Assembly (NCBI RefSeq): GCF_038562415.1
Contig: NZ_JBCFBA010000014.1
Span: forward strand, 62,001-126,000
From: Solidesulfovibrio sp.
Lineage (GTDB): Bacteria > Desulfobacterota > Desulfovibrionia > Desulfovibrionales > Desulfovibrionaceae
Reading direction: 5' to 3'
DNA: 64,000 nucleotides
The position numbers were made by a program, and so were the translations under genes. The notes beneath the pieces were generated by a model. The model worked only from the letters and a program-made list of their open reading frames with translations, did no database searches and had not been told where the DNA came from. Below, one piece after another: positions 1 to 64,000 of this stretch (positions are counted from its first letter, which is position 1; each line of letters begins with the position of its first letter).

Positions 1-2022
1 GCCGAGCTGTCCAAACAAATTGCCGCCCCAAGCCCAAACCGTCCCGTCGGCCCGCAGGGCCAGACCGTGATCGTCCCCGCTGGCCACGCCGATCATGTTG
101 TCGAGATTCGGGATCGGCAGGAATGTTCCGTTCCGGTCGGTGGTTGTGCCATCGCCCAACTGGCCGGCCCAATTCTCTCCGGCGGTGTAGACGAGGCCGT
201 CGGTTCCAACAAACATGGAAAAGTGATACTTGCAGGACAGGCCGGCAATTGCTGCCATCTCTGCCAGCGGCGTCGGCGTGAGATGCGTCCATCCCCCCCA
301 GGCCCTGGAAACGCCGGAGACGTACCCTTGCTCCGCAGCGATGCCGCCGCTGCATGCCTCGCCGGCCACGATCATTTCCGGAAAGGTTTCACCGGGATAA
401 TAAGCGCGGACAGGAACGCCGCTTCCGACATCGGTTCCGTTGCCGAATTCTCCGCTTGCATTGTAGCCCCAGGCGAAGACGCTGCCGTCCGCATCCAGGG
501 CCATGCTGTGCCGCAAACCAGCCGAAACCTGCGGCGTCACGCTTGGTACGGGCAGTGTCGCGCCGTCCTGAAACACGACGTTCCACATCGTGCTGGGGTT
601 GTCGTTTGTCGGGGTAGCGAGAAACACGGTCCGCTGGGGAAAGGTGGAGCCGGCCTTCGTCGCCCTCACAACGGACTGAACTCCGAGTGGAACGCCGACG
701 AGGGCGTAGATCCCCTTGGCGTTGGAGGTGGCCGAGACGGTTTGCCCATCGGCCGTACGGGCTGTGACCGTCGCGCCCAAAAGGGGCGCGCCTTGCCTGT
801 CGAGCACTTGTCCGCTGAGGATCTCTCCGGTTTTCTTTGGGAAAATATCGTAGACGAGGCCAGAAACGGCCGTGTAGGCGCCGCTGGCGCCAATGACCGG
901 CAAATTGTACCACAGGTCTTGGTAGCCCCCCCAGCCCATGTTGATGTGGTGGTACAGGGTCGCGGCATTGTACCCGTAACCATCCGCCACGACGGCATGT
1001 CCGGGGGCGTTGCCCGATATCGAGAGAATGACCGGATACCCCGCATCTATATTGGCGCTTGCGACCTTGATCAGATTGGCGGAGAGGCCGCTGGCCTCCC
1101 TGGCTGTCGCATAGCCGAATGTGCTCGTAAACGCGGACGGATTTGCGGACGCACCGGATGCTCCGGAACAATACTGCATATGAACGGAGAGTCCGGCATC
1201 GTACGTGAGCGCACTGATCGCCTCACGCTACGCCTGCGTCGTCGCCGCGTCCGGGTGGAAAACCATGTCGTCCCAGTGGTAGGGTTCGCCCTGGCCGTCG
1301 CCCCCGCGCGTATCGCGTTGTTCCCATTCCCCGCAGATGTAGATGCCGAAGGATTGCCTGCCGATGGCGGCTGTGGGATGGCGGTGATAGCGCATCACCT
1401 GGGATATGGCGGTTGCCACGCAGCCACAGGGGTAATTGTTGGGCGTATAGATGTTGTAGGTGGGCACCCCATCCGGTCCGCTCGTCTGGTTCCAGGTGGA
1501 GGCGACCAGTGGGGACACCCGCATGTCGGAAAGCGAGTCCAGGCCAACGGAGGGCGACGTCTCGTTGCTCCCCGCCTTGAGATCGGCCCATTTGGTCCGG
1601 GCGATGCGTTGCGGCGCATCCTCGCCCGCATCCCGCCGGGAGGGATGTCCCCGCGCCCAGGCCACCCGCTTGGGGACGTCCTTGCCCACCAAGGCCCCCA
1701 AGGGCGACTCGGGCGAGACCTCGTAGGTGCCTGTCGCGGAAAAAGCGATAATCGGCTCCACCTCGTCGTCGGCGGGAACCACCACAAAGCCTGCCGGCTT
1801 CAGGGAAACGACGTAATAAGCCGGCGCGCCGTCTCCGCCGGCAAAACTCGTCACAGCGCCAATTGCGTTGCCCAAACGGGAATTGAGAGGCCGGGCATCC
1901 CGAGCCAGCCAAAAGGCCACGATCCCCCGGGCGTCGGTTTCGCTCACAGGCGAGGCGTGCAGTCGGCAAGGCCCACAAACAAGACACACCCAGAACAGCA
2001 GCAATACAGGTAAGCGACGCAT
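1..2022 (-). pseudogene. C10-family cysteine peptidase with RCC1 repeats, broken by in-frame TAG, 3' end outside window
   Basis: Secreted streptopain-like (C10) peptidase. From the ATG at 2022 (GAGG upstream; a GTG at 2034 is in frame) there is a signal peptide, a propeptide (about residues 25-115) and the catalytic Cys201 in PCGCVATAISQVM. Codon 265, at 1230-1228, is TAG. Beyond it the same frame stays open to the window edge. It encodes the catalytic His segment GHAVVADGYGYNAA, the family-typical YHHINMGWGG, a carboxypeptidase-regulatory-like domain (GEILSGQVLDRQGAPLLGA) and RCC1-type repeats (SMALDADGSVFAWGYN, GLALRADGTVWAWGGN). Homologues normally continue unbroken here, so CAG to TAG is the simplest explanation. 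Sequencing error or readthrough are alternatives. The truncated product lacks the catalytic His and should be inactive. Confidence 0.85.
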
Positions 2023-2352
2023 CACAGCAAGCACCTCGAAGCAACGAACGCGGCAGGCAAGGCCGTGACAAGAAACATTCCCGAAAAATGACGTGCCATT
2101 TGGTATCGTTTCCGCAAAGTGTACGGCATGTTGCGGAGATCCGTTCGATCAAGCCTGTTTCCCACAGGCATATCGATCAGGATGTTCCGCAGCATGCTTT
2201 GTATATTATGCCCTCTACATGCTTCGATCGCCTCCGCCAATGCTGGGAGGGCTCCGCCCCGCAGCCGGGAGAACTTCCCGGAAACGTCATGGCATATCCC
2301 GATGGATTCGTTGCCGCACCAATAGTGGTGCAAAACCGCATCGGCGGCCGGC
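2023..2352. other. intergenic region, no gene seen
   Basis: This stretch separates the peptidase gene from the M20 amidohydrolase gene, both on the minus strand. I see no convincing coding frame in either direction. An A/T-rich patch near 2197-2212 (CATAATATAC on the minus strand) could be a -10 element for the peptidase, but I find no matching -35 box at standard spacing. Confidence 0.4.
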
Positions 2353-3648
2353 TCAGTGCCCGGCCTTGGCCGCGTCGAAGGCCTGCCGGATCTCTTGCAC
2401 CGCGTCGGGGTGCCGCAGCAGGCCGTCGGCGGTCAGGGCCATGGCCTTGGCCGTGGCCACGGCGGCCTGCCAGCCGGCCGCGGAGCCGGCCGCCTCGCGC
2501 ATGGCGTCGGCGTGCAGGGCGGTGCCGTCCGGGGCGATTTTGAACCAGACATTGACGGTGGGGTGGGCGTCGCCCACGGCGCCGAGGTCCGAGGAGACGA
2601 ATTCGTCGAAGTCGCGGATGTGCGCGTCGTCGATGCCGGCCTGGTGCAGGGCGTCGCGCATGCGGTCAATAAGCGGCGCCACCCGGACCGGGGCGGCGAT
2701 GGACACACGGGGTTCGGTGCATTCCAGGCCGGCTCCGGTGCCCAGCGCCCCGGCCCGGGCGCAGGCGCAGACCCGGCCGTAGGCGTCCTCCATGGTGGCC
2801 GTATCCAGGGCGCGCACCCCGAATTCGGCCTGGGCCAGCTCCGGCACCACGTTCACCTTGTCCCCGCCTTTGGTGATGATGCCGTGCATCCGCACGTCCT
2901 GGCGCACGTGCTGGCGCAGCATGTCCACGCAGTGGAAGGTCAAAAGGGCCGCGTCCAGGGCGTTTATGCCCGACTGCGGCGCGGCGGCGGCATGGGCGGC
3001 CTTGCCCGTGAAGGTGAAGGTGGCCCGCTTCATGGCCAGCAGGCGCTGGTCCAGGCTGAAGCGGTCGGCCGGATGGCTGGCGAGCACCACGTCGATGCCA
3101 TTAAAGTGCCCGCCCTCGAGCAGGGCGACCTTGCCGCCGCCGGCCGAGCCACGTTCCTCGTCCGGGGTGCCCATGACCACGAGCCGGCCCGGGGTCTGGG
3201 GCATGCGCTGGGCCAGGGCGGCGGCGGCCAGCAGGCCGGCGCCGGCGATGAGGTTGTGGCCGCAGGAATGGCCGTTGGCCAGGGCGTCGTATTCGAGCAT
3301 GAGGCACACGGTGGGGCCGTTGCCGTTGCCGGCCATCTCGGCCTTGAAGGCGGTCCTGGAGACACCGCCCGGCACCAGGTCGGCCGGCACGGCCAGGTCG
3401 CCGGTGACGGTGAAGCCGAGCCTGGCCAGCTCGGTTTTGAGCAGCGCGCTGCTTTGGAATTCCTTTCCGCTTTGTTCCTTGAGGGCGAAGATGGCATCCG
3501 CGATGTCCCGGCAGGCGGGTGCGGCCTTGTCCACCGCGTCGGTGACGGCCTCGGCCCGGGCCGGTTGCGGCGCGGCCAGCAGCAGGGCGAGCAGGAGAAG
3601 GCGGGCCAGGCCTGGCCAGGCGGGGACGGGCTTGGGGAGTGCGGGCAT
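2353..3648 (-). CDS. exported M20-family amidohydrolase
   Basis: Zinc-dependent amidohydrolase of the M20/AbgB-like peptidase group, 431 aa, expected to hydrolyse amide bonds of N-acyl amino acids or similar substrates in the periplasm. The ATG at 3648 opens a clear signal peptide (LARLLLLALLLAAPQPARA). Metal-site motifs visible are HSCGHNLIAGAG, MGTPDEERGSAGGG and the downstream SHP. The dimerisation domain follows around FTFTGKAAHAAAAP, and the C-terminal part holds SSDLGAVGDAHPT. A longer frame upstream is out of character in composition and was not used. It is the last gene of a leftward run of exported proteins and follows the sulfatase by about 130 bp. The substrate cannot be read from the sequence. 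Confidence 0.85.
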   Translation of the reverse strand: MPALPKPVPAWPGLARLLLLALLLAAPQPARAEAVTDAVDKAAPACRDIADAIFALKEQSGKEFQSSALLKTELARLGFTVTGDLAVPADLVPGGVSRTAFKAEMAGNGNGPTVCLMLEYDALANGHSCGHNLIAGAGLLAAAALAQRMPQTPGRLVVMGTPDEERGSAGGGKVALLEGGHFNGIDVVLASHPADRFSLDQRLLAMKRATFTFTGKAAHAAAAPQSGINALDAALLTFHCVDMLRQHVRQDVRMHGIITKGGDKVNVVPELAQAEFGVRALDTATMEDAYGRVCACARAGALGTGAGLECTEPRVSIAAPVRVAPLIDRMRDALHQAGIDDAHIRDFDEFVSSDLGAVGDAHPTVNVWFKIAPDGTALHADAMREAAGSAAGWQAAVATAKAMALTADGLLRHPDAVQEIRQAFDAAKAGH

Positions 3649-3779
3649 GCGGTCCTGCCGGGGTTGTGGTGGTGAGGACGGAGGATGCGGAAAAGGCCGG
3701 GCCGTGTCCACCCCTCCCGATGGAAACGGCCCGGCGGTATCCACGCGCGGTTGGGCGCGGGAAGGATCGCATCCGGTGG

Positions 3780-6275
3780 CTATTCGCTCACCTTCTTGGC
3801 GCGCTGGGCGGCGGCCAGTTTCTTTTCGTCCTCGGGCGTGAGCTTGGGCCGGTCCACGGTCAGGGTGATCTTGCCGATGGTGCCGGTAAACGCGAACGGC
3901 GGCTGGTAGTCCGCGTCGTTGACGCCGGTCAGCGTATCCGACCCGATGTCCAGGGCCTCGTCCCACTGGAGGATGAACGGCAGGGAGCGTTCCATCTTCT
4001 GCGTGTCCACGGCCTGGCCGTCCACCTTGAGCACGCCCGTGCCGCCGCGCCCGATGCCCTCGAAGCTGTCGAAGGCCAGCGTGCCCATGCCCAGGCCGTC
4101 GTAGCGGAAGGCGAATTCCAGCACGTGCTTGCCGGGCGCAAGCTGCGGCCCTTCCCAGCGCACGCGTTTGAGGTCGACCAGGTTCCACAGGAACACCGGC
4201 TTTCCCTTGAGGACATAGAAGCCGTAGCCGCCGAACCGGCCGCCCTGGGTGATGAGCATGCCCTCGCCCCCGCCTTCGGGCACCTCCACCTCGGCCTTGA
4301 AGGTGTAGGAGGCGTTTAAGATCGAGGGCGCGTCGCCGTTGGGCGTGCCGGTCATGGGCAGGGTCCAGGTGAAGACGTCGCGGCCGGCGGTGATGCTCGG
4401 ACGCGGATTGATCAGCCGGGCCACGATGGACGTATCCAGGGGCAGCACCTGGTACTTCTTGGCCTCCTGCATGAAAAGCGCCTGCATCTGCTTCACTTTT
4501 TCGGGATGCTTGTCCGCCAGGTCCGTGGACTGGGTCCAGTCCTTGCTCAGGTCGTAGAGTTCCCAGGGAAAGGTCATGGGATCCTTGGGCTGGGCCAGGG
4601 TGTCCCAGGGCGGCCGCATGACCTTGGTGCTGGCCAGCCAGCCGTCATGGTAGATGGCCCGGTCGCCGAACATCTCGAAGTATTGCGTCTTGTGGGTGGA
4701 GGGCGCCTGGGCGTTTTTGGCGTCGAAGGTATAGGCCAGACTCACGCCCTCGATGGGGCTTTGCCGTATGCCGTCCACGACCTTGGGCGGCTTGACGCCC
4801 GTGGCTTCGAGGATGGTCGGCACGATGTCGATGACGTGGTGGAACTGGGTGCGCACCCCGCCCTTGTCGGTGATGCGCCTGGGCCAGGAGATGGCCATGC
4901 CCTGGCGCACGCCGCCGAGGTGCGAGGCGATCTGCTTGGTCCAGCTAAACGGCGTGTCGAAGGCCCAGGCCCAGGGCACGGCCATGTGGTTGTAGGTCTT
5001 GTCCGAGCCCCAGACGTCGTAGAAGTACTTGAGCTGGTCTTCCACGGGAACGACCACGCCGTTGAACATGGCCACTTCGTTGGGCGTGCCGACAAGCGTG
5101 CCTTCCGAGCTCGTGCCGTTGTCGCCGTTGATGTAGATGATCAGCGTGTTGTCGAGCTTGCCCATGTCCTGCACGGCCTGGATGACCCGGCCGATCTCGT
5201 GGTCGGTGTAGGCCACGTAGGCGGCGAAGACGTCGGCCTGGCGGATGAACATCTTCTTTTCGTCGTCGGTGAGCGTGTCCCACTGCTTGAGCAGGTCGTC
5301 GGGCCAGGGGGTCAGCTTGGCGTCGGCCGGGATGACGCCGAGCTTTTTCTGGTTGGCGAAGATCTGTTCGCGCAGTTTGTTCCAGCCCTGGTCGAACAGG
5401 TGCATCTGGCTGATCTTCTCGATCCATTCCGGCGTGGGATGATGGGGGGCGTGGGTGCCGCCGGGCACGTAGTAGACGAAGAACGGCTGGTCCGGGTCCA
5501 GGGCGTTGATGCGGTTCATGGAGGCGATGGCCTCGTCGGCCATGGCCGTGGTCAGGTTCCAGCCGGGCTTGCCCGTAAAGGGGTAGATCTGGGTGGTGTT
5601 GCGGAAGAGGTTGGGTTGCCACTGGTTGGCGTCGCCGCCGACGAACCCGTAGAAGTACTCGAAGCCCATGCCGATGGGCCACTGGTCGAAGGGGCCGTCT
5701 TGGCTGGCCTGGAAGGCCGGGGTGTTGTGGTCCTTGCCGAACCAGGAGGTGCGGTAGCCGTTGTCTTTCAGGATGCGGCCGATGGTGGCCTTGTCCTTGG
5801 TGATGAAGCTGTCGTAGCCGGGATAGCCCGTGGCCTGTTCGGCGATGACGCCGAAACCCACCGAGTGGTGGTTGCGGCCGGTGATGAGCGCCGCCCGGGT
5901 GGGCGAGCACAGGGAGGTGGAATGGAAGTTGGTGTAGCGCAGGCCGTTTTGGGCGATGCGGTCCAGGGCCGGGGTGGGGATCACGCCGCCGAAGGTGCTC
6001 GGCACGCCGAAGCCCGAGTCGTCGGTCATGATGAGGAGCACGTTGGGCGCGCCCTTGCGCGGCGTGACGCGCGCCGGCCAGTACGGTTTGGACTGGGAGG
6101 CGGTGTCCTTGATGACGCCGCCGAATTTCTGGGGCGGGGCCGGCAGTTGGTCGCCCGGGATGGTGATGGTGGCGCTGGGCGAACCCGGTGTGCCGGTTAT
6201 CTGGGCCACCGCCGGGGAAAGGCCAAAGGCGGCGAGGGCGAGCGCGGCCACGAGGCTGGCTATGGCATGTCGCAT
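3780..6275 (-). CDS. secreted arylsulfatase
   Basis: Sulfatase of the alkaline-phosphatase superfamily, 831 aa, cleaving sulfate esters. ATG at 6275 is followed by a signal peptide ending near PAVAQ. The metal-binding start of the domain is NVLLIMTDDSGFG (Asp85, Asp86). Cys123 in CSPTRAALITGR is the formylglycine precursor, so an anaerobic sulfatase-maturating enzyme is needed; none lies in this window. Further family motifs are WFGKDHN and YINGDNGTSSEGT. The roughly 250 residues after the catalytic domain include a beta-rich stretch (DALDIG, FTGTIGKITLTVDRPK) typical of long bacterial arylsulfatases. It sits between a secreted protein of unknown function and the M20 amidohydrolase. The substrate is unknown. 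Confidence 0.93.
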   Translation of the reverse strand: MRHAIASLVAALALAAFGLSPAVAQITGTPGSPSATITIPGDQLPAPPQKFGGVIKDTASQSKPYWPARVTPRKGAPNVLLIMTDDSGFGVPSTFGGVIPTPALDRIAQNGLRYTNFHSTSLCSPTRAALITGRNHHSVGFGVIAEQATGYPGYDSFITKDKATIGRILKDNGYRTSWFGKDHNTPAFQASQDGPFDQWPIGMGFEYFYGFVGGDANQWQPNLFRNTTQIYPFTGKPGWNLTTAMADEAIASMNRINALDPDQPFFVYYVPGGTHAPHHPTPEWIEKISQMHLFDQGWNKLREQIFANQKKLGVIPADAKLTPWPDDLLKQWDTLTDDEKKMFIRQADVFAAYVAYTDHEIGRVIQAVQDMGKLDNTLIIYINGDNGTSSEGTLVGTPNEVAMFNGVVVPVEDQLKYFYDVWGSDKTYNHMAVPWAWAFDTPFSWTKQIASHLGGVRQGMAISWPRRITDKGGVRTQFHHVIDIVPTILEATGVKPPKVVDGIRQSPIEGVSLAYTFDAKNAQAPSTHKTQYFEMFGDRAIYHDGWLASTKVMRPPWDTLAQPKDPMTFPWELYDLSKDWTQSTDLADKHPEKVKQMQALFMQEAKKYQVLPLDTSIVARLINPRPSITAGRDVFTWTLPMTGTPNGDAPSILNASYTFKAEVEVPEGGGEGMLITQGGRFGGYGFYVLKGKPVFLWNLVDLKRVRWEGPQLAPGKHVLEFAFRYDGLGMGTLAFDSFEGIGRGGTGVLKVDGQAVDTQKMERSLPFILQWDEALDIGSDTLTGVNDADYQPPFAFTGTIGKITLTVDRPKLTPEDEKKLAAAQRAKKVSE

Positions 6276-6331
6276 GCGTTTTCTCCGTCGGTTCGATGCT
6301 GGTTGTCCCGATCGCGTACGTCGCCTCGCGG

Positions 6332-7582
6332 TCAATACGGCGCCCCGAGCAGCCGGGGGGCGCTTTGGTCGTGGAAGGACCAGCCCATGGCCCGCAGGTT
6401 CCTGGCGAAACGGGGGCTGGCCTTGCCCGCCGCCCAGATCTCGATGCCGCTTGCCGGAAAGCCCCGGGCGAAGTCCTGGAAGGCCCGGGCGATCACGGCA
6501 TTGGTCTCGGTCCAAAAAAAGCAGTCCGCCGGAAAGACCAGGACCAGCTTGCCGGCGGCGTTGAGGGCGGCCACGTGGCTGCCGATGGTGACGAAACCGG
6601 TCAGCGGCGCCACGTTCGCGTTGTAGCCGGCGTACATGGCGGCCATGCGCTCCCGGAACCGGGCCACGTCCGGGTCGCCGGTCCCGGCCAGGAAGCCGAC
6701 GAAGGCGCCCTTGTTGCCCACCGCCGGCATGGCGGCCAGGGAGGCCACGATGCGCGTCTGCTGGGTCGGGGTGAAGGTCTGGTCGCCGATGAAAAAGGCG
6801 GCCGTTTCCGAAGGCACGCCCATGGCCGCCAGTTGGGCCAGGTTTTGCCGGGCCAGGGCCTCGGGCGAGGCGGTCAGGTCCACGCCATTGAGCGTGGCCG
6901 TGGCGCCCACGGCGGACACGGCGATGCCGGCCCCGCCGGGAATGAGCGAGGCCAGGGCCGTGGCCGTGATGTTGCCGGCCGCCCCGGCCGAGGCCAGGTC
7001 GTGCAGGCGTTTTCGCACCAGGGGGTTGGTGGTGTAGGGATCGACGCCGAACTGGGCGGCGTACTGGCGTTCGAGGGCGGGCAGGCCCAGGAGCTTGGCC
7101 GCGCCGGAGCCGTTGCCGACATTGCCCGAGGACAGGTCCTGGCCGAGGTTGGTGAACATCTGGCCCACGCCCGTGACCGCGCCCTGGATCGTGCCGATGG
7201 GGTTGGTGACGAGGTCGGCCGCCCCTTGCAGGGTCTGTTCGCCCTTGGCGACCATGCCGCCGCCGAACTCCTGCAGGGAGCTGACCTGCTCCATCTTGGC
7301 CAGGGCGGCGGTCTCGGCGATGCGTTTGGCGAGTAGGGCCGTGGAGGCCACGCGCAGGTCGCCGAAGCGGCTGCGCAGGGTGTAGACGTAGAGGTAGCCG
7401 TCGGTGGCCACGACCGGATCGACGACGAAGTTCGGCCCGGACAGCATGGCCGGCGGCAGGAGGGAGGCGGCCGGCGGGGCGGCGGGCGTTTCGAAGGCGT
7501 CGCGCGCGAAGGCGGGGCCGGGCCGGCACAGCGCGCCGAGCAGGGCCGTAAGGAGGAGCAAGCGTTTGAACAGGCTGGGCAT
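6332..7582 (-). CDS. secreted protein of unknown function in sulfatase cluster
   Basis: Unrecognised 416-aa protein. The ATG at 7582 opens a signal peptide (LFKRLLLLTALLGALCRPGPAFA). The mature part begins with a VDPVVATDGYLYVYTLRSRFG segment, continues through long Ala/Gly-rich helical stretches (about residues 90-300), and ends with a compact region containing FVTIGSHVAALNAAGKLVLVFPADCFFW. There is no catalytic motif I can name. It starts about 50 bp before the Gly/Pro-rich gene ends and is co-directional with the sulfatase 56 bp further on, so it is probably co-transcribed with it. Function not assigned. Confidence 0.8.
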   Translation of the reverse strand: MPSLFKRLLLLTALLGALCRPGPAFARDAFETPAAPPAASLLPPAMLSGPNFVVDPVVATDGYLYVYTLRSRFGDLRVASTALLAKRIAETAALAKMEQVSSLQEFGGGMVAKGEQTLQGAADLVTNPIGTIQGAVTGVGQMFTNLGQDLSSGNVGNGSGAAKLLGLPALERQYAAQFGVDPYTTNPLVRKRLHDLASAGAAGNITATALASLIPGGAGIAVSAVGATATLNGVDLTASPEALARQNLAQLAAMGVPSETAAFFIGDQTFTPTQQTRIVASLAAMPAVGNKGAFVGFLAGTGDPDVARFRERMAAMYAGYNANVAPLTGFVTIGSHVAALNAAGKLVLVFPADCFFWTETNAVIARAFQDFARGFPASGIEIWAAGKASPRFARNLRAMGWSFHDQSAPRLLGAPY

Positions 7583-7632
7583 GGAGCGTCTCCGCGCGAG
7601 GGCGATTGCGTCCCCGGCTGTGTTTTCGCCGT

Positions 7633-8337
7633 CTAGAACGGCGCGTTGACCTGGACGTAGACCGTGGTGCCGTCCTGGATCACGGGCTGGTAGTAGAGGT
7701 CGCCCACGGTGTAGTAGGTCTGGCCGTTGACGAGGATGGGCGCCGCCGCCGGCGGCAGGGCGTAGAGGGTGGCCGCGGCCACGGCCGCGGTGGTCACGGC
7801 GGCGGCCGCCGCCACCGCCCCCGGGGCCACGATCGGTGGCGGCAGCACGCCCGGAACGGGCACCGGCACGGGCACGGGCGCCACGGGGTGCGGCCCGAAC
7901 CAGGGCCCGGGCGGCGGCGGCACCGCCGGGCCGAAGGCCGGGGCGAAGGGGCCGGGATGGGGGCCGGGCAGGGGCGCCGGGCCGAATGGAACCGGTGCCG
8001 GCATCGGCCCTACGGGATGGGGTTCGGGGCCGAAGGCGGCCGGCCCCATGGGCGCGGGCGGGTGCATGGCCCCGGCCGGGGGCATGCCGGGCATGGCGCC
8101 GAAACCGCCTTCCGGGGGGTGGAACCCGCCAAACCCGCCTTCGGGCGGATGGAAGCCGCCGAAGTCGCCGCCGCCATGAAATCCGCCGAAGCCGCCGCCG
8201 CCGAACCCGCCGTGGAACCCGCCGCCGCCGAAGCCCCGGAAGCAGGAGCCCTGCTGGGGAACGGCCAGGGCCAGGCCGGCGGCCAGGCCGAACAGGCCGG
8301 CCAGGCGCGCCCATTTTCGCGTGATGGTGCTACCCAT
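7633..8337 (-). CDS. exported Gly/Pro-rich protein with DUF6515-like C-terminus
   Basis: A 234-aa low-complexity exported protein. The N-terminal 30 residues form a signal peptide. Residues 33-85 are Gly/Phe/His-rich, including FGGFHPPEGG twice in tandem, and residues 85-165 are Pro-rich (PAPVPFGPAPLPGPHPG, PVPVPVPVPG). A hydrophobic Ala-rich helix follows, then the C-terminus VNGQTYYTVGDLYYQPVIQDGT, which resembles the short repeat at the end of DUF6515-type proteins. That resemblance is from memory. It lies 12 bp from the DUF2092 gene and is likely in the same operon. A surface or cell-wall-associated role is a guess. Confidence 0.8.
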   Translation of the reverse strand: MGSTITRKWARLAGLFGLAAGLALAVPQQGSCFRGFGGGGFHGGFGGGGFGGFHGGGDFGGFHPPEGGFGGFHPPEGGFGAMPGMPPAGAMHPPAPMGPAAFGPEPHPVGPMPAPVPFGPAPLPGPHPGPFAPAFGPAVPPPPGPWFGPHPVAPVPVPVPVPGVLPPPIVAPGAVAAAAAVTTAAVAAATLYALPPAAAPILVNGQTYYTVGDLYYQPVIQDGTTVYVQVNAPF

Positions 8338-8349
8338 GGTTGGCCTCCG

Positions 8350-9114
8350 TCAGGGCTTTGGGGTGCCGGCGGCCGCCGGCGGCGTGACGACCTTGGCCCG
8401 CACGGCTTCGGCGGGCGGGGTGAACGCGAAGGTCTTGGCGGGAAATCCCGGGGCCGCCTTCCAGTCGGCGTATTCGACCAGGGTGCGGGGATCGCCGTGC
8501 AGCGTCTTGTCGGTTGCGGCCAGGCGCAACGGCCAGGGCGCCTTGCCGGCGTCGATCCACAGCTCGAAATCCCGGGTGAGCTGGCGCAGGGCGAGGTGGT
8601 GGCAGGGCCTGCCCCCGACCTCGCTTGGGCCGATGTAGGCGGCTTCGAGCACGCCTTCCATCATGCTCTTGTAGGGGTCGGCGGCCAGGAAATCGACCAT
8701 GGGGCCGACCAGGCGCAACCGGGCCAGGGCCGCGTCCAGGGCCGCCTCCAGGCGCGGCGGCACGTCCAGGGACACATACGTCTTGGATTTGGCGTCGTAG
8801 ACCTGGAACACGGGGCCGTTTTGGACCCAGGTCCCGGCCACGTTGTCCCCGGCGGCCTCGGCCCGCAGCTTGTCCGGCCGGGCGACCTTGATGGCCGTGG
8901 CGTGGGCAAAGGCCACCTTCTGGCCGTTGGGGAACACCCGGTCCACCAGGCTTTTTTCCGTGACGGAAAAGGCCGCCAGGGATTGCAGGTGGCTGGCCAT
9001 GGCCCGCAGCAGGGCGTCGGCCTTGGGGTCGATGGCCGTGCCGGCCTGGGCCGGGGCGGCGAGCAGCGTCAGGCACAAAACGGCCATGGCCGCGGCAAGG
9101 GAGCGGTTGCGCAT
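8350..9114 (-). CDS. DUF2092-family exported protein
   Basis: A 254-aa protein with a clean signal peptide (MAVLCLTLLAAPAQA) and the features of the DUF2092 family: IDPKADALLRAMASHLQSL at the N-terminus, then a LolA/LolB-like beta series (VARPDKLRAEAAGD, VFQVYDAKSKTYVSLD, PCHHLALRQLTRDFELWID, PLRLAATDKTL). The LolA/LolB-like fold is inferred from this pattern and suggests a periplasmic lipid- or lipoprotein-binding role, not demonstrated. It lies between the beta-barrel gene and the Gly/Pro-rich gene, all leftward. I recall DUF2092 genes near sulfatases and Gly/Pro-rich secreted proteins elsewhere, which would support a functional cluster. Confidence 0.85.
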   Translation of the reverse strand: MRNRSLAAAMAVLCLTLLAAPAQAGTAIDPKADALLRAMASHLQSLAAFSVTEKSLVDRVFPNGQKVAFAHATAIKVARPDKLRAEAAGDNVAGTWVQNGPVFQVYDAKSKTYVSLDVPPRLEAALDAALARLRLVGPMVDFLAADPYKSMMEGVLEAAYIGPSEVGGRPCHHLALRQLTRDFELWIDAGKAPWPLRLAATDKTLHGDPRTLVEYADWKAAPGFPAKTFAFTPPAEAVRAKVVTPPAAAGTPKP

Positions 9115-9248
9115 ACGTGGGCTCCTGTCCTTGCCGCCGCACCGGTGGCGGAAACGTCAAGCCTGCCGGTCCGGCGGGTTTGCGGGGGCGCGTGACTCCT
9201 CCCCCGCCGGTGGTGGCGAATCGGGCGCGCGCCCGGTTGGTCCCGTGG

Positions 9249-10034
9249 CTAGAAGGTGAAAGCCAGGCCGAGGATGGGCCCGCTTAAGGTCGCGTCGAAC
9301 GTGAAGGCGCTCCTGCCGCTGCCCTCGTCGTGGTTGACGCCCACGGCCCGGTAGCCGAGAAGCAGCGTGCCGTGCTCCCAGAAGGTGTAGCCGATGGCCG
9401 CCGTAGCGTCCCAGGTGAGGGCCGAACCGATGGAAAAGCCGCCCACGCCGCCGCGCAGGGACAGCATCCAGGCCTTGTTGAAATGGAACTCGGCCCGGGC
9501 GCCGACGACGGGGTCGACCCAGGAGCGGTTCTCGAAGATGTTGCGCCCGCCCCGGGCCCGGTCGCCGTCGAGCAGCAGCGACAGGCTCCAGATGCGCGCC
9601 CCGGCCAGCAGGTCGCAGTTCATGAAGCCGTCGGCCTGGCCCAGGGGGAACGTGCCGAGCCGGTAGAAGGCGGCGATGTCGGTGAGAAGCAGGCTGGTCT
9701 TGCCGTCCAGGGCGATGCGCTTGCCCGAGGCCTCGTCGCCGAGCAGCGAATAGTTGAAGTCCGTGAACAGCCCCACGCGGTCGCGGTAGAGGCCCTCGAG
9801 GTGCACCATGGCCCCGATGTCCAGGTATTTTGCCAGGTTGACGAACGGCGCGCGCACCGTGGTGTCGTAGCCCTTGGCGCCGATGGTGCCGTTAAGGCCA
9901 GTGAGCCAGGCGTAGGGGATGACCGCCCATTGGACATCGCCGGTCGTTGCGGTTGGGGTGGATTGGGCCTTGGCCGGGACGGCGCCGAGGATGCAGGTGA
10001 CGAGGACCAGGGACAGGAAGAGTTTGTGGCGCAT
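9249..10034 (-). CDS. outer-membrane beta-barrel protein
   Basis: A 261-aa protein with a signal peptide (MRHKLFLSLVLVTCILGAVPAKA) and alternating amphipathic strands to a C-terminal Phe (ILGLAFTF), the standard signature for Bam-mediated insertion. Strand-like segments include WAVIPYAWLTGLNGTIG, LFTDFNYSLLGDE and AAIGYTFWEHGTLLLGYRAV. The start at 10034 gives the signal peptide; the longer upstream frame does not. It is the first exported gene after the truncated regulator and could be a channel for substrates of the downstream hydrolases, which is inferred from position only. Confidence 0.8.
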   Translation of the reverse strand: MRHKLFLSLVLVTCILGAVPAKAQSTPTATTGDVQWAVIPYAWLTGLNGTIGAKGYDTTVRAPFVNLAKYLDIGAMVHLEGLYRDRVGLFTDFNYSLLGDEASGKRIALDGKTSLLLTDIAAFYRLGTFPLGQADGFMNCDLLAGARIWSLSLLLDGDRARGGRNIFENRSWVDPVVGARAEFHFNKAWMLSLRGGVGGFSIGSALTWDATAAIGYTFWEHGTLLLGYRAVGVNHDEGSGRSAFTFDATLSGPILGLAFTF

Positions 10035-10114
10035 GCCTGGCTCCAACGGTTTGCATGGCGGGCGGGTTCGCCATTTTGGTCGAGACATACCGAAAGCGTC
10101 GGCGGCTGTCTTAT

Positions 10115-10849
10115 TCAAAGACGCAATGTTTGCAAAAATAACGAAATCGCCCGCCATGACGGCGGCGCGGACGGCGGCGGGGTATGGAGCAGGGTGGAGG
10201 CGTCGTGCTCCAGGCAGGTCAGCAGGGTCGTGAGCACGAGCTGTTCGTACTGGGCCACGAGCAGGGGCGCCTGGGCCAGGCCGGGGTCCTGCTCGAACAG
10301 GGCCGCCACCTGGTTGACGATGGCCAGCAGCCGTCGCGGCCCGGGCCGGGTCAGGTCGAGTTGCTGGTCGAAGCGCAGGGGGCCGTGGAGCGGCCGGCCG
10401 CTGTGCTTGGCCAGCGCCTCCTCGATGGCCGGCCGGGTGAAGCGCAGGGTGAGGCTGTTGTAGTAGGGCTGGATGGAAATGGCGCAACGGTGCCGGAAAT
10501 CGAGGAGACTGGCGACCTTGTGCGGGCGACAGGCCAAGGTCGCGTCCTTTGTCCGAATGTCCACCGCGCCGTGGCTTGCGACGACGAGAGCAAAACTGCG
10601 GGGGTCGCTGTCGCCGTGGATGACGCAACCCGAAGTCGTGGCCGCGGCGTTGAGGGAAACCTGGCCGAGGTTGAGGTAGTTGTAGACGATTTCGAAGCGT
10701 TTTTCCTTGGCTATCTCGATGAAGCCGTTATGGAAATTCGCGGCCAGGGCGCCGTTGATGACCTCTGGCTCGTTCGTGCGCAGGTAGGGGAAGGCCTGCA
10801 AGGGAATGGGAAGCCCGTCGAGGTCGAGTGTGGTGTCGGTGTCCGCCAT
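10115..10849 (-). pseudogene. AraC-type regulator sensor domain lacking the DNA-binding domain
   Basis: A 244-aa protein matching the N-terminal AraC-binding-like domain (PF14525 type): GLPIPLQAFPYLRTNEPEVI, then VVASHGAVDIRTKDATLACRP and SLTLRFTRPAIEEALAKHSGRPLHGPLRFD. Family members usually carry about 100 more residues with two helix-turn-helix motifs. Here translation ends with SWRAISLFLQTLRL, and only 80 bp separate the stop from the next start, so no frameshifted HTH can be hidden. It is therefore either a truncated, probably dead regulator of the downstream sulfatase cluster or a single-domain sensor. The final 20 residues look like out-of-family sequence past a deletion joint. Confidence 0.8.
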
Positions 10850-11020
10850 GGCTGACTGCGGTCGCGCATGCTATGCTGGTTCGCGTGCAACGGCTCCTTT
10901 TATGTTATGGCAGATGTCGGTGCGGCTTTCCAGGCATATTTCTCATCTGAAACCTTTCGTCCCGGCGGTCACGGCGCGGCGCGGTCCATGACGCCGCCCC
11001 AGCCGTCCGTGGGAGGAGCC

Positions 11021-11302
11021 ATGAAGCAACCGGCAACGCTGCCGTCCCTGCCGCCCCGGGTCCTGGCCCGGCTCCTGGGGGCGGCCTGTCTGCTGTCCCT
11101 GGTCGGAGGGGCGGTGCTGGCCTGGGACCTGGCCACGGCCTTGACGACGGGCGCGTTCCATCTGGTGCGAAACCCGGTGACGCGGGAGTCCGGCGGCCTG
11201 TTTACGGCCGTGGCGGTCATGGAGGCCCTGGGGCTGGCCCTGTGCCTGGTGGCGGGGCTGGTGGAAGCCGTGCTGTGGCGGCGGTTGCGGCAAAGGCGCT
11301 GA
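11021..11302 (+). CDS. small inner-membrane protein
   Basis: A 93-aa protein preceded by a strong GGGAGGAG ribosome site ending 3 bp before the ATG at 11021. There are two predicted membrane segments, LLGAACLLSLVGGAVLAWDL and FTAVAVMEALGLALCLVAGL, and an Arg-rich C-terminus (WRRLRQRR) that should stay in the cytoplasm. The last 86 bp overlap the 3' end of the opposite-strand gene. No family recognised. The ribosome site and membrane pattern favour a real gene. Confidence 0.65.
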   Translation: MKQPATLPSLPPRVLARLLGAACLLSLVGGAVLAWDLATALTTGAFHLVRNPVTRESGGLFTAVAVMEALGLALCLVAGLVEAVLWRRLRQRR

Positions 11303-12359
11303 GCGCCGGGGCCAGGGCTTCGGCCACCCGGCGGCGGCCGGCCAGGTCGAGGTGTTCGCAGGCGTATTCGCGGTCGACGAACCGGTCCGCCGGCAGCAGG
11401 CCGGACAGGTCCAGACAGGCGGCGCCGGCGCCGGTCAGGGCCTGGGCCAGGAAGCGGCTGTTGGCCGCGACGTTGGCCACGAGTGCCTCGCCGACGAGCT
11501 GCCGGCCGCCTTCCACATCGATGGGCGTGAGGTAAAAAAGGACGGGCACGCCGGCCCGGGCCAGCCGCCGGGCCGTCTCCGCCAGGGCGGCCAGCATGGG
11601 ATGGTCCGGGGTGATTTGCGTCATGTAATTGTTGATGAAGTGGGTGCGCCGGCTGGCGTCCTCGGGGGACAGGCCCGGCGGGGCCGCGGCCAGGAGGGCG
11701 TCGCGCCCGGCGTTGAGGCGGGCGAAAAGGGCGTCGTGGCCGGCTTGCGGCCGGTCCGTGCGCCGCCGCCAAAAGGCGTCCGGGTCGGCCTTGCCCTGGC
11801 GCAGCCAGTCCGGCAGGTCGGCCGGGGAGGGCGGGGCGGCCAAAAGGCGCAGGTAGGCGGTGGTTGCGGCGTAGATCCAGCGGGGGGTGAAGAGCCAGTC
11901 GTCGGAGAAGCTGCGGAGGTTGACGGCGATGATGGCCAGGCGCGGCCGGTTCGCCGACCGGGCGACGAGGCCGGCGTACTCGCGGAAAAGCACGGCCGTG
12001 TAGCCGGCCCCGCTGATCGGCTGGATGTCCAGGCCGGTGGCGCGGCCGAGCATTTCGGCGATGGTGGTGCGCGGCTCGTCGTCGGTATGGCCGCCCATGA
12101 CCGAGTCGTTGCAGTAGATCACCGAGACCGGGCCGTTTTGGAGGGTGTCGCGGAAACGCAGGGCCACGGCGTTGTGGTAGGCGTCGAGGAAGGCGCCTTC
12201 CGGCGCACCCGGGTCGGGCGTCGTGGCCCCGGCCGCGACATGCCGCTTGTAGGCCAGTTGCATGGCCGCGTATTCCCGCCAGCCGGCGACGGCCAGGCCG
12301 ATGAGCGAGAGCAGCGCGAGGGCGAACAACGGTCGTTTTGGAAACACCAGACGTTTCAT
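11217..12359 (-). CDS. membrane-anchored SGNH-hydrolase-like protein
   Basis: A 380-aa protein; the ATG at 12359 immediately precedes a membrane anchor (PLFALALLSLIGLAVAGW). The exported part has an SGNH-like pattern: VSVIYCNDSVMGGH near the start as a possible block I, PRLAIIAVNLRSFSDDW in the middle, and VPVLFYLTPIDVEG followed by FVDREYACEHLDLAGRRRVAEAL, where the D..H dyad would sit. This resembles proteins that O-acylate or deacylate polysaccharides, but the Ser assignment is uncertain. A longer frame adds 35 residues without a better start. Its 3' end overlaps the convergent small membrane protein gene by 86 bp. Confidence 0.7.
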   Translation of the reverse strand: MKRLVFPKRPLFALALLSLIGLAVAGWREYAAMQLAYKRHVAAGATTPDPGAPEGAFLDAYHNAVALRFRDTLQNGPVSVIYCNDSVMGGHTDDEPRTTIAEMLGRATGLDIQPISGAGYTAVLFREYAGLVARSANRPRLAIIAVNLRSFSDDWLFTPRWIYAATTAYLRLLAAPPSPADLPDWLRQGKADPDAFWRRRTDRPQAGHDALFARLNAGRDALLAAAPPGLSPEDASRRTHFINNYMTQITPDHPMLAALAETARRLARAGVPVLFYLTPIDVEGGRQLVGEALVANVAANSRFLAQALTGAGAACLDLSGLLPADRFVDREYACEHLDLAGRRRVAEALAPALSAFAATAATARLPPAPPPGTGPAPGPP

Positions 12360-12591
12360 GCCGTGGAACCCGCCCCGGGGAACGTGCGCGGACGCTTCGG
12401 CGGCTTGCCGAAGTGCCGTTTTCCATCGTCCGTCGTCGATCGCCCGCGAAGCCGCATTGGCCATGCCGTATGCTATGCCGGGCGCAAAAGCGCAACAGGT
12501 TTTTGGGGCATGGAGCCAGTCCGGCGCAACGGAGACAAGGCCGGCCGTAACGGCGGGGCGGCGGCCCCGTGGGGCCGCCGGGCGGGACGGG

Positions 12592-19014
<6,423 letters not shown>

Positions 19015-19334
19015 GGAGCCGTTTCCTGAATGGTTCAGCGGGATTCCTGTTGTTATAGAGAGTAGAGTCAGCGAAATACAGTATTCTTGATCTTCCGTCC
19101 ATCCCGAAAAAAAATATCGGGGTCAAGGAGCCTCCCCGGGAACGGCCCGGTCCAACCGACGGTTTCGGGGCAGCCAGCCCGGGACGCGGCGAAGGGAGAA
19201 TCACGCTTTCCCCGGCGCGGGCTGGCGCGGGACGGGCATCGTCCCTGGCCGGCCTTACGTTTCGCCGGCTTTTGGCGTATCCTTGCGCAACGATTTCCCC
19301 GCGGCCGGCCGGGCCGCAGCCAGGACGTTACCGT
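19015..19334. other. divergent intergenic region between hybrid kinase and sigma-54 activator
   Basis: About 320 bp hold the promoters for both divergent genes. An A/T-rich patch at 19050-19085 contains TATAAC on the minus strand, a possible -10 for the kinase gene, without a convincing -35. A short inverted repeat around 19104-19120 (CCCGA, A-rich loop, TCGGG) could be regulatory. No coding frame is convincing here. Confidence 0.35.
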
Positions 19335-21296
19335 ATGGAACGACCCGTCTATCCGCCCCTGTCCAAGGAACGCATGGCGAAAATCACCATGCAGTGGCGG
19401 CGTTTCCAGGCCGGCGGCGACGTCGATCCGTCAACGGTGCGCCCCATGATCCAGGCGTCCTGGAAACGCTGCCGGCAGGCCCGGCTGCCCAGCGACACCC
19501 TGACCCTTTGCCCCATCGACACCCCGGCCCTGGAACTGGCCGCGACCCGCTACCGGGATCTGGTGGAAAGCGCCAAGCATCTGATGGACAAGCTCGTGCT
19601 GTCCATCCACCTGTCCAAAAGCGTCGTCACCCTCGTCGACACGGCCGGGCTCGTCCTGCACGCCTCGGCCAGGAGCCAGGACCTGGAAAACGTGCCCTAC
19701 GGCGTGCCGGGGCGGCGCTGCGACGAGGCGACCATCGGCACCAACGGCATGGGGCTTTGCATCATCGAGAAAAAGCCGGTCCACGTCATCTGCTCGGAGC
19801 ACTACAACGCCTCGCTGCATTACCTGAGCTGCAGCGCCGCCCCCATCCGCAACGTCGCCGGCGAGCTCATCGGCGCCCTGAACCTGGCCATCAACACCGA
19901 GGGCTTTCACCAGCACACCATGGGCCTGGTGGAGGCGGCCGCCCATGCCATCGAGGAGCATTTGCGGCTGCGCAGCCTGGTGCGCAACCAGAAGGTCATC
20001 CTCGAACTGCTCGACGACGGCGTCATCGTCCTCGGCCGCGACGGCGGCATCGCCAGCATCAACCGCCAGGCCTGCGACATGCTCGGCCTCGACGCCCAGC
20101 CCCTTGGCGGGAACATCCGGGACTACCTCCCGGACGGCGAGGTCCTGCGGGCCGTCCTGGCCGACCGGAACCCGTTCTACGACCGGGAGGTCACCTTCCA
20201 GTCGCGGGAGGGGCGGCTTGCCTGCGCCCTGTCCTGCGCCCCCTTCGGCGACGACGGCGTGATCCTGACCCTGCGCGAGGCCAGGCGCATGCGCAAGTAC
20301 GCCGCCCGGGTCGCCGGGGCCAAGGCCGTGTACACCTTCGAGAACATCGTGGGCGGCGCCGTGGCCCTGCGGGAGGCCCTGCGCCTGGCCCGGGCGGCGT
20401 CGCAAAGCGAGGCCACCACCTTGCTGCTCGGCGAGTCCGGCACCGGCAAGGAGCTGTTCGCCCAGGCCATCCACAACGCCAGCAACCGCCGCAAGGGGCC
20501 GTTCGTGGTGGTCAACTGCGGGGCGCTGCCGCGAAACCTGGTGCAAAGCGAGCTGTTCGGCTACGTGGCCGGGGCCTTTTCCGGGGCGCTCAAGGAGGGC
20601 AGCCCGGGCAAGTTCGAGCTGGCCGACGGCGGGACCCTGTTTCTCGACGAGATCGGCGAGATGCCGCTGGAGGCGCAGGTGAGCCTGCTGCGCCTGCTCC
20701 AGGAAAGCGAGGTCACCCGCCTTGGCGGCAAGCAGGCCAAGCGCATCGACGTGCGCATCATCGCCGCCACCAACAAGGACCTGCCCACGGCCATACGCAA
20801 CAACGCCTTTCGCGGCGACCTCTACTACCGCCTCAACGTGCTGACCATCCACATCCCGCCGCTGCGCCGGCGCGAGGGCGACATCCAGTTGCTGGCCAGG
20901 ATTTTCCTGGAGAAGTTCGCCACCAGCCTGCACAAAAAGCAGATCCGGCTGTCCCGGGAGGCCATGGCCGCCCTGGAGACCTACCAGTGGCCGGGCAATG
21001 TCCGGGAACTGGAGAACTGCATCGAGCGGCTGGTCAACGTGTCCCCGGGCGACAGCATCGACATCACGGACCTGCCCCAGGACATCATGGCCGACATGGC
21101 CCGGGGGCCGCTCGGCGCGGCCGGCGAACCCGCCATGTCGCTCAAGCGCATCCAGAAGGCGCTGATCCTCGAAACCCTGCGCGAAACCGGCGGCAACTTC
21201 CGCCGCACCTCCTCGATCCTCAACATCTCCCGCACCACGCTCTACGCCAAGCTCAAGCAGTACGGCATCACGGCGGACACCTTCCGGGCGCCCTGA
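19335..21296 (+). CDS. sigma-54-dependent transcriptional activator, AcoR-like
   Basis: A 653-aa enhancer-binding protein with a GAF-type sensor region (about 60-225), a PAS segment (about 230-310), an AAA+ ATPase (Walker A GESGTGKE near 365, Walker [13 protein letters not shown] near 431, arginine-finger region [17 protein letters not shown]) and a C-terminal Fis-type HTH (about 600-650, [22 protein letters not shown]). The sigma-54 contact loop reads GAFSGA rather than GAFTGA (about 412). The ATG at 19335 gives a family-like N-terminus; an in-frame ATG at 19272 adds 21 residues. Its downstream neighbour is an alcohol dehydrogenase preceded by a palindrome and a -24/-12 element, so regulation of that gene is strongly suggested. 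Confidence 0.92.
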
Positions 21297-21361
21297 CCGT
21301 CGCCGCGTTCCCCGTCCGTCCCGGGCCCGCGGCCACGCGCGCCCGGGTGTCCAGCGGCATC

Positions 21362-21380
21362 ACATGTCAAGCTGACATGT
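21362..21380. promoter_or_regulatory. perfect palindrome, likely upstream activator site
   Basis: ACATGTCA-AGC-TGACATGT is a perfect 8-3-8 inverted repeat about 100 bp upstream of the -24/-12 promoter at 21481. This is the usual placement for a sigma-54 activator binding site. The activator gene ends 66 bp before it. A second, weaker inverted repeat (TGTCC ... GGACA) follows directly at 21378-21394. Confidence 0.7.
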
Positions 21381-21480
21381 CCAATTTCCGGACACTTTTC
21401 CCTCCGGCCCGCGTCGGCCGGAGAGGCCTATCCATCTTGAATACAAGAGAAAAACGGAACTATGGAGTGCTCCGCCGCAA

Positions 21481-21496
21481 TGGTCCGGCTTTTGCA
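21481..21496 (+). promoter_or_regulatory. sigma-54 (-24/-12) promoter of the alcohol dehydrogenase gene
   Basis: TGGTCCGGCTTTTGCA has GG and GC with the obligatory 10-base interval and the TTTGCA -12 block of RpoN promoters. Transcription would start near 21507, leaving a leader of about 235 nt before the ATG at 21742. The rest of the 445-bp gap between activator and dehydrogenase shows no gene. Confidence 0.75.
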
Positions 21497-21741
21497 AAAA
21501 CCGTGATTGCAAGGAAGGATGTTGCGCACAAGCAAGACACGATATTCGGCGGGCTAATTTCCGTTGCGGCTCCAACGGATGGGTAACACGCTATGATATA
21601 CTGCCGGATATCGAAAGCGATAACTGGATTAAATCGCCAGTTTCCGCGTGCATTGCATCCGACAATCGACGTTTCCGCCTGACGGCGGCTGGAAAGATGG
21701 TTTCGTTACGACATCAGTAACCGACAACTTCGGAGGACGCC

Positions 21742-22923
21742 ATGGCAGTTCAAGAACAAGTGTATGGTTTCTTCATCCCCAGCGTGACGCTCATCGGCAT
21801 TGGCGCATCCAAGCAGATCCCCGACAAGATCAAGGCCCTGGGCGGTTCCAAGCCGCTGCTCGTCACGGACAAGGGCGTGGTGGCCGTGGGCATCTGCAAG
21901 CAGGTCACGGACCTGCTCGACGCCGCCGGCATGCCCTACGTCGTCTACGACGAGACCGTGCCCAACCCCACGGACAAAAACGTGCATGACGGCATCGAGG
22001 TCTATAAGAAAAACGGCTGCGACAGCCTCATCACCCTGGGCGGCGGCTCCTCCCACGACTGCGGCAAGGGCATCGGGCTTCTTGTCTCCAACGGCGGCAA
22101 GATCCACGACTACGAGGGCATGGACAAGTCCACCAAGCCGCTGATGCCCTATCTGGCCGTCAACACCACCGCCGGCACGGCCTCGGAAATGACCCGGTTC
22201 GCGGTCATCACCGACACCTCCCGCCATGTGAAGATGGCCATCGCCGACTGGCGCATCACTCCGGGCATCGCCATCGACGACCCGGTGCTCATGGTCGGCA
22301 TGCCGCCGGCGCTGACCGCCGCCACGGGCATGGACGCCCTGACCCACGCCGTGGAGGCGTTCGTGTCCACCATCGCCAACCCCATGACCGACGCCTGCGC
22401 CATCGAGTCCATCAAGCTGGTGTTCAAGTACCTGCGCAAGGCCGTGGCCAACGGCCAGGACCTGGAGGCCCGGGAAGGCATGTGCTTCGCCCAGTACCTC
22501 GGCGGCATGGCCTTCAACAACGCCAGCCTCGGCTACGTGCATTCCATGGCCCACCAGCTCGGCGGCTTCTACAACCTGCCGCACGGCGAATGCAACGCCC
22601 TGCTGTTGCCCCACGTGGAGCAGTTCAACCTGATCGCCAAGGTCGAGAAGTTCGCCGAGATGGCGGAGATCATGGGCGAGAACACGGCCGGCCTGTCGCC
22701 GCGCGACGCCGCCGAACTGGCGCTCAAGGCCATCCGCCAGCTCTCCACCGACGTGGGCATCCCGGCCACCCTGGTGGAACTGGGCCGGCGCTACGGCAAG
22801 GAGGTCAAGGCCGCCGACATCCCGACCATGACCGCCAACGCCCAGAAGGACATCTGCAAGTACACCAACCCGCGGTGCGCCACGGACAAGGACATCGCCG
22901 CCATCTACACCGGCGCGCTGTAA
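21742..22923 (+). CDS. iron-containing alcohol dehydrogenase
   Basis: A 393-aa group III (Fe-type) alcohol dehydrogenase of the 1,3-propanediol/ethanol dehydrogenase type, interconverting primary alcohols and aldehydes with NAD(H). The NAD-binding GGGSSHD is at 100-106. Metal ligands line up as Asp198 and His202 (TGMDALTHAVEAF), His267 and His281 (HSMAHQLGGFYNLPHGECNA). GGAGG lies 6 bp before the ATG. In Desulfovibrio such enzymes serve ethanol or diol oxidation as an electron source for sulfate reduction (family knowledge). The sigma-54 promoter and adjacent activator imply substrate-induced expression. A strong hairpin follows at 23006-23100. Confidence 0.95.
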   Translation: MAVQEQVYGFFIPSVTLIGIGASKQIPDKIKALGGSKPLLVTDKGVVAVGICKQVTDLLDAAGMPYVVYDETVPNPTDKNVHDGIEVYKKNGCDSLITLGGGSSHDCGKGIGLLVSNGGKIHDYEGMDKSTKPLMPYLAVNTTAGTASEMTRFAVITDTSRHVKMAIADWRITPGIAIDDPVLMVGMPPALTAATGMDALTHAVEAFVSTIANPMTDACAIESIKLVFKYLRKAVANGQDLEAREGMCFAQYLGGMAFNNASLGYVHSMAHQLGGFYNLPHGECNALLLPHVEQFNLIAKVEKFAEMAEIMGENTAGLSPRDAAELALKAIRQLSTDVGIPATLVELGRRYGKEVKAADIPTMTANAQKDICKYTNPRCATDKDIAAIYTGAL

Positions 22924-23005
22924 CAGGCGCCTTCCCGGCGGATGCGGCGAGGCAGCCTCCCGCCGCATCCGCCGGGCTTCGGGACAGGGCCACGGCCCTG
23001 CCATC

Positions 23006-23100
23006 AAAAAGGGGCTCGTCCCGTCGCCGCACCGGCGAAGTGCCATGGTGCCAACCGATGGGTCGAAGTTCGCGTTACGGTGCAGGACGAGCCCCTTTTT
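23006..23100. terminator. bidirectional terminator-like 16-bp inverted repeat
   Basis: AAAAAGGGGCTCGTCC at 23006-23021 is perfectly complementary to GGACGAGCCCCTTTTT at 23085-23100, with a 63-base spacer that itself can fold (CCGCACCGGCG). Read on either strand it gives a GC stem ending in a U tract, so it can stop transcription both ways. It lies between the dehydrogenase and porin genes. The remainder of the gap 22924-23319 holds no other feature that I see. Confidence 0.7.
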
Positions 23101-23319
23101 CATGGCATGTCCCCGCCCGCGCGCCGGCGCACGCGGCGGGAAACGGCGCCGGCACCGGTCAGGTCATGACCGAGGGGCTCCCCTCGGAACAGTTCATGGT
23201 TCACACCCGGTTCGAAGGGGGTTTTCGGGCTTGTCCGCACGGGGACGGCGTGGGGGCGTGTTGCGCCCGACGGCCGACGGGCCGCCCCTGGCGGATGGAA
23301 ACCTGCAAAGGAGGGGGAT

Positions 23320-24810
23320 ATGCGACGTTTGGGACTGCTGGCGGTTTTTCTCGTCCTGGCCGCCCTGGCCGGGCCGGGCCACGCCGTGGCCGCGACCGAA
23401 GTGCGTATGACGGGCGACGCCCGGGTCTACGGCGATTTTTTCGCCAACCGCAACTTCACCGGCTGGAACAATCCGTACTGGACCAGCGAGGTGCCGACCT
23501 GGCGGGGCGCGGGCGTGCGCACCGAGGACCGCTTCGAGATCTGGGAGCGTTTTCGCCTGCGCGCGGATTTCAGCACGAGCGAGGCGGTGAAGTTCCGCCT
23601 GGGCATCAAGGTGGAGGACGTCTGGGGCCACGGCACCCTCACCGCCGCCAATCCGACCGCCTCCCTGGAAGTCTATGAGGCCTATCTCCAGTTCAAATGG
23701 CCGGGAAGCGACGTGCAGGTCACGGCCGGGCTCCAGCCCAGCGGCTTCACCCAGAGCTCGTTTTTCAACGGCAGCCCGATCTTCGATTCCAGGGCCACGA
23801 GCCTGGTGGTGGCGGCGCCGCTTGTGCCCGAGCGGCTGACCCTGGTTTTGGCCTACACCCGCACCATCGCCAGCGCCCGGACCTACGAGCCCAACCTCCA
23901 GGAGATCTACCGCAACCAGGAAGGCTACGCCCTCATCCTGCCCGTCACGCTGCCGGGCTTTACCGCCAAGCCGTTCTTCGATTTTTCCGTGGGCGGCAAG
24001 GGCGCCTACTACATCACCGAAGGCGGCTGGGCCGAGGGCCTCATTTCGGCCGGGCTGCTGGCCCAGTCGCCGGCCGGCTGGAAGGACAATTTCATCAACG
24101 TGGTGTGGGCGGGCCTGCCCCTGGAGCTGACGGCCCTGGACCCCTTCCGCTTCTACGCCGACGTGCTCTGGGGCCACGTGGGGCTCAACGAATATCAAAA
24201 GAACCAGCGCCGGGGCTGGTTCGTGGACACGGCGGCCGAGTACGTCGGCTTCGATTGGTTCGTGCCCCAGGCCTTCGGCTGGTGGTCGACGGGCGAGGAT
24301 GCGTCCATGCGCAACGGCTCCGAGCGCCTGCCGGTCTATTTCCCGGGCCACTACGACGACAAGGAGAGCACCCAGGCCTGGAACGCGGGCAACAGCTTCC
24401 TGTTCGACGGCGGCCAGGAACTGGGCAAGGGCTCGAACATGACCGTCAACCCGGCCGGCAACTGGGGTTTCGGCGCCTCCATCAACAAGGTCAAGCTCCT
24501 GGACAAGCTGGAACAGCGCCTGACCGCCGTGTACGTGCGGGGCAACAACGCGCCCAAGGCCATTCGCGACGCCAACGCCATCCTGGGCAGCAATCCGCTG
24601 TTCGTCATGGGCCGCGACCTGACGGTCAACGAGTGGATCGTGGGGCTCAACTGGGACAGCAAGTACCTGCTCTACGACAACCTGGCCATCATCCTGGAAA
24701 CGGGCTGGGCGCATCCGGGGGCGTTCCAGACGAGCGTGTGGGGTTCCCGTCTGGCGCACAAGGCCGAGGATGCCTGGAAGGCGGCCCTGGGCTTCAAATA
24801 TACCTTCTGA
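23320..24810 (+). CDS. outer membrane homotrimeric porin
   Basis: A 496-aa porin of the Desulfovibrio outer-membrane homotrimeric family. It has a signal peptide (LLAVFLVLAALAGPGHAVAA), a start of mature protein TEVRMTGDARVYGDFFANRNFTGWN that is typical of the group, amphipathic strands throughout (FEIWERFRLRADFSTSEAVKFRLGIKVED) and a C-terminal Phe (ALGFKYTF). GGAGGGGG stands just before the ATG. It is monocistronic or followed by one small gene. It forms a general diffusion channel in the outer membrane. Confidence 0.93.
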   Translation: MRRLGLLAVFLVLAALAGPGHAVAATEVRMTGDARVYGDFFANRNFTGWNNPYWTSEVPTWRGAGVRTEDRFEIWERFRLRADFSTSEAVKFRLGIKVEDVWGHGTLTAANPTASLEVYEAYLQFKWPGSDVQVTAGLQPSGFTQSSFFNGSPIFDSRATSLVVAAPLVPERLTLVLAYTRTIASARTYEPNLQEIYRNQEGYALILPVTLPGFTAKPFFDFSVGGKGAYYITEGGWAEGLISAGLLAQSPAGWKDNFINVVWAGLPLELTALDPFRFYADVLWGHVGLNEYQKNQRRGWFVDTAAEYVGFDWFVPQAFGWWSTGEDASMRNGSERLPVYFPGHYDDKESTQAWNAGNSFLFDGGQELGKGSNMTVNPAGNWGFGASINKVKLLDKLEQRLTAVYVRGNNAPKAIRDANAILGSNPLFVMGRDLTVNEWIVGLNWDSKYLLYDNLAIILETGWAHPGAFQTSVWGSRLAHKAEDAWKAALGFKYTF

Positions 24811-24875
24811 TGGCCGGGCGCCGCGACGTCGTCGCGGCGCCCGCCCCCTCTTGTCGCGATCCGTTGCGCACGGTC

Positions 24876-25205
24876 ATGCGGGATATCGTGAAGAGTGCCT
24901 TGGCCAAGGCCCAGCTCGCCGCCGCGGGCGGGGCGGCGACGGCTGGCGGAGCGGTCCATCCGGTATGGAGCGAGCTGGTTTCCGGGCAGCGCCGGTGCAA
25001 CCTGCAGTTCCTCGCGGGAAAGATCCTGCTGCGCCGCCTGGAACAGGCCGTGCGCGAAAATCCCTTGCCCGGGCATGTGGCCGCCTGTGCCCGGGAACTT
25101 CATGCCCTGTATGCCAACAATCGCAACATCCCTGCCGCAAGGAACGATGTCAAGGTCATCATGGCTCAAGAAGAGGGTGGCGAGAGACGCCGTCGAGCGA
25201 AATAA
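24876..25205 (+). CDS. hypothetical protein
   Basis: A 109-aa frame of unknown function right behind the porin. The part from RCNLQFLAGKILLRRLEQAVRE to ALYANNRNIPAARNDVKVIM reads like an amphipathic helical protein. The start is uncertain: an in-frame ATG at 24810 overlaps the porin stop (TGATG) and would give 131 aa; neither start has a clear ribosome site. No membrane segment or signal peptide is evident. It may be a small cytoplasmic protein or a chance open frame. Confidence 0.4.
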   Translation: MRDIVKSALAKAQLAAAGGAATAGGAVHPVWSELVSGQRRCNLQFLAGKILLRRLEQAVRENPLPGHVAACARELHALYANNRNIPAARNDVKVIMAQEEGGERRRRAK

Positions 25206-25276
25206 CGTGTCCGGGTCGGTTGGGCCTGCCGGATTAGGCTGTCGGCCTCCCTGCGGGTCAGCCAGGCCGTCGCCCT

Positions 25277-25475
25277 CTACGAGCAGCGTTTGACGGCGGA
25301 AAGAGGAATGTCAGGAGCGGTACCGAGCTGCTCCCACTCCTCCATGGTGCGCAATGAAAAAGCATTTTGATGCTCGTCATGGCGGCGTACCAATCCGGGC
25401 TGCGAGGGGACCGGGCAGATTGAGCCCCCTGTTGACGACCTTGATGCCTTCCAGCACACTGGGATACTGTTCCAT
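25277..25475 (-). pseudogene. remnant of a CaiB/BaiF (family III) CoA-transferase gene
   Basis: On the minus strand an ATG at 25475 starts PSVLEGIKVVNRGLNLPGP followed by LAARI, which matches the N-terminal helix and strand of family III CoA-transferases, and then hits a stop. About 40 bp further, in another frame, FSLRTMEEWEQLGTAPDIPL followed by SAVKR matches the later EW..L...DIPxxPV region of the same family, then stops at 25277. Roughly 250 internal residues are missing and the frames differ, so this is an internally deleted, dead gene. The family match is by motif only. The remaining 25476-25820 is A/T-rich and shows no gene. Confidence 0.6.
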
Positions 25476-25820
25476 GGCAGGTGTCCTCCCGATTCCCGGT
25501 CATCCGCGCGACGTCGGGATGAGACGACAACGGATATTCGATCTGTTTTTGGGCTTGAATGCCGGGTGGACTTACGGTGCCAAAGAAATTTTGAAAGTTT
25601 GCCGGATTGGAATTCACGGACTAACGGATATATGAAAAACGTACCTATTGGGGGGGTATGTGGTGGGTCGTTTTTTTTAAATAGTTCAGAGTGAAAACTG
25701 TAAGTCATGATGATGATCCTATGGTTTTTGTGGTTGTGTTTCGTAGTGCCGCTGCCTTTTCGAATAAATCATTGACATCAGTCGATTGAAACAGTGATGG
25801 TCATTGCCATGGAGAACAAT

Positions 25821-27134
25821 ATGCTCAACGATCTGAGCCTTTCCATGGAAATTCCACCGGATACCTCATTCGTCTGTCCAGTGGTGAACGCAGCCAAAAC
25901 ATTGGCAGAGCGCATGGGGATCGATCAGCGCGAAAACTTCCGCTTTCAACTGACTGTCGAGGAATTCTGCCTTTGCCTTATCGGGCTTACACAGGCAGAC
26001 ACCCCGTTGCGCATCGTCCTGACAGGCAAACGCTATCTCCTGCGCGTGGCCTTTTCGTTCAAGGCATCGAATCTGTCCTTGGGGGGGCTCAACATCACCG
26101 CCCATGCTGCAGTACGGGTGCATGGGGACCCCCCCCGCGACCTGGGGCTGCTGCTGGCCGCCAAAGCGGCGGATCGCTTCCGCGTCGAGCATGAAGGCGG
26201 CGATTGTTTTCGCATCCTGGCCGAAGTGGACAGGCGGTACCCGGAACTGGCGCCCGGCCATGCCCCCGAGAACCCGCGCCCGCCGTTTCGCCTCGCCCGC
26301 GCCCCCGACGCGGCGCGCCTTTCCCAGGCCGCCGCCCTGGCCATGGGGGCCTACCCGGGCGGGCAGTGCCCCGCCTCCTTCCGGACGCCGGAACGATTCG
26401 CGGACCTCGTCGCCGACGGCGAAGTCGCCTGCGTTTGCGTCCTCGACGCGACAGGCCAGACCGTGGGGCTTCTCTCCTGGATGCCATGCAGCGAGCAGGC
26501 CCTGCTGTTCTCAGGCCCCTTTGTTTTCACCCCCAAGGAGACACGCGGTGCGGTGGCCGGACTTCTGGTCGACACCTTCTTGCAGACCGTGGCCCGCGAG
26601 CGCTATGCCATCGTCCTGAGCTTCCGGGCGACCGACGATCTGCCGCCGGGCTATTTCGAGTCCCTGGGTTCTCTCCAGGTCCGCACCGGGGACGGTTGCG
26701 GCCGGCAACCGGTCATTTTCCGGCACCTGCAGGAAGACATGGGGCAGGCGGTGTGGTGCGGTCCGGGGATCGAGGACTTCCTGCGCCAGGCCTACGACCG
26801 GCTGGCCATGCCCCGGGACATCCTCCCTGTCGAGGGGGCGGCCGGTCGCCCCCGTCGCGAGTCGCTTCTGGGAACGAACCTCGACCGTTGCCGCGATCTG
26901 GCCGAACTGCGGCCTTTCCTGGACGGCGAGGACATGGCGGCCAATCTGGGCGCCCATGTGACCGCCATCCGCGACAAGGGCATCCGCCGCATCCTCTATT
27001 ACATGGATCTGGCCCACCCCTGGGAAGCGGCCCTGGCCGGCGATCTGTTCCGTTCCGGATTCACCCCGAAAGTCGTGTTGCCCCACGGTGGGCAGGGCGA
27101 CATGGTCGTATGGCAGCATGACCAGACTTGTTGA
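25821..27134 (+). CDS. RsbW-like ATPase / acetyltransferase-like protein
   Basis: A 437-aa protein. The ATG at 25821 has GGAG at good spacing; ATGs at 25794 and 25809 are in frame. The first 125 residues have an anti-sigma-kinase (HATPase) flavour: FVCPVVNAAKTLAERMG, FRFQLTVEEFCLCLIGLT, LNITAHAAVRVHGDPPRDLG. Residues about 150-300 resemble a GNAT fold (LSQAAALAMGAYPGG, TRGAVAGLLVDTFLQTVARE). The last 100 residues (YYMDLAHPWEAALAGDLFRS, then GFTPKVVLPHGGQGD) resemble the end of the protein encoded at 34882-36168. It overlaps the aminotransferase gene by 17 bp, implying coupled translation. Role unknown; perhaps a regulator or N-acyltransferase. Confidence 0.75.
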   Translation: MLNDLSLSMEIPPDTSFVCPVVNAAKTLAERMGIDQRENFRFQLTVEEFCLCLIGLTQADTPLRIVLTGKRYLLRVAFSFKASNLSLGGLNITAHAAVRVHGDPPRDLGLLLAAKAADRFRVEHEGGDCFRILAEVDRRYPELAPGHAPENPRPPFRLARAPDAARLSQAAALAMGAYPGGQCPASFRTPERFADLVADGEVACVCVLDATGQTVGLLSWMPCSEQALLFSGPFVFTPKETRGAVAGLLVDTFLQTVARERYAIVLSFRATDDLPPGYFESLGSLQVRTGDGCGRQPVIFRHLQEDMGQAVWCGPGIEDFLRQAYDRLAMPRDILPVEGAAGRPRRESLLGTNLDRCRDLAELRPFLDGEDMAANLGAHVTAIRDKGIRRILYYMDLAHPWEAALAGDLFRSGFTPKVVLPHGGQGDMVVWQHDQTC

Positions 27135-28227
27135 CCGCGTCCCGGCCTATGTCCGGACGTTCGAGCGCCATGTCCCCAGCCGCCCCGATCCGGTGCTCAT
27201 GCGCCAATACGGGGTGTCGCATCTCTATCGCCTCAACAACAACGAGAACGCCCTGGGGCCTCCTCCGTTGGCCCGGGAGGCCATCGCCGCCTTTGTCCCC
27301 GAGCGGGCCGCCATCTATCCCAGCGGTGACGCCTATGACCTCCGGCAGGCCCTGGCCTTGCGATTCTCTAAATCGCCCGAACAATTCCTGGTCGGCAACG
27401 GCTCCTGCGAGGTCATAAGCTCCGTTATCCGCGCCTTCTGCGCGCCGGGCGACGCCATCGCCACCGCGGACAAGACCTTTGCCGTCTACGAATGGGTGGC
27501 CCGGTTCTCCTGCATCGAAACACGGCTCGTTCCCCTTGCGCGCCAAGCCTTCGATCCGGTCGGACTGCTGGCCGCCGTCACGGACAACACCAAGATCGTT
27601 TTCGTGTGCAATCCCAACAACCCCACCGGCACCTGGTGGAACCGGGCCGTGCTGGAGCGGTTTCTGGCCGCCCTGGACGACCGGGCACTGGTGGTGCTCG
27701 ACGAGGCCTACCGCGAATATATCGACGATCCGGACTATCCCGACGGCATGGAGATCATGGAGCGGCACGGCAATGTGCTGGTCTTTCGCACCTTCTCCAA
27801 GATGTACGGCCTGGCCGGATTTCGGGTGGGCTATCTGTGCGGCCCCCTGGAGGCGGTGGAGTTCGTGCGGCGCACCCACATCGCCTATTCGGTCAACAGC
27901 CTGGGCCAGATCGCGGCGGCTGCGGCTCTGGCCGACGACGCCGGCCACATCGAAGGCACCCGGCGCATGGTGGCTGGGGCCAGGGACTATCTGCACGGCC
28001 TCTTTGAGGCCATGGGCTTGGAATACGTCAGCGGAGCAGGCAATTTCATCATGGTCCGCACATCCGTCTCCGATACGCTGCTCTACCGGCGGCTCATGCG
28101 CGAGGGCGTCATGGTGCGCACCATGACGGGCTTTCGCTATCCCAACTGGATTCGCGTCTCCCTGGCGCGCGAGCAGGCCATGGAGGCCTTTGCCAAGGCG
28201 TTTCGCAAGGTGCTGGATATCCCGTGA
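27118..28227 (+). CDS. histidinol-phosphate-type aminotransferase
   Basis: A 369-aa class I/II PLP aminotransferase of the HisC group, exchanging amino groups between an amino acid or alcohol phosphate and 2-oxoglutarate. Landmarks are RLNNNENALGPPP near 40, VGNGSCEVISSVI, FVCNPNNPTGTWW, LDEAYREY and the PLP lysine motif RTFSKMYGLAGFRVGYL. The ATG at 27118 lies inside the end of the previous gene, and its own end overlaps the MFS gene by ATGA, so the three are a tightly coupled operon. There are no other his genes here, so the true substrate may be an aromatic or unusual amino acid rather than histidinol phosphate. Confidence 0.88.
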   Translation: MTRLVDRVPAYVRTFERHVPSRPDPVLMRQYGVSHLYRLNNNENALGPPPLAREAIAAFVPERAAIYPSGDAYDLRQALALRFSKSPEQFLVGNGSCEVISSVIRAFCAPGDAIATADKTFAVYEWVARFSCIETRLVPLARQAFDPVGLLAAVTDNTKIVFVCNPNNPTGTWWNRAVLERFLAALDDRALVVLDEAYREYIDDPDYPDGMEIMERHGNVLVFRTFSKMYGLAGFRVGYLCGPLEAVEFVRRTHIAYSVNSLGQIAAAAALADDAGHIEGTRRMVAGARDYLHGLFEAMGLEYVSGAGNFIMVRTSVSDTLLYRRLMREGVMVRTMTGFRYPNWIRVSLAREQAMEAFAKAFRKVLDIP

Positions 28228-29441
28228 ACGATCAGGCCACGTCCCGGCCCGAGCGGCTTTTCACCTACGACTTCAGCGTGCTGACCCTGGCGGCCGCCTT
28301 CGGGTTCTGCAACATCGCCGTGTTCTACGGCTTCGGGTCCTACCTGAAACGCCTGGGCGTGGACCCGGCCTGGTGGGGGCCGCTCCTTGCCGCCGAGCCC
28401 CTGGCCGCCTTTTGCCTGCGGCCGTTTCTGAGCGTGCTGGTCACCCCGCGAAACGCCCTGGCTCTCGCCCGGTGGTCCCTGGTCGGCCTGGGCTTGGCCC
28501 TTTGCGGCTATCCGTTCGCCCGGGGCATCGAAGCCCTCCTGCTGGTGCGCCTGTGCCACGGTGTGGCCTTCGTGTGCTTGGTCAGTTCCGTCACGGTACT
28601 GCTCGCCCAGGCGATTCCCAGGACGCTGGCCGGCCGGGCTTTCGGCTACTTTTCCCTCTCGGCCCTGGTTCCGTATGCCGTCATGCCGCCGCTGGCGGAA
28701 GGGCTGCTGCCGGTTTTGGGACGCGAGGATCGGGTCTACGCCTGCTGCGCGGTCTTCGTCCTGCCGGCTCTGGCGCTCCTGGCGCCGCTCGGGCGGCGTC
28801 TGGGGCGGCGGGCCATGGCCGGTGTGGCAGGAACAAGCCGGCCGACCGTGGCGCAGGTGCGCCAGACCCTGGCCTCACCGTCGGTACGGTTGATCCTTTT
28901 GGCCAATTTGTTCCTGTTCCTGGGCACCACCTTGATCTTTTTTTTCATCAAACCTTTTGCGTTGCGCCTCGGGCTGGTCGACCCGGGACTTTTTTTCACG
29001 GTCTCCACGGCCGCCTCCATCGCCACGCGACTGCTGGCCGGGCCGGTCTACGACAAGGCGCCCAAGGAAACGCTGCTGTTCACCGGATTGGTCGGCTTGG
29101 CCGCCTGCATCGCCGGATTTGCCGGCGCAACCGGCCAAGCCCGGCTGCTGACACTGGCGGCAGGCTACGGCCTTTGCCTGGGCGTCGCCATGCCGCTGGC
29201 CAACGCCGTCATGTTCGGCCTTTCCCCGCCGGCCATGCGCGGGACCAACCTGAACCTGATGCTTTTCATGATGGACACGGCCTACGTGTTCGGCCCCATG
29301 GCGGGCGGGGCGATGCTGGCGGCCCAGGCCGGGTATCCGGCGCTGTTTTTGACCGCCGCCGGCTGCGCCCTGGCCGCCGGCCTGCTCGTGGCTCCGCTGG
29401 TCGCCCCTGGCTGGCGCGCCTGGCGGCAGGGCGCACGGTAG
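28224..29441 (+). CDS. MFS transporter
   Basis: A 405-aa inner-membrane carrier of the major facilitator superfamily with about 12 hydrophobic helices, for example LTLAAAFGFCNIAVFYGFGSY, LILLANLFLFLGTTLIFFFI and LLTLAAGYGLCLGVAMPLANA. The inter-domain loop is basic (GRRLGRRAMAGVAGTSRP). It starts within the stop of the aminotransferase gene (ATGA). It could export or import the product or substrate of that enzyme; the direction cannot be told. Confidence 0.9.
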   Translation: MNDQATSRPERLFTYDFSVLTLAAAFGFCNIAVFYGFGSYLKRLGVDPAWWGPLLAAEPLAAFCLRPFLSVLVTPRNALALARWSLVGLGLALCGYPFARGIEALLLVRLCHGVAFVCLVSSVTVLLAQAIPRTLAGRAFGYFSLSALVPYAVMPPLAEGLLPVLGREDRVYACCAVFVLPALALLAPLGRRLGRRAMAGVAGTSRPTVAQVRQTLASPSVRLILLANLFLFLGTTLIFFFIKPFALRLGLVDPGLFFTVSTAASIATRLLAGPVYDKAPKETLLFTGLVGLAACIAGFAGATGQARLLTLAAGYGLCLGVAMPLANAVMFGLSPPAMRGTNLNLMLFMMDTAYVFGPMAGGAMLAAQAGYPALFLTAAGCALAAGLLVAPLVAPGWRAWRQGAR

Positions 29442-29494
29442 CGTTCGGCCGGGCGGGGCGCTCGCGCTTTCCGGCGACGTCGCCGGGCGAGCGG

Positions 29495-30322
29495 TCAGGG
29501 CCGCAGCAGGCGCAGGGGCAGGTTGCCGGCCAGGCGCAGGCGATAGGCGGCCGTGGCCCGGATGTCGTCGATGGGCGAAACGGCCTCCCGGATGCGCCGG
29601 CCGACCGTGGCCAGGGTTTCCCGGTCCAGGCCGCGGCCGAGCAGATACGCCTCGGCCTGGGGACAGCGCGTCACCGTCGGTCCCAGGCTGCCCACGGCCA
29701 GGCGCGCCTCGGTCACTTGTCCGGCCTCGTCCCGGACGATGACGGCGGCCAGGCTGGCCACGGCGACGGCCAGGGCGTCGCGCCGGCCGACCTTCTCGAA
29801 ATGCTGCAGGGCATCGGGTGGGGGCGGGGGAACGAGCACGGCCGTGACGATCTCGCCCCGGGCCAGGGCCGTGCACCCGGGGCCGAGAATGAAGTCGGCC
29901 AGGGGAAGCCGGCGCGTTCCCCGGCGCGAGGCCAGCTCCACCGTGGCCTCCAGGGCGTACAGGGGCGGCAGGGTGTCCCCGGCCGGCGAGGCCGTGGCGA
30001 TGTTGCCGCCAAGCGTACCCATGTTGCGCACCAGCGGCGAGCCCAGGACGGCCAGGGCCCGGGCCAGCGCCGGCAGGCGCTCGCGCACCAGGGGATGGGC
30101 GAGCAGCCGGGCATGGGTGGCGGTCGCGCCCAGGCGGAGCTGTCCGTCCGCGAGGCCCACGCCGTCCAGGCCAGGGATGCCTTCGAGGAGGGCCACGTCG
30201 CAGGGCGGCTGCCGCCGCAGGCGGACGAGCAGGTCCGTGCCGCCGGCCATGGGGCGCGCGCCGGCCTCCAGCAACGGCCACAGCGCTTCCGGGCAGTCCG
30301 GCCGGAAGACCTGGCCGTTCAA
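29495..30322 (-). CDS. molybdenum hydroxylase FAD subunit (CoxM/XdhB-like)
   Basis: A 275-aa FAD-binding medium subunit of a xanthine-dehydrogenase/CO-dehydrogenase-family molybdenum hydroxylase. The FAD-binding motifs are ARPMAGGTDLLVRLR and GSPLVRNMGTLGGNIATASPAGD, and the C-terminal domain is present. The start is a TTG at 30322 with GGAGG 7 bp upstream; it overlaps the stop of the iron-sulfur gene (TTGA), a translational-coupling arrangement. It passes electrons from the iron-sulfur subunit to NAD or another acceptor. Confidence 0.9.
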   Translation of the reverse strand: MNGQVFRPDCPEALWPLLEAGARPMAGGTDLLVRLRRQPPCDVALLEGIPGLDGVGLADGQLRLGATATHARLLAHPLVRERLPALARALAVLGSPLVRNMGTLGGNIATASPAGDTLPPLYALEATVELASRRGTRRLPLADFILGPGCTALARGEIVTAVLVPPPPPDALQHFEKVGRRDALAVAVASLAAVIVRDEAGQVTEARLAVGSLGPTVTRCPQAEAYLLGRGLDRETLATVGRRIREAVSPIDDIRATAAYRLRLAGNLPLRLLRP

Positions 30323-30804
30323 GGTTTTTCCTCCCGCATGACAGCCGCCGCCGCCATGACGGCATCCACAATTTTCACGTAGCCGGTGCAACGGCACAAG
30401 TTGCCGGAAAGCCCCAGGCGCACCGCCTCCCGGTCGGGGGCGGGGTCGCGGGCGAGGAGGTCGGCGGCCGCGATGGTCATGCCCGGTGAGCAGTAGCCGC
30501 ACTGCACGGCCCCATGTGCGGCGAAAGCCGCCTGGAGGGGATGCGGCGCTTGAGGCGTGCCAAGCCCTTCGGCCGTGGTCACGTCACGGCCCTCGAGCTG
30601 GGCGGCGAGCATGAGGCAGGACAGCTTCGCCGTCCCGTCCACCAGCACGGCGCAGGCGCCGCACTCGCCCGTGCCGCAGCCTTCCTTGGCAGCGGTCAGG
30701 CCGCAAGCCTCGCGAAGGACGTCCAAAGCCCGTTTGCCCGGTTCGGCGACGACGCGAACGGGTGCGCCGTTGAGCCGAAAGCCTATCGCTCTGCGTTCAC
30801 GCAT
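30319..30804 (-). CDS. molybdenum hydroxylase [2Fe-2S] subunit
   Basis: A 161-aa small subunit. The plant-ferredoxin-type cluster is bound by Cys43, 48, 51 and 63 (GCGTGECGAC ... LSC) and the second by Cys102, 105, 137 and 139 (QCGYCSPGM ... LCRCTGY). The ATG at 30804 lies inside the 3' end of the molybdopterin gene (22-bp overlap); an in-frame ATG 21 codons earlier is less likely. It carries electrons between the Mo centre and the FAD subunit. Confidence 0.92.
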   Translation of the reverse strand: MRERRAIGFRLNGAPVRVVAEPGKRALDVLREACGLTAAKEGCGTGECGACAVLVDGTAKLSCLMLAAQLEGRDVTTAEGLGTPQAPHPLQAAFAAHGAVQCGYCSPGMTIAAADLLARDPAPDREAVRLGLSGNLCRCTGYVKIVDAVMAAAAVMREEKP

Positions 30805-33059
30805 GAAACATGCTCCTCCAGGGTCGCGAGCACCTGCTGCGGCGAAACGGGCAGGCGCGTTACGCAAAGCCCGACAGCGTCTTCGAGGGCTTGGGCCACG
30901 GCCGGTCCTGGCCCATGGATGCCGATCTCGCCCATGCCCTTAAGCCCCATGGGGCCGGTGGGCTCGTCGTCGTCAAGGGCCAGGCAGTCCATGTCCGGCA
31001 GGTCGGCGGCCGTAGGGATCAGGTAGGTGCTCAGATCCCCGGTGCGCATGCGGCCGTTCTCCAAAACGAGGTCCTCGAACAGGGCCAAACCCGCGCCTTG
31101 GGCCGCCGCGCCCTGGAGTTGCTGTTCCACGCCGGCCAGGGAAAACGTCCGGCCGCAGGCGACGGTCAGAAAACAGTGGGCCAGGCGCACCCGGCCCGTC
31201 AGGACGTCGGCTTCCACGCTGCAGAGGCAGGCTCCGTAGGAATAGAAGCGGTGGGGAAAGCCGATTTTAAACTCCCGCCCCGTGTCCGGCGGGTTTTCGA
31301 CCACGGCCATGGCGTGCTGGTCGATGCAGATTCGGTCGTCGCGGGTAAGGAAGCCGGCGAGCACGGCCAGGGGGACGGCCCGGCCGGTGGATGGGTCGGA
31401 CACCGCCCCGGGCACGAGGACGAGCCGGTCCGGTTCGTCGCACAAAAGCGCCAGGGCCGCCCGGTGCCGCAGCTTCGCCGCCATGGCCCGGCAGGCGCCA
31501 AGCAGCGCGTTGCCGAAGGTGTAGGTGGTGCGGCTGGCCGAGGACGAGCCGGCCGGCGGACACGACATGGTGTCGGGCTGGCGGCAGGCGAAGGCCGTTT
31601 CCGGCTGGTTGAGGGCCGCCGCGGCCATGGCCGCGAAGGCCGCGGCATTGCCCTGGCCCATGTCCGGTACGGAGTTGAAGATGCGAAACGTGCCCTGGCG
31701 CGTCAGTTCCAGCTTGGCGGCGGCGTGGTCGGACAGGCCCCGGCCGTAGCCCATGGCGTTGTGCATGGCGGCAAGCCCCACGCCGCGCCGGACGTATGGC
31801 GGGGCGGAGCGTTTCCAGGCCGCCCGCCCGGCCCACAGCGGATGGCCCATGGCCGCCCGCAGGCAGGCGGCCACGTCGGTGCCGGGTTCGGCCGCCACCC
31901 CGACGCCGTTTTCCTCGCCGGCCCGAAGCGCGTTTTGCAGCCGCAGTGCGGCCGGGTCGCGGCCGAGGCGGCCGGCGAGCAGGTCCATGGCCCGTTCCAC
32001 GGCAAAGCTCGCCTGCACCACGCCGAAGCCCCGGAAGGCCCCGGCCACGGGATTGTTGGTGTAGGCGCACAGCCCCTCGATCCGGGTGTGGGGGATGCGG
32101 TAGGGGCCGGCGGCGTGCTCCATGCCGAGCGCCATGATCTCGGCGCTCAGATGGGCGTACGCCCCGGCGTCGAACAGCATGGCGCATGTCAGGGCCCGCA
32201 GCCGGCCGTCGGCGTCGGCGCCCAGGCGGACGTCCATGACGGCGCCATGGCGCTTGTAGCCGGCCTGGAACGTCTCCTCGCGGGGCCAGACCATTTTGAC
32301 CCATCGTCCCGGGACACGGAGGGCGGCCAGGGCCAGGAGGCACTGGACGGTGGCCCCGTCCTTGCCGCCGAAGCCGCCCCCCAGGTACGGGGCGCGGACG
32401 CGGATGCGCAGGGGATCCAATCCCAGGGCCTGGCCGATCTCGAAGCGGTCGCGAAACGGGGCCTGGGTGGACACGATCATGTCCAGGACACCCGACGGGG
32501 TGAGCCGGGCCAAGCCGTTCGGCGGTTCCAGAAAGACATGATCCTGCATGGGGGTTTCGAATTGGCCGTCGACAACCACAGCGCATTGTCCGAGGGCGTC
32601 CAGAGCGTCGCCCTTTTCCATGAGCCCCCGGGCCAGCAGGTTGCCCCCTTCGCGCTCCGGATGCACCAGGGGCGCATCCGGCGACAGGGCTTGGCGCGGA
32701 TCGAACACGCCGGGCAACGGCTCCAGCGAAAGGCGGATGCGGGAGAGGCCCGCGGCCAGGGCCTCCCGGCTTTCGGCCACGACCAGGGCCACGGGATCGC
32801 CGCAGTGGCGCACGCGCTCCCCGCACACGACCGGCTGGTCCTTGTGCACGATGCCCTGGCGGTTGGTTCCGGGCACCTCGGCCCGGGTCAGCACCGACAC
32901 GACGCCCGGGGTCTGCCGGGCGTCGGCCACGTCCAGGCCGGCGATGCGGCCATGGGGAATACCCGCTCGCAGCGCCCCGGCCCACAGGCAGTCCGGAGGC
33001 GTTTCGTCCACGGCATACCGTTCGCGGCCGCAGGCCTTGTCCAGGGCATCGATGCGCAT
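30783..33059 (-). CDS. molybdenum hydroxylase molybdopterin-binding subunit
   Basis: A 758-aa large subunit of the xanthine dehydrogenase/aldehyde oxidase/CoxL superfamily, hydroxylating a carbon centre such as a purine, N-heterocycle or aldehyde. Visible motifs are the N-terminal ALDKACGRERYAVD, RAPYLGGGFGGKDG, GAFRGFGVVQASFAVE and the near-C-terminal GMGEIGIHGPGPA with the conserved catalytic Glu. A CoxL-type VAYRCSFR loop is not present, so aerobic CO oxidation is unlikely. It is first of three overlapping leftward genes and divergent from the acyl ligase. No XdhC-type maturation factor is seen nearby. The substrate is not readable. Confidence 0.9.
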   Translation of the reverse strand: MRIDALDKACGRERYAVDETPPDCLWAGALRAGIPHGRIAGLDVADARQTPGVVSVLTRAEVPGTNRQGIVHKDQPVVCGERVRHCGDPVALVVAESREALAAGLSRIRLSLEPLPGVFDPRQALSPDAPLVHPEREGGNLLARGLMEKGDALDALGQCAVVVDGQFETPMQDHVFLEPPNGLARLTPSGVLDMIVSTQAPFRDRFEIGQALGLDPLRIRVRAPYLGGGFGGKDGATVQCLLALAALRVPGRWVKMVWPREETFQAGYKRHGAVMDVRLGADADGRLRALTCAMLFDAGAYAHLSAEIMALGMEHAAGPYRIPHTRIEGLCAYTNNPVAGAFRGFGVVQASFAVERAMDLLAGRLGRDPAALRLQNALRAGEENGVGVAAEPGTDVAACLRAAMGHPLWAGRAAWKRSAPPYVRRGVGLAAMHNAMGYGRGLSDHAAAKLELTRQGTFRIFNSVPDMGQGNAAAFAAMAAAALNQPETAFACRQPDTMSCPPAGSSSASRTTYTFGNALLGACRAMAAKLRHRAALALLCDEPDRLVLVPGAVSDPSTGRAVPLAVLAGFLTRDDRICIDQHAMAVVENPPDTGREFKIGFPHRFYSYGACLCSVEADVLTGRVRLAHCFLTVACGRTFSLAGVEQQLQGAAAQGAGLALFEDLVLENGRMRTGDLSTYLIPTAADLPDMDCLALDDDEPTGPMGLKGMGEIGIHGPGPAVAQALEDAVGLCVTRLPVSPQQVLATLEEHVSCVNAER

Positions 33060-33373
33060 GGAGTGGGCTCCGTCTCGTGGTTTCTCGTATCCTGGCTCCC
33101 GGGAGGCGTGCCTGACGGCGGCGGCAATGCTGCCGTCAAGGCCTCTCCTGTGCAATCCGCCGACCTGGCAATGCGGTTCGTGGCGGGTATCGCAAGGAAC
33201 CGAAACATATGCCGCTGTTCGAGGATATCCGCCCAAGCGGCATGCGACAAGGGCTTGGGACATGTTTCGACCGCGCGCTGACGTGAGCGGGCAGCTTCTC
33301 GCCGCTTTGCCAGAGCGTTTGACCGGTCTCGGCAGGCGGGTTAGGGAAAGCAATCGGACGAAAGGGAGGACTC
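33060..33373. promoter_or_regulatory. divergent promoter region with nested inverted repeats
   Basis: The 314 bp between the molybdenum hydroxylase and ligase genes hold two nested inverted repeats: CGAAACAT (33201-33208) pairs with ATGTTTCG (33262-33269), and inside it ATGCCGCT (33209-33216) pairs with AGCGGCAT (33236-33243). The two left arms are contiguous. This could be an operator for the divergent units or an RNA hairpin in a leader. No protein-coding frame is convincing. Confidence 0.4.
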
Positions 33374-34861
33374 ATGCACGACGGAAAGAACGCCGCCCTG
33401 GATATTCTGGATGCGGGGGCGGCTTTCGGAGCCGAAAGGCCGGCCTATCTTTTCGGCGACGCATCGCTGTCCTACGGCGACCTGCGAAAGCGATCGCTGC
33501 AATTCGCTTCCTTCCTCGCCTCTCGTTCCATACGGCCGGGCGACCGCGTGCTGTTGGTTCTGCCGGATACACCCGCCTTCGCCATAGCCTTTCTCGGGAG
33601 CATGCTCGCGGGAGCCTGTCCCGTGGCGCTCAACACGAGCCTTGGCACGGAGGACTACGCCTTTCTGCGCTCCGACGCGGGGGCGGGGCTTGTCGTGACC
33701 GTCGCCGGCCACGCCGCGCTCGGCGCGGTCGCGGAAGGTGCCCAGGGCGTGTGCTGCGACGGCTGGGGACCGTCGGATACCGAGAGCTTCCCCGCCGACT
33801 TCGCCCCTCGTCCCGCCGAGGACGCGCTGCCGGGATTCATGCTCTACAGTTCGGGCTCGACCGGCCGCCCCAAGGGCGTGCCCCACCGCCAGCAGGATCT
33901 GCTGGTGCCGGCCGCCACCTGGGGAACGGTGCTCGGGCTCTCTTGCCAGGATGTCGTCTTTTCCTCCAGCAAGTGCTTTTTCGCCTACGGCTTGCTGGCC
34001 AGCCTGGCCTTGCCCCTGGCCGTTGGGGCCTCGGTCGTGCTTTTCCCGGGCAAGCCCGGCCCCGGCGACGTGTTCGACATCCTGGCCAGGTACGGCCCCA
34101 CGGCCTTTTTCGGCGTGCCCACGCTGTACAACATGCTGATCCGGATTTTCGAACCCGACATGCGGCGGCACGTGCCGGAACTGTGTTTCAGCGCGGGCGA
34201 GGCCCTGCCCGCCGTCCTGCACAAGGCCTGGCTGGGGCTGACCGGCCGGGAGATCCTCGACGGCATCGGCTCGACCGAAGCCTTCAACGTCTTCATCGCC
34301 AACGGCAAGGGCGCGTCCCGGGCCGGCTTCGCCGGCCGGCCGGTCCCGGGGTTCGAGGCGCGGCTCGTGGACGACCACGGGGATGAGGTCCCGCCCGGGA
34401 CCGAGGGCAACCTGCTCATCCGTGGCCAGGGCTTGTGCCGGGGCTACTGGAACCGCCCGGACAAGACCCGGGACACCATGCTGGAAGGCGGCTGGCTGCG
34501 CACGGGCGACGTGTGCGTCGCGCGGGACGGTTGGTTCGCCCACAGGGGCAGAAGCGACGACATGCTCAAATCCGGCGGGCAGTGGGTGTCGCCGGTGATG
34601 GTGGAGGAGGCGCTGCTGCGCCACCCGGCCGTGGCCGAATGCGCGGTGGCGACGCGGCGGGTCGGCGGCCTGGACGTCGTGTGCGCCTATGTCGTGCCAG
34701 CGCCGGGCGCGGGTTCGGAAGAGCCTCTTGCCCTCGTGTGGCGGAAGTTTCTGCGAGCCTGCTTGCCCGAGCATATGTGCCCGGCGCTGTTCGTGTGTGT
34801 ATCGGAGTTGCCCAAGACCACCACGGGTAAGGTGCAGCGGTTCAAACTCCGCCAAGAATAA
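33374..34861 (+). CDS. AMP-forming acyl/aryl-CoA (or acyl-ACP) ligase, benzoate-CoA-ligase-like
   Basis: A 495-aa adenylate-forming enzyme with core motifs YSSGSTGRPKGVPH (P-loop), GIGSTEAFNVFIANG, WLRTGDVCVARDG, HRGRSDDMLKSGGQWVSP and the C-terminal catalytic lysine region KTTTGKVQRFKL. The layout is closest to benzoate-CoA ligases. GGGAGGA precedes the ATG. The next gene, 20 bp on, begins with an acyl carrier protein domain, so the activated acyl group may be loaded onto that ACP instead of, or as well as, CoA (inference). The acid used is unknown. Confidence 0.9.
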   Translation: MHDGKNAALDILDAGAAFGAERPAYLFGDASLSYGDLRKRSLQFASFLASRSIRPGDRVLLVLPDTPAFAIAFLGSMLAGACPVALNTSLGTEDYAFLRSDAGAGLVVTVAGHAALGAVAEGAQGVCCDGWGPSDTESFPADFAPRPAEDALPGFMLYSSGSTGRPKGVPHRQQDLLVPAATWGTVLGLSCQDVVFSSSKCFFAYGLLASLALPLAVGASVVLFPGKPGPGDVFDILARYGPTAFFGVPTLYNMLIRIFEPDMRRHVPELCFSAGEALPAVLHKAWLGLTGREILDGIGSTEAFNVFIANGKGASRAGFAGRPVPGFEARLVDDHGDEVPPGTEGNLLIRGQGLCRGYWNRPDKTRDTMLEGGWLRTGDVCVARDGWFAHRGRSDDMLKSGGQWVSPVMVEEALLRHPAVAECAVATRRVGGLDVVCAYVVPAPGAGSEEPLALVWRKFLRACLPEHMCPALFVCVSELPKTTTGKVQRFKLRQE

Positions 34862-34881
34862 AGATCGTACTGGAGGGCGTC

Positions 34882-36168
34882 ATGCCTATTTCTCTCAACG
34901 TCTTGCGCGAGTTGCTCGTGGAAGCAGGCGTGGCCCCTGACGTGGCCGAGGCCATCCGGCCGGACGTGCCGCTGCTGCGCCAGGGCGTCGATTCTCTGGA
35001 GTTCCCGGCGTTTTGCCTGGTCGTAGAGAATCGGTTCAGCCTGTCCATTGACGAGCGCGACTCCCTGTCCCTGCGCACGCTGGACGATTTCGCCGCATAT
35101 CTTCACGCGGCCCAGGGCGAGGCGACGTCAACCGGCGCCCCCCCCGGCCGGATATCGCAAGACTGGCGGGAAGTGGAAGGCGGTCGCTCTTATGAGGTGG
35201 GGCCCCTGCGTCCCGGCGACGGGCAGGGCGTGGCCCAGTTGTTCTACATGATCTACGGGGACCGCTACCCGGTGGAGGACTACTACATCCCGGAGCGCAT
35301 CGAGGCGCTCAACGCCCAGGGCCGGCTGCTGACCGTGGTGGCTCGGCTGGAAACGGGCACCGTGGCCGGCCAGGGAGCCTATTACCAGAGTTCCCCGCCC
35401 AACAAGGCCCTGTTCGAGTTTGGCCAGGTGATGGTGGACCCCGCCTACCGCCACACCGCCATGGCCGCCAGGATCCTCCGGGAAATGGACCGCCTCTCCC
35501 GGGCCATGGCCCAGGCCGACGGGTTTTTCGGCGAGGCCGTGTGCACCCATCTGACCACCCAGAAGTTCGTGGACACGCAAGGCTACGTGGAGTGCGGCCT
35601 GGAAGTGTCCCTCATGCCCGCCGGCACCTACGAGAAGGAAGGGGCGGGGTGCCAGCGGGTGAGCTGTCTGCTTGGCGCCCGCATCGACCGCGACCGGCCC
35701 ATGGCGCTCTATCTGCCCGAATGCTACCGGCGGGAACTCGCGTTCATCCTGGAGGGCTTTTCCCTGGATCGGGACCTCCGGTTCGGCGGGCCCGGCCGGC
35801 CGGCCGCGCCGGAAACCGTGTTCGAGCGCCGCCGCTTCGATTTCGCCCGGGTCGAGCGGGTGCAGGCTTCCCGCATCGGGGCCGATTTCCCCGGGCGGGC
35901 GGCCGCGCTGGACCAGGAGGCGGCGGCGCGGGGGCTGGCCGTGGTCCAGGTCTTCGTCAACGCCGGCGATCCGGGAACGGCATACGCCGTTGCGGCCTTG
36001 CGCGAACGCGGCTTCTTCCTGGGCGGGCTCGTTCCCCTCTGGTTCGGCACGGACGGGCTGTTCATGCAAAAGCTCTACGTCGCGCCCGAGTTCGACGCCA
36101 TCAACCTGTATTCGCCCAGGGCCAAGACCCTCCTGAAGTTCGTGCGCGCCGATTATGACCGGGTTTAG
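34882..36168 (+). CDS. acyl carrier protein fused to acyltransferase-like domains
   Basis: A 428-aa protein. Residues 1-80 form an ACP (LLRQGVDSLEFPAFCLVVEN, with Ser in DSL as the phosphopantetheine site). Residues about 95-250 resemble a GNAT acyltransferase (YEVGPLRPGDGQGVAQLFYM, FEFGQVMVDPAYRHTAMAAR). The C-terminal region (about 320-428; FVNAGDPGTAYAVAALRERG, then FFLGGLVPLWFGTDGLFMQK) resembles the end of the protein at 25821-27134. GGAGG precedes the ATG. With the ligase upstream this suggests acyl activation, transfer to a carrier in cis, and transfer to an amine or similar acceptor. The product is unknown and no family name is known to me. Confidence 0.8.
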   Translation: MPISLNVLRELLVEAGVAPDVAEAIRPDVPLLRQGVDSLEFPAFCLVVENRFSLSIDERDSLSLRTLDDFAAYLHAAQGEATSTGAPPGRISQDWREVEGGRSYEVGPLRPGDGQGVAQLFYMIYGDRYPVEDYYIPERIEALNAQGRLLTVVARLETGTVAGQGAYYQSSPPNKALFEFGQVMVDPAYRHTAMAARILREMDRLSRAMAQADGFFGEAVCTHLTTQKFVDTQGYVECGLEVSLMPAGTYEKEGAGCQRVSCLLGARIDRDRPMALYLPECYRRELAFILEGFSLDRDLRFGGPGRPAAPETVFERRRFDFARVERVQASRIGADFPGRAAALDQEAAARGLAVVQVFVNAGDPGTAYAVAALRERGFFLGGLVPLWFGTDGLFMQKLYVAPEFDAINLYSPRAKTLLKFVRADYDRV

Positions 36169-36276
36169 CTGAGACGAAGCATGCGCTGCTGACGGCGCGG
36201 ACAGGCGGATTTTGCGTGGCCTGTTGCCGCAGCCGCAAAGAGCGAATACTTTCACCATACTGCACTGGAGACGGCC

Positions 36277-37065
36277 ATGAAACTCGCTGTGGCGGGGAAA
36301 GGTGGAGTGGGCAAGACCACGCTCACGGCGTGGCTCGGGGATTATCTCGCCCGGCAAGGCCGCAGTCCCTGGCTGGTGGACGCCGATACCGCCCTGTCCC
36401 TGGGCTCCGCCCTGGGGCTTCCCGCAGAGGCGTTGCCCACTCCCCTCATGAAGGACGAGGCGCTCATCCGCGAGCGCGTCGGCAAAGGCTTCATCAATTT
36501 AAATCCCGACGTTTCCGATCTCCCCGACAGGCTGCGGGTACGGCTTGGCGACATCAACCTGCTGGTCATGGGCTCGGTGGCCGGCGCTGGCGGCGGTTGC
36601 GCCTGCGAGGCCAACGCCCTGCTCAAGTCGCTGCTGGCCCATCTGCTGCTCGATCGCGACCAATGCCTGCTCGTGGACCTGGAGGCCGGAGTGGAACATC
36701 TGGGGCGCGGCACGGTGGCGGCGGTGGACGGTCTGATCGTGACCGCCGAGCCGAGTTGGCGCAGCCTGTCCGTGGCGGGTCAAGTGGCGACCATGGCCGC
36801 CGAACTGGGGCTGACGCGTCAGGTCCTGGTCCTCAACCGGGCGCAGTCCCCCATCACCCTGCCCGCGCTCGCAGGGTTGCCGCCCTTGGCGGCGATCATC
36901 CCGCCGCTTTCCAGTCTGGCTGATCGCCAGTTGACCTCGCCGTCCGTGCTGCACCTGCCCCAACAGGACGTCGTCGATCGGATCTGCCGGGATATCCTGT
37001 CCGCCCTGGAAACGCGCCTCGCTCCCGAAGCGGAGGAGGGCGTCCAACCCCCATCGCCGAGGTGA
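36277..37065 (+). CDS. cooC: CO dehydrogenase nickel-insertion ATPase CooC
   Basis: A 262-aa MinD/SIMIBI-class ATPase that inserts nickel into the CooS C-cluster. The deviant Walker A GKGGVGKTT (Lys8 and Lys13) is followed by the dimer-interface CxC pair Cys108 and Cys110 (GGGCACEANALLK), which binds metal in characterised CooC, and by LLVDLEAGVEHLGRG. It opens the coo gene run, 108 bp after the ACP fusion gene, and is separated by 3 bp from the FAD oxidoreductase gene. Confidence 0.93.
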   Translation: MKLAVAGKGGVGKTTLTAWLGDYLARQGRSPWLVDADTALSLGSALGLPAEALPTPLMKDEALIRERVGKGFINLNPDVSDLPDRLRVRLGDINLLVMGSVAGAGGGCACEANALLKSLLAHLLLDRDQCLLVDLEAGVEHLGRGTVAAVDGLIVTAEPSWRSLSVAGQVATMAAELGLTRQVLVLNRAQSPITLPALAGLPPLAAIIPPLSSLADRQLTSPSVLHLPQQDVVDRICRDILSALETRLAPEAEEGVQPPSPR

Positions 37066-37068
37066 TCC

Positions 37069-38334
37069 ATGCGTTATGTTGTCGTCGGACTGCACGCGGC
37101 GGGCCGCAGCGCCTGCCTGTGGCTGCGCAAAGTGGACAAAACCGCCGAGGTCATTGGCCTCGATCCCTCCCCGCTGCCGATCTACTCCCGGCCGCTGATC
37201 AGCTATGTTTTGGCCGGTGAAATGACGTCACGGGACATGGTGGTGGCCGGTGACGGATTTTGGCAGGAACGGGGGATCACCGTATTGGGGGACCGTGCCG
37301 TGGCCCTCGATCCCGCGCGGGGGGGCCTGCAACTGGCCTCGGGACGGTCCCTGGCCTACGACCGGCTGCTTTTGGCCTGCGGCGCGCGGCCGCGGCCGGT
37401 CAATCTCGAAGGCCCCATGGCCGAACAGGTTTGTTTTTTCCGGGGCCGGCGCGACCTGGAACGAATCCTGGGCCGCGTCAGGCCCGGCGGCGCGGCCGCC
37501 GTGCTCGGCGGCGGCCTGGTGGGCTTCAAGCTGACCATGGGCTTTCTCAAACGCGGCATGCGCGTGGCCCTGATCGTGACCTCGCCGCGCCCCCTTTCCC
37601 TCAATGTCGATGCCCATGTCGGCAACTGGGTGGGAGAGCGGCTCAAGAACACGCCGGGCGTGACCCTCTTGACGTCCACTTCGGTGCGGCGCGTGGAGGC
37701 CGGGAGCGCCGCCGCGCTCCGGCTGGACCTCGACACGGGGCAAAGCCTCGAGGTCGACATCGTGGCCGCCGGCAAGGGCGTCATCCCCGAGACCGGCTGG
37801 CTTTCCGGCAGCGGCCTGGAATGCGATTACGGGGTCGTGGCCGACCAGTTCCTGCGCACTGAGGACGAACGCGTGTATGTCGCCGGGGACTTGGCCCAGG
37901 CCCCGGACCTAATCCACGGGGACAGGCGCGTCAATGCCATCTGGCCCGTGGCCGTGGAGCAAGGCCGGGTGGCCGCCCTGAACATGGCCGGCATCAAGGC
38001 GACCTACGGCGGCAGCATGGCCATGAACGCCATCCCCGTTTTCGGCTCGAAAATGATTTCCGTGGGTGTGGTCAACCCGTCCCTGACAAAGGGGTGCGAC
38101 GAGATCACGACCCAGGGGGCGGGGAGCGGCTACCTCAAGCTGGTGTTTCGCGAGGAGCGCCTCATCGGCGCGGTGGGCCTCGACGCGCCGCCCCGGTTGG
38201 GCGAACTGGCCTTCGCCATCCGGCGGCGGCTGCGGCGACGCGACATCCCGTCCTGGTGGCTCGACAACCCGAAACAGGCGGCGCCCCTGGCCGCCCCCGG
38301 CGGTTTCCTGGCCCGAAACGCACGGCTGACCTGA
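37069..38334 (+). CDS. FAD-dependent pyridine-nucleotide oxidoreductase of the coo cluster
   Basis: A 421-aa two-dinucleotide-fold flavoprotein. The N-terminal FAD motif is modified (VVVGLHAAGRSACLWLRKVD). A NAD(P)-binding motif is AAVLGGGLVGFKLTMGF and the second FAD segment is TEDERVYVAGDLAQ. No CxxxxC redox pair is seen, so it belongs with NADH oxidase/ferredoxin-NAD(P) reductase-like members rather than disulfide reductases. Placement between cooC and cooF matches known CODH clusters in which such a protein moves electrons from CooF to NAD(P)+. This is inferred from context. Confidence 0.88.
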   Translation: MRYVVVGLHAAGRSACLWLRKVDKTAEVIGLDPSPLPIYSRPLISYVLAGEMTSRDMVVAGDGFWQERGITVLGDRAVALDPARGGLQLASGRSLAYDRLLLACGARPRPVNLEGPMAEQVCFFRGRRDLERILGRVRPGGAAAVLGGGLVGFKLTMGFLKRGMRVALIVTSPRPLSLNVDAHVGNWVGERLKNTPGVTLLTSTSVRRVEAGSAAALRLDLDTGQSLEVDIVAAGKGVIPETGWLSGSGLECDYGVVADQFLRTEDERVYVAGDLAQAPDLIHGDRRVNAIWPVAVEQGRVAALNMAGIKATYGGSMAMNAIPVFGSKMISVGVVNPSLTKGCDEITTQGAGSGYLKLVFREERLIGAVGLDAPPRLGELAFAIRRRLRRRDIPSWWLDNPKQAAPLAAPGGFLARNARLT

Positions 38335-38383
38335 GCCGTTGTGTTTTTTCTCGGCAGTCCGGCAACCTGCAAATGGAGGGTCT

Positions 38384-38917
38384 ATGATTCAAAAAACCGT
38401 TATCGTCCGGCCCGAACGGTGCGTGGGCTGCATGCAGTGCATGATCCGCTGCGCCGAGGCCCATTCGCAGTCAAAAGCCCTGGCCTCGGCCATCCGCGAG
38501 CCGATCCTGGCCAAGCCGCGCATCCACCTCGGCGTGGGGCCCGAGGGAAGGCCCTTTCCCAGCAAGTGCCGCCACTGCGAACCCGCGCCGTGCCAGGATG
38601 CCTGCATGCCCTGGGCCATCCGCGACGACATCTCCCCGGGGCTCAAGATCGTCGACCCGACCCGCTGTATCGGCTGCGGCATGTGCGCCATGTCCTGCCC
38701 CTACTATGTCATCCGCTTCTACCGGGACGCGGCCGCGCCGGAACGCCCGGGCGTGGCCGTCAAGTGCGACGGCTGCCATGAGCGCGTGGCCGCCGGCGGG
38801 ATTCCGGCCTGCGTGACGGCCTGCAAGACCGGGGCGTTGGCGTTTGAAGAGGTCAATCTCTACCTCAAGGAAGGCACGAACAGGTTGGCCAACGCCGTCT
38901 ATGGCGTGCGGATCTGA
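38384..38917 (+). CDS. cooF: CooF-like polyferredoxin
   Basis: A 177-aa DMSO-reductase-subunit-B-type ferredoxin with four Cys clusters: CVGCMQCMIRCAEAH, CRHCEPAPCQDAC, CIGCGMCAMSCPYYV and CDGCHERVAAGGIPACVTAC. It should bind up to four [4Fe-4S] clusters and take electrons from CooS. The ATG at 38384 has GGAGGG upstream. It lies 50 bp after the FAD protein gene and 17 bp before cooS. There is no CO-induced hydrogenase (cooMKLXUH) in the window, so electrons probably go to the adjacent FAD protein. Confidence 0.92.
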   Translation: MIQKTVIVRPERCVGCMQCMIRCAEAHSQSKALASAIREPILAKPRIHLGVGPEGRPFPSKCRHCEPAPCQDACMPWAIRDDISPGLKIVDPTRCIGCGMCAMSCPYYVIRFYRDAAAPERPGVAVKCDGCHERVAAGGIPACVTACKTGALAFEEVNLYLKEGTNRLANAVYGVRI

Positions 38918-38934
38918 CCGGCATCGGAGGAAGC

Positions 38935-40815
38935 ATGGCTAAGCAAGATTTGAGCGCCTATTCCATCTGCGAGGATGCCCAGGCGATGATCGCCAAGGCC
39001 GGGAAAGACGGCGTCGAAACGGTCTGGGACCGGCTCAAGGCCCAACAACCCCAATGCGGGTTCTGCGAACTGGGCCTGTCCTGCCGCAACTGCGTCATGG
39101 GCCCCTGCCGCATCGATCCCTTCGGGGACGGACCCCAACGCGGCATCTGCGGCGCTGACGCGGACGTCATCGTGGCCCGCAATTTCGGCCGCATGGTGGC
39201 CGCCGGCGCGGCCTCCCATTCCGACCACGGCCGCGACCTCGTGGAAACGCTCCTGGCGATCGGCGAAGGTACGACCACGGATTACGCCATCCGGGACGAA
39301 GCCAAACTGCGCCGCATCGCCGAGGAAGTCGGTCTGGACGTGGCCGGCAAGGATACCAAGGCCGTGGCCCTGGCCCTGGCCGAGCAGTTCTACGGGGACT
39401 TCGGCAGCCGGCGGGGCTCCGTGTCCTTTATCGACAGGGTTCCGGCCAAGCGGCGGGAATTGTGGGAAAAGCTGGACATCACCCCGCGTGGCATCGACCG
39501 GGACGTGGTGGAGATGATGCACCGCACGCACATGGGCGTGGACAACGATGCGGTCAATATCTGCCTGCACGCGGCGCGGCTGTCCCTGGCCGACGGCTGG
39601 GCCGGGTCCATGATCGCAACCGAACTCTCCGACGTGATCTTCGGCACGCCGACGCCGCGTCCATCCAAGGTCAACCTCGGCGTGCTCAAGGAAGACCACG
39701 TCAACATCCTCGTCCACGGGCACAGCCCCATCGTCTCGGAAATGATCCTGGCCGCCGTGCGCGATCCGGCACTCGTGGCCAAGGCCAAGGCCGCCGGCGC
39801 GGCCGGCATCAACCTGGCCGGGCTTTGCTGCACGGGCAACGAGCTGCTCATGCGCCAGGGCATTCCCATGGCCGGCAACCACCTCATGACCGAACTGGCC
39901 CTGGTCACCGGGGCGGTGGAAGTCATCGTGGTGGACTACCAGTGCATCATGCCGAGCCTTGTCACCGTGGCCGGCTGCTACCACAGCCGCATCGTCAGCA
40001 CCTCGCCCAAGGCCAAATTCACCGGCGCGACGCACATCGCCTTCGACGTGCACAACGCCAAGCAAAAAGCCCTCGAAGTGGTGGAGCTGGCCATCGAACG
40101 CTACAAGGAGCGCGACCAAAGCCGGGTGGACATCCCCGTCGAACCGGTGGACATTGTGTCCGGCTTTTCCAACGAAGCGGTGCTTGCGGCTCTTGGCGGC
40201 ACGGCCGCTCCGTTGATCGAGGCGATCAAGGCCGGCAAGATACGCGGCGCGGTGGGCATTGTCGGTTGCAACAATCCCAAGGTGAAGCACGACTACCAGA
40301 ACGTCAATCTGATCCGCGAGTGCATCAAGCGCGACCTGCTCGTCCTGGTCACGGGCTGCGTGACGGTCTCCGCCGGCAAGCAGGGGCTGCTGGTGCCCGG
40401 GGCCGCCGACATGGCCGGCCCGGGCCTGTCCGAGGTCTGCAAGGCCCTTGGCATCCCGCCGGTGCTGCACGTCGGCAGTTGCGTGGACAACTCCCGGATC
40501 ATGCAGCTGTGCGGCATGCTGGCCACGGCCCTTGGCGTGGATATCGCCGACCTGCCCGTGGCCGCCGCAGCTCCGGAATGGTACTCCGAAAAAGCCGCCA
40601 CCATCGGCCTCTATGCCGTGGCCAGCGGCATCTTCACGGTGCTCGGCGTGGAGCCGCCCATCCTCGGCAGCAAGCTCGTGACGGACCTGGCCGTATCCGG
40701 TCTGGAAGGCGTCGTCGGCGCGAGCTTTGCCGTGGAAGGCGACCCGGTCAAGGCCGCCGACCTGATCGACGCCCGCATCCGGACCAAGCGCCAGGCCTTG
40801 GGACTGAAGCCCTAG
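38935..40815 (+). CDS. cooS: anaerobic Ni-Fe carbon monoxide dehydrogenase CooS
   Basis: A 626-aa Ni-CODH catalysing CO + H2O to CO2 + 2H+ + 2e-. Near the N-terminus Cys41 and Cys44 (QCGFCELG) form a CX2C D-cluster motif, as in D. vulgaris CooS, where it carries a [2Fe-2S] cluster. The B-cluster cysteines are 50, 53, 58 and 72. Likely C-cluster ligands are His261 (LVHGHSP), Cys298/299 (GLCCTGNE), Cys337 (YQCIMPS), Cys445 (GCNNPK), Cys475 (TGCVTVSAGK) and Cys516 or 526; the exact set needs an alignment. GGAGG precedes the ATG. It is the last gene of the operon, followed by a hairpin terminator. No CooA-type regulator is in the window. Confidence 0.96.
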   Translation: MAKQDLSAYSICEDAQAMIAKAGKDGVETVWDRLKAQQPQCGFCELGLSCRNCVMGPCRIDPFGDGPQRGICGADADVIVARNFGRMVAAGAASHSDHGRDLVETLLAIGEGTTTDYAIRDEAKLRRIAEEVGLDVAGKDTKAVALALAEQFYGDFGSRRGSVSFIDRVPAKRRELWEKLDITPRGIDRDVVEMMHRTHMGVDNDAVNICLHAARLSLADGWAGSMIATELSDVIFGTPTPRPSKVNLGVLKEDHVNILVHGHSPIVSEMILAAVRDPALVAKAKAAGAAGINLAGLCCTGNELLMRQGIPMAGNHLMTELALVTGAVEVIVVDYQCIMPSLVTVAGCYHSRIVSTSPKAKFTGATHIAFDVHNAKQKALEVVELAIERYKERDQSRVDIPVEPVDIVSGFSNEAVLAALGGTAAPLIEAIKAGKIRGAVGIVGCNNPKVKHDYQNVNLIRECIKRDLLVLVTGCVTVSAGKQGLLVPGAADMAGPGLSEVCKALGIPPVLHVGSCVDNSRIMQLCGMLATALGVDIADLPVAAAAPEWYSEKAATIGLYAVASGIFTVLGVEPPILGSKLVTDLAVSGLEGVVGASFAVEGDPVKAADLIDARIRTKRQALGLKP

Positions 40816-40840
40816 GCAACGGTCAACCGGGGGCATATCT

Positions 40841-40877
40841 AAAAAGGGGCTTGTGCCATGCGCATGAGCCCTTTTTT
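40841..40877 (+). terminator. intrinsic terminator after cooS
   Basis: AAAAAGGGGCTTGTG ... CATGAGCCCTTTTTT forms a stem (with two G-U pairs) and a six-base loop followed by a T run, 26 bp after the cooS stop. It closes the coo operon. The A run on the other side makes it potentially bidirectional. Confidence 0.75.
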
Positions 40878-41080
40878 ACGGCGACGGTTCCCGGGCCACA
40901 TTCTACACCACAGGGGGCAATCCCCAGCAGGTCCCCAGCACCAAAGCTCCGGGCCGGGCCATCGTCGCCTTGGGAAGTATTCTTTTTTGGGTTGTTGCCA
41001 GAGGGAGAAACGCCCCGGGATTTGCACCGAGAGATACCGAATTATGCCGTATCTGCTGGGGATAGCGCTGGGGAAAGAAA

Positions 41081-41112
41081 AAGGGCCTACGGTCTTTCGT
41101 CCGTAAGCCCTT
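41081..41112 (-). terminator. chromosomal terminator formerly downstream of tRNA-fMet
   Basis: On the minus strand AAGGGCTTACGG-loop-CCGTAGGCCCTT is followed by TTTCTTTCCC. It lies 8 bp from the left 46-bp att repeat, so before integration it was the terminator just downstream of the tRNA-fMet gene. A near copy lies at 63534-63566. The interval 40878-41080 holds no gene that I can support. Confidence 0.7.
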
Positions 41113-41120
41113 GAACTTCC

Positions 41121-41166
41121 TTGGTTGCGGGGGTGGGATTTGAACCCACGATCTTCGGGTTATGAG
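41121..41166 (-). repeat. left attachment repeat: displaced 3' half of tRNA-fMet
   Basis: These 46 bp are identical to 63574-63619, the tRNA-fMet sequence from the anticodon loop to the CCA end. Beyond 41166 the sequence departs (AACTAAGAGC), so there is no 5' half and this is not a working tRNA. It marks the integrase-proximal junction of the element. Confidence 0.92.
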
Positions 41167-41283
41167 AACTAAGAGCAGTTTTGATGCTGGTTTGCATAGA
41201 AGGATATTTACATTGAAATAGTTGGAATTTTAGAGCGAAGAATAGTATTGACTTGTACGGATTTTGACCTATTTTGGCCTTGC

Positions 41284-41386
41284 GTGTTGGGAATAGTGTT
41301 GGGAGCAGAGCCGGCGAAATATCCCGCTGCGCTTCGGTTCTCAGACTTAAAGGGGCGACTATTTCGCTCCCAACATCCTCCCAACA
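41284..41386. repeat. TGTTGGG arm-type repeats at left end
   Basis: TGTTGGGA occurs at 41285-41292 and 41297-41304 (12-bp period), and its complement TCCCAACA at 41368-41375 and 41379-41386 (11-bp period), between the left att copy and the integrase ATG. One or two helical turns of spacing, and related repeats at the right end (63501-63527), fit integrase arm-binding sites. Confidence 0.6.
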
Positions 41387-41397
41387 AGGAGGCCGCC

Positions 41398-42573
41398 ATG
41401 CCAGCAAAGGAACGCTTTCGGACGGATTATGTCGGGGTGTTCTACATCGTAGGGACCGCCGTTACCTCGGACAGACCCGAGCGGATTTATTACATCCACT
41501 ATCGCCGCGACGGAAAGCTCGTCGAGGAAAAAGCCGGCCGCCAGTTCCAAGACGCCATGACCCCGGCCAAAGCCTCTCGCATCCGGGCGGAACGGATCGA
41601 AGGCAAGGCGTTGTCCAATCAGGCTCGCCGGGATGAAGCCAAGGCCGCCAAGGAGGCCGAGGAAGGACGCTGGACCATCGCCAAGTTGTGGGAGGCGTAC
41701 AAAGCCGGGAAGCCGGGCCTCAAAGGCCTCGTGACCGACGAGAACCGCTACAAGAATTTCATACGCCCCACCTTTGGCGGCAAGGCTCCTGCTGAAATCA
41801 TCGCCTTGGACGTGGACCGGTTGCGGATCAAGCTGCTCAAGACCCATCGCCCCGGCACAGTCAAGAATGTCCTGGAACTACTGCGACGAATCATCAATTA
41901 CGGCTGCAAAAAGAACCTGTGCCCCGGGCCGGGATTCGTGGTGGAACTTCCCCGGGCGCAAAGCCTCAAGACGGAAGACCTCACCCCGGAGGAGTTGGCC
42001 GAATTGCTCCATGCCATTGACGAGGACGATCACCCTTTTGCCGGGCCTATCATGCGCTTGGCCCTCTTCTCGGGCCTGCGGAAATCGGAAATGCTCAAAT
42101 TGCAGTGGAGTCATATCGACTTCCGAAACGGTGTGATTCACCTCCCCGACGCCAAGAGCGGACAGGATGAGAAAATTCCCCTCAGTGACACGGCAAGGGA
42201 ATTGCTCGAATCCCTGCCGAGGGACAGCGATTTTGTCTTTCCAGGTCGGGCCGGCGGTCAGCGTGTCTACATCCAGCGGTACGTTAACCGCATCCGGGAC
42301 AAGGCCGGCCTGCCCCGGAATTTTCGGGCGCTGCACGGCCTGCGGCACGTTTACGCGTCCATGCTGGCCTCAAGCGGCAAGGTGGACATGTACACCCTGC
42401 AAAAGCTTTTGACCCACAAAAGCCCATCGATGACCCAGCGATACGCGCACCTTCGGGATGACGCCATGAAGCGGGCGGCTGACGTGGCCGGCGAAATCGT
42501 GAATGGTCTTGCTGCGGACATTGCGAAAGTCCCAACACAGAAGGTGGTCCCCATGGCCAAGGGGCAACGGTAA
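41398..42573 (+). CDS. tyrosine recombinase (element integrase)
   Basis: A 391-aa phage-type site-specific recombinase. The N-terminal arm-binding region lies at about 1-75, a SAM-like core-binding domain at about 90-190, and the catalytic domain holds Arg in SGLRKSEML (near 226), HGLRHVYAS (His and Arg near 313-316), LLTHKSPSMTQRYAHL and Tyr near 347. The start at 41398 has GGAGG just upstream; the frame extends to 41248, but that would run through the repeats. It sits 230 bp from the left att repeat and should recombine attP with the tRNA-fMet 3' end. Confidence 0.95.
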   Translation: MPAKERFRTDYVGVFYIVGTAVTSDRPERIYYIHYRRDGKLVEEKAGRQFQDAMTPAKASRIRAERIEGKALSNQARRDEAKAAKEAEEGRWTIAKLWEAYKAGKPGLKGLVTDENRYKNFIRPTFGGKAPAEIIALDVDRLRIKLLKTHRPGTVKNVLELLRRIINYGCKKNLCPGPGFVVELPRAQSLKTEDLTPEELAELLHAIDEDDHPFAGPIMRLALFSGLRKSEMLKLQWSHIDFRNGVIHLPDAKSGQDEKIPLSDTARELLESLPRDSDFVFPGRAGGQRVYIQRYVNRIRDKAGLPRNFRALHGLRHVYASMLASSGKVDMYTLQKLLTHKSPSMTQRYAHLRDDAMKRAADVAGEIVNGLAADIAKVPTQKVVPMAKGQR

Positions 42574-42590
42574 ATCAGAGAGGTCAACCC

Positions 42591-42863
42591 ATGAGACAGA
42601 TTTCCATACAAATCCCTGACGATGCCTTGACCGCCCTTATGCTCCCCCAGGAGGGGCAAGACCGGATCGGTGGTGAACTGCTGTTGCTGGCGGCCGCCAA
42701 GCTCTACGAGCTGGGCCGGCTTTCTTCGGGAGCCGCCGCCCGTCTTGCCGGGATTCCACGCACTGTGTTTCTTGCCCGCCTGGCTGAATATGGCGTGGAC
42801 ACCTTCGATCTGACCGAAGAGGAGTTGCACGGGGAGGCGCGCCTTGCCGCGAACCATCTCTAA
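42591..42863 (+). CDS. UPF0175-family antitoxin-like protein
   Basis: A 90-aa protein with the UPF0175 pattern IQIPDDALTALMLPQ ... LLLAAAKLYELGRLSSGAA followed by ARLAGIPRTVFLARLAEYGVD, which contains a helix-turn-helix-like segment. GAGAGG precedes the ATG. The last 20 bp overlap the DUF3368 gene. UPF0175 and DUF3368 genes are a known paired arrangement regarded as a type II toxin-antitoxin module. It probably represses its own operon and neutralises the PIN-like partner. Confidence 0.85.
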   Translation: MRQISIQIPDDALTALMLPQEGQDRIGGELLLLAAAKLYELGRLSSGAAARLAGIPRTVFLARLAEYGVDTFDLTEEELHGEARLAANHL

Positions 42864-43335
42864 CACCTCCCCGTTCCAATACCTGCACCAAATTGGCCAG
42901 TTGGAGTTACTGCCGGCCCTGGTTCAGAACGTCCTTGTGCCGCCTGCCGTGGTGGACGAGTTGGCCGCCGGTCGGGCCATGGGGCTTGATCTTCCCTCTC
43001 CCGAGGCGTTGCCGTGGGTGACGATTCAGGCCCCGGCAAGCATGGCCGCCCTGCCTCTTGTCCGGGACCTCGGCCCGGGAGAATCCCAGGCCTTGGCCCT
43101 TGCTCTCGAATATCCCGGTGCCGTGGTGATCCTGGACGACAAGCTGGGGCGGCACGTGGCCCGCTCGCTTAGCGTTCTCCACACGGGCACGCTTGGTGTC
43201 CTGATTGACGCCAAAAGGGCCGGGCTACTCCCTGCCGTTGCTCCCTTGATCGACAGGCTTCACGCTTGCGGTTTTCGTCTCACGGCAAAGGCACGGCAAG
43301 CGGTGCTCAATGTGGCGGGTGAAACAGCAAGATAA
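42844..43335 (+). CDS. DUF3368 PIN-like toxin
   Basis: A 163-aa PIN-domain-like protein: SNTSPFQYLHQIGQLELLPAL at the N-terminus (first Asp replaced by Asn, as is common in DUF3368), VPPAVVDELAAGRA, LGPGESQALALALEY and VVILDDKLGRHVARSL with the acidic pair. It is likely an RNase toxin acting on its host when the UPF0175 partner is lost, helping to keep the element. The start overlaps the antitoxin gene by 20 bp. Confidence 0.85.
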   Translation: MPRTISNTSPFQYLHQIGQLELLPALVQNVLVPPAVVDELAAGRAMGLDLPSPEALPWVTIQAPASMAALPLVRDLGPGESQALALALEYPGAVVILDDKLGRHVARSLSVLHTGTLGVLIDAKRAGLLPAVAPLIDRLHACGFRLTAKARQAVLNVAGETAR

Positions 43336-43365
43336 TCCTGTGCGAGAGGGGAGAAGGGGCAGGCG

Positions 43366-43731
43366 ATGGGCATCCAATTCGTGGTTGATGAAGCAGGGAA
43401 TCCCATTTCCGTCGTGGTCCCCCTCGCAGAATGGGAGGCCTTGCTTGCCAGGATGCTGTCTTTTGATCCGGAAGACGAAACCCTACGATATCCTTCCTGG
43501 ACCCCCGCAAACCAGAAGCGCTTCTTGGAGTCCTTGTCAGCGAAAAGCCTTCCTGCGGCATCTCGCCGCAGGGGAAAGAGAGCCGCATCCTCCAGGGTGC
43601 CCGGGAGGCGTTGGCCATCGCCAGAGGTGAAATGCCTCAGGACGCCAATGCGTTGGGCAGCGATGCCTATCCCACCGTTCCTTGGATGGTCGAAGCCATC
43701 AAGCCCTTGCCTGACTATCGGCTTGAGGTGA
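43366..43731 (+). CDS. small antitoxin-like protein, possibly frameshifted
   Basis: A 121-aa frame. The first 45 residues (GIQFVVDEAGNPISVVVPLA, EWEALLARM) look like a DNA-binding antitoxin of the prevent-host-death kind. After about residue 60 the composition turns Arg/Ser-rich, which suggests the wrong frame. In the downstream gene's frame, upstream of its ATG, runs GISPQGKESRILQGAREALA followed by IARGE, a natural-looking antitoxin tail. A frameshift near 43535 is therefore possible. Ribosome site GGGAG upstream. Confidence 0.5.
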   Translation: MGIQFVVDEAGNPISVVVPLAEWEALLARMLSFDPEDETLRYPSWTPANQKRFLESLSAKSLPAASRRRGKRAASSRVPGRRWPSPEVKCLRTPMRWAAMPIPPFLGWSKPSSPCLTIGLR

Positions 43732-43946
43732 CGTTCGCTGATGGACTCCATGGGGTTGTGGACCTCTCGCACATACCGCACACGGGCGTGTTCGCGGTGT
43801 GGGACGAGCCCGGATATTTCGAGAAGGCGACCATTGATCCCGAGACGTGGACGGTTTGCTGGCCCAATGGTGAAGATGTGGCCCCGGACGCCATGTACGA
43901 AGAGGTGAAGAAGCAACAGGGTGAAGGTGGTAGCCTTCCACGGTGA
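43632..43946 (+). CDS. DUF2442-family protein
   Basis: A 104-aa protein with the DUF2442 signature PLPDYRLEVTFADGLHGVVD LSHI, then FAVWDEPGYFEKATIDPETW and TVCWPNGEDVAPDAMYEEV. The ATG at 43632 has AGAGG upstream and the gene overlaps the end of the previous frame. DUF2442 proteins are commonly encoded next to DUF4160 or antitoxin-like genes in what are thought to be toxin-antitoxin loci. The biochemical role is unknown. Confidence 0.8.
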   Translation: MPQDANALGSDAYPTVPWMVEAIKPLPDYRLEVTFADGLHGVVDLSHIPHTGVFAVWDEPGYFEKATIDPETWTVCWPNGEDVAPDAMYEEVKKQQGEGGSLPR

Positions 43947-43968
43947 AGTAGACGGATAGACGATTCTT

Positions 43969-44040
43969 CCAGGGCCTAGAGACGGACTAGCTACCCGTCT
44001 TGAAACACCGCTTCCCTTGGCGGGTGGCCCTGGGATTTTT
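43969..44040 (+). terminator. possible long-loop terminator
   Basis: CCAGGGCC at 43969-43976 pairs exactly with GGCCCTGG at 44026-44033, followed by GATTTTT. The loop of about 50 bases is long for an intrinsic terminator. It lies just after the DUF2442 gene. Confidence 0.4.
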
Positions 44041-44067
44041 CAAGGGATATGCTGAAGGGGGCTTAAG

Positions 44068-44781
44068 ATGGACGATGGATCACAACAATATTCATTTTGG
44101 TTATGGCAATATGAAGCGAGAAGCCAAAAACCAAACCACTTAAAAACATTCAAAGGAAAAGACTTTTCTCATGAAGGATGCCCCAATAATATAATTCCGC
44201 CCAGTGAAATCATTCAATCAATTATTGACGATAGCTTTTCTCCAATCGGACCAAGCTTTGTTGGCCTTGGGTATTATGGATCTTCAATAGAAAAGTTGGA
44301 ATGTTACGATGCTATACCTGTTACAATTGACATGATGCAAAAGAGGCACAAAAAGGTTCCTGTCGCAGTAAATGTAAACGAAGATAATGAACGGTTGCTG
44401 TGCGATTTTATGTGTTTTTTAACAATATACAAATATAATGAATATATGAGCACGATTTTGAGATTTCCGGATAATAAAGATGAAACAGTGCTAAAAAAAT
44501 TGAATGACGATATGGTTGAAGCTGATGAGCGATTAAATAGTCTTTTGCTAAACAAGCGTAAGGCCGTCAGAAAAGATGGTGTCTCAAGAGCATTAGGACT
44601 TTGGCTCTTCGATTATTGTCAAGAGCACGCATGCGGTTGTCCAACCGCTGAGGCTGCTTTACGTGATACTGGATACTTGCAACAGTTAAGCTATGACAAA
44701 GAATATCGTCATTTTGCAAGATTACTGGCAAATGCCAAGAAATGCATAGAAGCCTGCGAAGTCTTGCCGATAAGCGCCTGA
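44068..44781 (+). CDS. A/T-rich cargo gene of unknown function
   Basis: A 237-aa protein with no family I recognise. It is far richer in A+T than its neighbours and uses codons such as AAA, ATA and AAT freely, pointing to recent acquisition from another genome. Segments are PSEIIQSIIDDSFSPIGPSF, VPVAVNVNEDNERLLCDFMC and GLWLFDYCQEHACGCPTAEA, then a helical C-terminus HFARLLANAKKCIEACEVLP. There is no signal peptide or membrane segment. GGGGG stands upstream. Being A/T-rich cargo between the toxin-antitoxin and replication modules, it could be a defence or regulatory gene, but nothing shows this. Confidence 0.75.
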   Translation: MDDGSQQYSFWLWQYEARSQKPNHLKTFKGKDFSHEGCPNNIIPPSEIIQSIIDDSFSPIGPSFVGLGYYGSSIEKLECYDAIPVTIDMMQKRHKKVPVAVNVNEDNERLLCDFMCFLTIYKYNEYMSTILRFPDNKDETVLKKLNDDMVEADERLNSLLLNKRKAVRKDGVSRALGLWLFDYCQEHACGCPTAEAALRDTGYLQQLSYDKEYRHFARLLANAKKCIEACEVLPISA

Positions 44782-44808
44782 CCCCTTCCTCTTCGCCCGC
44801 CTCCTAAT

Positions 44809-44868
44809 GTGACACTATCGGTCAACCGGATAGTGTCACTGACAGTTCCTTAGCGGGGGCCACTGTCA
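44809..44868. repeat. two adjacent inverted repeats
   Basis: GTGACACTATC (44809-44819) pairs perfectly with GATAGTGTCAC (44829-44839), and TGACAGT (44840-44846) pairs with ACTGTCA (44862-44868). They lie directly next to each other upstream of the AlpA/Xis-like gene. They may be operator sites for the element's regulators or a recombination/replication signal. Confidence 0.55.
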
Positions 44869-44897
44869 TTACGAGACGTCCACTATTTTCTCTATGA

Positions 44898-44939
44898 GGG
44901 CCTCATATCGCGTTATGCGATGTGCGGCCCATTTTTTTT
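44898..44939 (+). terminator. hairpin with T8 tract
   Basis: GGGCC ... ATCGC-GTTAT-GCGAT ... GGCCC followed by ATTTTTTTT is a two-part stem with an eight-T run, immediately upstream of the AlpA/Xis-like gene's ribosome site. It is either a terminator of upstream transcription or an attenuator in that gene's leader. Confidence 0.6.
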
Positions 44940-44956
44940 AACATGGAGAAGGTTGC

Positions 44957-45160
44957 ATGGACATGGGTAGAAATCTTCAGGGAATCGACGAATATCGGGC
45001 GGCTGAAAAATTGGGAGTCAGCGTCCACACGCTGCGGATGTGGCGACATCGGGGGAAAGGGCCAGTTTATTCAAAGCTCGGCCGGCGGGTTTTGTACCTG
45101 TCCCCGGATTTGGACAGCTATCTGGAAAGCTGCCGGGTTCAGCCTGTCAATGCGGCATAG
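44957..45160 (+). CDS. AlpA/excisionase-like helix-turn-helix protein
   Basis: A 67-aa MerR/Xis-fold DNA-binding protein (IDEYRAAEKLGVSVHTLRMW, then RHRGKGPVYSKLGRRVLYLS and PDLDSYLES), the HTH_17 layout with helix-turn-helix, wing and Tyr-containing strand. GGAGAAGG lies upstream. Placed between integrase and primase as in phage satellites, it may be the recombination directionality factor or the activator of the excision-replication genes. Confidence 0.8.
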   Translation: MDMGRNLQGIDEYRAAEKLGVSVHTLRMWRHRGKGPVYSKLGRRVLYLSPDLDSYLESCRVQPVNAA

Positions 45161-45170
45161 GGGGCCAGTC

Positions 45171-45398
45171 ATGAACACCAAACAGAAGCGCCCCCGTCCC
45201 GGCCAGGGGATCGAGGGCGCGAAAGATGAATCCAGCAAGCCCCTTCTGCCCGTATCCGCCCCGGTCGTCAATTGGGACAGCCCCAAATTGTGGCGAGCAC
45301 TCCGCAAATTCAACCGTAACTTCAAGCGGATTGGCAGGCTCCAGGAAGAGAATGCAGTCCTTCTTGAGGAGATGAAGCGAATACAGAGGGTGGCGTAG
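45171..45398 (+). CDS. small basic protein with C-terminal coiled coil
   Basis: A 75-aa product, 10 bp behind the AlpA-like gene, with GGGGG upstream. The N-terminus is Lys/Pro/Arg-rich (NTKQKRPRPGQGIEG) and the C-terminus is a short coiled coil (FKRIGRLQEENAVLLEEMKR). No family recognised. Likely co-transcribed with the AlpA-like gene. Confidence 0.6.
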   Translation: MNTKQKRPRPGQGIEGAKDESSKPLLPVSAPVVNWDSPKLWRALRKFNRNFKRIGRLQEENAVLLEEMKRIQRVA

Positions 45399-45539
45399 TG
45401 CACTACCCTCATATCTTGTACCGATATCAGGCCGCACTTAAAGGGCTTTTTGTTTGGCTGGGGTGTCATGAATTACTACCGGCTAGCCTTGTTACCGCGT
45501 TGATCCACCTGTTGGGATTGAAGCACGTGTAGGTGCAGC

Positions 45540-47477
45540 ATGGCTCGCATCGAAAAGAAAGACGTGCTCGACCGCTTGGACTTCCGAGCTTTTTATGGTT
45601 CGGAATTGCCAGAACTGCGAGGGCAAGGCGACGAGATGAATGCGCCATGTCCCTTTCATGACGATCACGGTCACCACTTCTACGCCAATGCCAAGACCGG
45701 CTTCTTTAAATGCCAGCGCTGTAACGCCGAAGGCGACGTGTTCCGGTTTTTCCAGGACCGGCACGGCGTGGACTTCAAGGACGCCCTCAACGAGTTAGCT
45801 ACGCGCGCAGGACTCGGCAATGGCAATGGGAATGGTAATGGTCAGAAGCGCCAGCAGAAAAATGGTGATGACCATGCCAGGCCCATACTGGCAAATAAGA
45901 CGGCCTTCTATCATTACAAGGATGAGCAAGATCAATACCTTTTCACAACGGTTCGCTTCGAAGAGCCGGGGAAGAAAAAGACCTTTCGCCAGTGGTGCTA
46001 TGACTTCGAACGGAAGGAATATGACCAGACGATAAAGGGTGTGCGGCTTGTTCCGTACAACCTCCCCGACGTGTTGCAGGCCAATGAGATTTTTCTTGTC
46101 GAGGGAGAAAAGGACGTGGAGTCCTTGCGCGCTTTTGGCTTGGTCGGTTCGTGCAACCCGATGGGGGCCGGGAAGTGGAAGGACGACTACAACGGCCATT
46201 TTGCGGGCCGGCACGTGGTCATCCTCGAGGACAACGACGACCCGGGCCGGGAGCATGGGGCCATGGTGGCGAAGGCCCTCTATCCTGTAGCCGCCTCGGT
46301 TAAAGTGGTGGACCTGCCCGACCTCCCCGAGAAGGGGGACATCAGCGACTGGATTATCACCGGGGGCACCAAGGATGCCTTGCTTGCCCTGGCCGACCAG
46401 GCAGCCGCCTGGAAGCCCTCCTGGGCCATGGATTGCGTCAGCGCCGCCGACTTCATGAAAGTGGAGATTGTCCTTACTCCCTTGGTCGACGGCCTTCTCA
46501 ACGAGCGCGAGAGCCTTCTTATTTGCGGGCCGTCCGGCCTGGGGAAAAGCGTCCTGACCCTCAATATGGCCCTGGCTTGTGGGTTAGGAGGCGACGCGGG
46601 GCTTTGGGGCATGTTCCCCCTTGTCCGTCCCCTTCGCACACTCTTCATTCAGTCGGAAAACAGCGCCGCCGGCACACAAGCCCGCCTACGCAAGATCATC
46701 CAGGCCATGCCCGAGATGGCCCCGGCCCTGGAAAACATCATCATGCCCCAGAACATCCGCATGACTGGGGAGCTTACAGACGAGGACTTTCAGCGCCGGA
46801 TTGTGGATGCCTGCCGGCGGTTCTTCGTGGACCTTCTGGTCCTTGATCCGCTGATTTCCTTCCACGGCCAAGATGAAAACGACAATGCGTCGATGCGCCG
46901 GTCTTTGGACTGCCTGACGGCCATTTGCGACCAAGCCAACGTCGGCACCATCGTCGTGCATCATGTGGACAAACAGACCGCGGACAACGGCGTTTTCTCC
47001 GGGCGCGGTGCGTCGGCCATTGGCGATTGGGCGGCGAACATCCTGCTTATGAAGCCCGTGGAAATCGACGGCGAACGCTCCAACGTGATTGAGCTCCTGC
47101 ACCAAAAGGCCCGCAACTTCGAGGCGGCCAAGCCATTCTTCCTGGAGCGGCGGGCGGACCTCTCTATGGTTCGTACGGATAACCCCAAGAAGCGTGGCAA
47201 GGACGCGGAGCCTATTCAAGTGGTGGTTGCTGCCCTTGAAGGGCTTGGAGGGAAGGTTGGTAGAAAAAAGGATCTCTACGATGCCGTGGCCGAAGCTACT
47301 GGTAAGCCGGATACGTCTGTTCGCCGTATCGTCCAGGTTGCGGTTGCTCAATGCGCCATCCACGAATGGGAGGGTGAAAAGCGCTCTCGGGGCATGGGGG
47401 GTGGGTACTGCCTGCCTCATTTCCGCCATTTCCGCCAAAACAGCTTGGCGGAAATAGAGAGGTATAAAGATGAATAA
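45540..47477 (+). CDS. primase-helicase (CHC2 zinc finger, TOPRIM, RepA-like ATPase)
   Basis: A 645-aa replication protein. A CHC2 zinc finger is at 37-61 (Cys37, His40, Cys58, Cys61), followed by SDGDVFRF-like EGDVFRFFQDRHGVDFKDAL, a Gly/Asn linker (GNGNGNGNG) and a TOPRIM region (IFLVEGEKDVESLRAFG near 185; VVILEDNDDPGREHG near 225). Then comes a RecA/RepA-type AAA_25 helicase with Walker A CGPSGLGKSVL (about 329) and LVLDPLISFHG. The C-terminus is a winged-helix-like segment. It should unwind and prime the element's own origin. The last codons run into the iteron cluster, so origin and gene overlap. Confidence 0.9.
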   Translation: MARIEKKDVLDRLDFRAFYGSELPELRGQGDEMNAPCPFHDDHGHHFYANAKTGFFKCQRCNAEGDVFRFFQDRHGVDFKDALNELATRAGLGNGNGNGNGQKRQQKNGDDHARPILANKTAFYHYKDEQDQYLFTTVRFEEPGKKKTFRQWCYDFERKEYDQTIKGVRLVPYNLPDVLQANEIFLVEGEKDVESLRAFGLVGSCNPMGAGKWKDDYNGHFAGRHVVILEDNDDPGREHGAMVAKALYPVAASVKVVDLPDLPEKGDISDWIITGGTKDALLALADQAAAWKPSWAMDCVSAADFMKVEIVLTPLVDGLLNERESLLICGPSGLGKSVLTLNMALACGLGGDAGLWGMFPLVRPLRTLFIQSENSAAGTQARLRKIIQAMPEMAPALENIIMPQNIRMTGELTDEDFQRRIVDACRRFFVDLLVLDPLISFHGQDENDNASMRRSLDCLTAICDQANVGTIVVHHVDKQTADNGVFSGRGASAIGDWAANILLMKPVEIDGERSNVIELLHQKARNFEAAKPFFLERRADLSMVRTDNPKKRGKDAEPIQVVVAALEGLGGKVGRKKDLYDAVAEATGKPDTSVRRIVQVAVAQCAIHEWEGEKRSRGMGGGYCLPHFRHFRQNSLAEIERYKDE

Positions 47478-47611
47478 ATTCAATGACCTGATTTCCGCCA
47501 AATTTCATTTCCGCCAAAGGGGTTGGCGCAAATGAAAAGACAAGTAATTTCAGTACATTCCATTTCCGCCATTTCCGCCCCCCTAAAGGGGGAAGTCATT
47601 CTGGCGGAAAT
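47419..47611. repeat. iteron cluster ATTTCCGCC, candidate replication origin
   Basis: ATTTCCGCC occurs at 47419, 47428, 47491, 47507, 47562 and 47571 (first base), with its complement GGCGGAAAT at 47447 and 47603 and one variant GGCGCAAAT at 47525. There are thus eight exact copies in 193 bp, two pairs being head-to-tail with no spacer. An A/T-rich interval (47453-47490) lies inside. The cluster overlaps the end of the primase-helicase gene and fills the gap behind it, the usual place for an iteron origin. Confidence 0.75.
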
Positions 47612-47663
47612 GACTTTCCCCCGCCGGGGGATGGGGTCCGCGATGGCGGCAAAGGGGAGCGGA

Positions 47664-47834
47664 ATGAAACAGGTCGAGATGAGTGAAAAGCCCAAGGGAA
47701 CCATCCAGGCGTCAGATGACGAACGGCTTGAGGCCGAAGCCTTACGCTGGTGTGAGCGCTTAGGCCGCAAGTTGGACCGGAAGCGCAGCAAAGGTAAAAC
47801 CCGCCGAGGCACCTATGATAATCGCAGTCGATAA
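47664..47834 (+). CDS. small basic protein
   Basis: A 56-aa protein from the ATG at 47664, which has GGGGAG 6 bp upstream; frames starting at 47533 or 47642 would run through the iterons. It is helical and basic (DDERLEAEALRWCERLGRKL, then DRKRSKGKTRRG). It overlaps the ERCC4-nuclease gene by 20 bp. No family recognised; it may bind DNA. Confidence 0.5.
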   Translation: MKQVEMSEKPKGTIQASDDERLEAEALRWCERLGRKLDRKRSKGKTRRGTYDNRSR

Positions 47835-48291
47835 CCGCGAACAACTTGCCTACAGCTTTGGAGGTTATGACTGTAGTGTCGAAGCCGCAACGCTGAATGT
47901 CGGTGACTATTCCATAGTCGGCTTCGAGGACAAGATTGCCTGTGAGCGAAAGTCTATTGACGACTTGATCGGCTGTCTCACTTCAGGCCGCGAACGCTTC
48001 GAGAAAGAGCTTACCCGCGCCAGGTCTTTAGATCGCTTCTGTGTCATTGTTGAGGCTAGCTTTGAAGAACTCGCCAAAGGCCTATACCGCAGTGCTATGA
48101 AGCCGCATGCGGCATGTCAGAGTGTCATTGCTTGGCAAGTCAGATACGGAACTCCGTTTGTCTTTGCTGGGTCAAGGAAGGCGGCCGAATATTATTGCTT
48201 CTCATTTCTGCAAAAGTACGTCCGCGAGATCGAAGAGCGCATGAAGGCGCTAACCAAGTCGCAGGCTCCGACCAAAAGCGCGGCGGCGTGA
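47815..48291 (+). CDS. ERCC4-domain nuclease
   Basis: A 158-aa single-domain XPF/ERCC4-type nuclease: IAVDNREQ (Asp6), VEAATLNVGDYSIVGFEDKI, ACERKSIDDLIGCLTSGRER, the GDx(n)ERKxxxD active site. The remaining core is LDRFCVIVEASFEEL and PHAACQSVIAWQVRYGTPFV. Stand-alone ERCC4 nucleases occur in phages and satellites, where they may resolve branched replication intermediates. It overlaps the preceding small gene by 20 bp and follows the origin. Confidence 0.87.
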   Translation: MIIAVDNREQLAYSFGGYDCSVEAATLNVGDYSIVGFEDKIACERKSIDDLIGCLTSGRERFEKELTRARSLDRFCVIVEASFEELAKGLYRSAMKPHAACQSVIAWQVRYGTPFVFAGSRKAAEYYCFSFLQKYVREIEERMKALTKSQAPTKSAAA

Positions 48292-48301
48292 GGAGAATAC
48301 A

Positions 48302-48814
48302 ATGCCACGACGACTTTTCGACAAATCCATTGACGGTGTGGATATGTGCCCGCGATGCGGTGCACTCCCTGGTGAATACCATTCACTTGGCTGTATGGCC
48401 GAACTTTGTCCCAAATGCGACAAACTGCTGGTGACATGTACCTGTTCCGTCATGGACGCTGAAGGCAAGGCAATCGCCACACGGAGGCTGTTCAACGCCA
48501 TCAACAACCACATCGCGGCGTGGGTATTTGCGGCTGCCTATCCGCGCAAAAGCCCTTTGGGGCTTGCCGGCTGGCTTTGGGTAGCTCTCAATTCTGATCC
48601 CGACTTGATATTTTCCATGGTGGTGAGCGACGCGGGAGCCTTGGCCGGCCTCAAAGCGTCCCACTACGACCAAGCGGGGCACCCCCGCTGCTACTCGGTC
48701 GCGGATGTCGCCCGGATCCTAGGCTGTAGCAGGCGCTTGACTACGGAACTGACGCGGGCCTTCGCGGATGTCGAGGCCGGCCGGGATACCGAAGCGCTGT
48801 TGCGGGTGCATTAG
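48302..48814 (+). CDS. zinc-ribbon protein of unknown function
   Basis: A 170-aa protein with two CxxC-type ribbons in the first 50 residues (MCPRCGALPGEYHSLGCMAE and LCPKCDKLLVTCTC). The C-terminal segment CYSVADVARILGCSRRLTTE, then LTRAFADVE, looks like a helix-turn-helix. AGGAG precedes the ATG, 10 bp after the nuclease gene. A DNA-binding role is likely; no named family. Confidence 0.7.
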   Translation: MPRRLFDKSIDGVDMCPRCGALPGEYHSLGCMAELCPKCDKLLVTCTCSVMDAEGKAIATRRLFNAINNHIAAWVFAAAYPRKSPLGLAGWLWVALNSDPDLIFSMVVSDAGALAGLKASHYDQAGHPRCYSVADVARILGCSRRLTTELTRAFADVEAGRDTEALLRVH

Positions 48815-48820
48815 GGGCCG

Positions 48821-49279
48821 ATGATGGCTGATTCTTCGCTGCCAAAACAGCCAAAGCCGAGAGGTCCTGGCCGCCCTTTCGAGAAGGGGAAAAGCGGAAA
48901 CGTAAAAGGCCGCCCGCCCGGCACCCGCTGCAAGGCCACACTTGCCGCTCAGACGCTTCTTGACGGCGAGGCCGAGGCGTTGACCCGGAAAGCTGTAGAA
49001 CTGGCTCTAGGCGGCAACATGACAGCCTTGCGGTTGTGCCTCGAAAGGATCGTGCCACCACGGAAAGACAGCCCCGTGCGAGTGACGCTCCCTGCCATAG
49101 AGAGTGCGACCGACATCCCGGCCGTGACAAACGCCCTGCTGGAAGCCGTGGGGAAAGGGCAGTTGACCCCATCGGAGGTCGCGGCACTTGCCGCCCTGGT
49201 GGAAGGCCACAGGAAGGCTCTGGAAACCGCCGACCTCGCGGAGCGCGTTGCAAAACTTGAGGAGTTCAAGGGCTTATGA
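48821..49279 (+). CDS. DUF5681-family protein
   Basis: A 152-aa protein with the DUF5681 signature GRPFEKGKSGNVKGRPPGTR, then CKATLAAQTLLDGEAEALTR, and a helical remainder. DUF5681 genes are frequent in prophages and mobile elements, often near packaging genes (recalled). Function unknown. It overlaps the next small gene by 4 bp (ATGA). Confidence 0.8.
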   Translation: MMADSSLPKQPKPRGPGRPFEKGKSGNVKGRPPGTRCKATLAAQTLLDGEAEALTRKAVELALGGNMTALRLCLERIVPPRKDSPVRVTLPAIESATDIPAVTNALLEAVGKGQLTPSEVAALAALVEGHRKALETADLAERVAKLEEFKGL

Positions 49280-49452
49280 ACGCCAGAAACCTGGAAACAA
49301 GGGTCAAGCGTTTGGAAGACGACGCACAATGTACCTACTGCCTTTGTCTCGAACCACGGCAAGGCCAGACTGACGACGAGTGCATTGCCGAGTTCTACGC
49401 GGATCATCCATGGCTACTGGGTAAGAATCATCCTCCCTTCCTTTTTCCATAA
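49276..49452 (+). CDS. small tandem paralogue 1
   Basis: A 58-aa product starting in the stop of the DUF5681 gene (ATGA). The N-terminus NARNLETRVKRLEDDAQ matches the starts of the next two genes. A CxxCxC pair (CTYCLC) follows, and the C-terminus ADHPWLLGK is shared in outline (xxHPxxx) with paralogue 3. Function unknown. Confidence 0.6.
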   Translation: MNARNLETRVKRLEDDAQCTYCLCLEPRQGQTDDECIAEFYADHPWLLGKNHPPFLFP

Positions 49453-49461
49453 GGAGCCACC

Positions 49462-49662
49462 ATGCGAAACCTTGAATCACGCGTGAAACAGCTTGAGGCC
49501 GACAGCAAGGAAGAGACATTAATGATTGTAACTTATTATGATGGAGAAACAAAAGAGCAGTCAATGGAGAGATACTTCGAACAATATCCCCACATGCGTG
49601 AATATAATGGGCCGATTCCCTTTATCTTCTTGGAGTCATTCAGAGGTGAAGAGCATGCGTGA
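49462..49662 (+). CDS. small tandem paralogue 2
   Basis: A 66-aa product with AAGGAG upstream. Its N-terminus RNLESRVKQLEADSKEET is clearly related to those of its two neighbours; the middle (MIVTYYDGETKEQSMERYFE) differs. It overlaps the third paralogue by 8 bp. Unknown function. Confidence 0.6.
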   Translation: MRNLESRVKQLEADSKEETLMIVTYYDGETKEQSMERYFEQYPHMREYNGPIPFIFLESFRGEEHA

Positions 49663-49855
49663 TCTTCAAAAGCGAATCGCCAAATTGGAGCGGGCGACAG
49701 CGGGAGAGACGCCTTTGGTGTTTGTCCCGCTCGGTTCGACCCTTGAAGCGGCAAGAGCGGCATGGATTGCGGAACATCCCGACAAACGACTTGGAGAGAT
49801 GGATTTTTTCATATCCAACGTTCCAGAGCCGGAACCTCTGCCGAAAGGAATTTAA
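49655..49855 (+). CDS. small tandem paralogue 3
   Basis: A 66-aa product, third of the tandem set: RDLQKRIAKLERATAGETPL, then VFVPLGSTLEAARAAWIAEH. The shared pattern is a short basic coiled-coil start followed by a small beta/alpha unit. Co-transcribed with the preceding two genes by overlap. Unknown function. Confidence 0.6.
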   Translation: MRDLQKRIAKLERATAGETPLVFVPLGSTLEAARAAWIAEHPDKRLGEMDFFISNVPEPEPLPKGI

Positions 49856-49893
49856 CAGCAACCCCGGCACTCCCGGGTGACAGGAGAATGACC

Positions 49894-50583
49894 ATGGCAT
49901 GGGATCAAAGTGCTTTCGATGCGGCTCTCAAGAAGAAGTACGAAGTCGCAGGACAACAGGCGGATGCCGACACCACGAGGGCCAATGCCGCAGCCCAAGA
50001 CGTGTCCCAACGGCCGGAAATCCAGGCTCGGTCCGACGCTGCCGCGATGCAGCGGGCGAAACTCGCTTCGCAGACCCAACTTGGCGTAGCCGGTATGGGC
50101 GAACAGGGGGCGACGGCCCGGGCGCAACTCAACGCCAACACACAAACTGGCATTGCAAGCATGCAGGATCGTGGCGCGACGGCCAGGACTGGCATGCAGA
50201 CAGGCGCGCAACTCCAAATTGCTGGGATGGAAAACCAGCTCGGGCGGGACCGCCTGAACCAGCAGGGACAGCAGTTTGGTCGCTCCTTTGCCTTGGACTC
50301 CGCCAAGGCCTTGGACACCAGCCGGCGCGGGTGGGCCGACCTTGGAAGGCCGACTTACGGAGACCTGGATACATACAATAAAGAAACCAAACGATATGAG
50401 CCGACTATCAAAATCCCTGGGGTGACCCCTTCCGCCGTGAACCCGTTGGAGCAACTGCAGGGCGCACAGGATGCCCGGGCGGCCGCGGCTGGCGCGAGGC
50501 AGGGAGGCATTGGCGATGAGACGCCCGAGGATATCCGCAAACGCCGAATTACTGTGGCGACTGGCGCTTCTGGTCCCTGGTAG
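49894..50583 (+). CDS. phage-like protein with internal repeats
   Basis: A 229-aa protein with AGGAG before the ATG. Residues about 60-115 contain repeats of the form G(V/I)A(G/S)M....GATAR, followed by a Gln/Gly-rich helical stretch (MENQLGRDRLNQQGQQFGRS). The composition (Ala/Gln/Gly-rich, low hydrophobicity) resembles internal virion or tail-associated proteins of podoviruses, but no family is recognised. It is followed by a clear terminator at 50620. Confidence 0.65.
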   Translation: MAWDQSAFDAALKKKYEVAGQQADADTTRANAAAQDVSQRPEIQARSDAAAMQRAKLASQTQLGVAGMGEQGATARAQLNANTQTGIASMQDRGATARTGMQTGAQLQIAGMENQLGRDRLNQQGQQFGRSFALDSAKALDTSRRGWADLGRPTYGDLDTYNKETKRYEPTIKIPGVTPSAVNPLEQLQGAQDARAAAAGARQGGIGDETPEDIRKRRITVATGASGPW

Positions 50584-50619
50584 TGGGATTGAGGCAGCGA
50601 GAACCGCAAGACGGTCACG

Positions 50620-50649
50620 GGGCCGGGGGAAACCTCGGCCCTTTCTTTT
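50620..50649 (+). terminator. intrinsic terminator
   Basis: GGGCCG (50620-50625) pairs with CGGCCC (50636-50641), followed by TTTCTTTT, 37 bp after the stop of the phage-like gene. A related sequence is at 51546-51570. Confidence 0.7.
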
Positions 50650-51076
50650 GCCTGGCGATTTGGCTTCAGGCTGACCACAGGCGCGATGAAAACGGTGAAT
50701 TGGCCAAGACCCGGCAAAAATAGAAACGGAGCCGTATGGGCCTTCTGGACGGCTTCTCGCGCCCGGACTTCGGTTCACCCCTTGACCCTGCCGGGCGGCG
50801 TGGTAAGGCAGAATCGCGAACCGAGCCTGAGAGTCTCGAGAGGGATTCCGTCGTGCCAGAGGCCTTCCCTCGGGAACTGCGCTGGGGACACGACAGGCCA
50901 GGGTTCGTTCGCGCCTGTTTCAACCGTGCCAGAGGCCTTCCCTTCCGGGGAGTGCGCTGGGGACACGACAGGCGCGATTTCTCTTTGCCGAACCAGCCTC
51001 CATCTTCCTCGAAAATATCCTCCCCCCGGCTGCCGAGAACCGTCGTCACTCTTGCCCACATCGACGTCAGGAGTCC
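50650..51076. other. non-coding or decayed region with a tandem repeat
   Basis: A short start at 50736 (MGLLDGFSRPDFGSP) looks like the N-terminus of a phage protein, but the frame soon loses protein-like character. Several overlapping frames on both strands are open and none is convincing; a minus frame (51080-50775) begins in the stop of the gene at 51077-51331. Two imperfect direct repeats of 47 and 49 bp lie at 50852-50898 and 50925-50973. I take this as decayed sequence or an RNA/regulatory region. Confidence 0.4.
50852..50973. repeat. two imperfect direct repeats, 73-bp period
   Basis: Units 50852-50898 and 50925-50973 both begin CGTGCCAGAGGCCTTCCCT and end TGCGCTGGGGACACGACAGG, differing in the middle. 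Each carries internal complementarity (CGTG ... CACG), so each can fold into a hairpin with GGCC-rich interior. Confidence 0.65.
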
Positions 51077-51331
51077 TCATCTCGTCCGAACCTCGCCTTG
51101 TCTATGCCCCTCTTTGACAAGGCCTTCAGACAAGGCGGCCTCGGCCTTATGGACCCAGAATTCCGCTTCCTTGGAATCCCTGACGCGGACGAAGTTGTCC
51201 TTGAGATCGTCGGCAGATGGTACATCGACTGACCAGATGCCTGATCGGGGGTCGAAAACCGCGCAAACGTCGTACTCCGATGGGGCGGCCACCCAAACGC
51301 GGCCGGTGGACGGATCCTTGGAAACGAACAT
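51077..51331 (-). CDS. small hypothetical protein
   Basis: An 84-aa minus-strand product with AGGAG 8 bp before the ATG at 51331, against the direction of surrounding genes. The sequence has a beta-hairpin-like start (VSKDPSTGRVWVAAPSEYDV, then CAVFDPRSGIWSVDV) and a charged helix (KEAEFWVHKAEAALSEGLVK). No family recognised. Confidence 0.55.
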   Translation of the reverse strand: MFVSKDPSTGRVWVAAPSEYDVCAVFDPRSGIWSVDVPSADDLKDNFVRVRDSKEAEFWVHKAEAALSEGLVKEGHRQGEVRTR

Positions 51332-51545
51332 GGGCTCTTCTCCTGTTGACCAAGATATTATGACATTGTGGGAAATGTGGCGATGTCCAAGGCCTCGCCA
51401 CCGTCCTGACAGGGAGAGGCGCTATGCTCTTTTTTTGGGATATGGGCCACGCGCATGCTCGCGGTCATGGGGCGGGCCCTTTCCGCCAGCGCGGGGAATG
51501 CCGCGGGCGAATAGGCCCGGCAACGGGAAGTCGGGAGAGGATCAC

Positions 51546-51570
51546 GGGGCCGGGGTGACTCGGCCCCTTC
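51546..51570 (+). terminator. terminator-like hairpin
   Basis: GGGGCCG (51546-51552) pairs with CGGCCCC (51561-51567), followed by TTCGTTCT. It is related to the terminator at 50620 including upstream bases (TCACGGGGCCGGGG). Just upstream, a short open end MLAVMGRALSASAGNAAGE stops near 51510 and may be the tail of a decayed gene. The stretch 51332-51589 shows no other gene. Confidence 0.5.
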
Positions 51571-51589
51571 GTTCTGCCAAGTGGTTTCC

Positions 51590-51847
51590 TTACTGCCCCG
51601 TGCTTGGGATGACCTGCCCGGTCCTGGTGTTCACGTAGGCGTTGGGCCCAGCCGGGGCGTAGACCGTACCCGTTTGCGGCTCCACGATGGGACCTTGCGG
51701 CACTGCGGGCCCCGTGTAGGTGCGGCCGTAGTTGTCCACCATCCCGCCGTTACCCATCGGGGTGAATACGGTCCCGGGTTGATCCTGTTGGGCGAAGGCC
51801 AAGGTCGCCAGGGACAGAAACGCCAAGGTCAGAATGATCCGCTTCAT
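51590..51847 (-). CDS. small secreted protein
   Basis: An 85-aa protein with a signal peptide (MKRIILTLAFLSLATLAFA) and a Gly/Pro/Thr-rich mature part (GTVFTPMGNGGMVDNYGRTY, TGTVYAPAGPNAYVNTRTGQ) with two similar G-T-V-(F/Y) units. GGAGG lies 6 bp before the ATG. It runs against the phage-like genes and may be a lysogenic-conversion or host-derived gene. Function unknown. Confidence 0.7.
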   Translation of the reverse strand: MKRIILTLAFLSLATLAFAQQDQPGTVFTPMGNGGMVDNYGRTYTGPAVPQGPIVEPQTGTVYAPAGPNAYVNTRTGQVIPSTGQ

Positions 51848-52120
51848 GGCACGCCTCCAATCGGGAAAGGTTTATTTGATGGCCTACACTCCCGGCATGA
51901 GCATGTCTATCCCTGCTTGATCTTCCCGAATAAATCCTTTTCCGGCAACCAAGCGCCCCGGCGATGATCGCCCAGGTATCGACGGTGCCGTGGAAGATGA
52001 ATTCTCCTCGGGCATGGTTGATTGTCCTTCGACCTACCCCGTTACCCGCTTAGCAGGCGAGCGCCGCATGTCGAGCGAGAAAATGATTGACACCTTCTTT
52101 AGAGAAGATATTTTGGTTTC

Positions 52121-52330
52121 ATGCTGACTACGATTCAAGCGGCTGAAATACTCGGCATCCGCTCAGAGACTGTTCGCCAGCAAATTCAAGCTGGCCGTCT
52201 CAGTGCTGTAAAACACGGCCGGGACTGGTTTATTGATCCTGACGAACTTGACCGTTATCGCCGGGAGCGCCAGCAAAACGGACGGTCCACCAGATGGAAG
52301 GAGGCAAAAGCCAAGCAGACCACGGAATAA
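52121..52330 (+). CDS. excisionase-like helix-turn-helix protein
   Basis: A 69-aa HTH_17 protein (TTIQAAEILGIRSETVRQQI, then QAGRLSAVKHGRDWFIDPDE and LDRYRRE), the second of its kind in the element. There is no good ribosome site before the ATG. It may act as a directionality factor or local regulator. The 273 bp upstream (51848-52120) shows no gene. Confidence 0.75.
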   Translation: MLTTIQAAEILGIRSETVRQQIQAGRLSAVKHGRDWFIDPDELDRYRRERQQNGRSTRWKEAKAKQTTE

Positions 52331-52400
52331 AAAACAGCCCCGGCCGGCGCTACCAACACCGACCAGGGCCTAACCACAACCGCACAACGGAGGTGCGATC

Positions 52401-52979
52401 ATGGCTGGACACGCCTTATCTCGGGCGCGTGCTCGAGGCAACCCCACGTCTTTGCCCGGCTACCAGGGCAAACGCCTTACCCCTCTCCTGGTCATCCAGG
52501 CCTTTTGCCGTGCCTGCATGGGCGGCAACGCACCGATGGTCGGGGCCTGCGCTTCGACCACATGCAAACTCCACGCATACCGATGCGGCTCCATCGCTGC
52601 AGGGGCGGATCGCCGGCTGCGGCGGATCATCAAATTGTACTGCGCGGAAAGCTGCCTTCCCATGGAGGATGCGGCCGCCTGTGTCGCGGGCATGGACTGC
52701 CTGGGGAACTCGGCCTGTTCACTTTGGCCATACCGCCAGGGGCGAAACCCCTTCTATTCGGAGGCGGCCAGGGAGAAGCGCCGGCGGCAGGCTTTGGAAC
52801 ACGGTCTAGGCCAAGGTCACGAGGGTATTTCGTGCACCAGAATCGACGAAAGCGCCCCGAACCATACTTGTGGTCATCTTGCCGTCAAAACTTCGCTCCT
52901 GGCGCTCCTCAAGCGTCCTGTCTACCCGGCAACCGAATCCGCCCGCACGCCTGACCAGAAGGAGGCCCGCCATGACTAG
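52401..52979 (+). CDS. Cys-rich small phage-like protein
   Basis: A 192-aa product with GGAGG 8 bp before the ATG. The first 110 residues contain a Cys pattern (FCRACMGG, ACASTTCKLHAYRCG, YCAESC, DCLGNSACSLWPYRQGRNP) typical of small zinc-binding proteins in phages and mobile elements. After about residue 125 the sequence is less protein-like. It overlaps the next gene by 8 bp. Function unknown. Confidence 0.6.
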   Translation: MAGHALSRARARGNPTSLPGYQGKRLTPLLVIQAFCRACMGGNAPMVGACASTTCKLHAYRCGSIAAGADRRLRRIIKLYCAESCLPMEDAAACVAGMDCLGNSACSLWPYRQGRNPFYSEAAREKRRRQALEHGLGQGHEGISCTRIDESAPNHTCGHLAVKTSLLALLKRPVYPATESARTPDQKEARHD

Positions 52980-53271
52980 ATCCCGCGTGTGCCGATCATC
53001 TGGCCGCGGCGACTCCCTTTCCACTCGCCAGGCTCTGGTCCTGCGCATCCGGGAAATTGAGAATGGCATGGCGCAGTGGGGTTGGTTGTCCGATTCCCTG
53101 GCGGACTTCGCGGGCATTTTCCCGGGCAGAGGGAAAGCCCACTCGCTGCTTGTCCGCTCGTGCGTCAAAGTGCTTATCGGGATTGCGTTGCGGCTGGTTT
53201 CTCATCCTGCCGGGACTTCCCTTGACGCCGTAGTCATCGACGTGACGGCCGAGGAGGTGCGCCATGCGTGA
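52972..53271 (+). CDS. small hypothetical protein
   Basis: A 99-aa product with GGAGG 7 bp before the ATG at 52972, in line with the neighbouring small genes. Helical segments STRQALVLRIREIENGMAQW and HSLLVRSCVKVLIGIALRLV are seen. It overlaps the RadC-like gene by 8 bp. No family recognised. Confidence 0.5.
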   Translation: MTRSRVCRSSGRGDSLSTRQALVLRIREIENGMAQWGWLSDSLADFAGIFPGRGKAHSLLVRSCVKVLIGIALRLVSHPAGTSLDAVVIDVTAEEVRHA

Positions 53272-53773
53272 GCTCGCCTTATCCTACTTGAACGGCAAGA
53301 AGGAGGCTGGCCGCCGGGCCCCGCGCAAACCCCGCCCCGCCTACCTGCTGAGCGACAAGCTCATGACCGTGTACGAGACGCCACGGCCCAAACTCAGCGA
53401 TCCGGGTCGAGTCTACAAACACTTGGAGGACCTAAAGGACGAAAACCGGGAAGTGATGGTCGTTATTTGTGTGACTGCCCAAAACAGGGGCATACTGCGC
53501 GAGATCATCCATATAGGCCTTGTGGATCAGTGCAATGTGTCTTCGCGAGAGCTTTTGAAGCCTGCCATTTTGAACTCTGCAAGCGGCATCATTATCGCCC
53601 ACAACCATCCAGGCGGGAATCCTTCGCCATCAGAAGCCGATATTACCACCACCAAAATGATAGAGTCTGCCTGTACGTTGTTCAACATCCGGCTGCTGGA
53701 CCATGTGATTTTTGCCCATGATGCCTATTTTTCCATGCAGGCGGCGGGCTTCATTTCAGAGGATAAGTCATGA
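53264..53773 (+). CDS. RadC-like JAB/MPN-domain protein
   Basis: A 169-aa protein with the RadC/JAB metal motif AHNHPGGNPSPSEAD (His113, His115, Asp126) and the upstream strand-helix unit REVMVVICVTAQNRGILREI ... SSRELLKPAILN. It lacks the N-terminal helix-hairpin-helix of full-length RadC. Such short RadC-like proteins are common in mobile elements, possibly as deubiquitinase-like metallopeptidases; the actual substrate is not known. GGAGG upstream, and ATGA overlap with the next gene. Confidence 0.87.
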   Translation: MRELALSYLNGKKEAGRRAPRKPRPAYLLSDKLMTVYETPRPKLSDPGRVYKHLEDLKDENREVMVVICVTAQNRGILREIIHIGLVDQCNVSSRELLKPAILNSASGIIIAHNHPGGNPSPSEADITTTKMIESACTLFNIRLLDHVIFAHDAYFSMQAAGFISEDKS

Positions 53774-53982
53774 AGCGGACAAGAACACCCCGGACCATCG
53801 AGCGGGAAATGGATAGGCTCGCCAGGACGGCCGAGGCCCTGCTCGAGGAGGCAAAGACCATGGCCGGGCACAAGGACTTTCGTCGCATGGCCCACCGCGT
53901 GTCGGATGATGTGTACGATTTTTGGAGAGAGGCGGCGGACCTGTGGCGATATGGACGGGCTACGTCGGGCGAGTTGCCCTGA
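53770..53982 (+). CDS. small helical protein
   Basis: A 70-aa product starting in the RadC-like gene's stop (ATGA). It is almost wholly helical and charged (TIEREMDRLARTAEALLEEA, then HKDFRRMAHRVSDDVYDFWR). Unknown; likely co-expressed with the RadC-like protein. The 240 bp to the next gene hold nothing I can name. Confidence 0.55.
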   Translation: MKRTRTPRTIEREMDRLARTAEALLEEAKTMAGHKDFRRMAHRVSDDVYDFWREAADLWRYGRATSGELP

Positions 53983-54223
53983 GCTTGGTCGGCAAGGGGA
54001 TAAGCAAGGTAGCGGTAGCGGCCTGTCACCAAAATGGGGACGGGCCGTTTTCTCATCTATGCCCGTCCTGGTCTGAACCGGGATGGCGTATGGAGACCTC
54101 TTTGCAGCACCCGGCGATAACTATAAAAAGTGGGATGGAAGCCTTCGTGAGAGGATTTGCGATGCCAAAGCCAACAAACGAAAACATCCCCATCGAGACA
54201 TCAGAAAAATTTGCGCAGCAAGT

Positions 54224-57200
54224 TCAGTCTGTTGATGTAGCTTTCTGGTCTGGCTTGGAGAGCCGCATCTCCCACGCTCGTTCGAGCCTGGCTCTTGTGA
54301 CGGCACGAAGGCGCTGCAATCCCATCATGCGCGCCATCACGGCTACAGGATCTTCAGCCGGGGCGAGGGAAGTGGAGACAGCACATGCGAGTGCGGCGAG
54401 TTCGGCCAAACTGATTTCATCTGCCGGGCGTGACTCGCCGTTCACCTCCATCCGAAAAAGGTCCCATTGGCCGAGCGTGGTACCGACGGGCCAGAAAAAG
54501 ACACCCCCATCTTCCTCTGCGAAGCCCGTAAATTCCTGAGAGGCAACCTTGAGGACCTTCTCCCGAATTTTGCTGCCAGCCTTGTAGAGGCCGCACCGCT
54601 TGGCGATGCGTCTGGCCAGGACATCACTCCTGACAGGACCCTCCGCGGCCACAATTTCCCGAATGGCGTCGGCGAGTGCTGTTTCCTGACCATCGGCGAG
54701 AAGGTCTGGACTTGTCGTCGTCACATCTGGAGCGGCTACACTACTTGTCTCTTGAGCAACGCTGCGGAAGGCATAGACCGCTTCTGCCGCAGGCTCAGAG
54801 GGCACATCCGCTGCCGGGGCAGAGAGCAAAGAGAGCTGGCGCGGGCTGTCGTTTCCATCCGCTGGGGATGCCCTCATTTCGTCTGAAGTTGTCTCTGGCG
54901 CCTCGCGCTGAGCTGCTTCCTGACGCGCCCTTTCCGCCTCGGCTTTGGCCTGTTCCTCTCGGGTTTCTTCAAGGATCTTTCGCAACTTGGTGTCAACGGT
55001 CTTCGCGGCCGTCTCGGCATCATGCCACCAATCCGTGGACCATGTGCGCACGATCCTCCAGCCCAAGCCCTTCAGTACCTGCTCGCGGAGCCAGTCCCGA
55101 TCCCGTGCCGTAGCAGCCCGGTGATAGGTAGCGCCATCGCACTCAACACCAGCCAGATAGCGGCCAGCCCGTTCGGGATCGACCACACCCAGGTCGACGC
55201 GGAAAGCGGAGACACCGACCTGAGGGTGGACCGTCCATCCCCGACGGGACAAAGCTGCGGCCACGATTTCCTCGAAGGGTGACTCAAAGTCACCTTGTAG
55301 TGCAGTTGTTTCCTCGGCCAAGGCCCTGATGCCACGCTGGGCATAATCGAGAAAAAGCTTCAGGTCGGCCACTCCCTTGGCCTTGGTACGCATCAGGTCG
55401 ATTTGATCAGGCAGAAGACTCGTGAAAATCCGCAGCCCGTGCTTGGCCCGGGTGACAGCCACATTGAGTCGCCGCTCCCCGCCATCTTTGTTCAACGGGC
55501 CGAAGTTCATGGACACCCGACCTGCGAGGTCCGGGCCATAGGTGATGGAGAAATAGATCAGGTCGCGCTCGTCACCTTGGACGTTTTCCAGATTCTTCAC
55601 GAAAACCGGCTCGGTCAGGTCCTCGGAGAAAAACCTTTCCAACGCAGTATCGCGGCGACGCTCCTCGTCAAGGAGGTCCTCGATCAGCTTTTGTTGCTGC
55701 GAGTTGAACGTTACCACGCCGATGGATTTACCGCTGGCCACGAAGTCCGAATCCTGGAGATGACGAACGATATCGGCCACGACCGCCTTGGCTTCAACCT
55801 GATTCGTGCGGCTCCCGCCTTTGTCATAGTGCCCACCTTCCACCAAGTGCAGGGATACCGCGCTGTCGTCGGTCACGGGCGAAGGGAACGTGACAAGGCC
55901 ACTGCCGTAATACCGGTTGTTCGAGAAGGCGATGAGGCTTTCGTGGCGGCTGCGGTAGTGCCAATTCAGGCGTTGGCAGGGCAGCCCGGCGCTCAGGCAC
56001 TCGTTAAGGATACTTTCCATGTCGCCGCCGATCTCCACGCTATCGTCAGCATCCTCGTCCTCGGCCCGGTTGAAGAAATTGGTTGGCGGCAGTTGCTTGG
56101 GGTCCCCCACGACCACGACCTGCTTCCCCCGGGCCATGGCCCCGATGGCGTCCCACACCGGGATTTGACTGGCTTCATCGAAGACTACCAGATCGAACAG
56201 GGCTCGGCTTGGTGGCAGGTACTGGGCAATGGACAGCGGACTCATCAAAAGACACGGCGTCAACCGGGGCAAGGCCGTAGGCAACTGTTCGAGAAGCTGT
56301 CGCAGGGGCAGGTGTCGGCGTTTTTTCGCCATTTCACGACGCAAGACGCCCCATTCCGAGGCGCGTTTGGTCTCCTCGGCCTCGGGCACATCCTGGCGGA
56401 CAATCGCCCGAATGCAATCCCTGGCCAGATTGGCTAACACACGGTCAAGGTGCCGAAAATCATCAATGACCTGTTCGTGTTCCACTGAGACGAAGCGTCG
56501 CAACAGAACGTCGCCGTCCACCACGGCTCTGAGCCACCAACGGCAGTAATTGATCGCAAAAGCCTCCCTGGCCTGCCCGGCGACAATGGATCCTTTGTCC
56601 AGGGCTTCGGCCAGTACGCCCAGCCCGACGGCATGCGCTTCTTCCACGACTCGGTTCCAGGCGCACCAGAGGCGCAACAATTGGGGGCGCGCCAATATGT
56701 CGCGGCAATAATCGGCAAGCTGTGAGGACGTCAGTGCCTCCAGGCTACGTGTCCCGGTTGTGTCGCTGCCACACCGCTCTTTCAACGTAATCAGTGCGGT
56801 CCGCAACCGAGCGACTTTGGCTTCGAAATCGGCGCCGGCCCGAGCCACCACGCTTGAGGGGGAAAGCAGAAGGTTGTTTTCGCCGACAAGCCGTTGGAGG
56901 GCTTCCACCCCGGCCTTGAGCGTCTCGGGACAGTCATAGAGGCCGGCTAGACTGGCCTTGAGTCCTTCTCCCAATTTACGGGCCAGGACAAGGTCCTCGG
57001 CTCTGGTCTCCACTCCTTTCCAGAGGCCGCCAGTTGCCGGGCCCAGCGCGGTATAGGCGGAGAGTTTCGTGTCCAGATCCCGTATTTTGACGAGGGCATT
57101 GAAGATGGTGGCCGCACGATTCAGCTTTTGCCAGAGGCGGTCGAACGCTGCTTGAAAGGCGACTTGGCGTTCAGGCCAGCCCCAGGTGTTCTCGATAGGG

Positions 57201-60200
57201 TCTTTCAAGTCCTCGAAGGCGGCAAGCTTGGCGTCCAGATCCCGAATACCAATGAGCCGGTCCAGGTCCTCTGTGTCATTCGGAGTCGCGGCCGGTTTGG
57301 CTTTGGCTACAGCCTGGAGAGCCTTGCGGACTTTGCCCCGCGCCAGGGTATTCTTGGGCCACCAGGCCGTGGCCGCCTGCCGCCAAGTTTGACGATGTCC
57401 CTCAAGATCAAGGTTCAAAGCCTCAGGGAGATAATCCCGAGACAGTTGGTCCCACAACCGCTGGCGCTCCGTAACCAGGGCCTGGCCCTCCTGCAAACGG
57501 GTCAACGCGGTCTTATGCACGGCCTTGGCTGTGGTCGCCAAGGAAGATATCTCTTGCCGCAATCCGTCGAGTCCTGATGAAATGGGAGCGTCCTGACTTT
57601 CGCCAAAAGGCGATACAGAGATTGCCTTGGCGCCTGCGCGGTATCGGGACAATTTCCGTTCCAGCTCTTGTACCGACTCTTCCAGTTCAGGCCATGGTGC
57701 TAAACTTTCGTCGGCAGGATCGGCCGTGGGGGCCCCCGCGGCGTCTTGTTCCAGAAGCTCGGCCAGGAGTGCCCGACGAGGGCCAACGAAGGATTCCCCT
57801 TCCCCGAGTCGGACAAGGAGGTCCGGCCCGTCATGGCGCAGGAGAAAGCTCCAGTCCCGACCGGATGCCTCGCGCAGGAGGCCGGCCAGCGAGGTCAGGG
57901 CCTGTCGAACGGGTTCGGCCAGGGCTGCTGCGGGTAAACCGGTTGCGGCAAAAAAATGGGCACCGGCGGTTTCTGTCTCCTCGCAAACCATGAGCGCCTG
58001 GCGCAGGGCCTCCGACAGGGAATCTTCCCACCCTGGCGACCATTCCGTGGCCGTGACCAGGGCCAGACTATCCTTGGGTGCATCCATGACCTGGCCCGCA
58101 TTGATGCCGAGCCGGGTGGCAATGTCCATGAGCCTGTCGAGGTTTTCCTTGTCATGGATTCCCGGATCAGACCAACGGAGGGGAATCATCACCATGTCTC
58201 GGGCGGAGAGAGTCTTGCTTATGGCGGTGAAGACGCTCAGGCCATTGGGCCAGCGGCGGTGGAGGGTGTTGACGAGGGCGTTTAGCTGGTCGCGCAGGAA
58301 ACCCATGCGAGCTGCTTCTTGCTCCCATCGTGATTGATCGACGCTGACGCGAGCATCCCAGGATTGCTGGAGTTGCTTGAGGACTTCCAGCTTGTTGGCC
58401 TTGTGAGAATGGAGCTCCAGGCAAAATTCTCCCAGTTCGACCTCTTTGAGCCGGCGATAGACCACGTCCAGAGCGGCGGTTTTCTCGGCCACGAAGAGCA
58501 CCGTTTTGTTCATGGCCAGACATTGGGCGATGAGGTTGGCGATGGTCTGGCTTTTCCCGGTGCCGGGAGGACCTTCCAGCACGAAATCATTGCCCTGGGC
58601 CGCGGCCACCACTGCGGCGAGTTGAGAGGAATCAGCCGGGAGAGGACAAAAATTATGAGATGGGTGCAGGTGTCGGTCCAGGTTCCCCGGTTCGATGAAG
58701 GCGGCTCGATCTCCGTATGTCTCAGTCGGGGTATCGATCAGGTGGCGCACCACGGGGTTTCGTTTCAATTCCTCCGTGTGGTCGGTGAGGTCTTTCCACA
58801 TGAGGTATTTTGCAAAAGAAAACTGTCCAAGGCTGACCTCTTCGGCCACTTCCCAGCCGGGCATGTCCTTGATGGCCGTGGCTACAGTCCGCCAGATAGC
58901 GAGCACGTCCAACCCCGAATCATCATGCGGTAGTTCAGACTCGAGGCCCGGGAGGGACAGGTGGAAATCCTGACGCAGCATTTCCAGCAAGGTCAGGTTA
59001 AAGCGCGGTTCGTCTTCGTGGCTTGCAAGGGAGAAACCCGAGCGGACGGCTTGGCGGTTTAGCGTGACTGGAATCAGTATCAGAGGAGCCCGCAGCCGGC
59101 GCCCGTCCTTGCCGTCCTGTGTCCAGACCAGGAATCCGAGCACAAGGTACAGCGTGTTGGCGCCGCCCTCCTGAAGGGCCATGCGAGAGGCGCGGAACAG
59201 TTCCACCAGCCGACGCTCCATGTCCTCCTCGGACAGGCAGGTGTAGAGTTCGCCTTTGCCGAGGCCCTCCCGCGCATGTTCGCGTCCGACCTCTTCTTTA
59301 TGACGCGCTTGATGAATGGTTTCGTCGCGCGGGTCGTTCCCCTGCATCAGGCGAATGCCCGGCCGTAGCTTGAACCGCTTGCCGTCGGCCAGCATGTCCT
59401 CCAGGTGACCGGGGTCGGGAACCATGAGCTCTACGACCCGTCTGGTAGAGCGAAAGTTGAGCAGGTTGTTACGCAGGGAAAGATCCAGAAGCTTGCGCTG
59501 CCAATTTCCGAGTCGGTCCTGAGGACCACTCGGAGTCGTGCTCTCAGGTTGCGTTTCGACTTCCATGAGGTCCGGGACATCGTCGAAATCAAGAACATCG
59601 GGAATCTGCGTCGCGGACACCTCTGGAGGCGCTGGCTGGACGAGACTTTCTTCGCTGGCCAAGGGCAAAATTCGCTCCATCCTCGCCCGTTGGATATCCA
59701 GCGCCAGTTGAAAAGGCCGCGGCTCTTCCTCGGAAACTTGGCGTGCTCCTACTTCGCATGACCATTTGAACTTGGCGGGGTCCTGCTGGCCACGCACCGC
59801 AAGGGTGGGCTCGAAAAGAAGGATTTCCTGAAGTTGCAGGCGCTTTCGAAGGGCTGTGACATCGTCGATGGCGGTGGTCGCAAAGACTTCGGGTACGAGC
59901 CAAGCGCCGGCAAAGGCGTGCCCCTCTATGAAAACGAGGAGCGGATGGAGTCGGCATTGCTCGAGACATGAGGCGAAAAGGAATGTCAGGTCGAGGCATG
60001 TGGCGAGGCCATTCTGGAGAATTTGCTCAGGCGAGCGGACTTTCTGGCCCTGCTGTTCGAAGCCGGCTGGCGGGAGGGCATAGTTTAGGGACAGCGAGCA
60101 GATAGCTTGCCAGATGGCGGCCATGATTTCCCACACCCGGAGCTTGCCGCCTGTTTTGTATCCTTCCAGGGCAGATTCCTTCCCCGTCTGGTGCAGAAGG

Positions 60201-60670
60201 TCAGCTGCCTTCCTCAGCACCCGGTCCACGGCCGGATCATTGGGCCTCACGAAGGCCGCCGCCAGTTCGGGAAACTGATTCAATCCACCCCATTCATTGC
60301 GGGCGAGCAGTGCTACTGACTGCTCTAATCGGCATAAGCTGGTTTCACCTTGACGTAACTCGAATACAATTTGACTCTTTTCGGCCTCGGTAAGCCGAAA
60401 CAATTGCCCCCCGTCCAGATTCAAGTCCAAGTCCGTGATTGTATAGCGTTGCTGCGGGCTGATTTTGCTTATTTGCCAGTCCCGAGATCGGAAGAAGGCT
60501 GGAACGGAGTGCAGGGAAAGGACGAGGTCCTCTCTGGCGTGATCGCCGTTATTTTCAACAGAGAGTTCTAATAGGACAGGAATGGAGTTCTGATGCAAAG
60601 CAAAAGATACCTTTGGGGAAAAAGCACTCTTGATGGCCATCTCTATGGTTGTATCAGCTAATTCAGTCAT
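54224..60670 (-). CDS. DUF4011 / SF1 helicase / nuclease / DUF3320 defence-type protein with transglutaminase-like N-terminus
   Basis: A 2148-aa protein; the ATG at 60670 has GAGGA upstream. Domains: a beta-rich N-terminus (1-120), a transglutaminase-like fold (about 140-300; Cys225 in NGLATCLDLTFLFAS, His251 in GHAFAGAW, acidic residue in LLFEPT), DUF4011 (about 385-480; RLGNWQRKLLDLSLRNNLLN), a split SF1 helicase (Walker A EGPPGTGKSQT near 700; Walker B VVFDEASQIP near 1494; NVAVTRAKHGLRIF near 1740), a Vsr/MTES_1575-like nuclease (about 1798-1885; SPFEEIVAAALSRRG, RVDLGV, GVECDGATYH) and DUF3320 near 1990-2040 (EGPVRSDVLARRIAKRCG). Such helicase-nuclease giants are found in defence islands and several protect against phage. 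The effect of this one is inferred. Confidence 0.9.
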   Translation of the reverse strand: MTELADTTIEMAIKSAFSPKVSFALHQNSIPVLLELSVENNGDHAREDLVLSLHSVPAFFRSRDWQISKISPQQRYTITDLDLNLDGGQLFRLTEAEKSQIVFELRQGETSLCRLEQSVALLARNEWGGLNQFPELAAAFVRPNDPAVDRVLRKAADLLHQTGKESALEGYKTGGKLRVWEIMAAIWQAICSLSLNYALPPAGFEQQGQKVRSPEQILQNGLATCLDLTFLFASCLEQCRLHPLLVFIEGHAFAGAWLVPEVFATTAIDDVTALRKRLQLQEILLFEPTLAVRGQQDPAKFKWSCEVGARQVSEEEPRPFQLALDIQRARMERILPLASEESLVQPAPPEVSATQIPDVLDFDDVPDLMEVETQPESTTPSGPQDRLGNWQRKLLDLSLRNNLLNFRSTRRVVELMVPDPGHLEDMLADGKRFKLRPGIRLMQGNDPRDETIHQARHKEEVGREHAREGLGKGELYTCLSEEDMERRLVELFRASRMALQEGGANTLYLVLGFLVWTQDGKDGRRLRAPLILIPVTLNRQAVRSGFSLASHEDEPRFNLTLLEMLRQDFHLSLPGLESELPHDDSGLDVLAIWRTVATAIKDMPGWEVAEEVSLGQFSFAKYLMWKDLTDHTEELKRNPVVRHLIDTPTETYGDRAAFIEPGNLDRHLHPSHNFCPLPADSSQLAAVVAAAQGNDFVLEGPPGTGKSQTIANLIAQCLAMNKTVLFVAEKTAALDVVYRRLKEVELGEFCLELHSHKANKLEVLKQLQQSWDARVSVDQSRWEQEAARMGFLRDQLNALVNTLHRRWPNGLSVFTAISKTLSARDMVMIPLRWSDPGIHDKENLDRLMDIATRLGINAGQVMDAPKDSLALVTATEWSPGWEDSLSEALRQALMVCEETETAGAHFFAATGLPAAALAEPVRQALTSLAGLLREASGRDWSFLLRHDGPDLLVRLGEGESFVGPRRALLAELLEQDAAGAPTADPADESLAPWPELEESVQELERKLSRYRAGAKAISVSPFGESQDAPISSGLDGLRQEISSLATTAKAVHKTALTRLQEGQALVTERQRLWDQLSRDYLPEALNLDLEGHRQTWRQAATAWWPKNTLARGKVRKALQAVAKAKPAATPNDTEDLDRLIGIRDLDAKLAAFEDLKDPIENTWGWPERQVAFQAAFDRLWQKLNRAATIFNALVKIRDLDTKLSAYTALGPATGGLWKGVETRAEDLVLARKLGEGLKASLAGLYDCPETLKAGVEALQRLVGENNLLLSPSSVVARAGADFEAKVARLRTALITLKERCGSDTTGTRSLEALTSSQLADYCRDILARPQLLRLWCAWNRVVEEAHAVGLGVLAEALDKGSIVAGQAREAFAINYCRWWLRAVVDGDVLLRRFVSVEHEQVIDDFRHLDRVLANLARDCIRAIVRQDVPEAEETKRASEWGVLRREMAKKRRHLPLRQLLEQLPTALPRLTPCLLMSPLSIAQYLPPSRALFDLVVFDEASQIPVWDAIGAMARGKQVVVVGDPKQLPPTNFFNRAEDEDADDSVEIGGDMESILNECLSAGLPCQRLNWHYRSRHESLIAFSNNRYYGSGLVTFPSPVTDDSAVSLHLVEGGHYDKGGSRTNQVEAKAVVADIVRHLQDSDFVASGKSIGVVTFNSQQQKLIEDLLDEERRRDTALERFFSEDLTEPVFVKNLENVQGDERDLIYFSITYGPDLAGRVSMNFGPLNKDGGERRLNVAVTRAKHGLRIFTSLLPDQIDLMRTKAKGVADLKLFLDYAQRGIRALAEETTALQGDFESPFEEIVAAALSRRGWTVHPQVGVSAFRVDLGVVDPERAGRYLAGVECDGATYHRAATARDRDWLREQVLKGLGWRIVRTWSTDWWHDAETAAKTVDTKLRKILEETREEQAKAEAERARQEAAQREAPETTSDEMRASPADGNDSPRQLSLLSAPAADVPSEPAAEAVYAFRSVAQETSSVAAPDVTTTSPDLLADGQETALADAIREIVAAEGPVRSDVLARRIAKRCGLYKAGSKIREKVLKVASQEFTGFAEEDGGVFFWPVGTTLGQWDLFRMEVNGESRPADEISLAELAALACAVSTSLAPAEDPVAVMARMMGLQRLRAVTRARLERAWEMRLSKPDQKATSTD

Positions 60671-60932
60671 CAAAGGGTCCTCGTGACAAAAAATACTTAC
60701 AATACTTGAAAGGAGATAGCCCTGTTAGATGAAACTCGCTTTTCGAGTGGAACGAAAGGGGACAAGGAGAAGAGGCCTGGCGGGAAAAGAGGCCAAGTGG
60801 GGGGAACAGGTAACCAATGTCTACACCAAGCATAATCGGTAATCCTGTCTCTGCCAGTTCGAAAAGCGGATAACCTCTTATGCCAAGCCAACCGACACCT
60901 GGCAACGGAAAAGCGGTGGTATGAAATCCTGA

Positions 60933-61067
60933 AAGGGGTCAGATGGGTGGCCGGGGTCCGGCAAAGTCACCAACCGGCAAGCGGATTGGAACATGGCCGG
61001 GGAGATCGGGCGCATCTTCATGAATCACGCGGACAAGGAGTTCCGTAAGGCTATCGGACTGGATTAA
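60933..61067 (+). pseudogene. 3' fragment of a plus-strand gene
   Basis: A stop-free end without a start reads GWPGSGKVTNRQADWNMAGE, then IGRIFMNHADKEFRKAIGLD and stop. It looks like the true C-terminus of a protein whose 5' part is gone, and it is still followed by an intrinsic terminator. The style suggests a phage gene; family unknown. It indicates that the defence genes replaced earlier sequence here. Confidence 0.5.
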
Positions 61068-61089
61068 TCCCCCGGCAACCGGGTCATGG

Positions 61090-61123
61090 GCGGCCTGCTT
61101 CTTCGGAGGTGGGCCGCTTTTTT
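61090..61123 (+). terminator. intrinsic terminator
   Basis: GCGGCC (61090-61095) pairs with GGCCGC (61112-61117) followed by six T. It belongs to the decayed plus-strand gene before it. Confidence 0.65.
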
Positions 61124-61225
61124 GGTGCCAAGAGTCAAGCTCCTGGGAGTGACTGCAGACATTCTTAAATACTACTCTTTCAGTCTAAGTTTTAAGCAGT
61201 ATATAGCTTTTGTTTTATGGATCGC

Positions 61226-62992
61226 CTATAGTCTCCGCCCTTTCAAAGTACTGATCCATTCTATGAATTTATCAAGTTCCACAATGCATTCGTCAAAAGT
61301 CTGGCCAAAAATACTACTCTTGACGTAAGGTGAATTGTTCTTATGGGTCGAAAGTGAGTCTCGAATGCTTTCAATAATGCGAGTCCTGTCCTCATATCGA
61401 AAAACATATCGTCCAGGAGGGGTCCAATGTCCAAATGCCAGAGAATCTTTCACATGGTGTGAGTAACTGAGGGCCGCTAGGATTTCAAGCTTATCAAAGG
61501 CATAGCTAAACCTGGAATCAGACGGAATAATACCTCGAAACTGTGGTGTTAATAAATTATGAAGCCAGTCATTGAGGGGTGTCTGGCGACGATCCATCCC
61601 CTCGAGAAGTCTTGCCGGCCTGCTGCCCTCATCAAACAGACAGAAGGCAGGGAGTTGTTCGACGGCGACGATGTCCTTTCGGTGCTCTCGATGGATAGGG
61701 GTGCGGAACATTTCTCCAAGAAACATTAATCCGTGCTCTCCCGCTTCAATCGAGCCAATTCCTAAGGTGTAGAAGAGTAGGCAGGCAGGATAGACCTGTA
61801 AATCAAGCCAGTAGATGGTGCCATTTTCGTTGCGGCGAGTAGCCAACCTAGCAAGCGCGTTCATCCATGTAGCATAATGCCACCTCTCAATCCAATACCC
61901 CCCCGCGGCGGCCATCGCTATTAAGGTTCCACAAGCAGCCTCATATGCGTGAACCCGTGCCGTGAAGGTTTGCGAGTCTGGATCAGGTCCACCCTGTACT
62001 GCAAACATTGCCCCTGCGGTCGTTTCGCGTACACGATCCACTTCGCCACTTATTAAATCAGCAAGTCGAATGCGGTGAATCGGGTCAGCAAGATAGCTTT
62101 TAAGACTGACAACAGCGGCCCCGGTTGATAATGGGTGTGGCCTGGAAAATTGATCCAGTGCGTCGACAAGACGGTTGAGTTCAGAGAAAAAATTGTCCGC
62201 ATCTGCGATGGGAATGGTTTGCGCACGCCGATGTTCAATCAGTCGCATTGCTGAAATGCTTGGTTCGCCTCGCAATGCCCAAAAATAGCTAAACCGACGA
62301 GAAGCAGACCGTTCGATGGCATTCCGTAACGCGGGATCCCATTCCGCTGACCACCCGCAGGTGATTAAACCGAATTCGTCAAGAATTCTATCCAACAATA
62401 TATTAAATTCTGATGGGTACGATTCGAGCTCAGTGTGTGTATTACGGATTCGGGTATCAAGGTAATCGCCATGGACCTTGAATAAACAGCAACGAGTATG
62501 GATCAGAGGCATTGCCCCGTGTATCTGATCTAGAGAACTGAGCACTGTTGAAACAATTCCTGCATCGACTAATGCCGTCTCCATGAGTCTGTCGAAATTG
62601 GTAGTGATGATGACACGGACATAACCCTTTGCTGCGAGACTAGCGATTGCCCGATGCGCTGCGGTTGGTGCCTTGATACCCTCCGCACGCTCCTCCTCAG
62701 AAGGTTCGAGATAGCTACGCAAAAGCTGTTGTCGTTCAGACGGAGTCTTGGCGAGCGCATCTAGAAGTTCTGAATAATCAGGTTCTTTACCGTACTTCTC
62801 ACGATACCAAAGGATGGGATCGGCTATGGTGGACTCGTCGGACACTTCTGCAAGCTTGCGCACAAGATCAAGTGTGATTTCCCATCCGGTTGGAATCCTG
62901 GCGGAACGCGACACTCCAGAACCGAGCAACAATGCATAGATGCCAGGATTGGCCTGGATAGAGAAGGCGAGGGAGTGTAGTGGGTCGATCAT
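61226..62992 (-). CDS. SIR2-domain protein, probable NAD-consuming defence effector
   Basis: A 588-aa protein. An N-terminal SIR2-like domain (about 15-290) shows LLLGSGVSRSARIPTG (24-35), the catalytic-site TTNFDRL (Asn132, Asp134), KVHGDYLD (His174) and TCGWSAEWDP (211-220). The remaining 300 residues are unrecognised, with AACGTLIAMAAAGGYWIERW, a hydrophobic WLDLQVYPACLLFYTLGIGS and YVFRYEDRTRIIESIRDSLS. SIR2 domains of this kind act as NAD hydrolases in many anti-phage systems, halting infection by NAD depletion (family knowledge). The C-terminal part may sense phage. A/T-rich relative to the chromosome. There is no partner gene directly beside it; the helicase-nuclease lies 555 bp downstream in the same direction. 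Confidence 0.85.
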   Translation of the reverse strand: MIDPLHSLAFSIQANPGIYALLLGSGVSRSARIPTGWEITLDLVRKLAEVSDESTIADPILWYREKYGKEPDYSELLDALAKTPSERQQLLRSYLEPSEEERAEGIKAPTAAHRAIASLAAKGYVRVIITTNFDRLMETALVDAGIVSTVLSSLDQIHGAMPLIHTRCCLFKVHGDYLDTRIRNTHTELESYPSEFNILLDRILDEFGLITCGWSAEWDPALRNAIERSASRRFSYFWALRGEPSISAMRLIEHRRAQTIPIADADNFFSELNRLVDALDQFSRPHPLSTGAAVVSLKSYLADPIHRIRLADLISGEVDRVRETTAGAMFAVQGGPDPDSQTFTARVHAYEAACGTLIAMAAAGGYWIERWHYATWMNALARLATRRNENGTIYWLDLQVYPACLLFYTLGIGSIEAGEHGLMFLGEMFRTPIHREHRKDIVAVEQLPAFCLFDEGSRPARLLEGMDRRQTPLNDWLHNLLTPQFRGIIPSDSRFSYAFDKLEILAALSYSHHVKDSLAFGHWTPPGRYVFRYEDRTRIIESIRDSLSTHKNNSPYVKSSIFGQTFDECIVELDKFIEWISTLKGRRL

Positions 62993-63500
62993 ATTCTATC
63001 GCATCTCGAAAGGATTGTTCAAAATTCGCAAAGGACTGCCCCGCCTAAGCCAGTAGTCAGGCAAGAGTGAACCGGAAAGCGAAACCGGATCATGAGCATT
63101 GATCTGCGTATTGTCGCTCCCTGCTCCACCTGTTGTCCGAAAGTATGGACTCGTTTGTGCCAAGCCCAAGGCAACATTGCAACGAGAATCGGGGCTCAGA
63201 GGTCCGAAGCGCCTATTCCAAGTGACCTTGAGGGCAAGCCGGGCAAGGTCCCGAGCTGGGCTTTCGTCGGTCTCGCGTGCAGTCGGCAAGGGCGAGGTGG
63301 CTCGCCTTGTGTCGAGAGGGGAGGAGGGGGGGCAAGTCTTGGCAGGAGGGCCGAGGGTTGACCGCAGACCACATTTCGATACCGCAGGGCGGGACGATCC
63401 CCCTTGCCGGGGCGCTGCCTCTTTGCTTTGGGACGTGCGCCCAGTTGGCCGCAGCCCCACGGCCGGCCCTGGTATTTGTATTGATTGCCACCCGTTTTGA
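62993..63500. other. right-end region without a supported gene
   Basis: Several overlapping frames of 80-155 codons are open on both strands, but none has a ribosome site or protein-like sequence. The part next to 62992 should contain the SIR2 promoter. The last 100 bp approach the TGTTGGG repeats and the tRNA. Confidence 0.4.
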
Positions 63501-63527
63501 TGTTGGGTGTTGGGTATAGTGTTGGGA
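63501..63527. repeat. TGTTGGG arm-type repeats at right end
   Basis: TGTTGGG occurs at 63501-63507, 63508-63514 and 63520-63526 (followed by A). The 21 bases 63507-63527 match 41284-41304 at the left end in 20 positions. Together with the left repeats they are candidate integrase arm sites. Confidence 0.6.
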
Positions 63528-63533
63528 AAGAAA

Positions 63534-63566
63534 AAGGGCCTACAGCCGATTTAGCCGTAAGCCCTT
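63534..63566 (-). terminator. element-borne terminator downstream of tRNA-fMet
   Basis: On the minus strand AAGGGCTTACGGC-loop-GCTGTAGGCCCTT is followed by TTTCTTTCCC, 8 bp after the tRNA CCA end. It closely resembles the displaced chromosomal terminator at 41081-41112 but differs in loop and inner stem. The element thus supplies both the tRNA 3' half and a terminator. Confidence 0.7.
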
Positions 63567-63573
63567 GGTTTCT

Positions 63574-63619
63574 TTGGTTGCGGGGGTGGGATTTGAACCC
63601 ACGATCTTCGGGTTATGAG
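63574..63619 (-). repeat. right attachment repeat within tRNA-fMet
   Basis: A 46-bp perfect copy of 41121-41166. It covers the tRNA from the anticodon loop to CCA plus one base. It is the tRNA-side junction of the element. Confidence 0.92.
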
Positions 63620-63651
63620 CCCGATGAGCTACCGGTCTGCTCCACCCCGCG
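63575..63651 (-). tRNA. initiator tRNA-fMet (CAT)
   Basis: A 77-nt cloverleaf on the minus strand: CGCGGGG acceptor 5' strand with the unpaired first C opposite A typical of initiator tRNA, D arm AGCAGACCGGTAGCT, anticodon arm CGGGCTCATAACCCG (anticodon CAT with the three G-C pairs of initiators), T arm GTGGGTTCAAATCCCAC, acceptor CCCCGCA plus encoded ACCA. Its 3' half is the integration target. Confidence 0.95.
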
Positions 63652-63761
63652 TCAGTGGAGAAATGCTTCTAGGCCCTCCACCCCTTCCCGTCAAGGGAAA
63701 TTTGTGGAATTCTTTGGCCCGGACGCAAATATCAGCACTTCTTTCGAAATACAGGGGTGTT

Positions 63762-64000
63762 ATGAACCCAGTCTGGCGACTTGCCCTGATCGGCGCGGGG
63801 TTTGGCCTTCTGGCCGCTTCCCTGGCGGCCAAAAAAAAGGCAGGATGGTTCGCCGTGGCGGGCTTGGTCATCCTGGCCGGCTTGGCGGTCCGGGAGTCCG
63901 ACCCCGTCCTGGCCCTGGGCGCCTTCGCCCTGGTCGCGGCGGGCCGGCTGCGGCCCGCGCCACGGGATACGCCCGGCCACCGGCCCGGACCGGAAAAGGG
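63762..64000 (+). CDS. small membrane protein, cut by window end
   Basis: Open from the ATG at 63762 (AGGGG upstream) to the window edge, at least 79 residues. Two hydrophobic segments are seen, WRLALIGAGFGLLAASLAA and WFAVAGLVILAGLAV, with VLALGAFALVAAGRL possibly a third, and a basic stretch AAKKKAG between. It belongs to the chromosome to the right of the element. Unknown function. Confidence 0.65.
   Translation, partial: MNPVWRLALIGAGFGLLAASLAAKKKAGWFAVAGLVILAGLAVRESDPVLALGAFALVAAGRLRPAPRDTPGHRPGPEK

Follow-up and report, generated by a model that had tools for sequence, protein, structure and literature searches.

What kind of mobile element occupies the initiator tRNA gene of this Solidesulfovibrio sp., and how might it spread? 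The island extends from position 41121 to 63619 of the window (the whole 64-kb stretch of DNA analysed; features lie on the plus strand unless stated otherwise). It has its own replication start and no recognisable shell genes, which suggests that it spreads by borrowing phage particles. Judging from sequence comparisons, we consider it likely that the island is a phage-satellite-like integrative element, borne by a helper and composed as a mosaic of a replicon and a separate right half, with defence cargo.

Boundaries and integration site

The original prediction described an element with 46-bp direct repeats as its ends in tRNA-fMet, and both the repeats and the target were verified. The repeat is perfect, with copies at 41121-41166 and 63574-63619 that bound a unit of 22,453 bp. 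The left copy is a remnant of the tRNA 3' end, and the right copy falls within the intact tRNA-Met(CAT) gene (63575-63651, minus strand; ARAGORN and Rfam RF00005). The C1:A72 mismatch of this tRNA and the GGG/CCC of its anticodon stem are marks of an initiator tRNA. Both copies are adjoined by a similar stretch (41071-41120 and 63524-63573) that includes an exact 20-nt block. A version of the tRNA downstream region thus seems to arrive with the element itself. The element-borne copy, delimited by alignment at 63524-63573, may act as a terminator.

The search for an empty site in related genomes was answered in part. In genome G010, the tRNA end matches the left copy and its adjoining bases (41074-41166, 93 bp) at 96% identity, and on the side upstream of the tRNA the identity is 80% across 3.8 kb, while the region downstream differs from the CooS flank; in G005, the CooS region lies near the tRNA repeat but is inverted, and another island occupies the site. 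Neither of these two genomes thus has an empty site that is clean and keeps both flanks. Occurrence of the same segment elsewhere without the repeats, named beforehand as contrary evidence, was partly looked for, and no other genome with the whole 41121-63619 segment was found. Integration into the initiator tRNA is therefore supported at the level of sequence, without a clean empty site among the genomes compared. By eye, the region downstream of the tRNA end in G010 looks Cas3-like, and 6b6v is the solved structure that best matches the flanking CooS.

Integrase, regulators and small genes of the left half

The left half starts with a tyrosine integrase (41395-42573; 392 aa from the listed start; PF00589, E = 5e-27; phrog_1), which shares 38-39% identity with the integrases that adjoin this tRNA end in three other genomes (G004, G006, and G008). 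As the sequence shows, the integrase recombines a core of 46 bp within the initiator tRNA, which restores the gene. Downstream lie a UPF0175 and DUF3368/PIN-like pair (42591-43335; PADLOC PDC-S70 and profile matches) and further cargo at 43366-43946, comprising a RelB-like profile match below cut-off and a DUF2442 gene, homologues of which occur in the tRNA-fMet islands of the same three genomes. The following gene, orf237 (44068-44781), is AT-rich (38% G+C) and without a family in profile scans.

An AlpA-type regulator (44957-45160, 67 aa) is positioned 5' of the primase; its label denotes a similarity of type, carried by HTH_17 (PF12728) and phrog_66, with TIGR01764 below cut-off. It is preceded by an inverted repeat with 11-bp arms (44809-44839), a possible operator, and followed by a small conserved protein (45171-45398) with matches in loci L124 and L167. 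A second HTH_17, excisionase-like gene is located in the right half (52121-52330; PF12728, phrog_66, and phrog_57) and is 74% identical in a sibling element on the same contig and 61% in locus L024. Its match to phrog_57, a small-terminase family (E = 2.8e-7), ranks below those to excisionase families (3e-8). Together, the AlpA-like regulator and the Xis-like protein may drive expression and excision.

A proposed exchangeable replication module

The primase-helicase (45540-47477) combines a CHC2 zinc finger and AAA_25 in its profiles with a C-terminal winged helix in its model (residues 536-645). It is followed by an iteron cluster, the probable origin, with eight copies of TTTCCGCC at 47420-47610. 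Across the 64-kb window, this word is found 13 times, compared with a shuffle mean of 5.6, and none of 100 shuffles reached 13. Profile matches thus confirmed the proposed integrase, AlpA/Xis-like regulators and primase-helicase, and with the iteron counts they show that the proposed cluster and the order int-alpA-primase-ori are real. A small ORF with similar copies in loci L021-L023 overlaps the iterons (47523-47834), and an ERCC4-type nuclease (47815-48291; PF02732, phrog_3490) that is 75% identical to that of the sibling element completes the block.

Seven other loci, L021-L027, have primases that are approximately 70% or more identical to that of the window element (70-88%, best segment). 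Iterons occupy the same gap in all eight loci. The class of the primase winged helix matches the iteron word in 8/8 loci and that of the primase body in 5/8, as compared over full ORFs; the permutation figure of 0.005 for the winged helix is a guide only, as it derives from eight sequences with relatedness ignored. This joint inheritance points to an exchangeable initiator-origin module and offers a rule by which the winged-helix class predicts the iteron word. The primase-helicase would recognise its own iterons through the winged helix and replicate the excised circle. Beyond these loci, an 8-mer count against single-letter shuffles detected weak iterons in the sibling element and L162 (4 versus a shuffle maximum of 3) and none in L163, L160, L124, and L029. 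Primase matches in the phage collection are all below 60% identity (92 records), and the genome-contig scan gave 15 loci with a best identity of 42%.

Relatives with and without capsid genes

In all seven primase relatives, homologues of the large terminase (TerL), portal, and capsid genes of L024 follow the ERCC4 nuclease, with the L021 capsid homologue cut by the contig end. PHROGs confirmed the TerL, portal, capsid, connector, and head-morphogenesis genes of L024, and did not confirm its TerS-like and scaffold-like genes. L027 is complete, with 15.9 kb and a 50-bp repeat. No tail family was found among the scanned ORFs of these head-encoding relatives. Among the eight primase-related loci, the head block is missing from the window element only.

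Capsid-less relatives bounded by repeats in tRNA genes also exist: the sibling element (18.3 kb) in tRNA-Phe of the same contig and L162 (19.0 kb) in tRNA-Lys. Pieces of phage late genes, differing from one element to the next, are present in several capsid-less relatives. In place of a head block, the window element has a right half that it shares with capsid-less elements, the tRNA-Phe sibling among them. By descent, as far as sequences tell, the window element is a mosaic of a replicon like that of capsid-forming phage-inducible chromosomal islands (cfPICIs) and a right half that derives from a capsid-less lineage. Both kinds of relatives back the original satellite reading.

The claimed lack of capsid, portal, large terminase, and relaxase genes, for which the discovery of such genes had been set as a refuting result, held in every search. 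None was detected among the subsets of the approximately 26 gene candidates given to each library (20 ORFs for Pfam, 20 for PHROGs, and 10 for NCBIfam), and a tblastn search with 29 proteins, taken from phage late genes and from elements, had no hit in the window element. The full morphogenesis and lysis gene set of a complete temperate phage was likewise not found by profiles or tblastn.

The right half and its candidate packaging factor

Following the nuclease, orf170 (48302-48814) has no family above cut-off in Pfam and PHROGs scans. Next comes a DUF5681 protein (48821-49279; PF18932), which sits where the relatives carry their small-terminase-like gene and is, from its position, a candidate new packaging factor. 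Its AlphaFold model is helical, with a pLDDT of 69, and structure searches gave no clear match and no solved relative, the best viral fold having an E-value of 0.005 and a TM-score of 0.39. A designation as proven small terminase was rejected on these values, and the role is kept as a proposal. In ten contigs inspected for DUF5681 neighbourhoods (9 of 68 loci and one phage record), the gene is near a confirmed TerL in two (L174 and L185), adjoins a tape-measure gene in one (L176), and follows a giant protein in L177, whose families are mostly of unknown function, and L178. The single DUF5681 record of the phage collection is without annotation.

Three small coiled-coil-like proteins (starting at 49276, 49462, and 49655; 49276-49855) have homologues in L160 and L163, where their order is kept, and orf49888 (49888-50583, 231 aa) is, by sequence matches, a relative of a prophage late gene. 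A 300-aa ORF of uncertain coding status (50736-51638) is 64% identical to L160 over 88 residues. Two small ORFs lie on the minus strand, one taken from the ORF list and Pfam scan (51077-51331) and one with a start that resembles a secretion signal by eye and whose first 40 residues are 60% identical in L160 (51590-51847). From the nuclease to approximately 51.8 kb, the element is colinear with L160. Further downstream, orf192 (52401-52979) is 75% identical in the capsid-less L163. It is followed by a RadC-like JAB protein (53264-53773; PF04002), which also has a tail-protein PHROGs match at E = 0.018.

Helper-borne satellite or other element

Lacking a recognisable head or large-terminase gene, the element would borrow a helper phage's particle, probably redirected by DUF5681 and the adjoining small late-gene-like proteins. 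Its 22.5 kb count against a satellite, as PMC13376191 gives a satellite size of 7-20 kb. The negative iteron counts in several capsid-less relatives, the negative search for a clean empty site, and the DUF5681 results, with no clear structural match and TerL nearby in two of ten contigs, weigh on the same side. A more far-reaching reading, less likely than not, is a satellite family that neither makes nor resizes a capsid, in which DUF5681 provides packaging specificity alongside a helper late-gene piece that differs between members, and the replication module is exchanged. In such a family, the helper would probably be short-tailed and the borrowed particle modified, for example in its DNA-ejection proteins, and winged helix and iterons would pass as a unit between capsid-forming and capsid-less relatives.

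The least improbable of the alternatives, though still improbable, is that a cfPICI-like element or a prophage decayed, losing its head module, into what is now an immobile defence island. The otherwise constant presence of head genes in the primase clade (7/7 loci found) fits such a loss. However, the integrase, primase, nuclease, and regulators are all open frames, the attachment repeats are perfect, and the DUF5681 block is common to independent capsid-less elements and colinear with L160, which argues for a block in its own right and not a mere deletion remnant. Less probable still is an integrative mobilisable or plasmid-like island that moves by conjugation and merely happens to carry phage-like genes: an integrase, a replication gene, and cargo fit such elements too, but no relaxase, transfer, or mating-pair family was found among the ORFs scanned (Pfam and NCBIfam), and the closest relatives encode phage heads. 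A variant with an oriT only stays conceivable. Finally, use of the conserved gene-transfer-agent-like cluster of the host genus instead of a phage is very improbable, for although its portal homologue occurs in 14/14 same-genus genomes and the cluster is colinear in the three compared, no terminase was recognised in it by eye, and the late-gene pieces of L163 are 59-62% identical to a G003 prophage versus 29-34% to the cluster.

Comparison with known satellites and defence cargo

The helper-borne satellite that we favour shares its primase/iteron/nuclease block with cfPICIs, its primase being 70-88% identical (best segment) to those of head-encoding elements; L021-L027 are called cfPICI-like by gene content, the published cfPICI clades lying outside this comparison. 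Unlike these, it has no detected head or large-terminase genes and carries 8.2 kb of cargo. One shared replicon thus links capsid-forming and capsid-less satellite-like elements. Gram-negative PICIs have an integrase, an AlpA-like gene, a primase, an origin, and a tRNA site, without structural genes. The window element has the same layout, but it is larger and has DUF5681 in place of the known redirecting genes (TerS, Rpp, and capsid-size genes). P4-like satellites and SaPI replicons use a primase-helicase initiator with cognate iterons, a likeness drawn here by description and not by sequence; none of the scans assigned a gene of the window element to the P4 sid/psu type. Satellites in Desulfovibrionaceae seem little described, as one literature search, confined to a limited library, found no paper joining PICI, capsid, satellite, and Desulfovibrio.

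The cargo fills the right end. The predicted share of approximately 8.2 kb for two large defence-type genes agrees with a measured total of 8,217 bp. The larger gene encodes an anti-phage ProA-type helicase-nuclease of 2149 aa (54224-60673, minus strand; PDC-S37) with DUF4011, AAA_11/12, REase_MTES_1575, and DUF3320 domains, which matches NCBIfam NF058533 over its full length (2243.6 bits; cut-off 1500). The other encodes a SIR2-domain defence candidate of 588 aa (61226-62992, minus strand), which matches PDC-S65 over residues 1-579. Judging by their family names, ProA, SIR2, and the toxin-antitoxin-like pair may protect host and element against competing phages. Here, putative defence genes of the ProA, PDC-S65 (SIR2), and PDC-S70 families are carried together on one satellite-like element. 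The solved chains nearest to the SIR2 candidate belong to SIR2 proteins, for example 8in8 and 8jkz.

Integration into the initiator tRNA gene

The element (41121–63619) is bounded by two identical 46-bp copies at a spacing of 22,453 bp, the right one lying within an intact tRNA-Met(CAT) gene (63575–63651, minus strand), which bears out the original prediction of a repeat-bounded integrated element in tRNA-fMet. About 50 bp next to the left copy resemble the stretch next to the right copy, including an exact 20-nt block, and we read this stretch as a putative terminator. Genome G010 has a tRNA end that, together with its downstream region, is 96% identical to the left copy over 93 bp, and the tRNA-upstream side of the window contig matches G010 at 80% identity over 3.8 kb. 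The repeats and the G010 match form the picture expected for integration at a tRNA 3′ end, in which the element would bring its own copy of that end. Its G+C content is 57.0%, versus 66.4% for the left flank.

At least two copies of the tRNA end enclose other DNA on a single contig in 4 of the 13 other same-genus genomes (G004, G005, G006, and G008); G009 and G012 carry copies on separate contigs and fall outside this count. Integrases adjoining the repeat in G004, G006, and G008 are 38–39% identical to that of the element. Because of these tRNA-end copies with other DNA and the adjacent integrases, the initiator tRNA is, judged by sequence comparison, a recurrent integration site within the genus.

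The G008 region (L157, L158) holds four tRNA-end copies; between them lie an apparent CRISPR array and Cas-like genes, as identified by eye. A different island, ~33 kb in length and encoding several very large proteins, occupies the G005 site (L165, L166).

Gene content and cargo

The predicted combination of integrase, AlpA-like gene, primase–helicase, and iterons was recovered, with core genes open. The left part comprises the integrase gene, a UPF0175/DUF3368 pair and DUF2442 as cargo, orf237, the AlpA-like HTH_17 gene, and the gene of a small conserved protein. The middle contains the primase–helicase gene, iterons, an ERCC4 nuclease gene, orf170, DUF5681, genes for three small coiled-coil-like proteins, and orf49888, followed on the right by an ORF of uncertain status (50736), two small ORFs on the reverse strand, a second HTH_17 gene, orf192, and RadC. 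Upstream of the AlpA-like gene, two perfectly matched 11-bp arms form an inverted repeat (44809–44839) that is possibly an operator.

The ProA and SIR2 genes at the right end lie on the strand opposite to the main gene series. In a profile search, ProA scores 2243.6 bits over the whole model (curated cut-off 1500), and residues 1–579 of the SIR2 protein match the PADLOC candidate PDC-S65. The SIR2 protein is found in one of 99 genomes at E 1e-20, the window's own, and ProA in 2 of 14 same-genus genomes at E 1e-100, namely the window's own and G009, where the match is a contig-end piece with one stop codon. Within the genome sets compared, these putative defence genes are rare cargo, not core.

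Absence of recognizable head genes

As predicted, no capsid, portal, or large terminase was named when 20 ORFs were scanned against PHROGs, and tblastn with 29 late-type or element proteins (E 1e-3) gave no match in the element. The queries were 26 proteins drawn from relatives, a prophage, and viral contigs (terminase, portal, scaffold, capsid, connector, and late proteins) and three proteins of the sibling, a capsid-less element in a tRNA-Phe gene of the same contig. The packaging-gene candidates seen are DUF5681 and the second HTH gene, whose match to the small-terminase family phrog_57 (E 2.8e-7) ranks behind excisionase families. The structural proteome of a Salmonella phage includes a DUF5681 protein, according to PMC8954984. 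RadC matches a tail family at E 0.018. The orf49888 product appears related to a late protein of the G003 prophage (E 3e-23, 53% over residues 6–127; 56% over 88 residues in a second comparison), a kinship graded as moderate in view of its high content of Ala, Gln, and similar residues; the protein has matches at E 0.001 in 4 of 119 genomes, including the window's own.

Head-bearing relatives of the replicon

Primases ~70–88% identical to that of the element are encoded by six viral contigs and one genome, G080 (loci L021–L027); family-wide, a match at E 1e-75 was found in 5 of 288 genomes, counting the window's own. All seven loci have homologues of the L024 TerS-like, TerL, portal, scaffold-like, and capsid genes directly after the ERCC4 nuclease gene, the L021 capsid homologue being interrupted by the contig end, and the window element is the sole one of the eight without this head block. 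PHROGs identified the L024 large terminase (E 1e-10), portal (E 8e-5), and major head protein (E 8e-81), as well as an Ad1 connector and head morphogenesis protein; the TerS-like and scaffold-like genes matched no PHROGs family and are named from position. The G080 element is complete, with a 50-bp repeat in tRNA-Lys (15,922 bp apart) that encloses integrase, primase, nuclease, and head block; a scan of six more of its ORFs, which left aside a few small ones, recognized neither tail nor lysis families. By gene content, these loci look like capsid-forming PICIs.

More distant primase relatives (40–54%) in L028 (G002) and L029 (G023) adjoin terminase-like and portal-like proteins, so named by eye, which gave no match to the L024 set.

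A putatively exchangeable initiator–origin module

The gap after the primase gene contains a repeated word in the window and in L021–L027: GGCGGAA in the window (8) and L024 (5), GGTGCCA in L021 and L022 (8 each), and GGCACAA in L023, L025, L027 (6 each), and L026 (5). Over primase residues 1–548, the window groups with L021–L023 (89–91%), whereas over residues 549–624 it groups with L024 (66%, versus 42–51% for the rest). L023 also changes partners, from L021/L022 in the body (93–94%) to L025–L027 in the C-terminal part (64%). When the C-terminal part is compared, the nearest neighbour is of the same iteron class in 8 of 8 cases; with the body, the figure is 5 of 8. The number of independent exchanges is about two, because L025, L026, and L027 are nearly identical in the region compared.

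A model of residues 536–645 (mean pLDDT 72, pTM 0.60) contains three helices, mostly at pLDDT 85–92, and two short strands, which would form the wing, at about 60–72. Many of the solved structures listed by Foldseek are winged helices or winged helix–turn–helix regulators, none below E 0.001. On the simplest reading of sequence and model, the iterons would be bound by the C-terminal domain, which would be exchanged together with the origin as one unit. SaPI and P4 replicons follow the same initiator-domain/origin logic.

Relation to known satellites

The prediction of a satellite is probably correct. At the sequence level, we find the integration site, open core genes, origin architecture, and lack of recognizable head genes, together with co-inheritance of initiator domain and iterons and kinship to head-bearing elements. 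Own head genes, the defining feature of capsid-forming PICIs, were not recognized in the element, whereas the testable sequence features of a PICI-type satellite are present, packaging gene aside. On induction, the element would excise and replicate, and the AlpA-like gene would act as a regulator; the element may depend on a helper, with roles for DUF5681 and orf49888, and its cargo may be active in defence. The new points are the apparent mosaic origin and the putatively exchangeable initiator–origin module.

Satellite types named in PMC11389934 are P4-like, PICI, cfPICI, PLE, and PICMI, of which cfPICIs build their own capsids. Desulfovibrio prophages are treated in PMC6006170, and those of D. 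piger, according to PMC12724379, often lie in tRNA genes, one group having few tail proteins. A limited literature search, which is no proof of absence, found nothing joining PICI, capsid, satellite, and Desulfovibrio.

Capsid-less relatives and phage late-gene pieces

At E 1e-6, 19 of the 119 genomes of relatives searched, counting the window's own, contain DUF5681 homologues; four of these matches (G023, G028, G063, and G067) are weak (26–34%) and lie in long frames. Among 12 loci compared (window, sibling, L158, L160–L163, and L167–L171), the ERCC4 nuclease gene adjoins DUF5681 or is one gene off in seven (window, sibling, L160, L161, L162, L163, and L167); no nuclease gene was found in these positions in L158, L168, L169, and L170, and the remaining locus, L171, consists of one short contig. 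L160 (G003) is nearest to the window in gene order, with matches to the nuclease, DUF5681, the three small proteins, the ORF at 50736, and the beginning of the one at 51590 in the same succession. The sibling (L030, L121; contig 14, 41918 to ~60272), an element of ~18.3 kb located ~1.7 kb beyond the left end of the window, has a 50-bp repeat in tRNA-Phe (18,305 bp apart) and resembles the window element in nuclease (75%), DUF5681 (56–57%), and Xis-like gene (74%). L162 (G022) has a 58-bp repeat in tRNA-Lys (18,974 bp apart); no convincing bounding repeat was found within the stretches examined of L124, L160, L163, L167, and L168.

Several of these elements carry pieces of phage late regions. 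A protein with matches to endolysin, tape-measure, and injection-transglycosylase families is encoded by both the sibling and L162. L171 has counterparts, at 80–95% identity, of all three large proteins of the sibling, two of which received no named function from profile scans. In L163, three genes (615, 259, and 197 aa) are homologous to, and ordered like, three late genes in the G003 prophage (59%; 52% over 63 residues; 62%). PHROGs profiles recognized TerL, portal, and capsid in this prophage, and its three late genes matched no PHROGs family. The 979-aa protein of L167 shares 32% over 409 residues with a protein of 2206 aa from a G004 region. TerL, portal, and capsid gave no tblastn match in 13 elements or stretches, some of them partial. 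We infer that the source phage was short-tailed because of its portal family and lack of tail families.

Contig 20 of the window's genome (~36.6–54.1 kb; L275) contains a phage-like structural cluster with portal and capsid homologues of the G003 prophage (73% for the capsid), fibre-like genes by eye, and no integrase or terminase recognized nearby. All 14 same-genus genomes contain a homologue of its portal, and G010 and G003 have a colinear cluster. The cluster may be a gene transfer agent or a prophage that has been domesticated.
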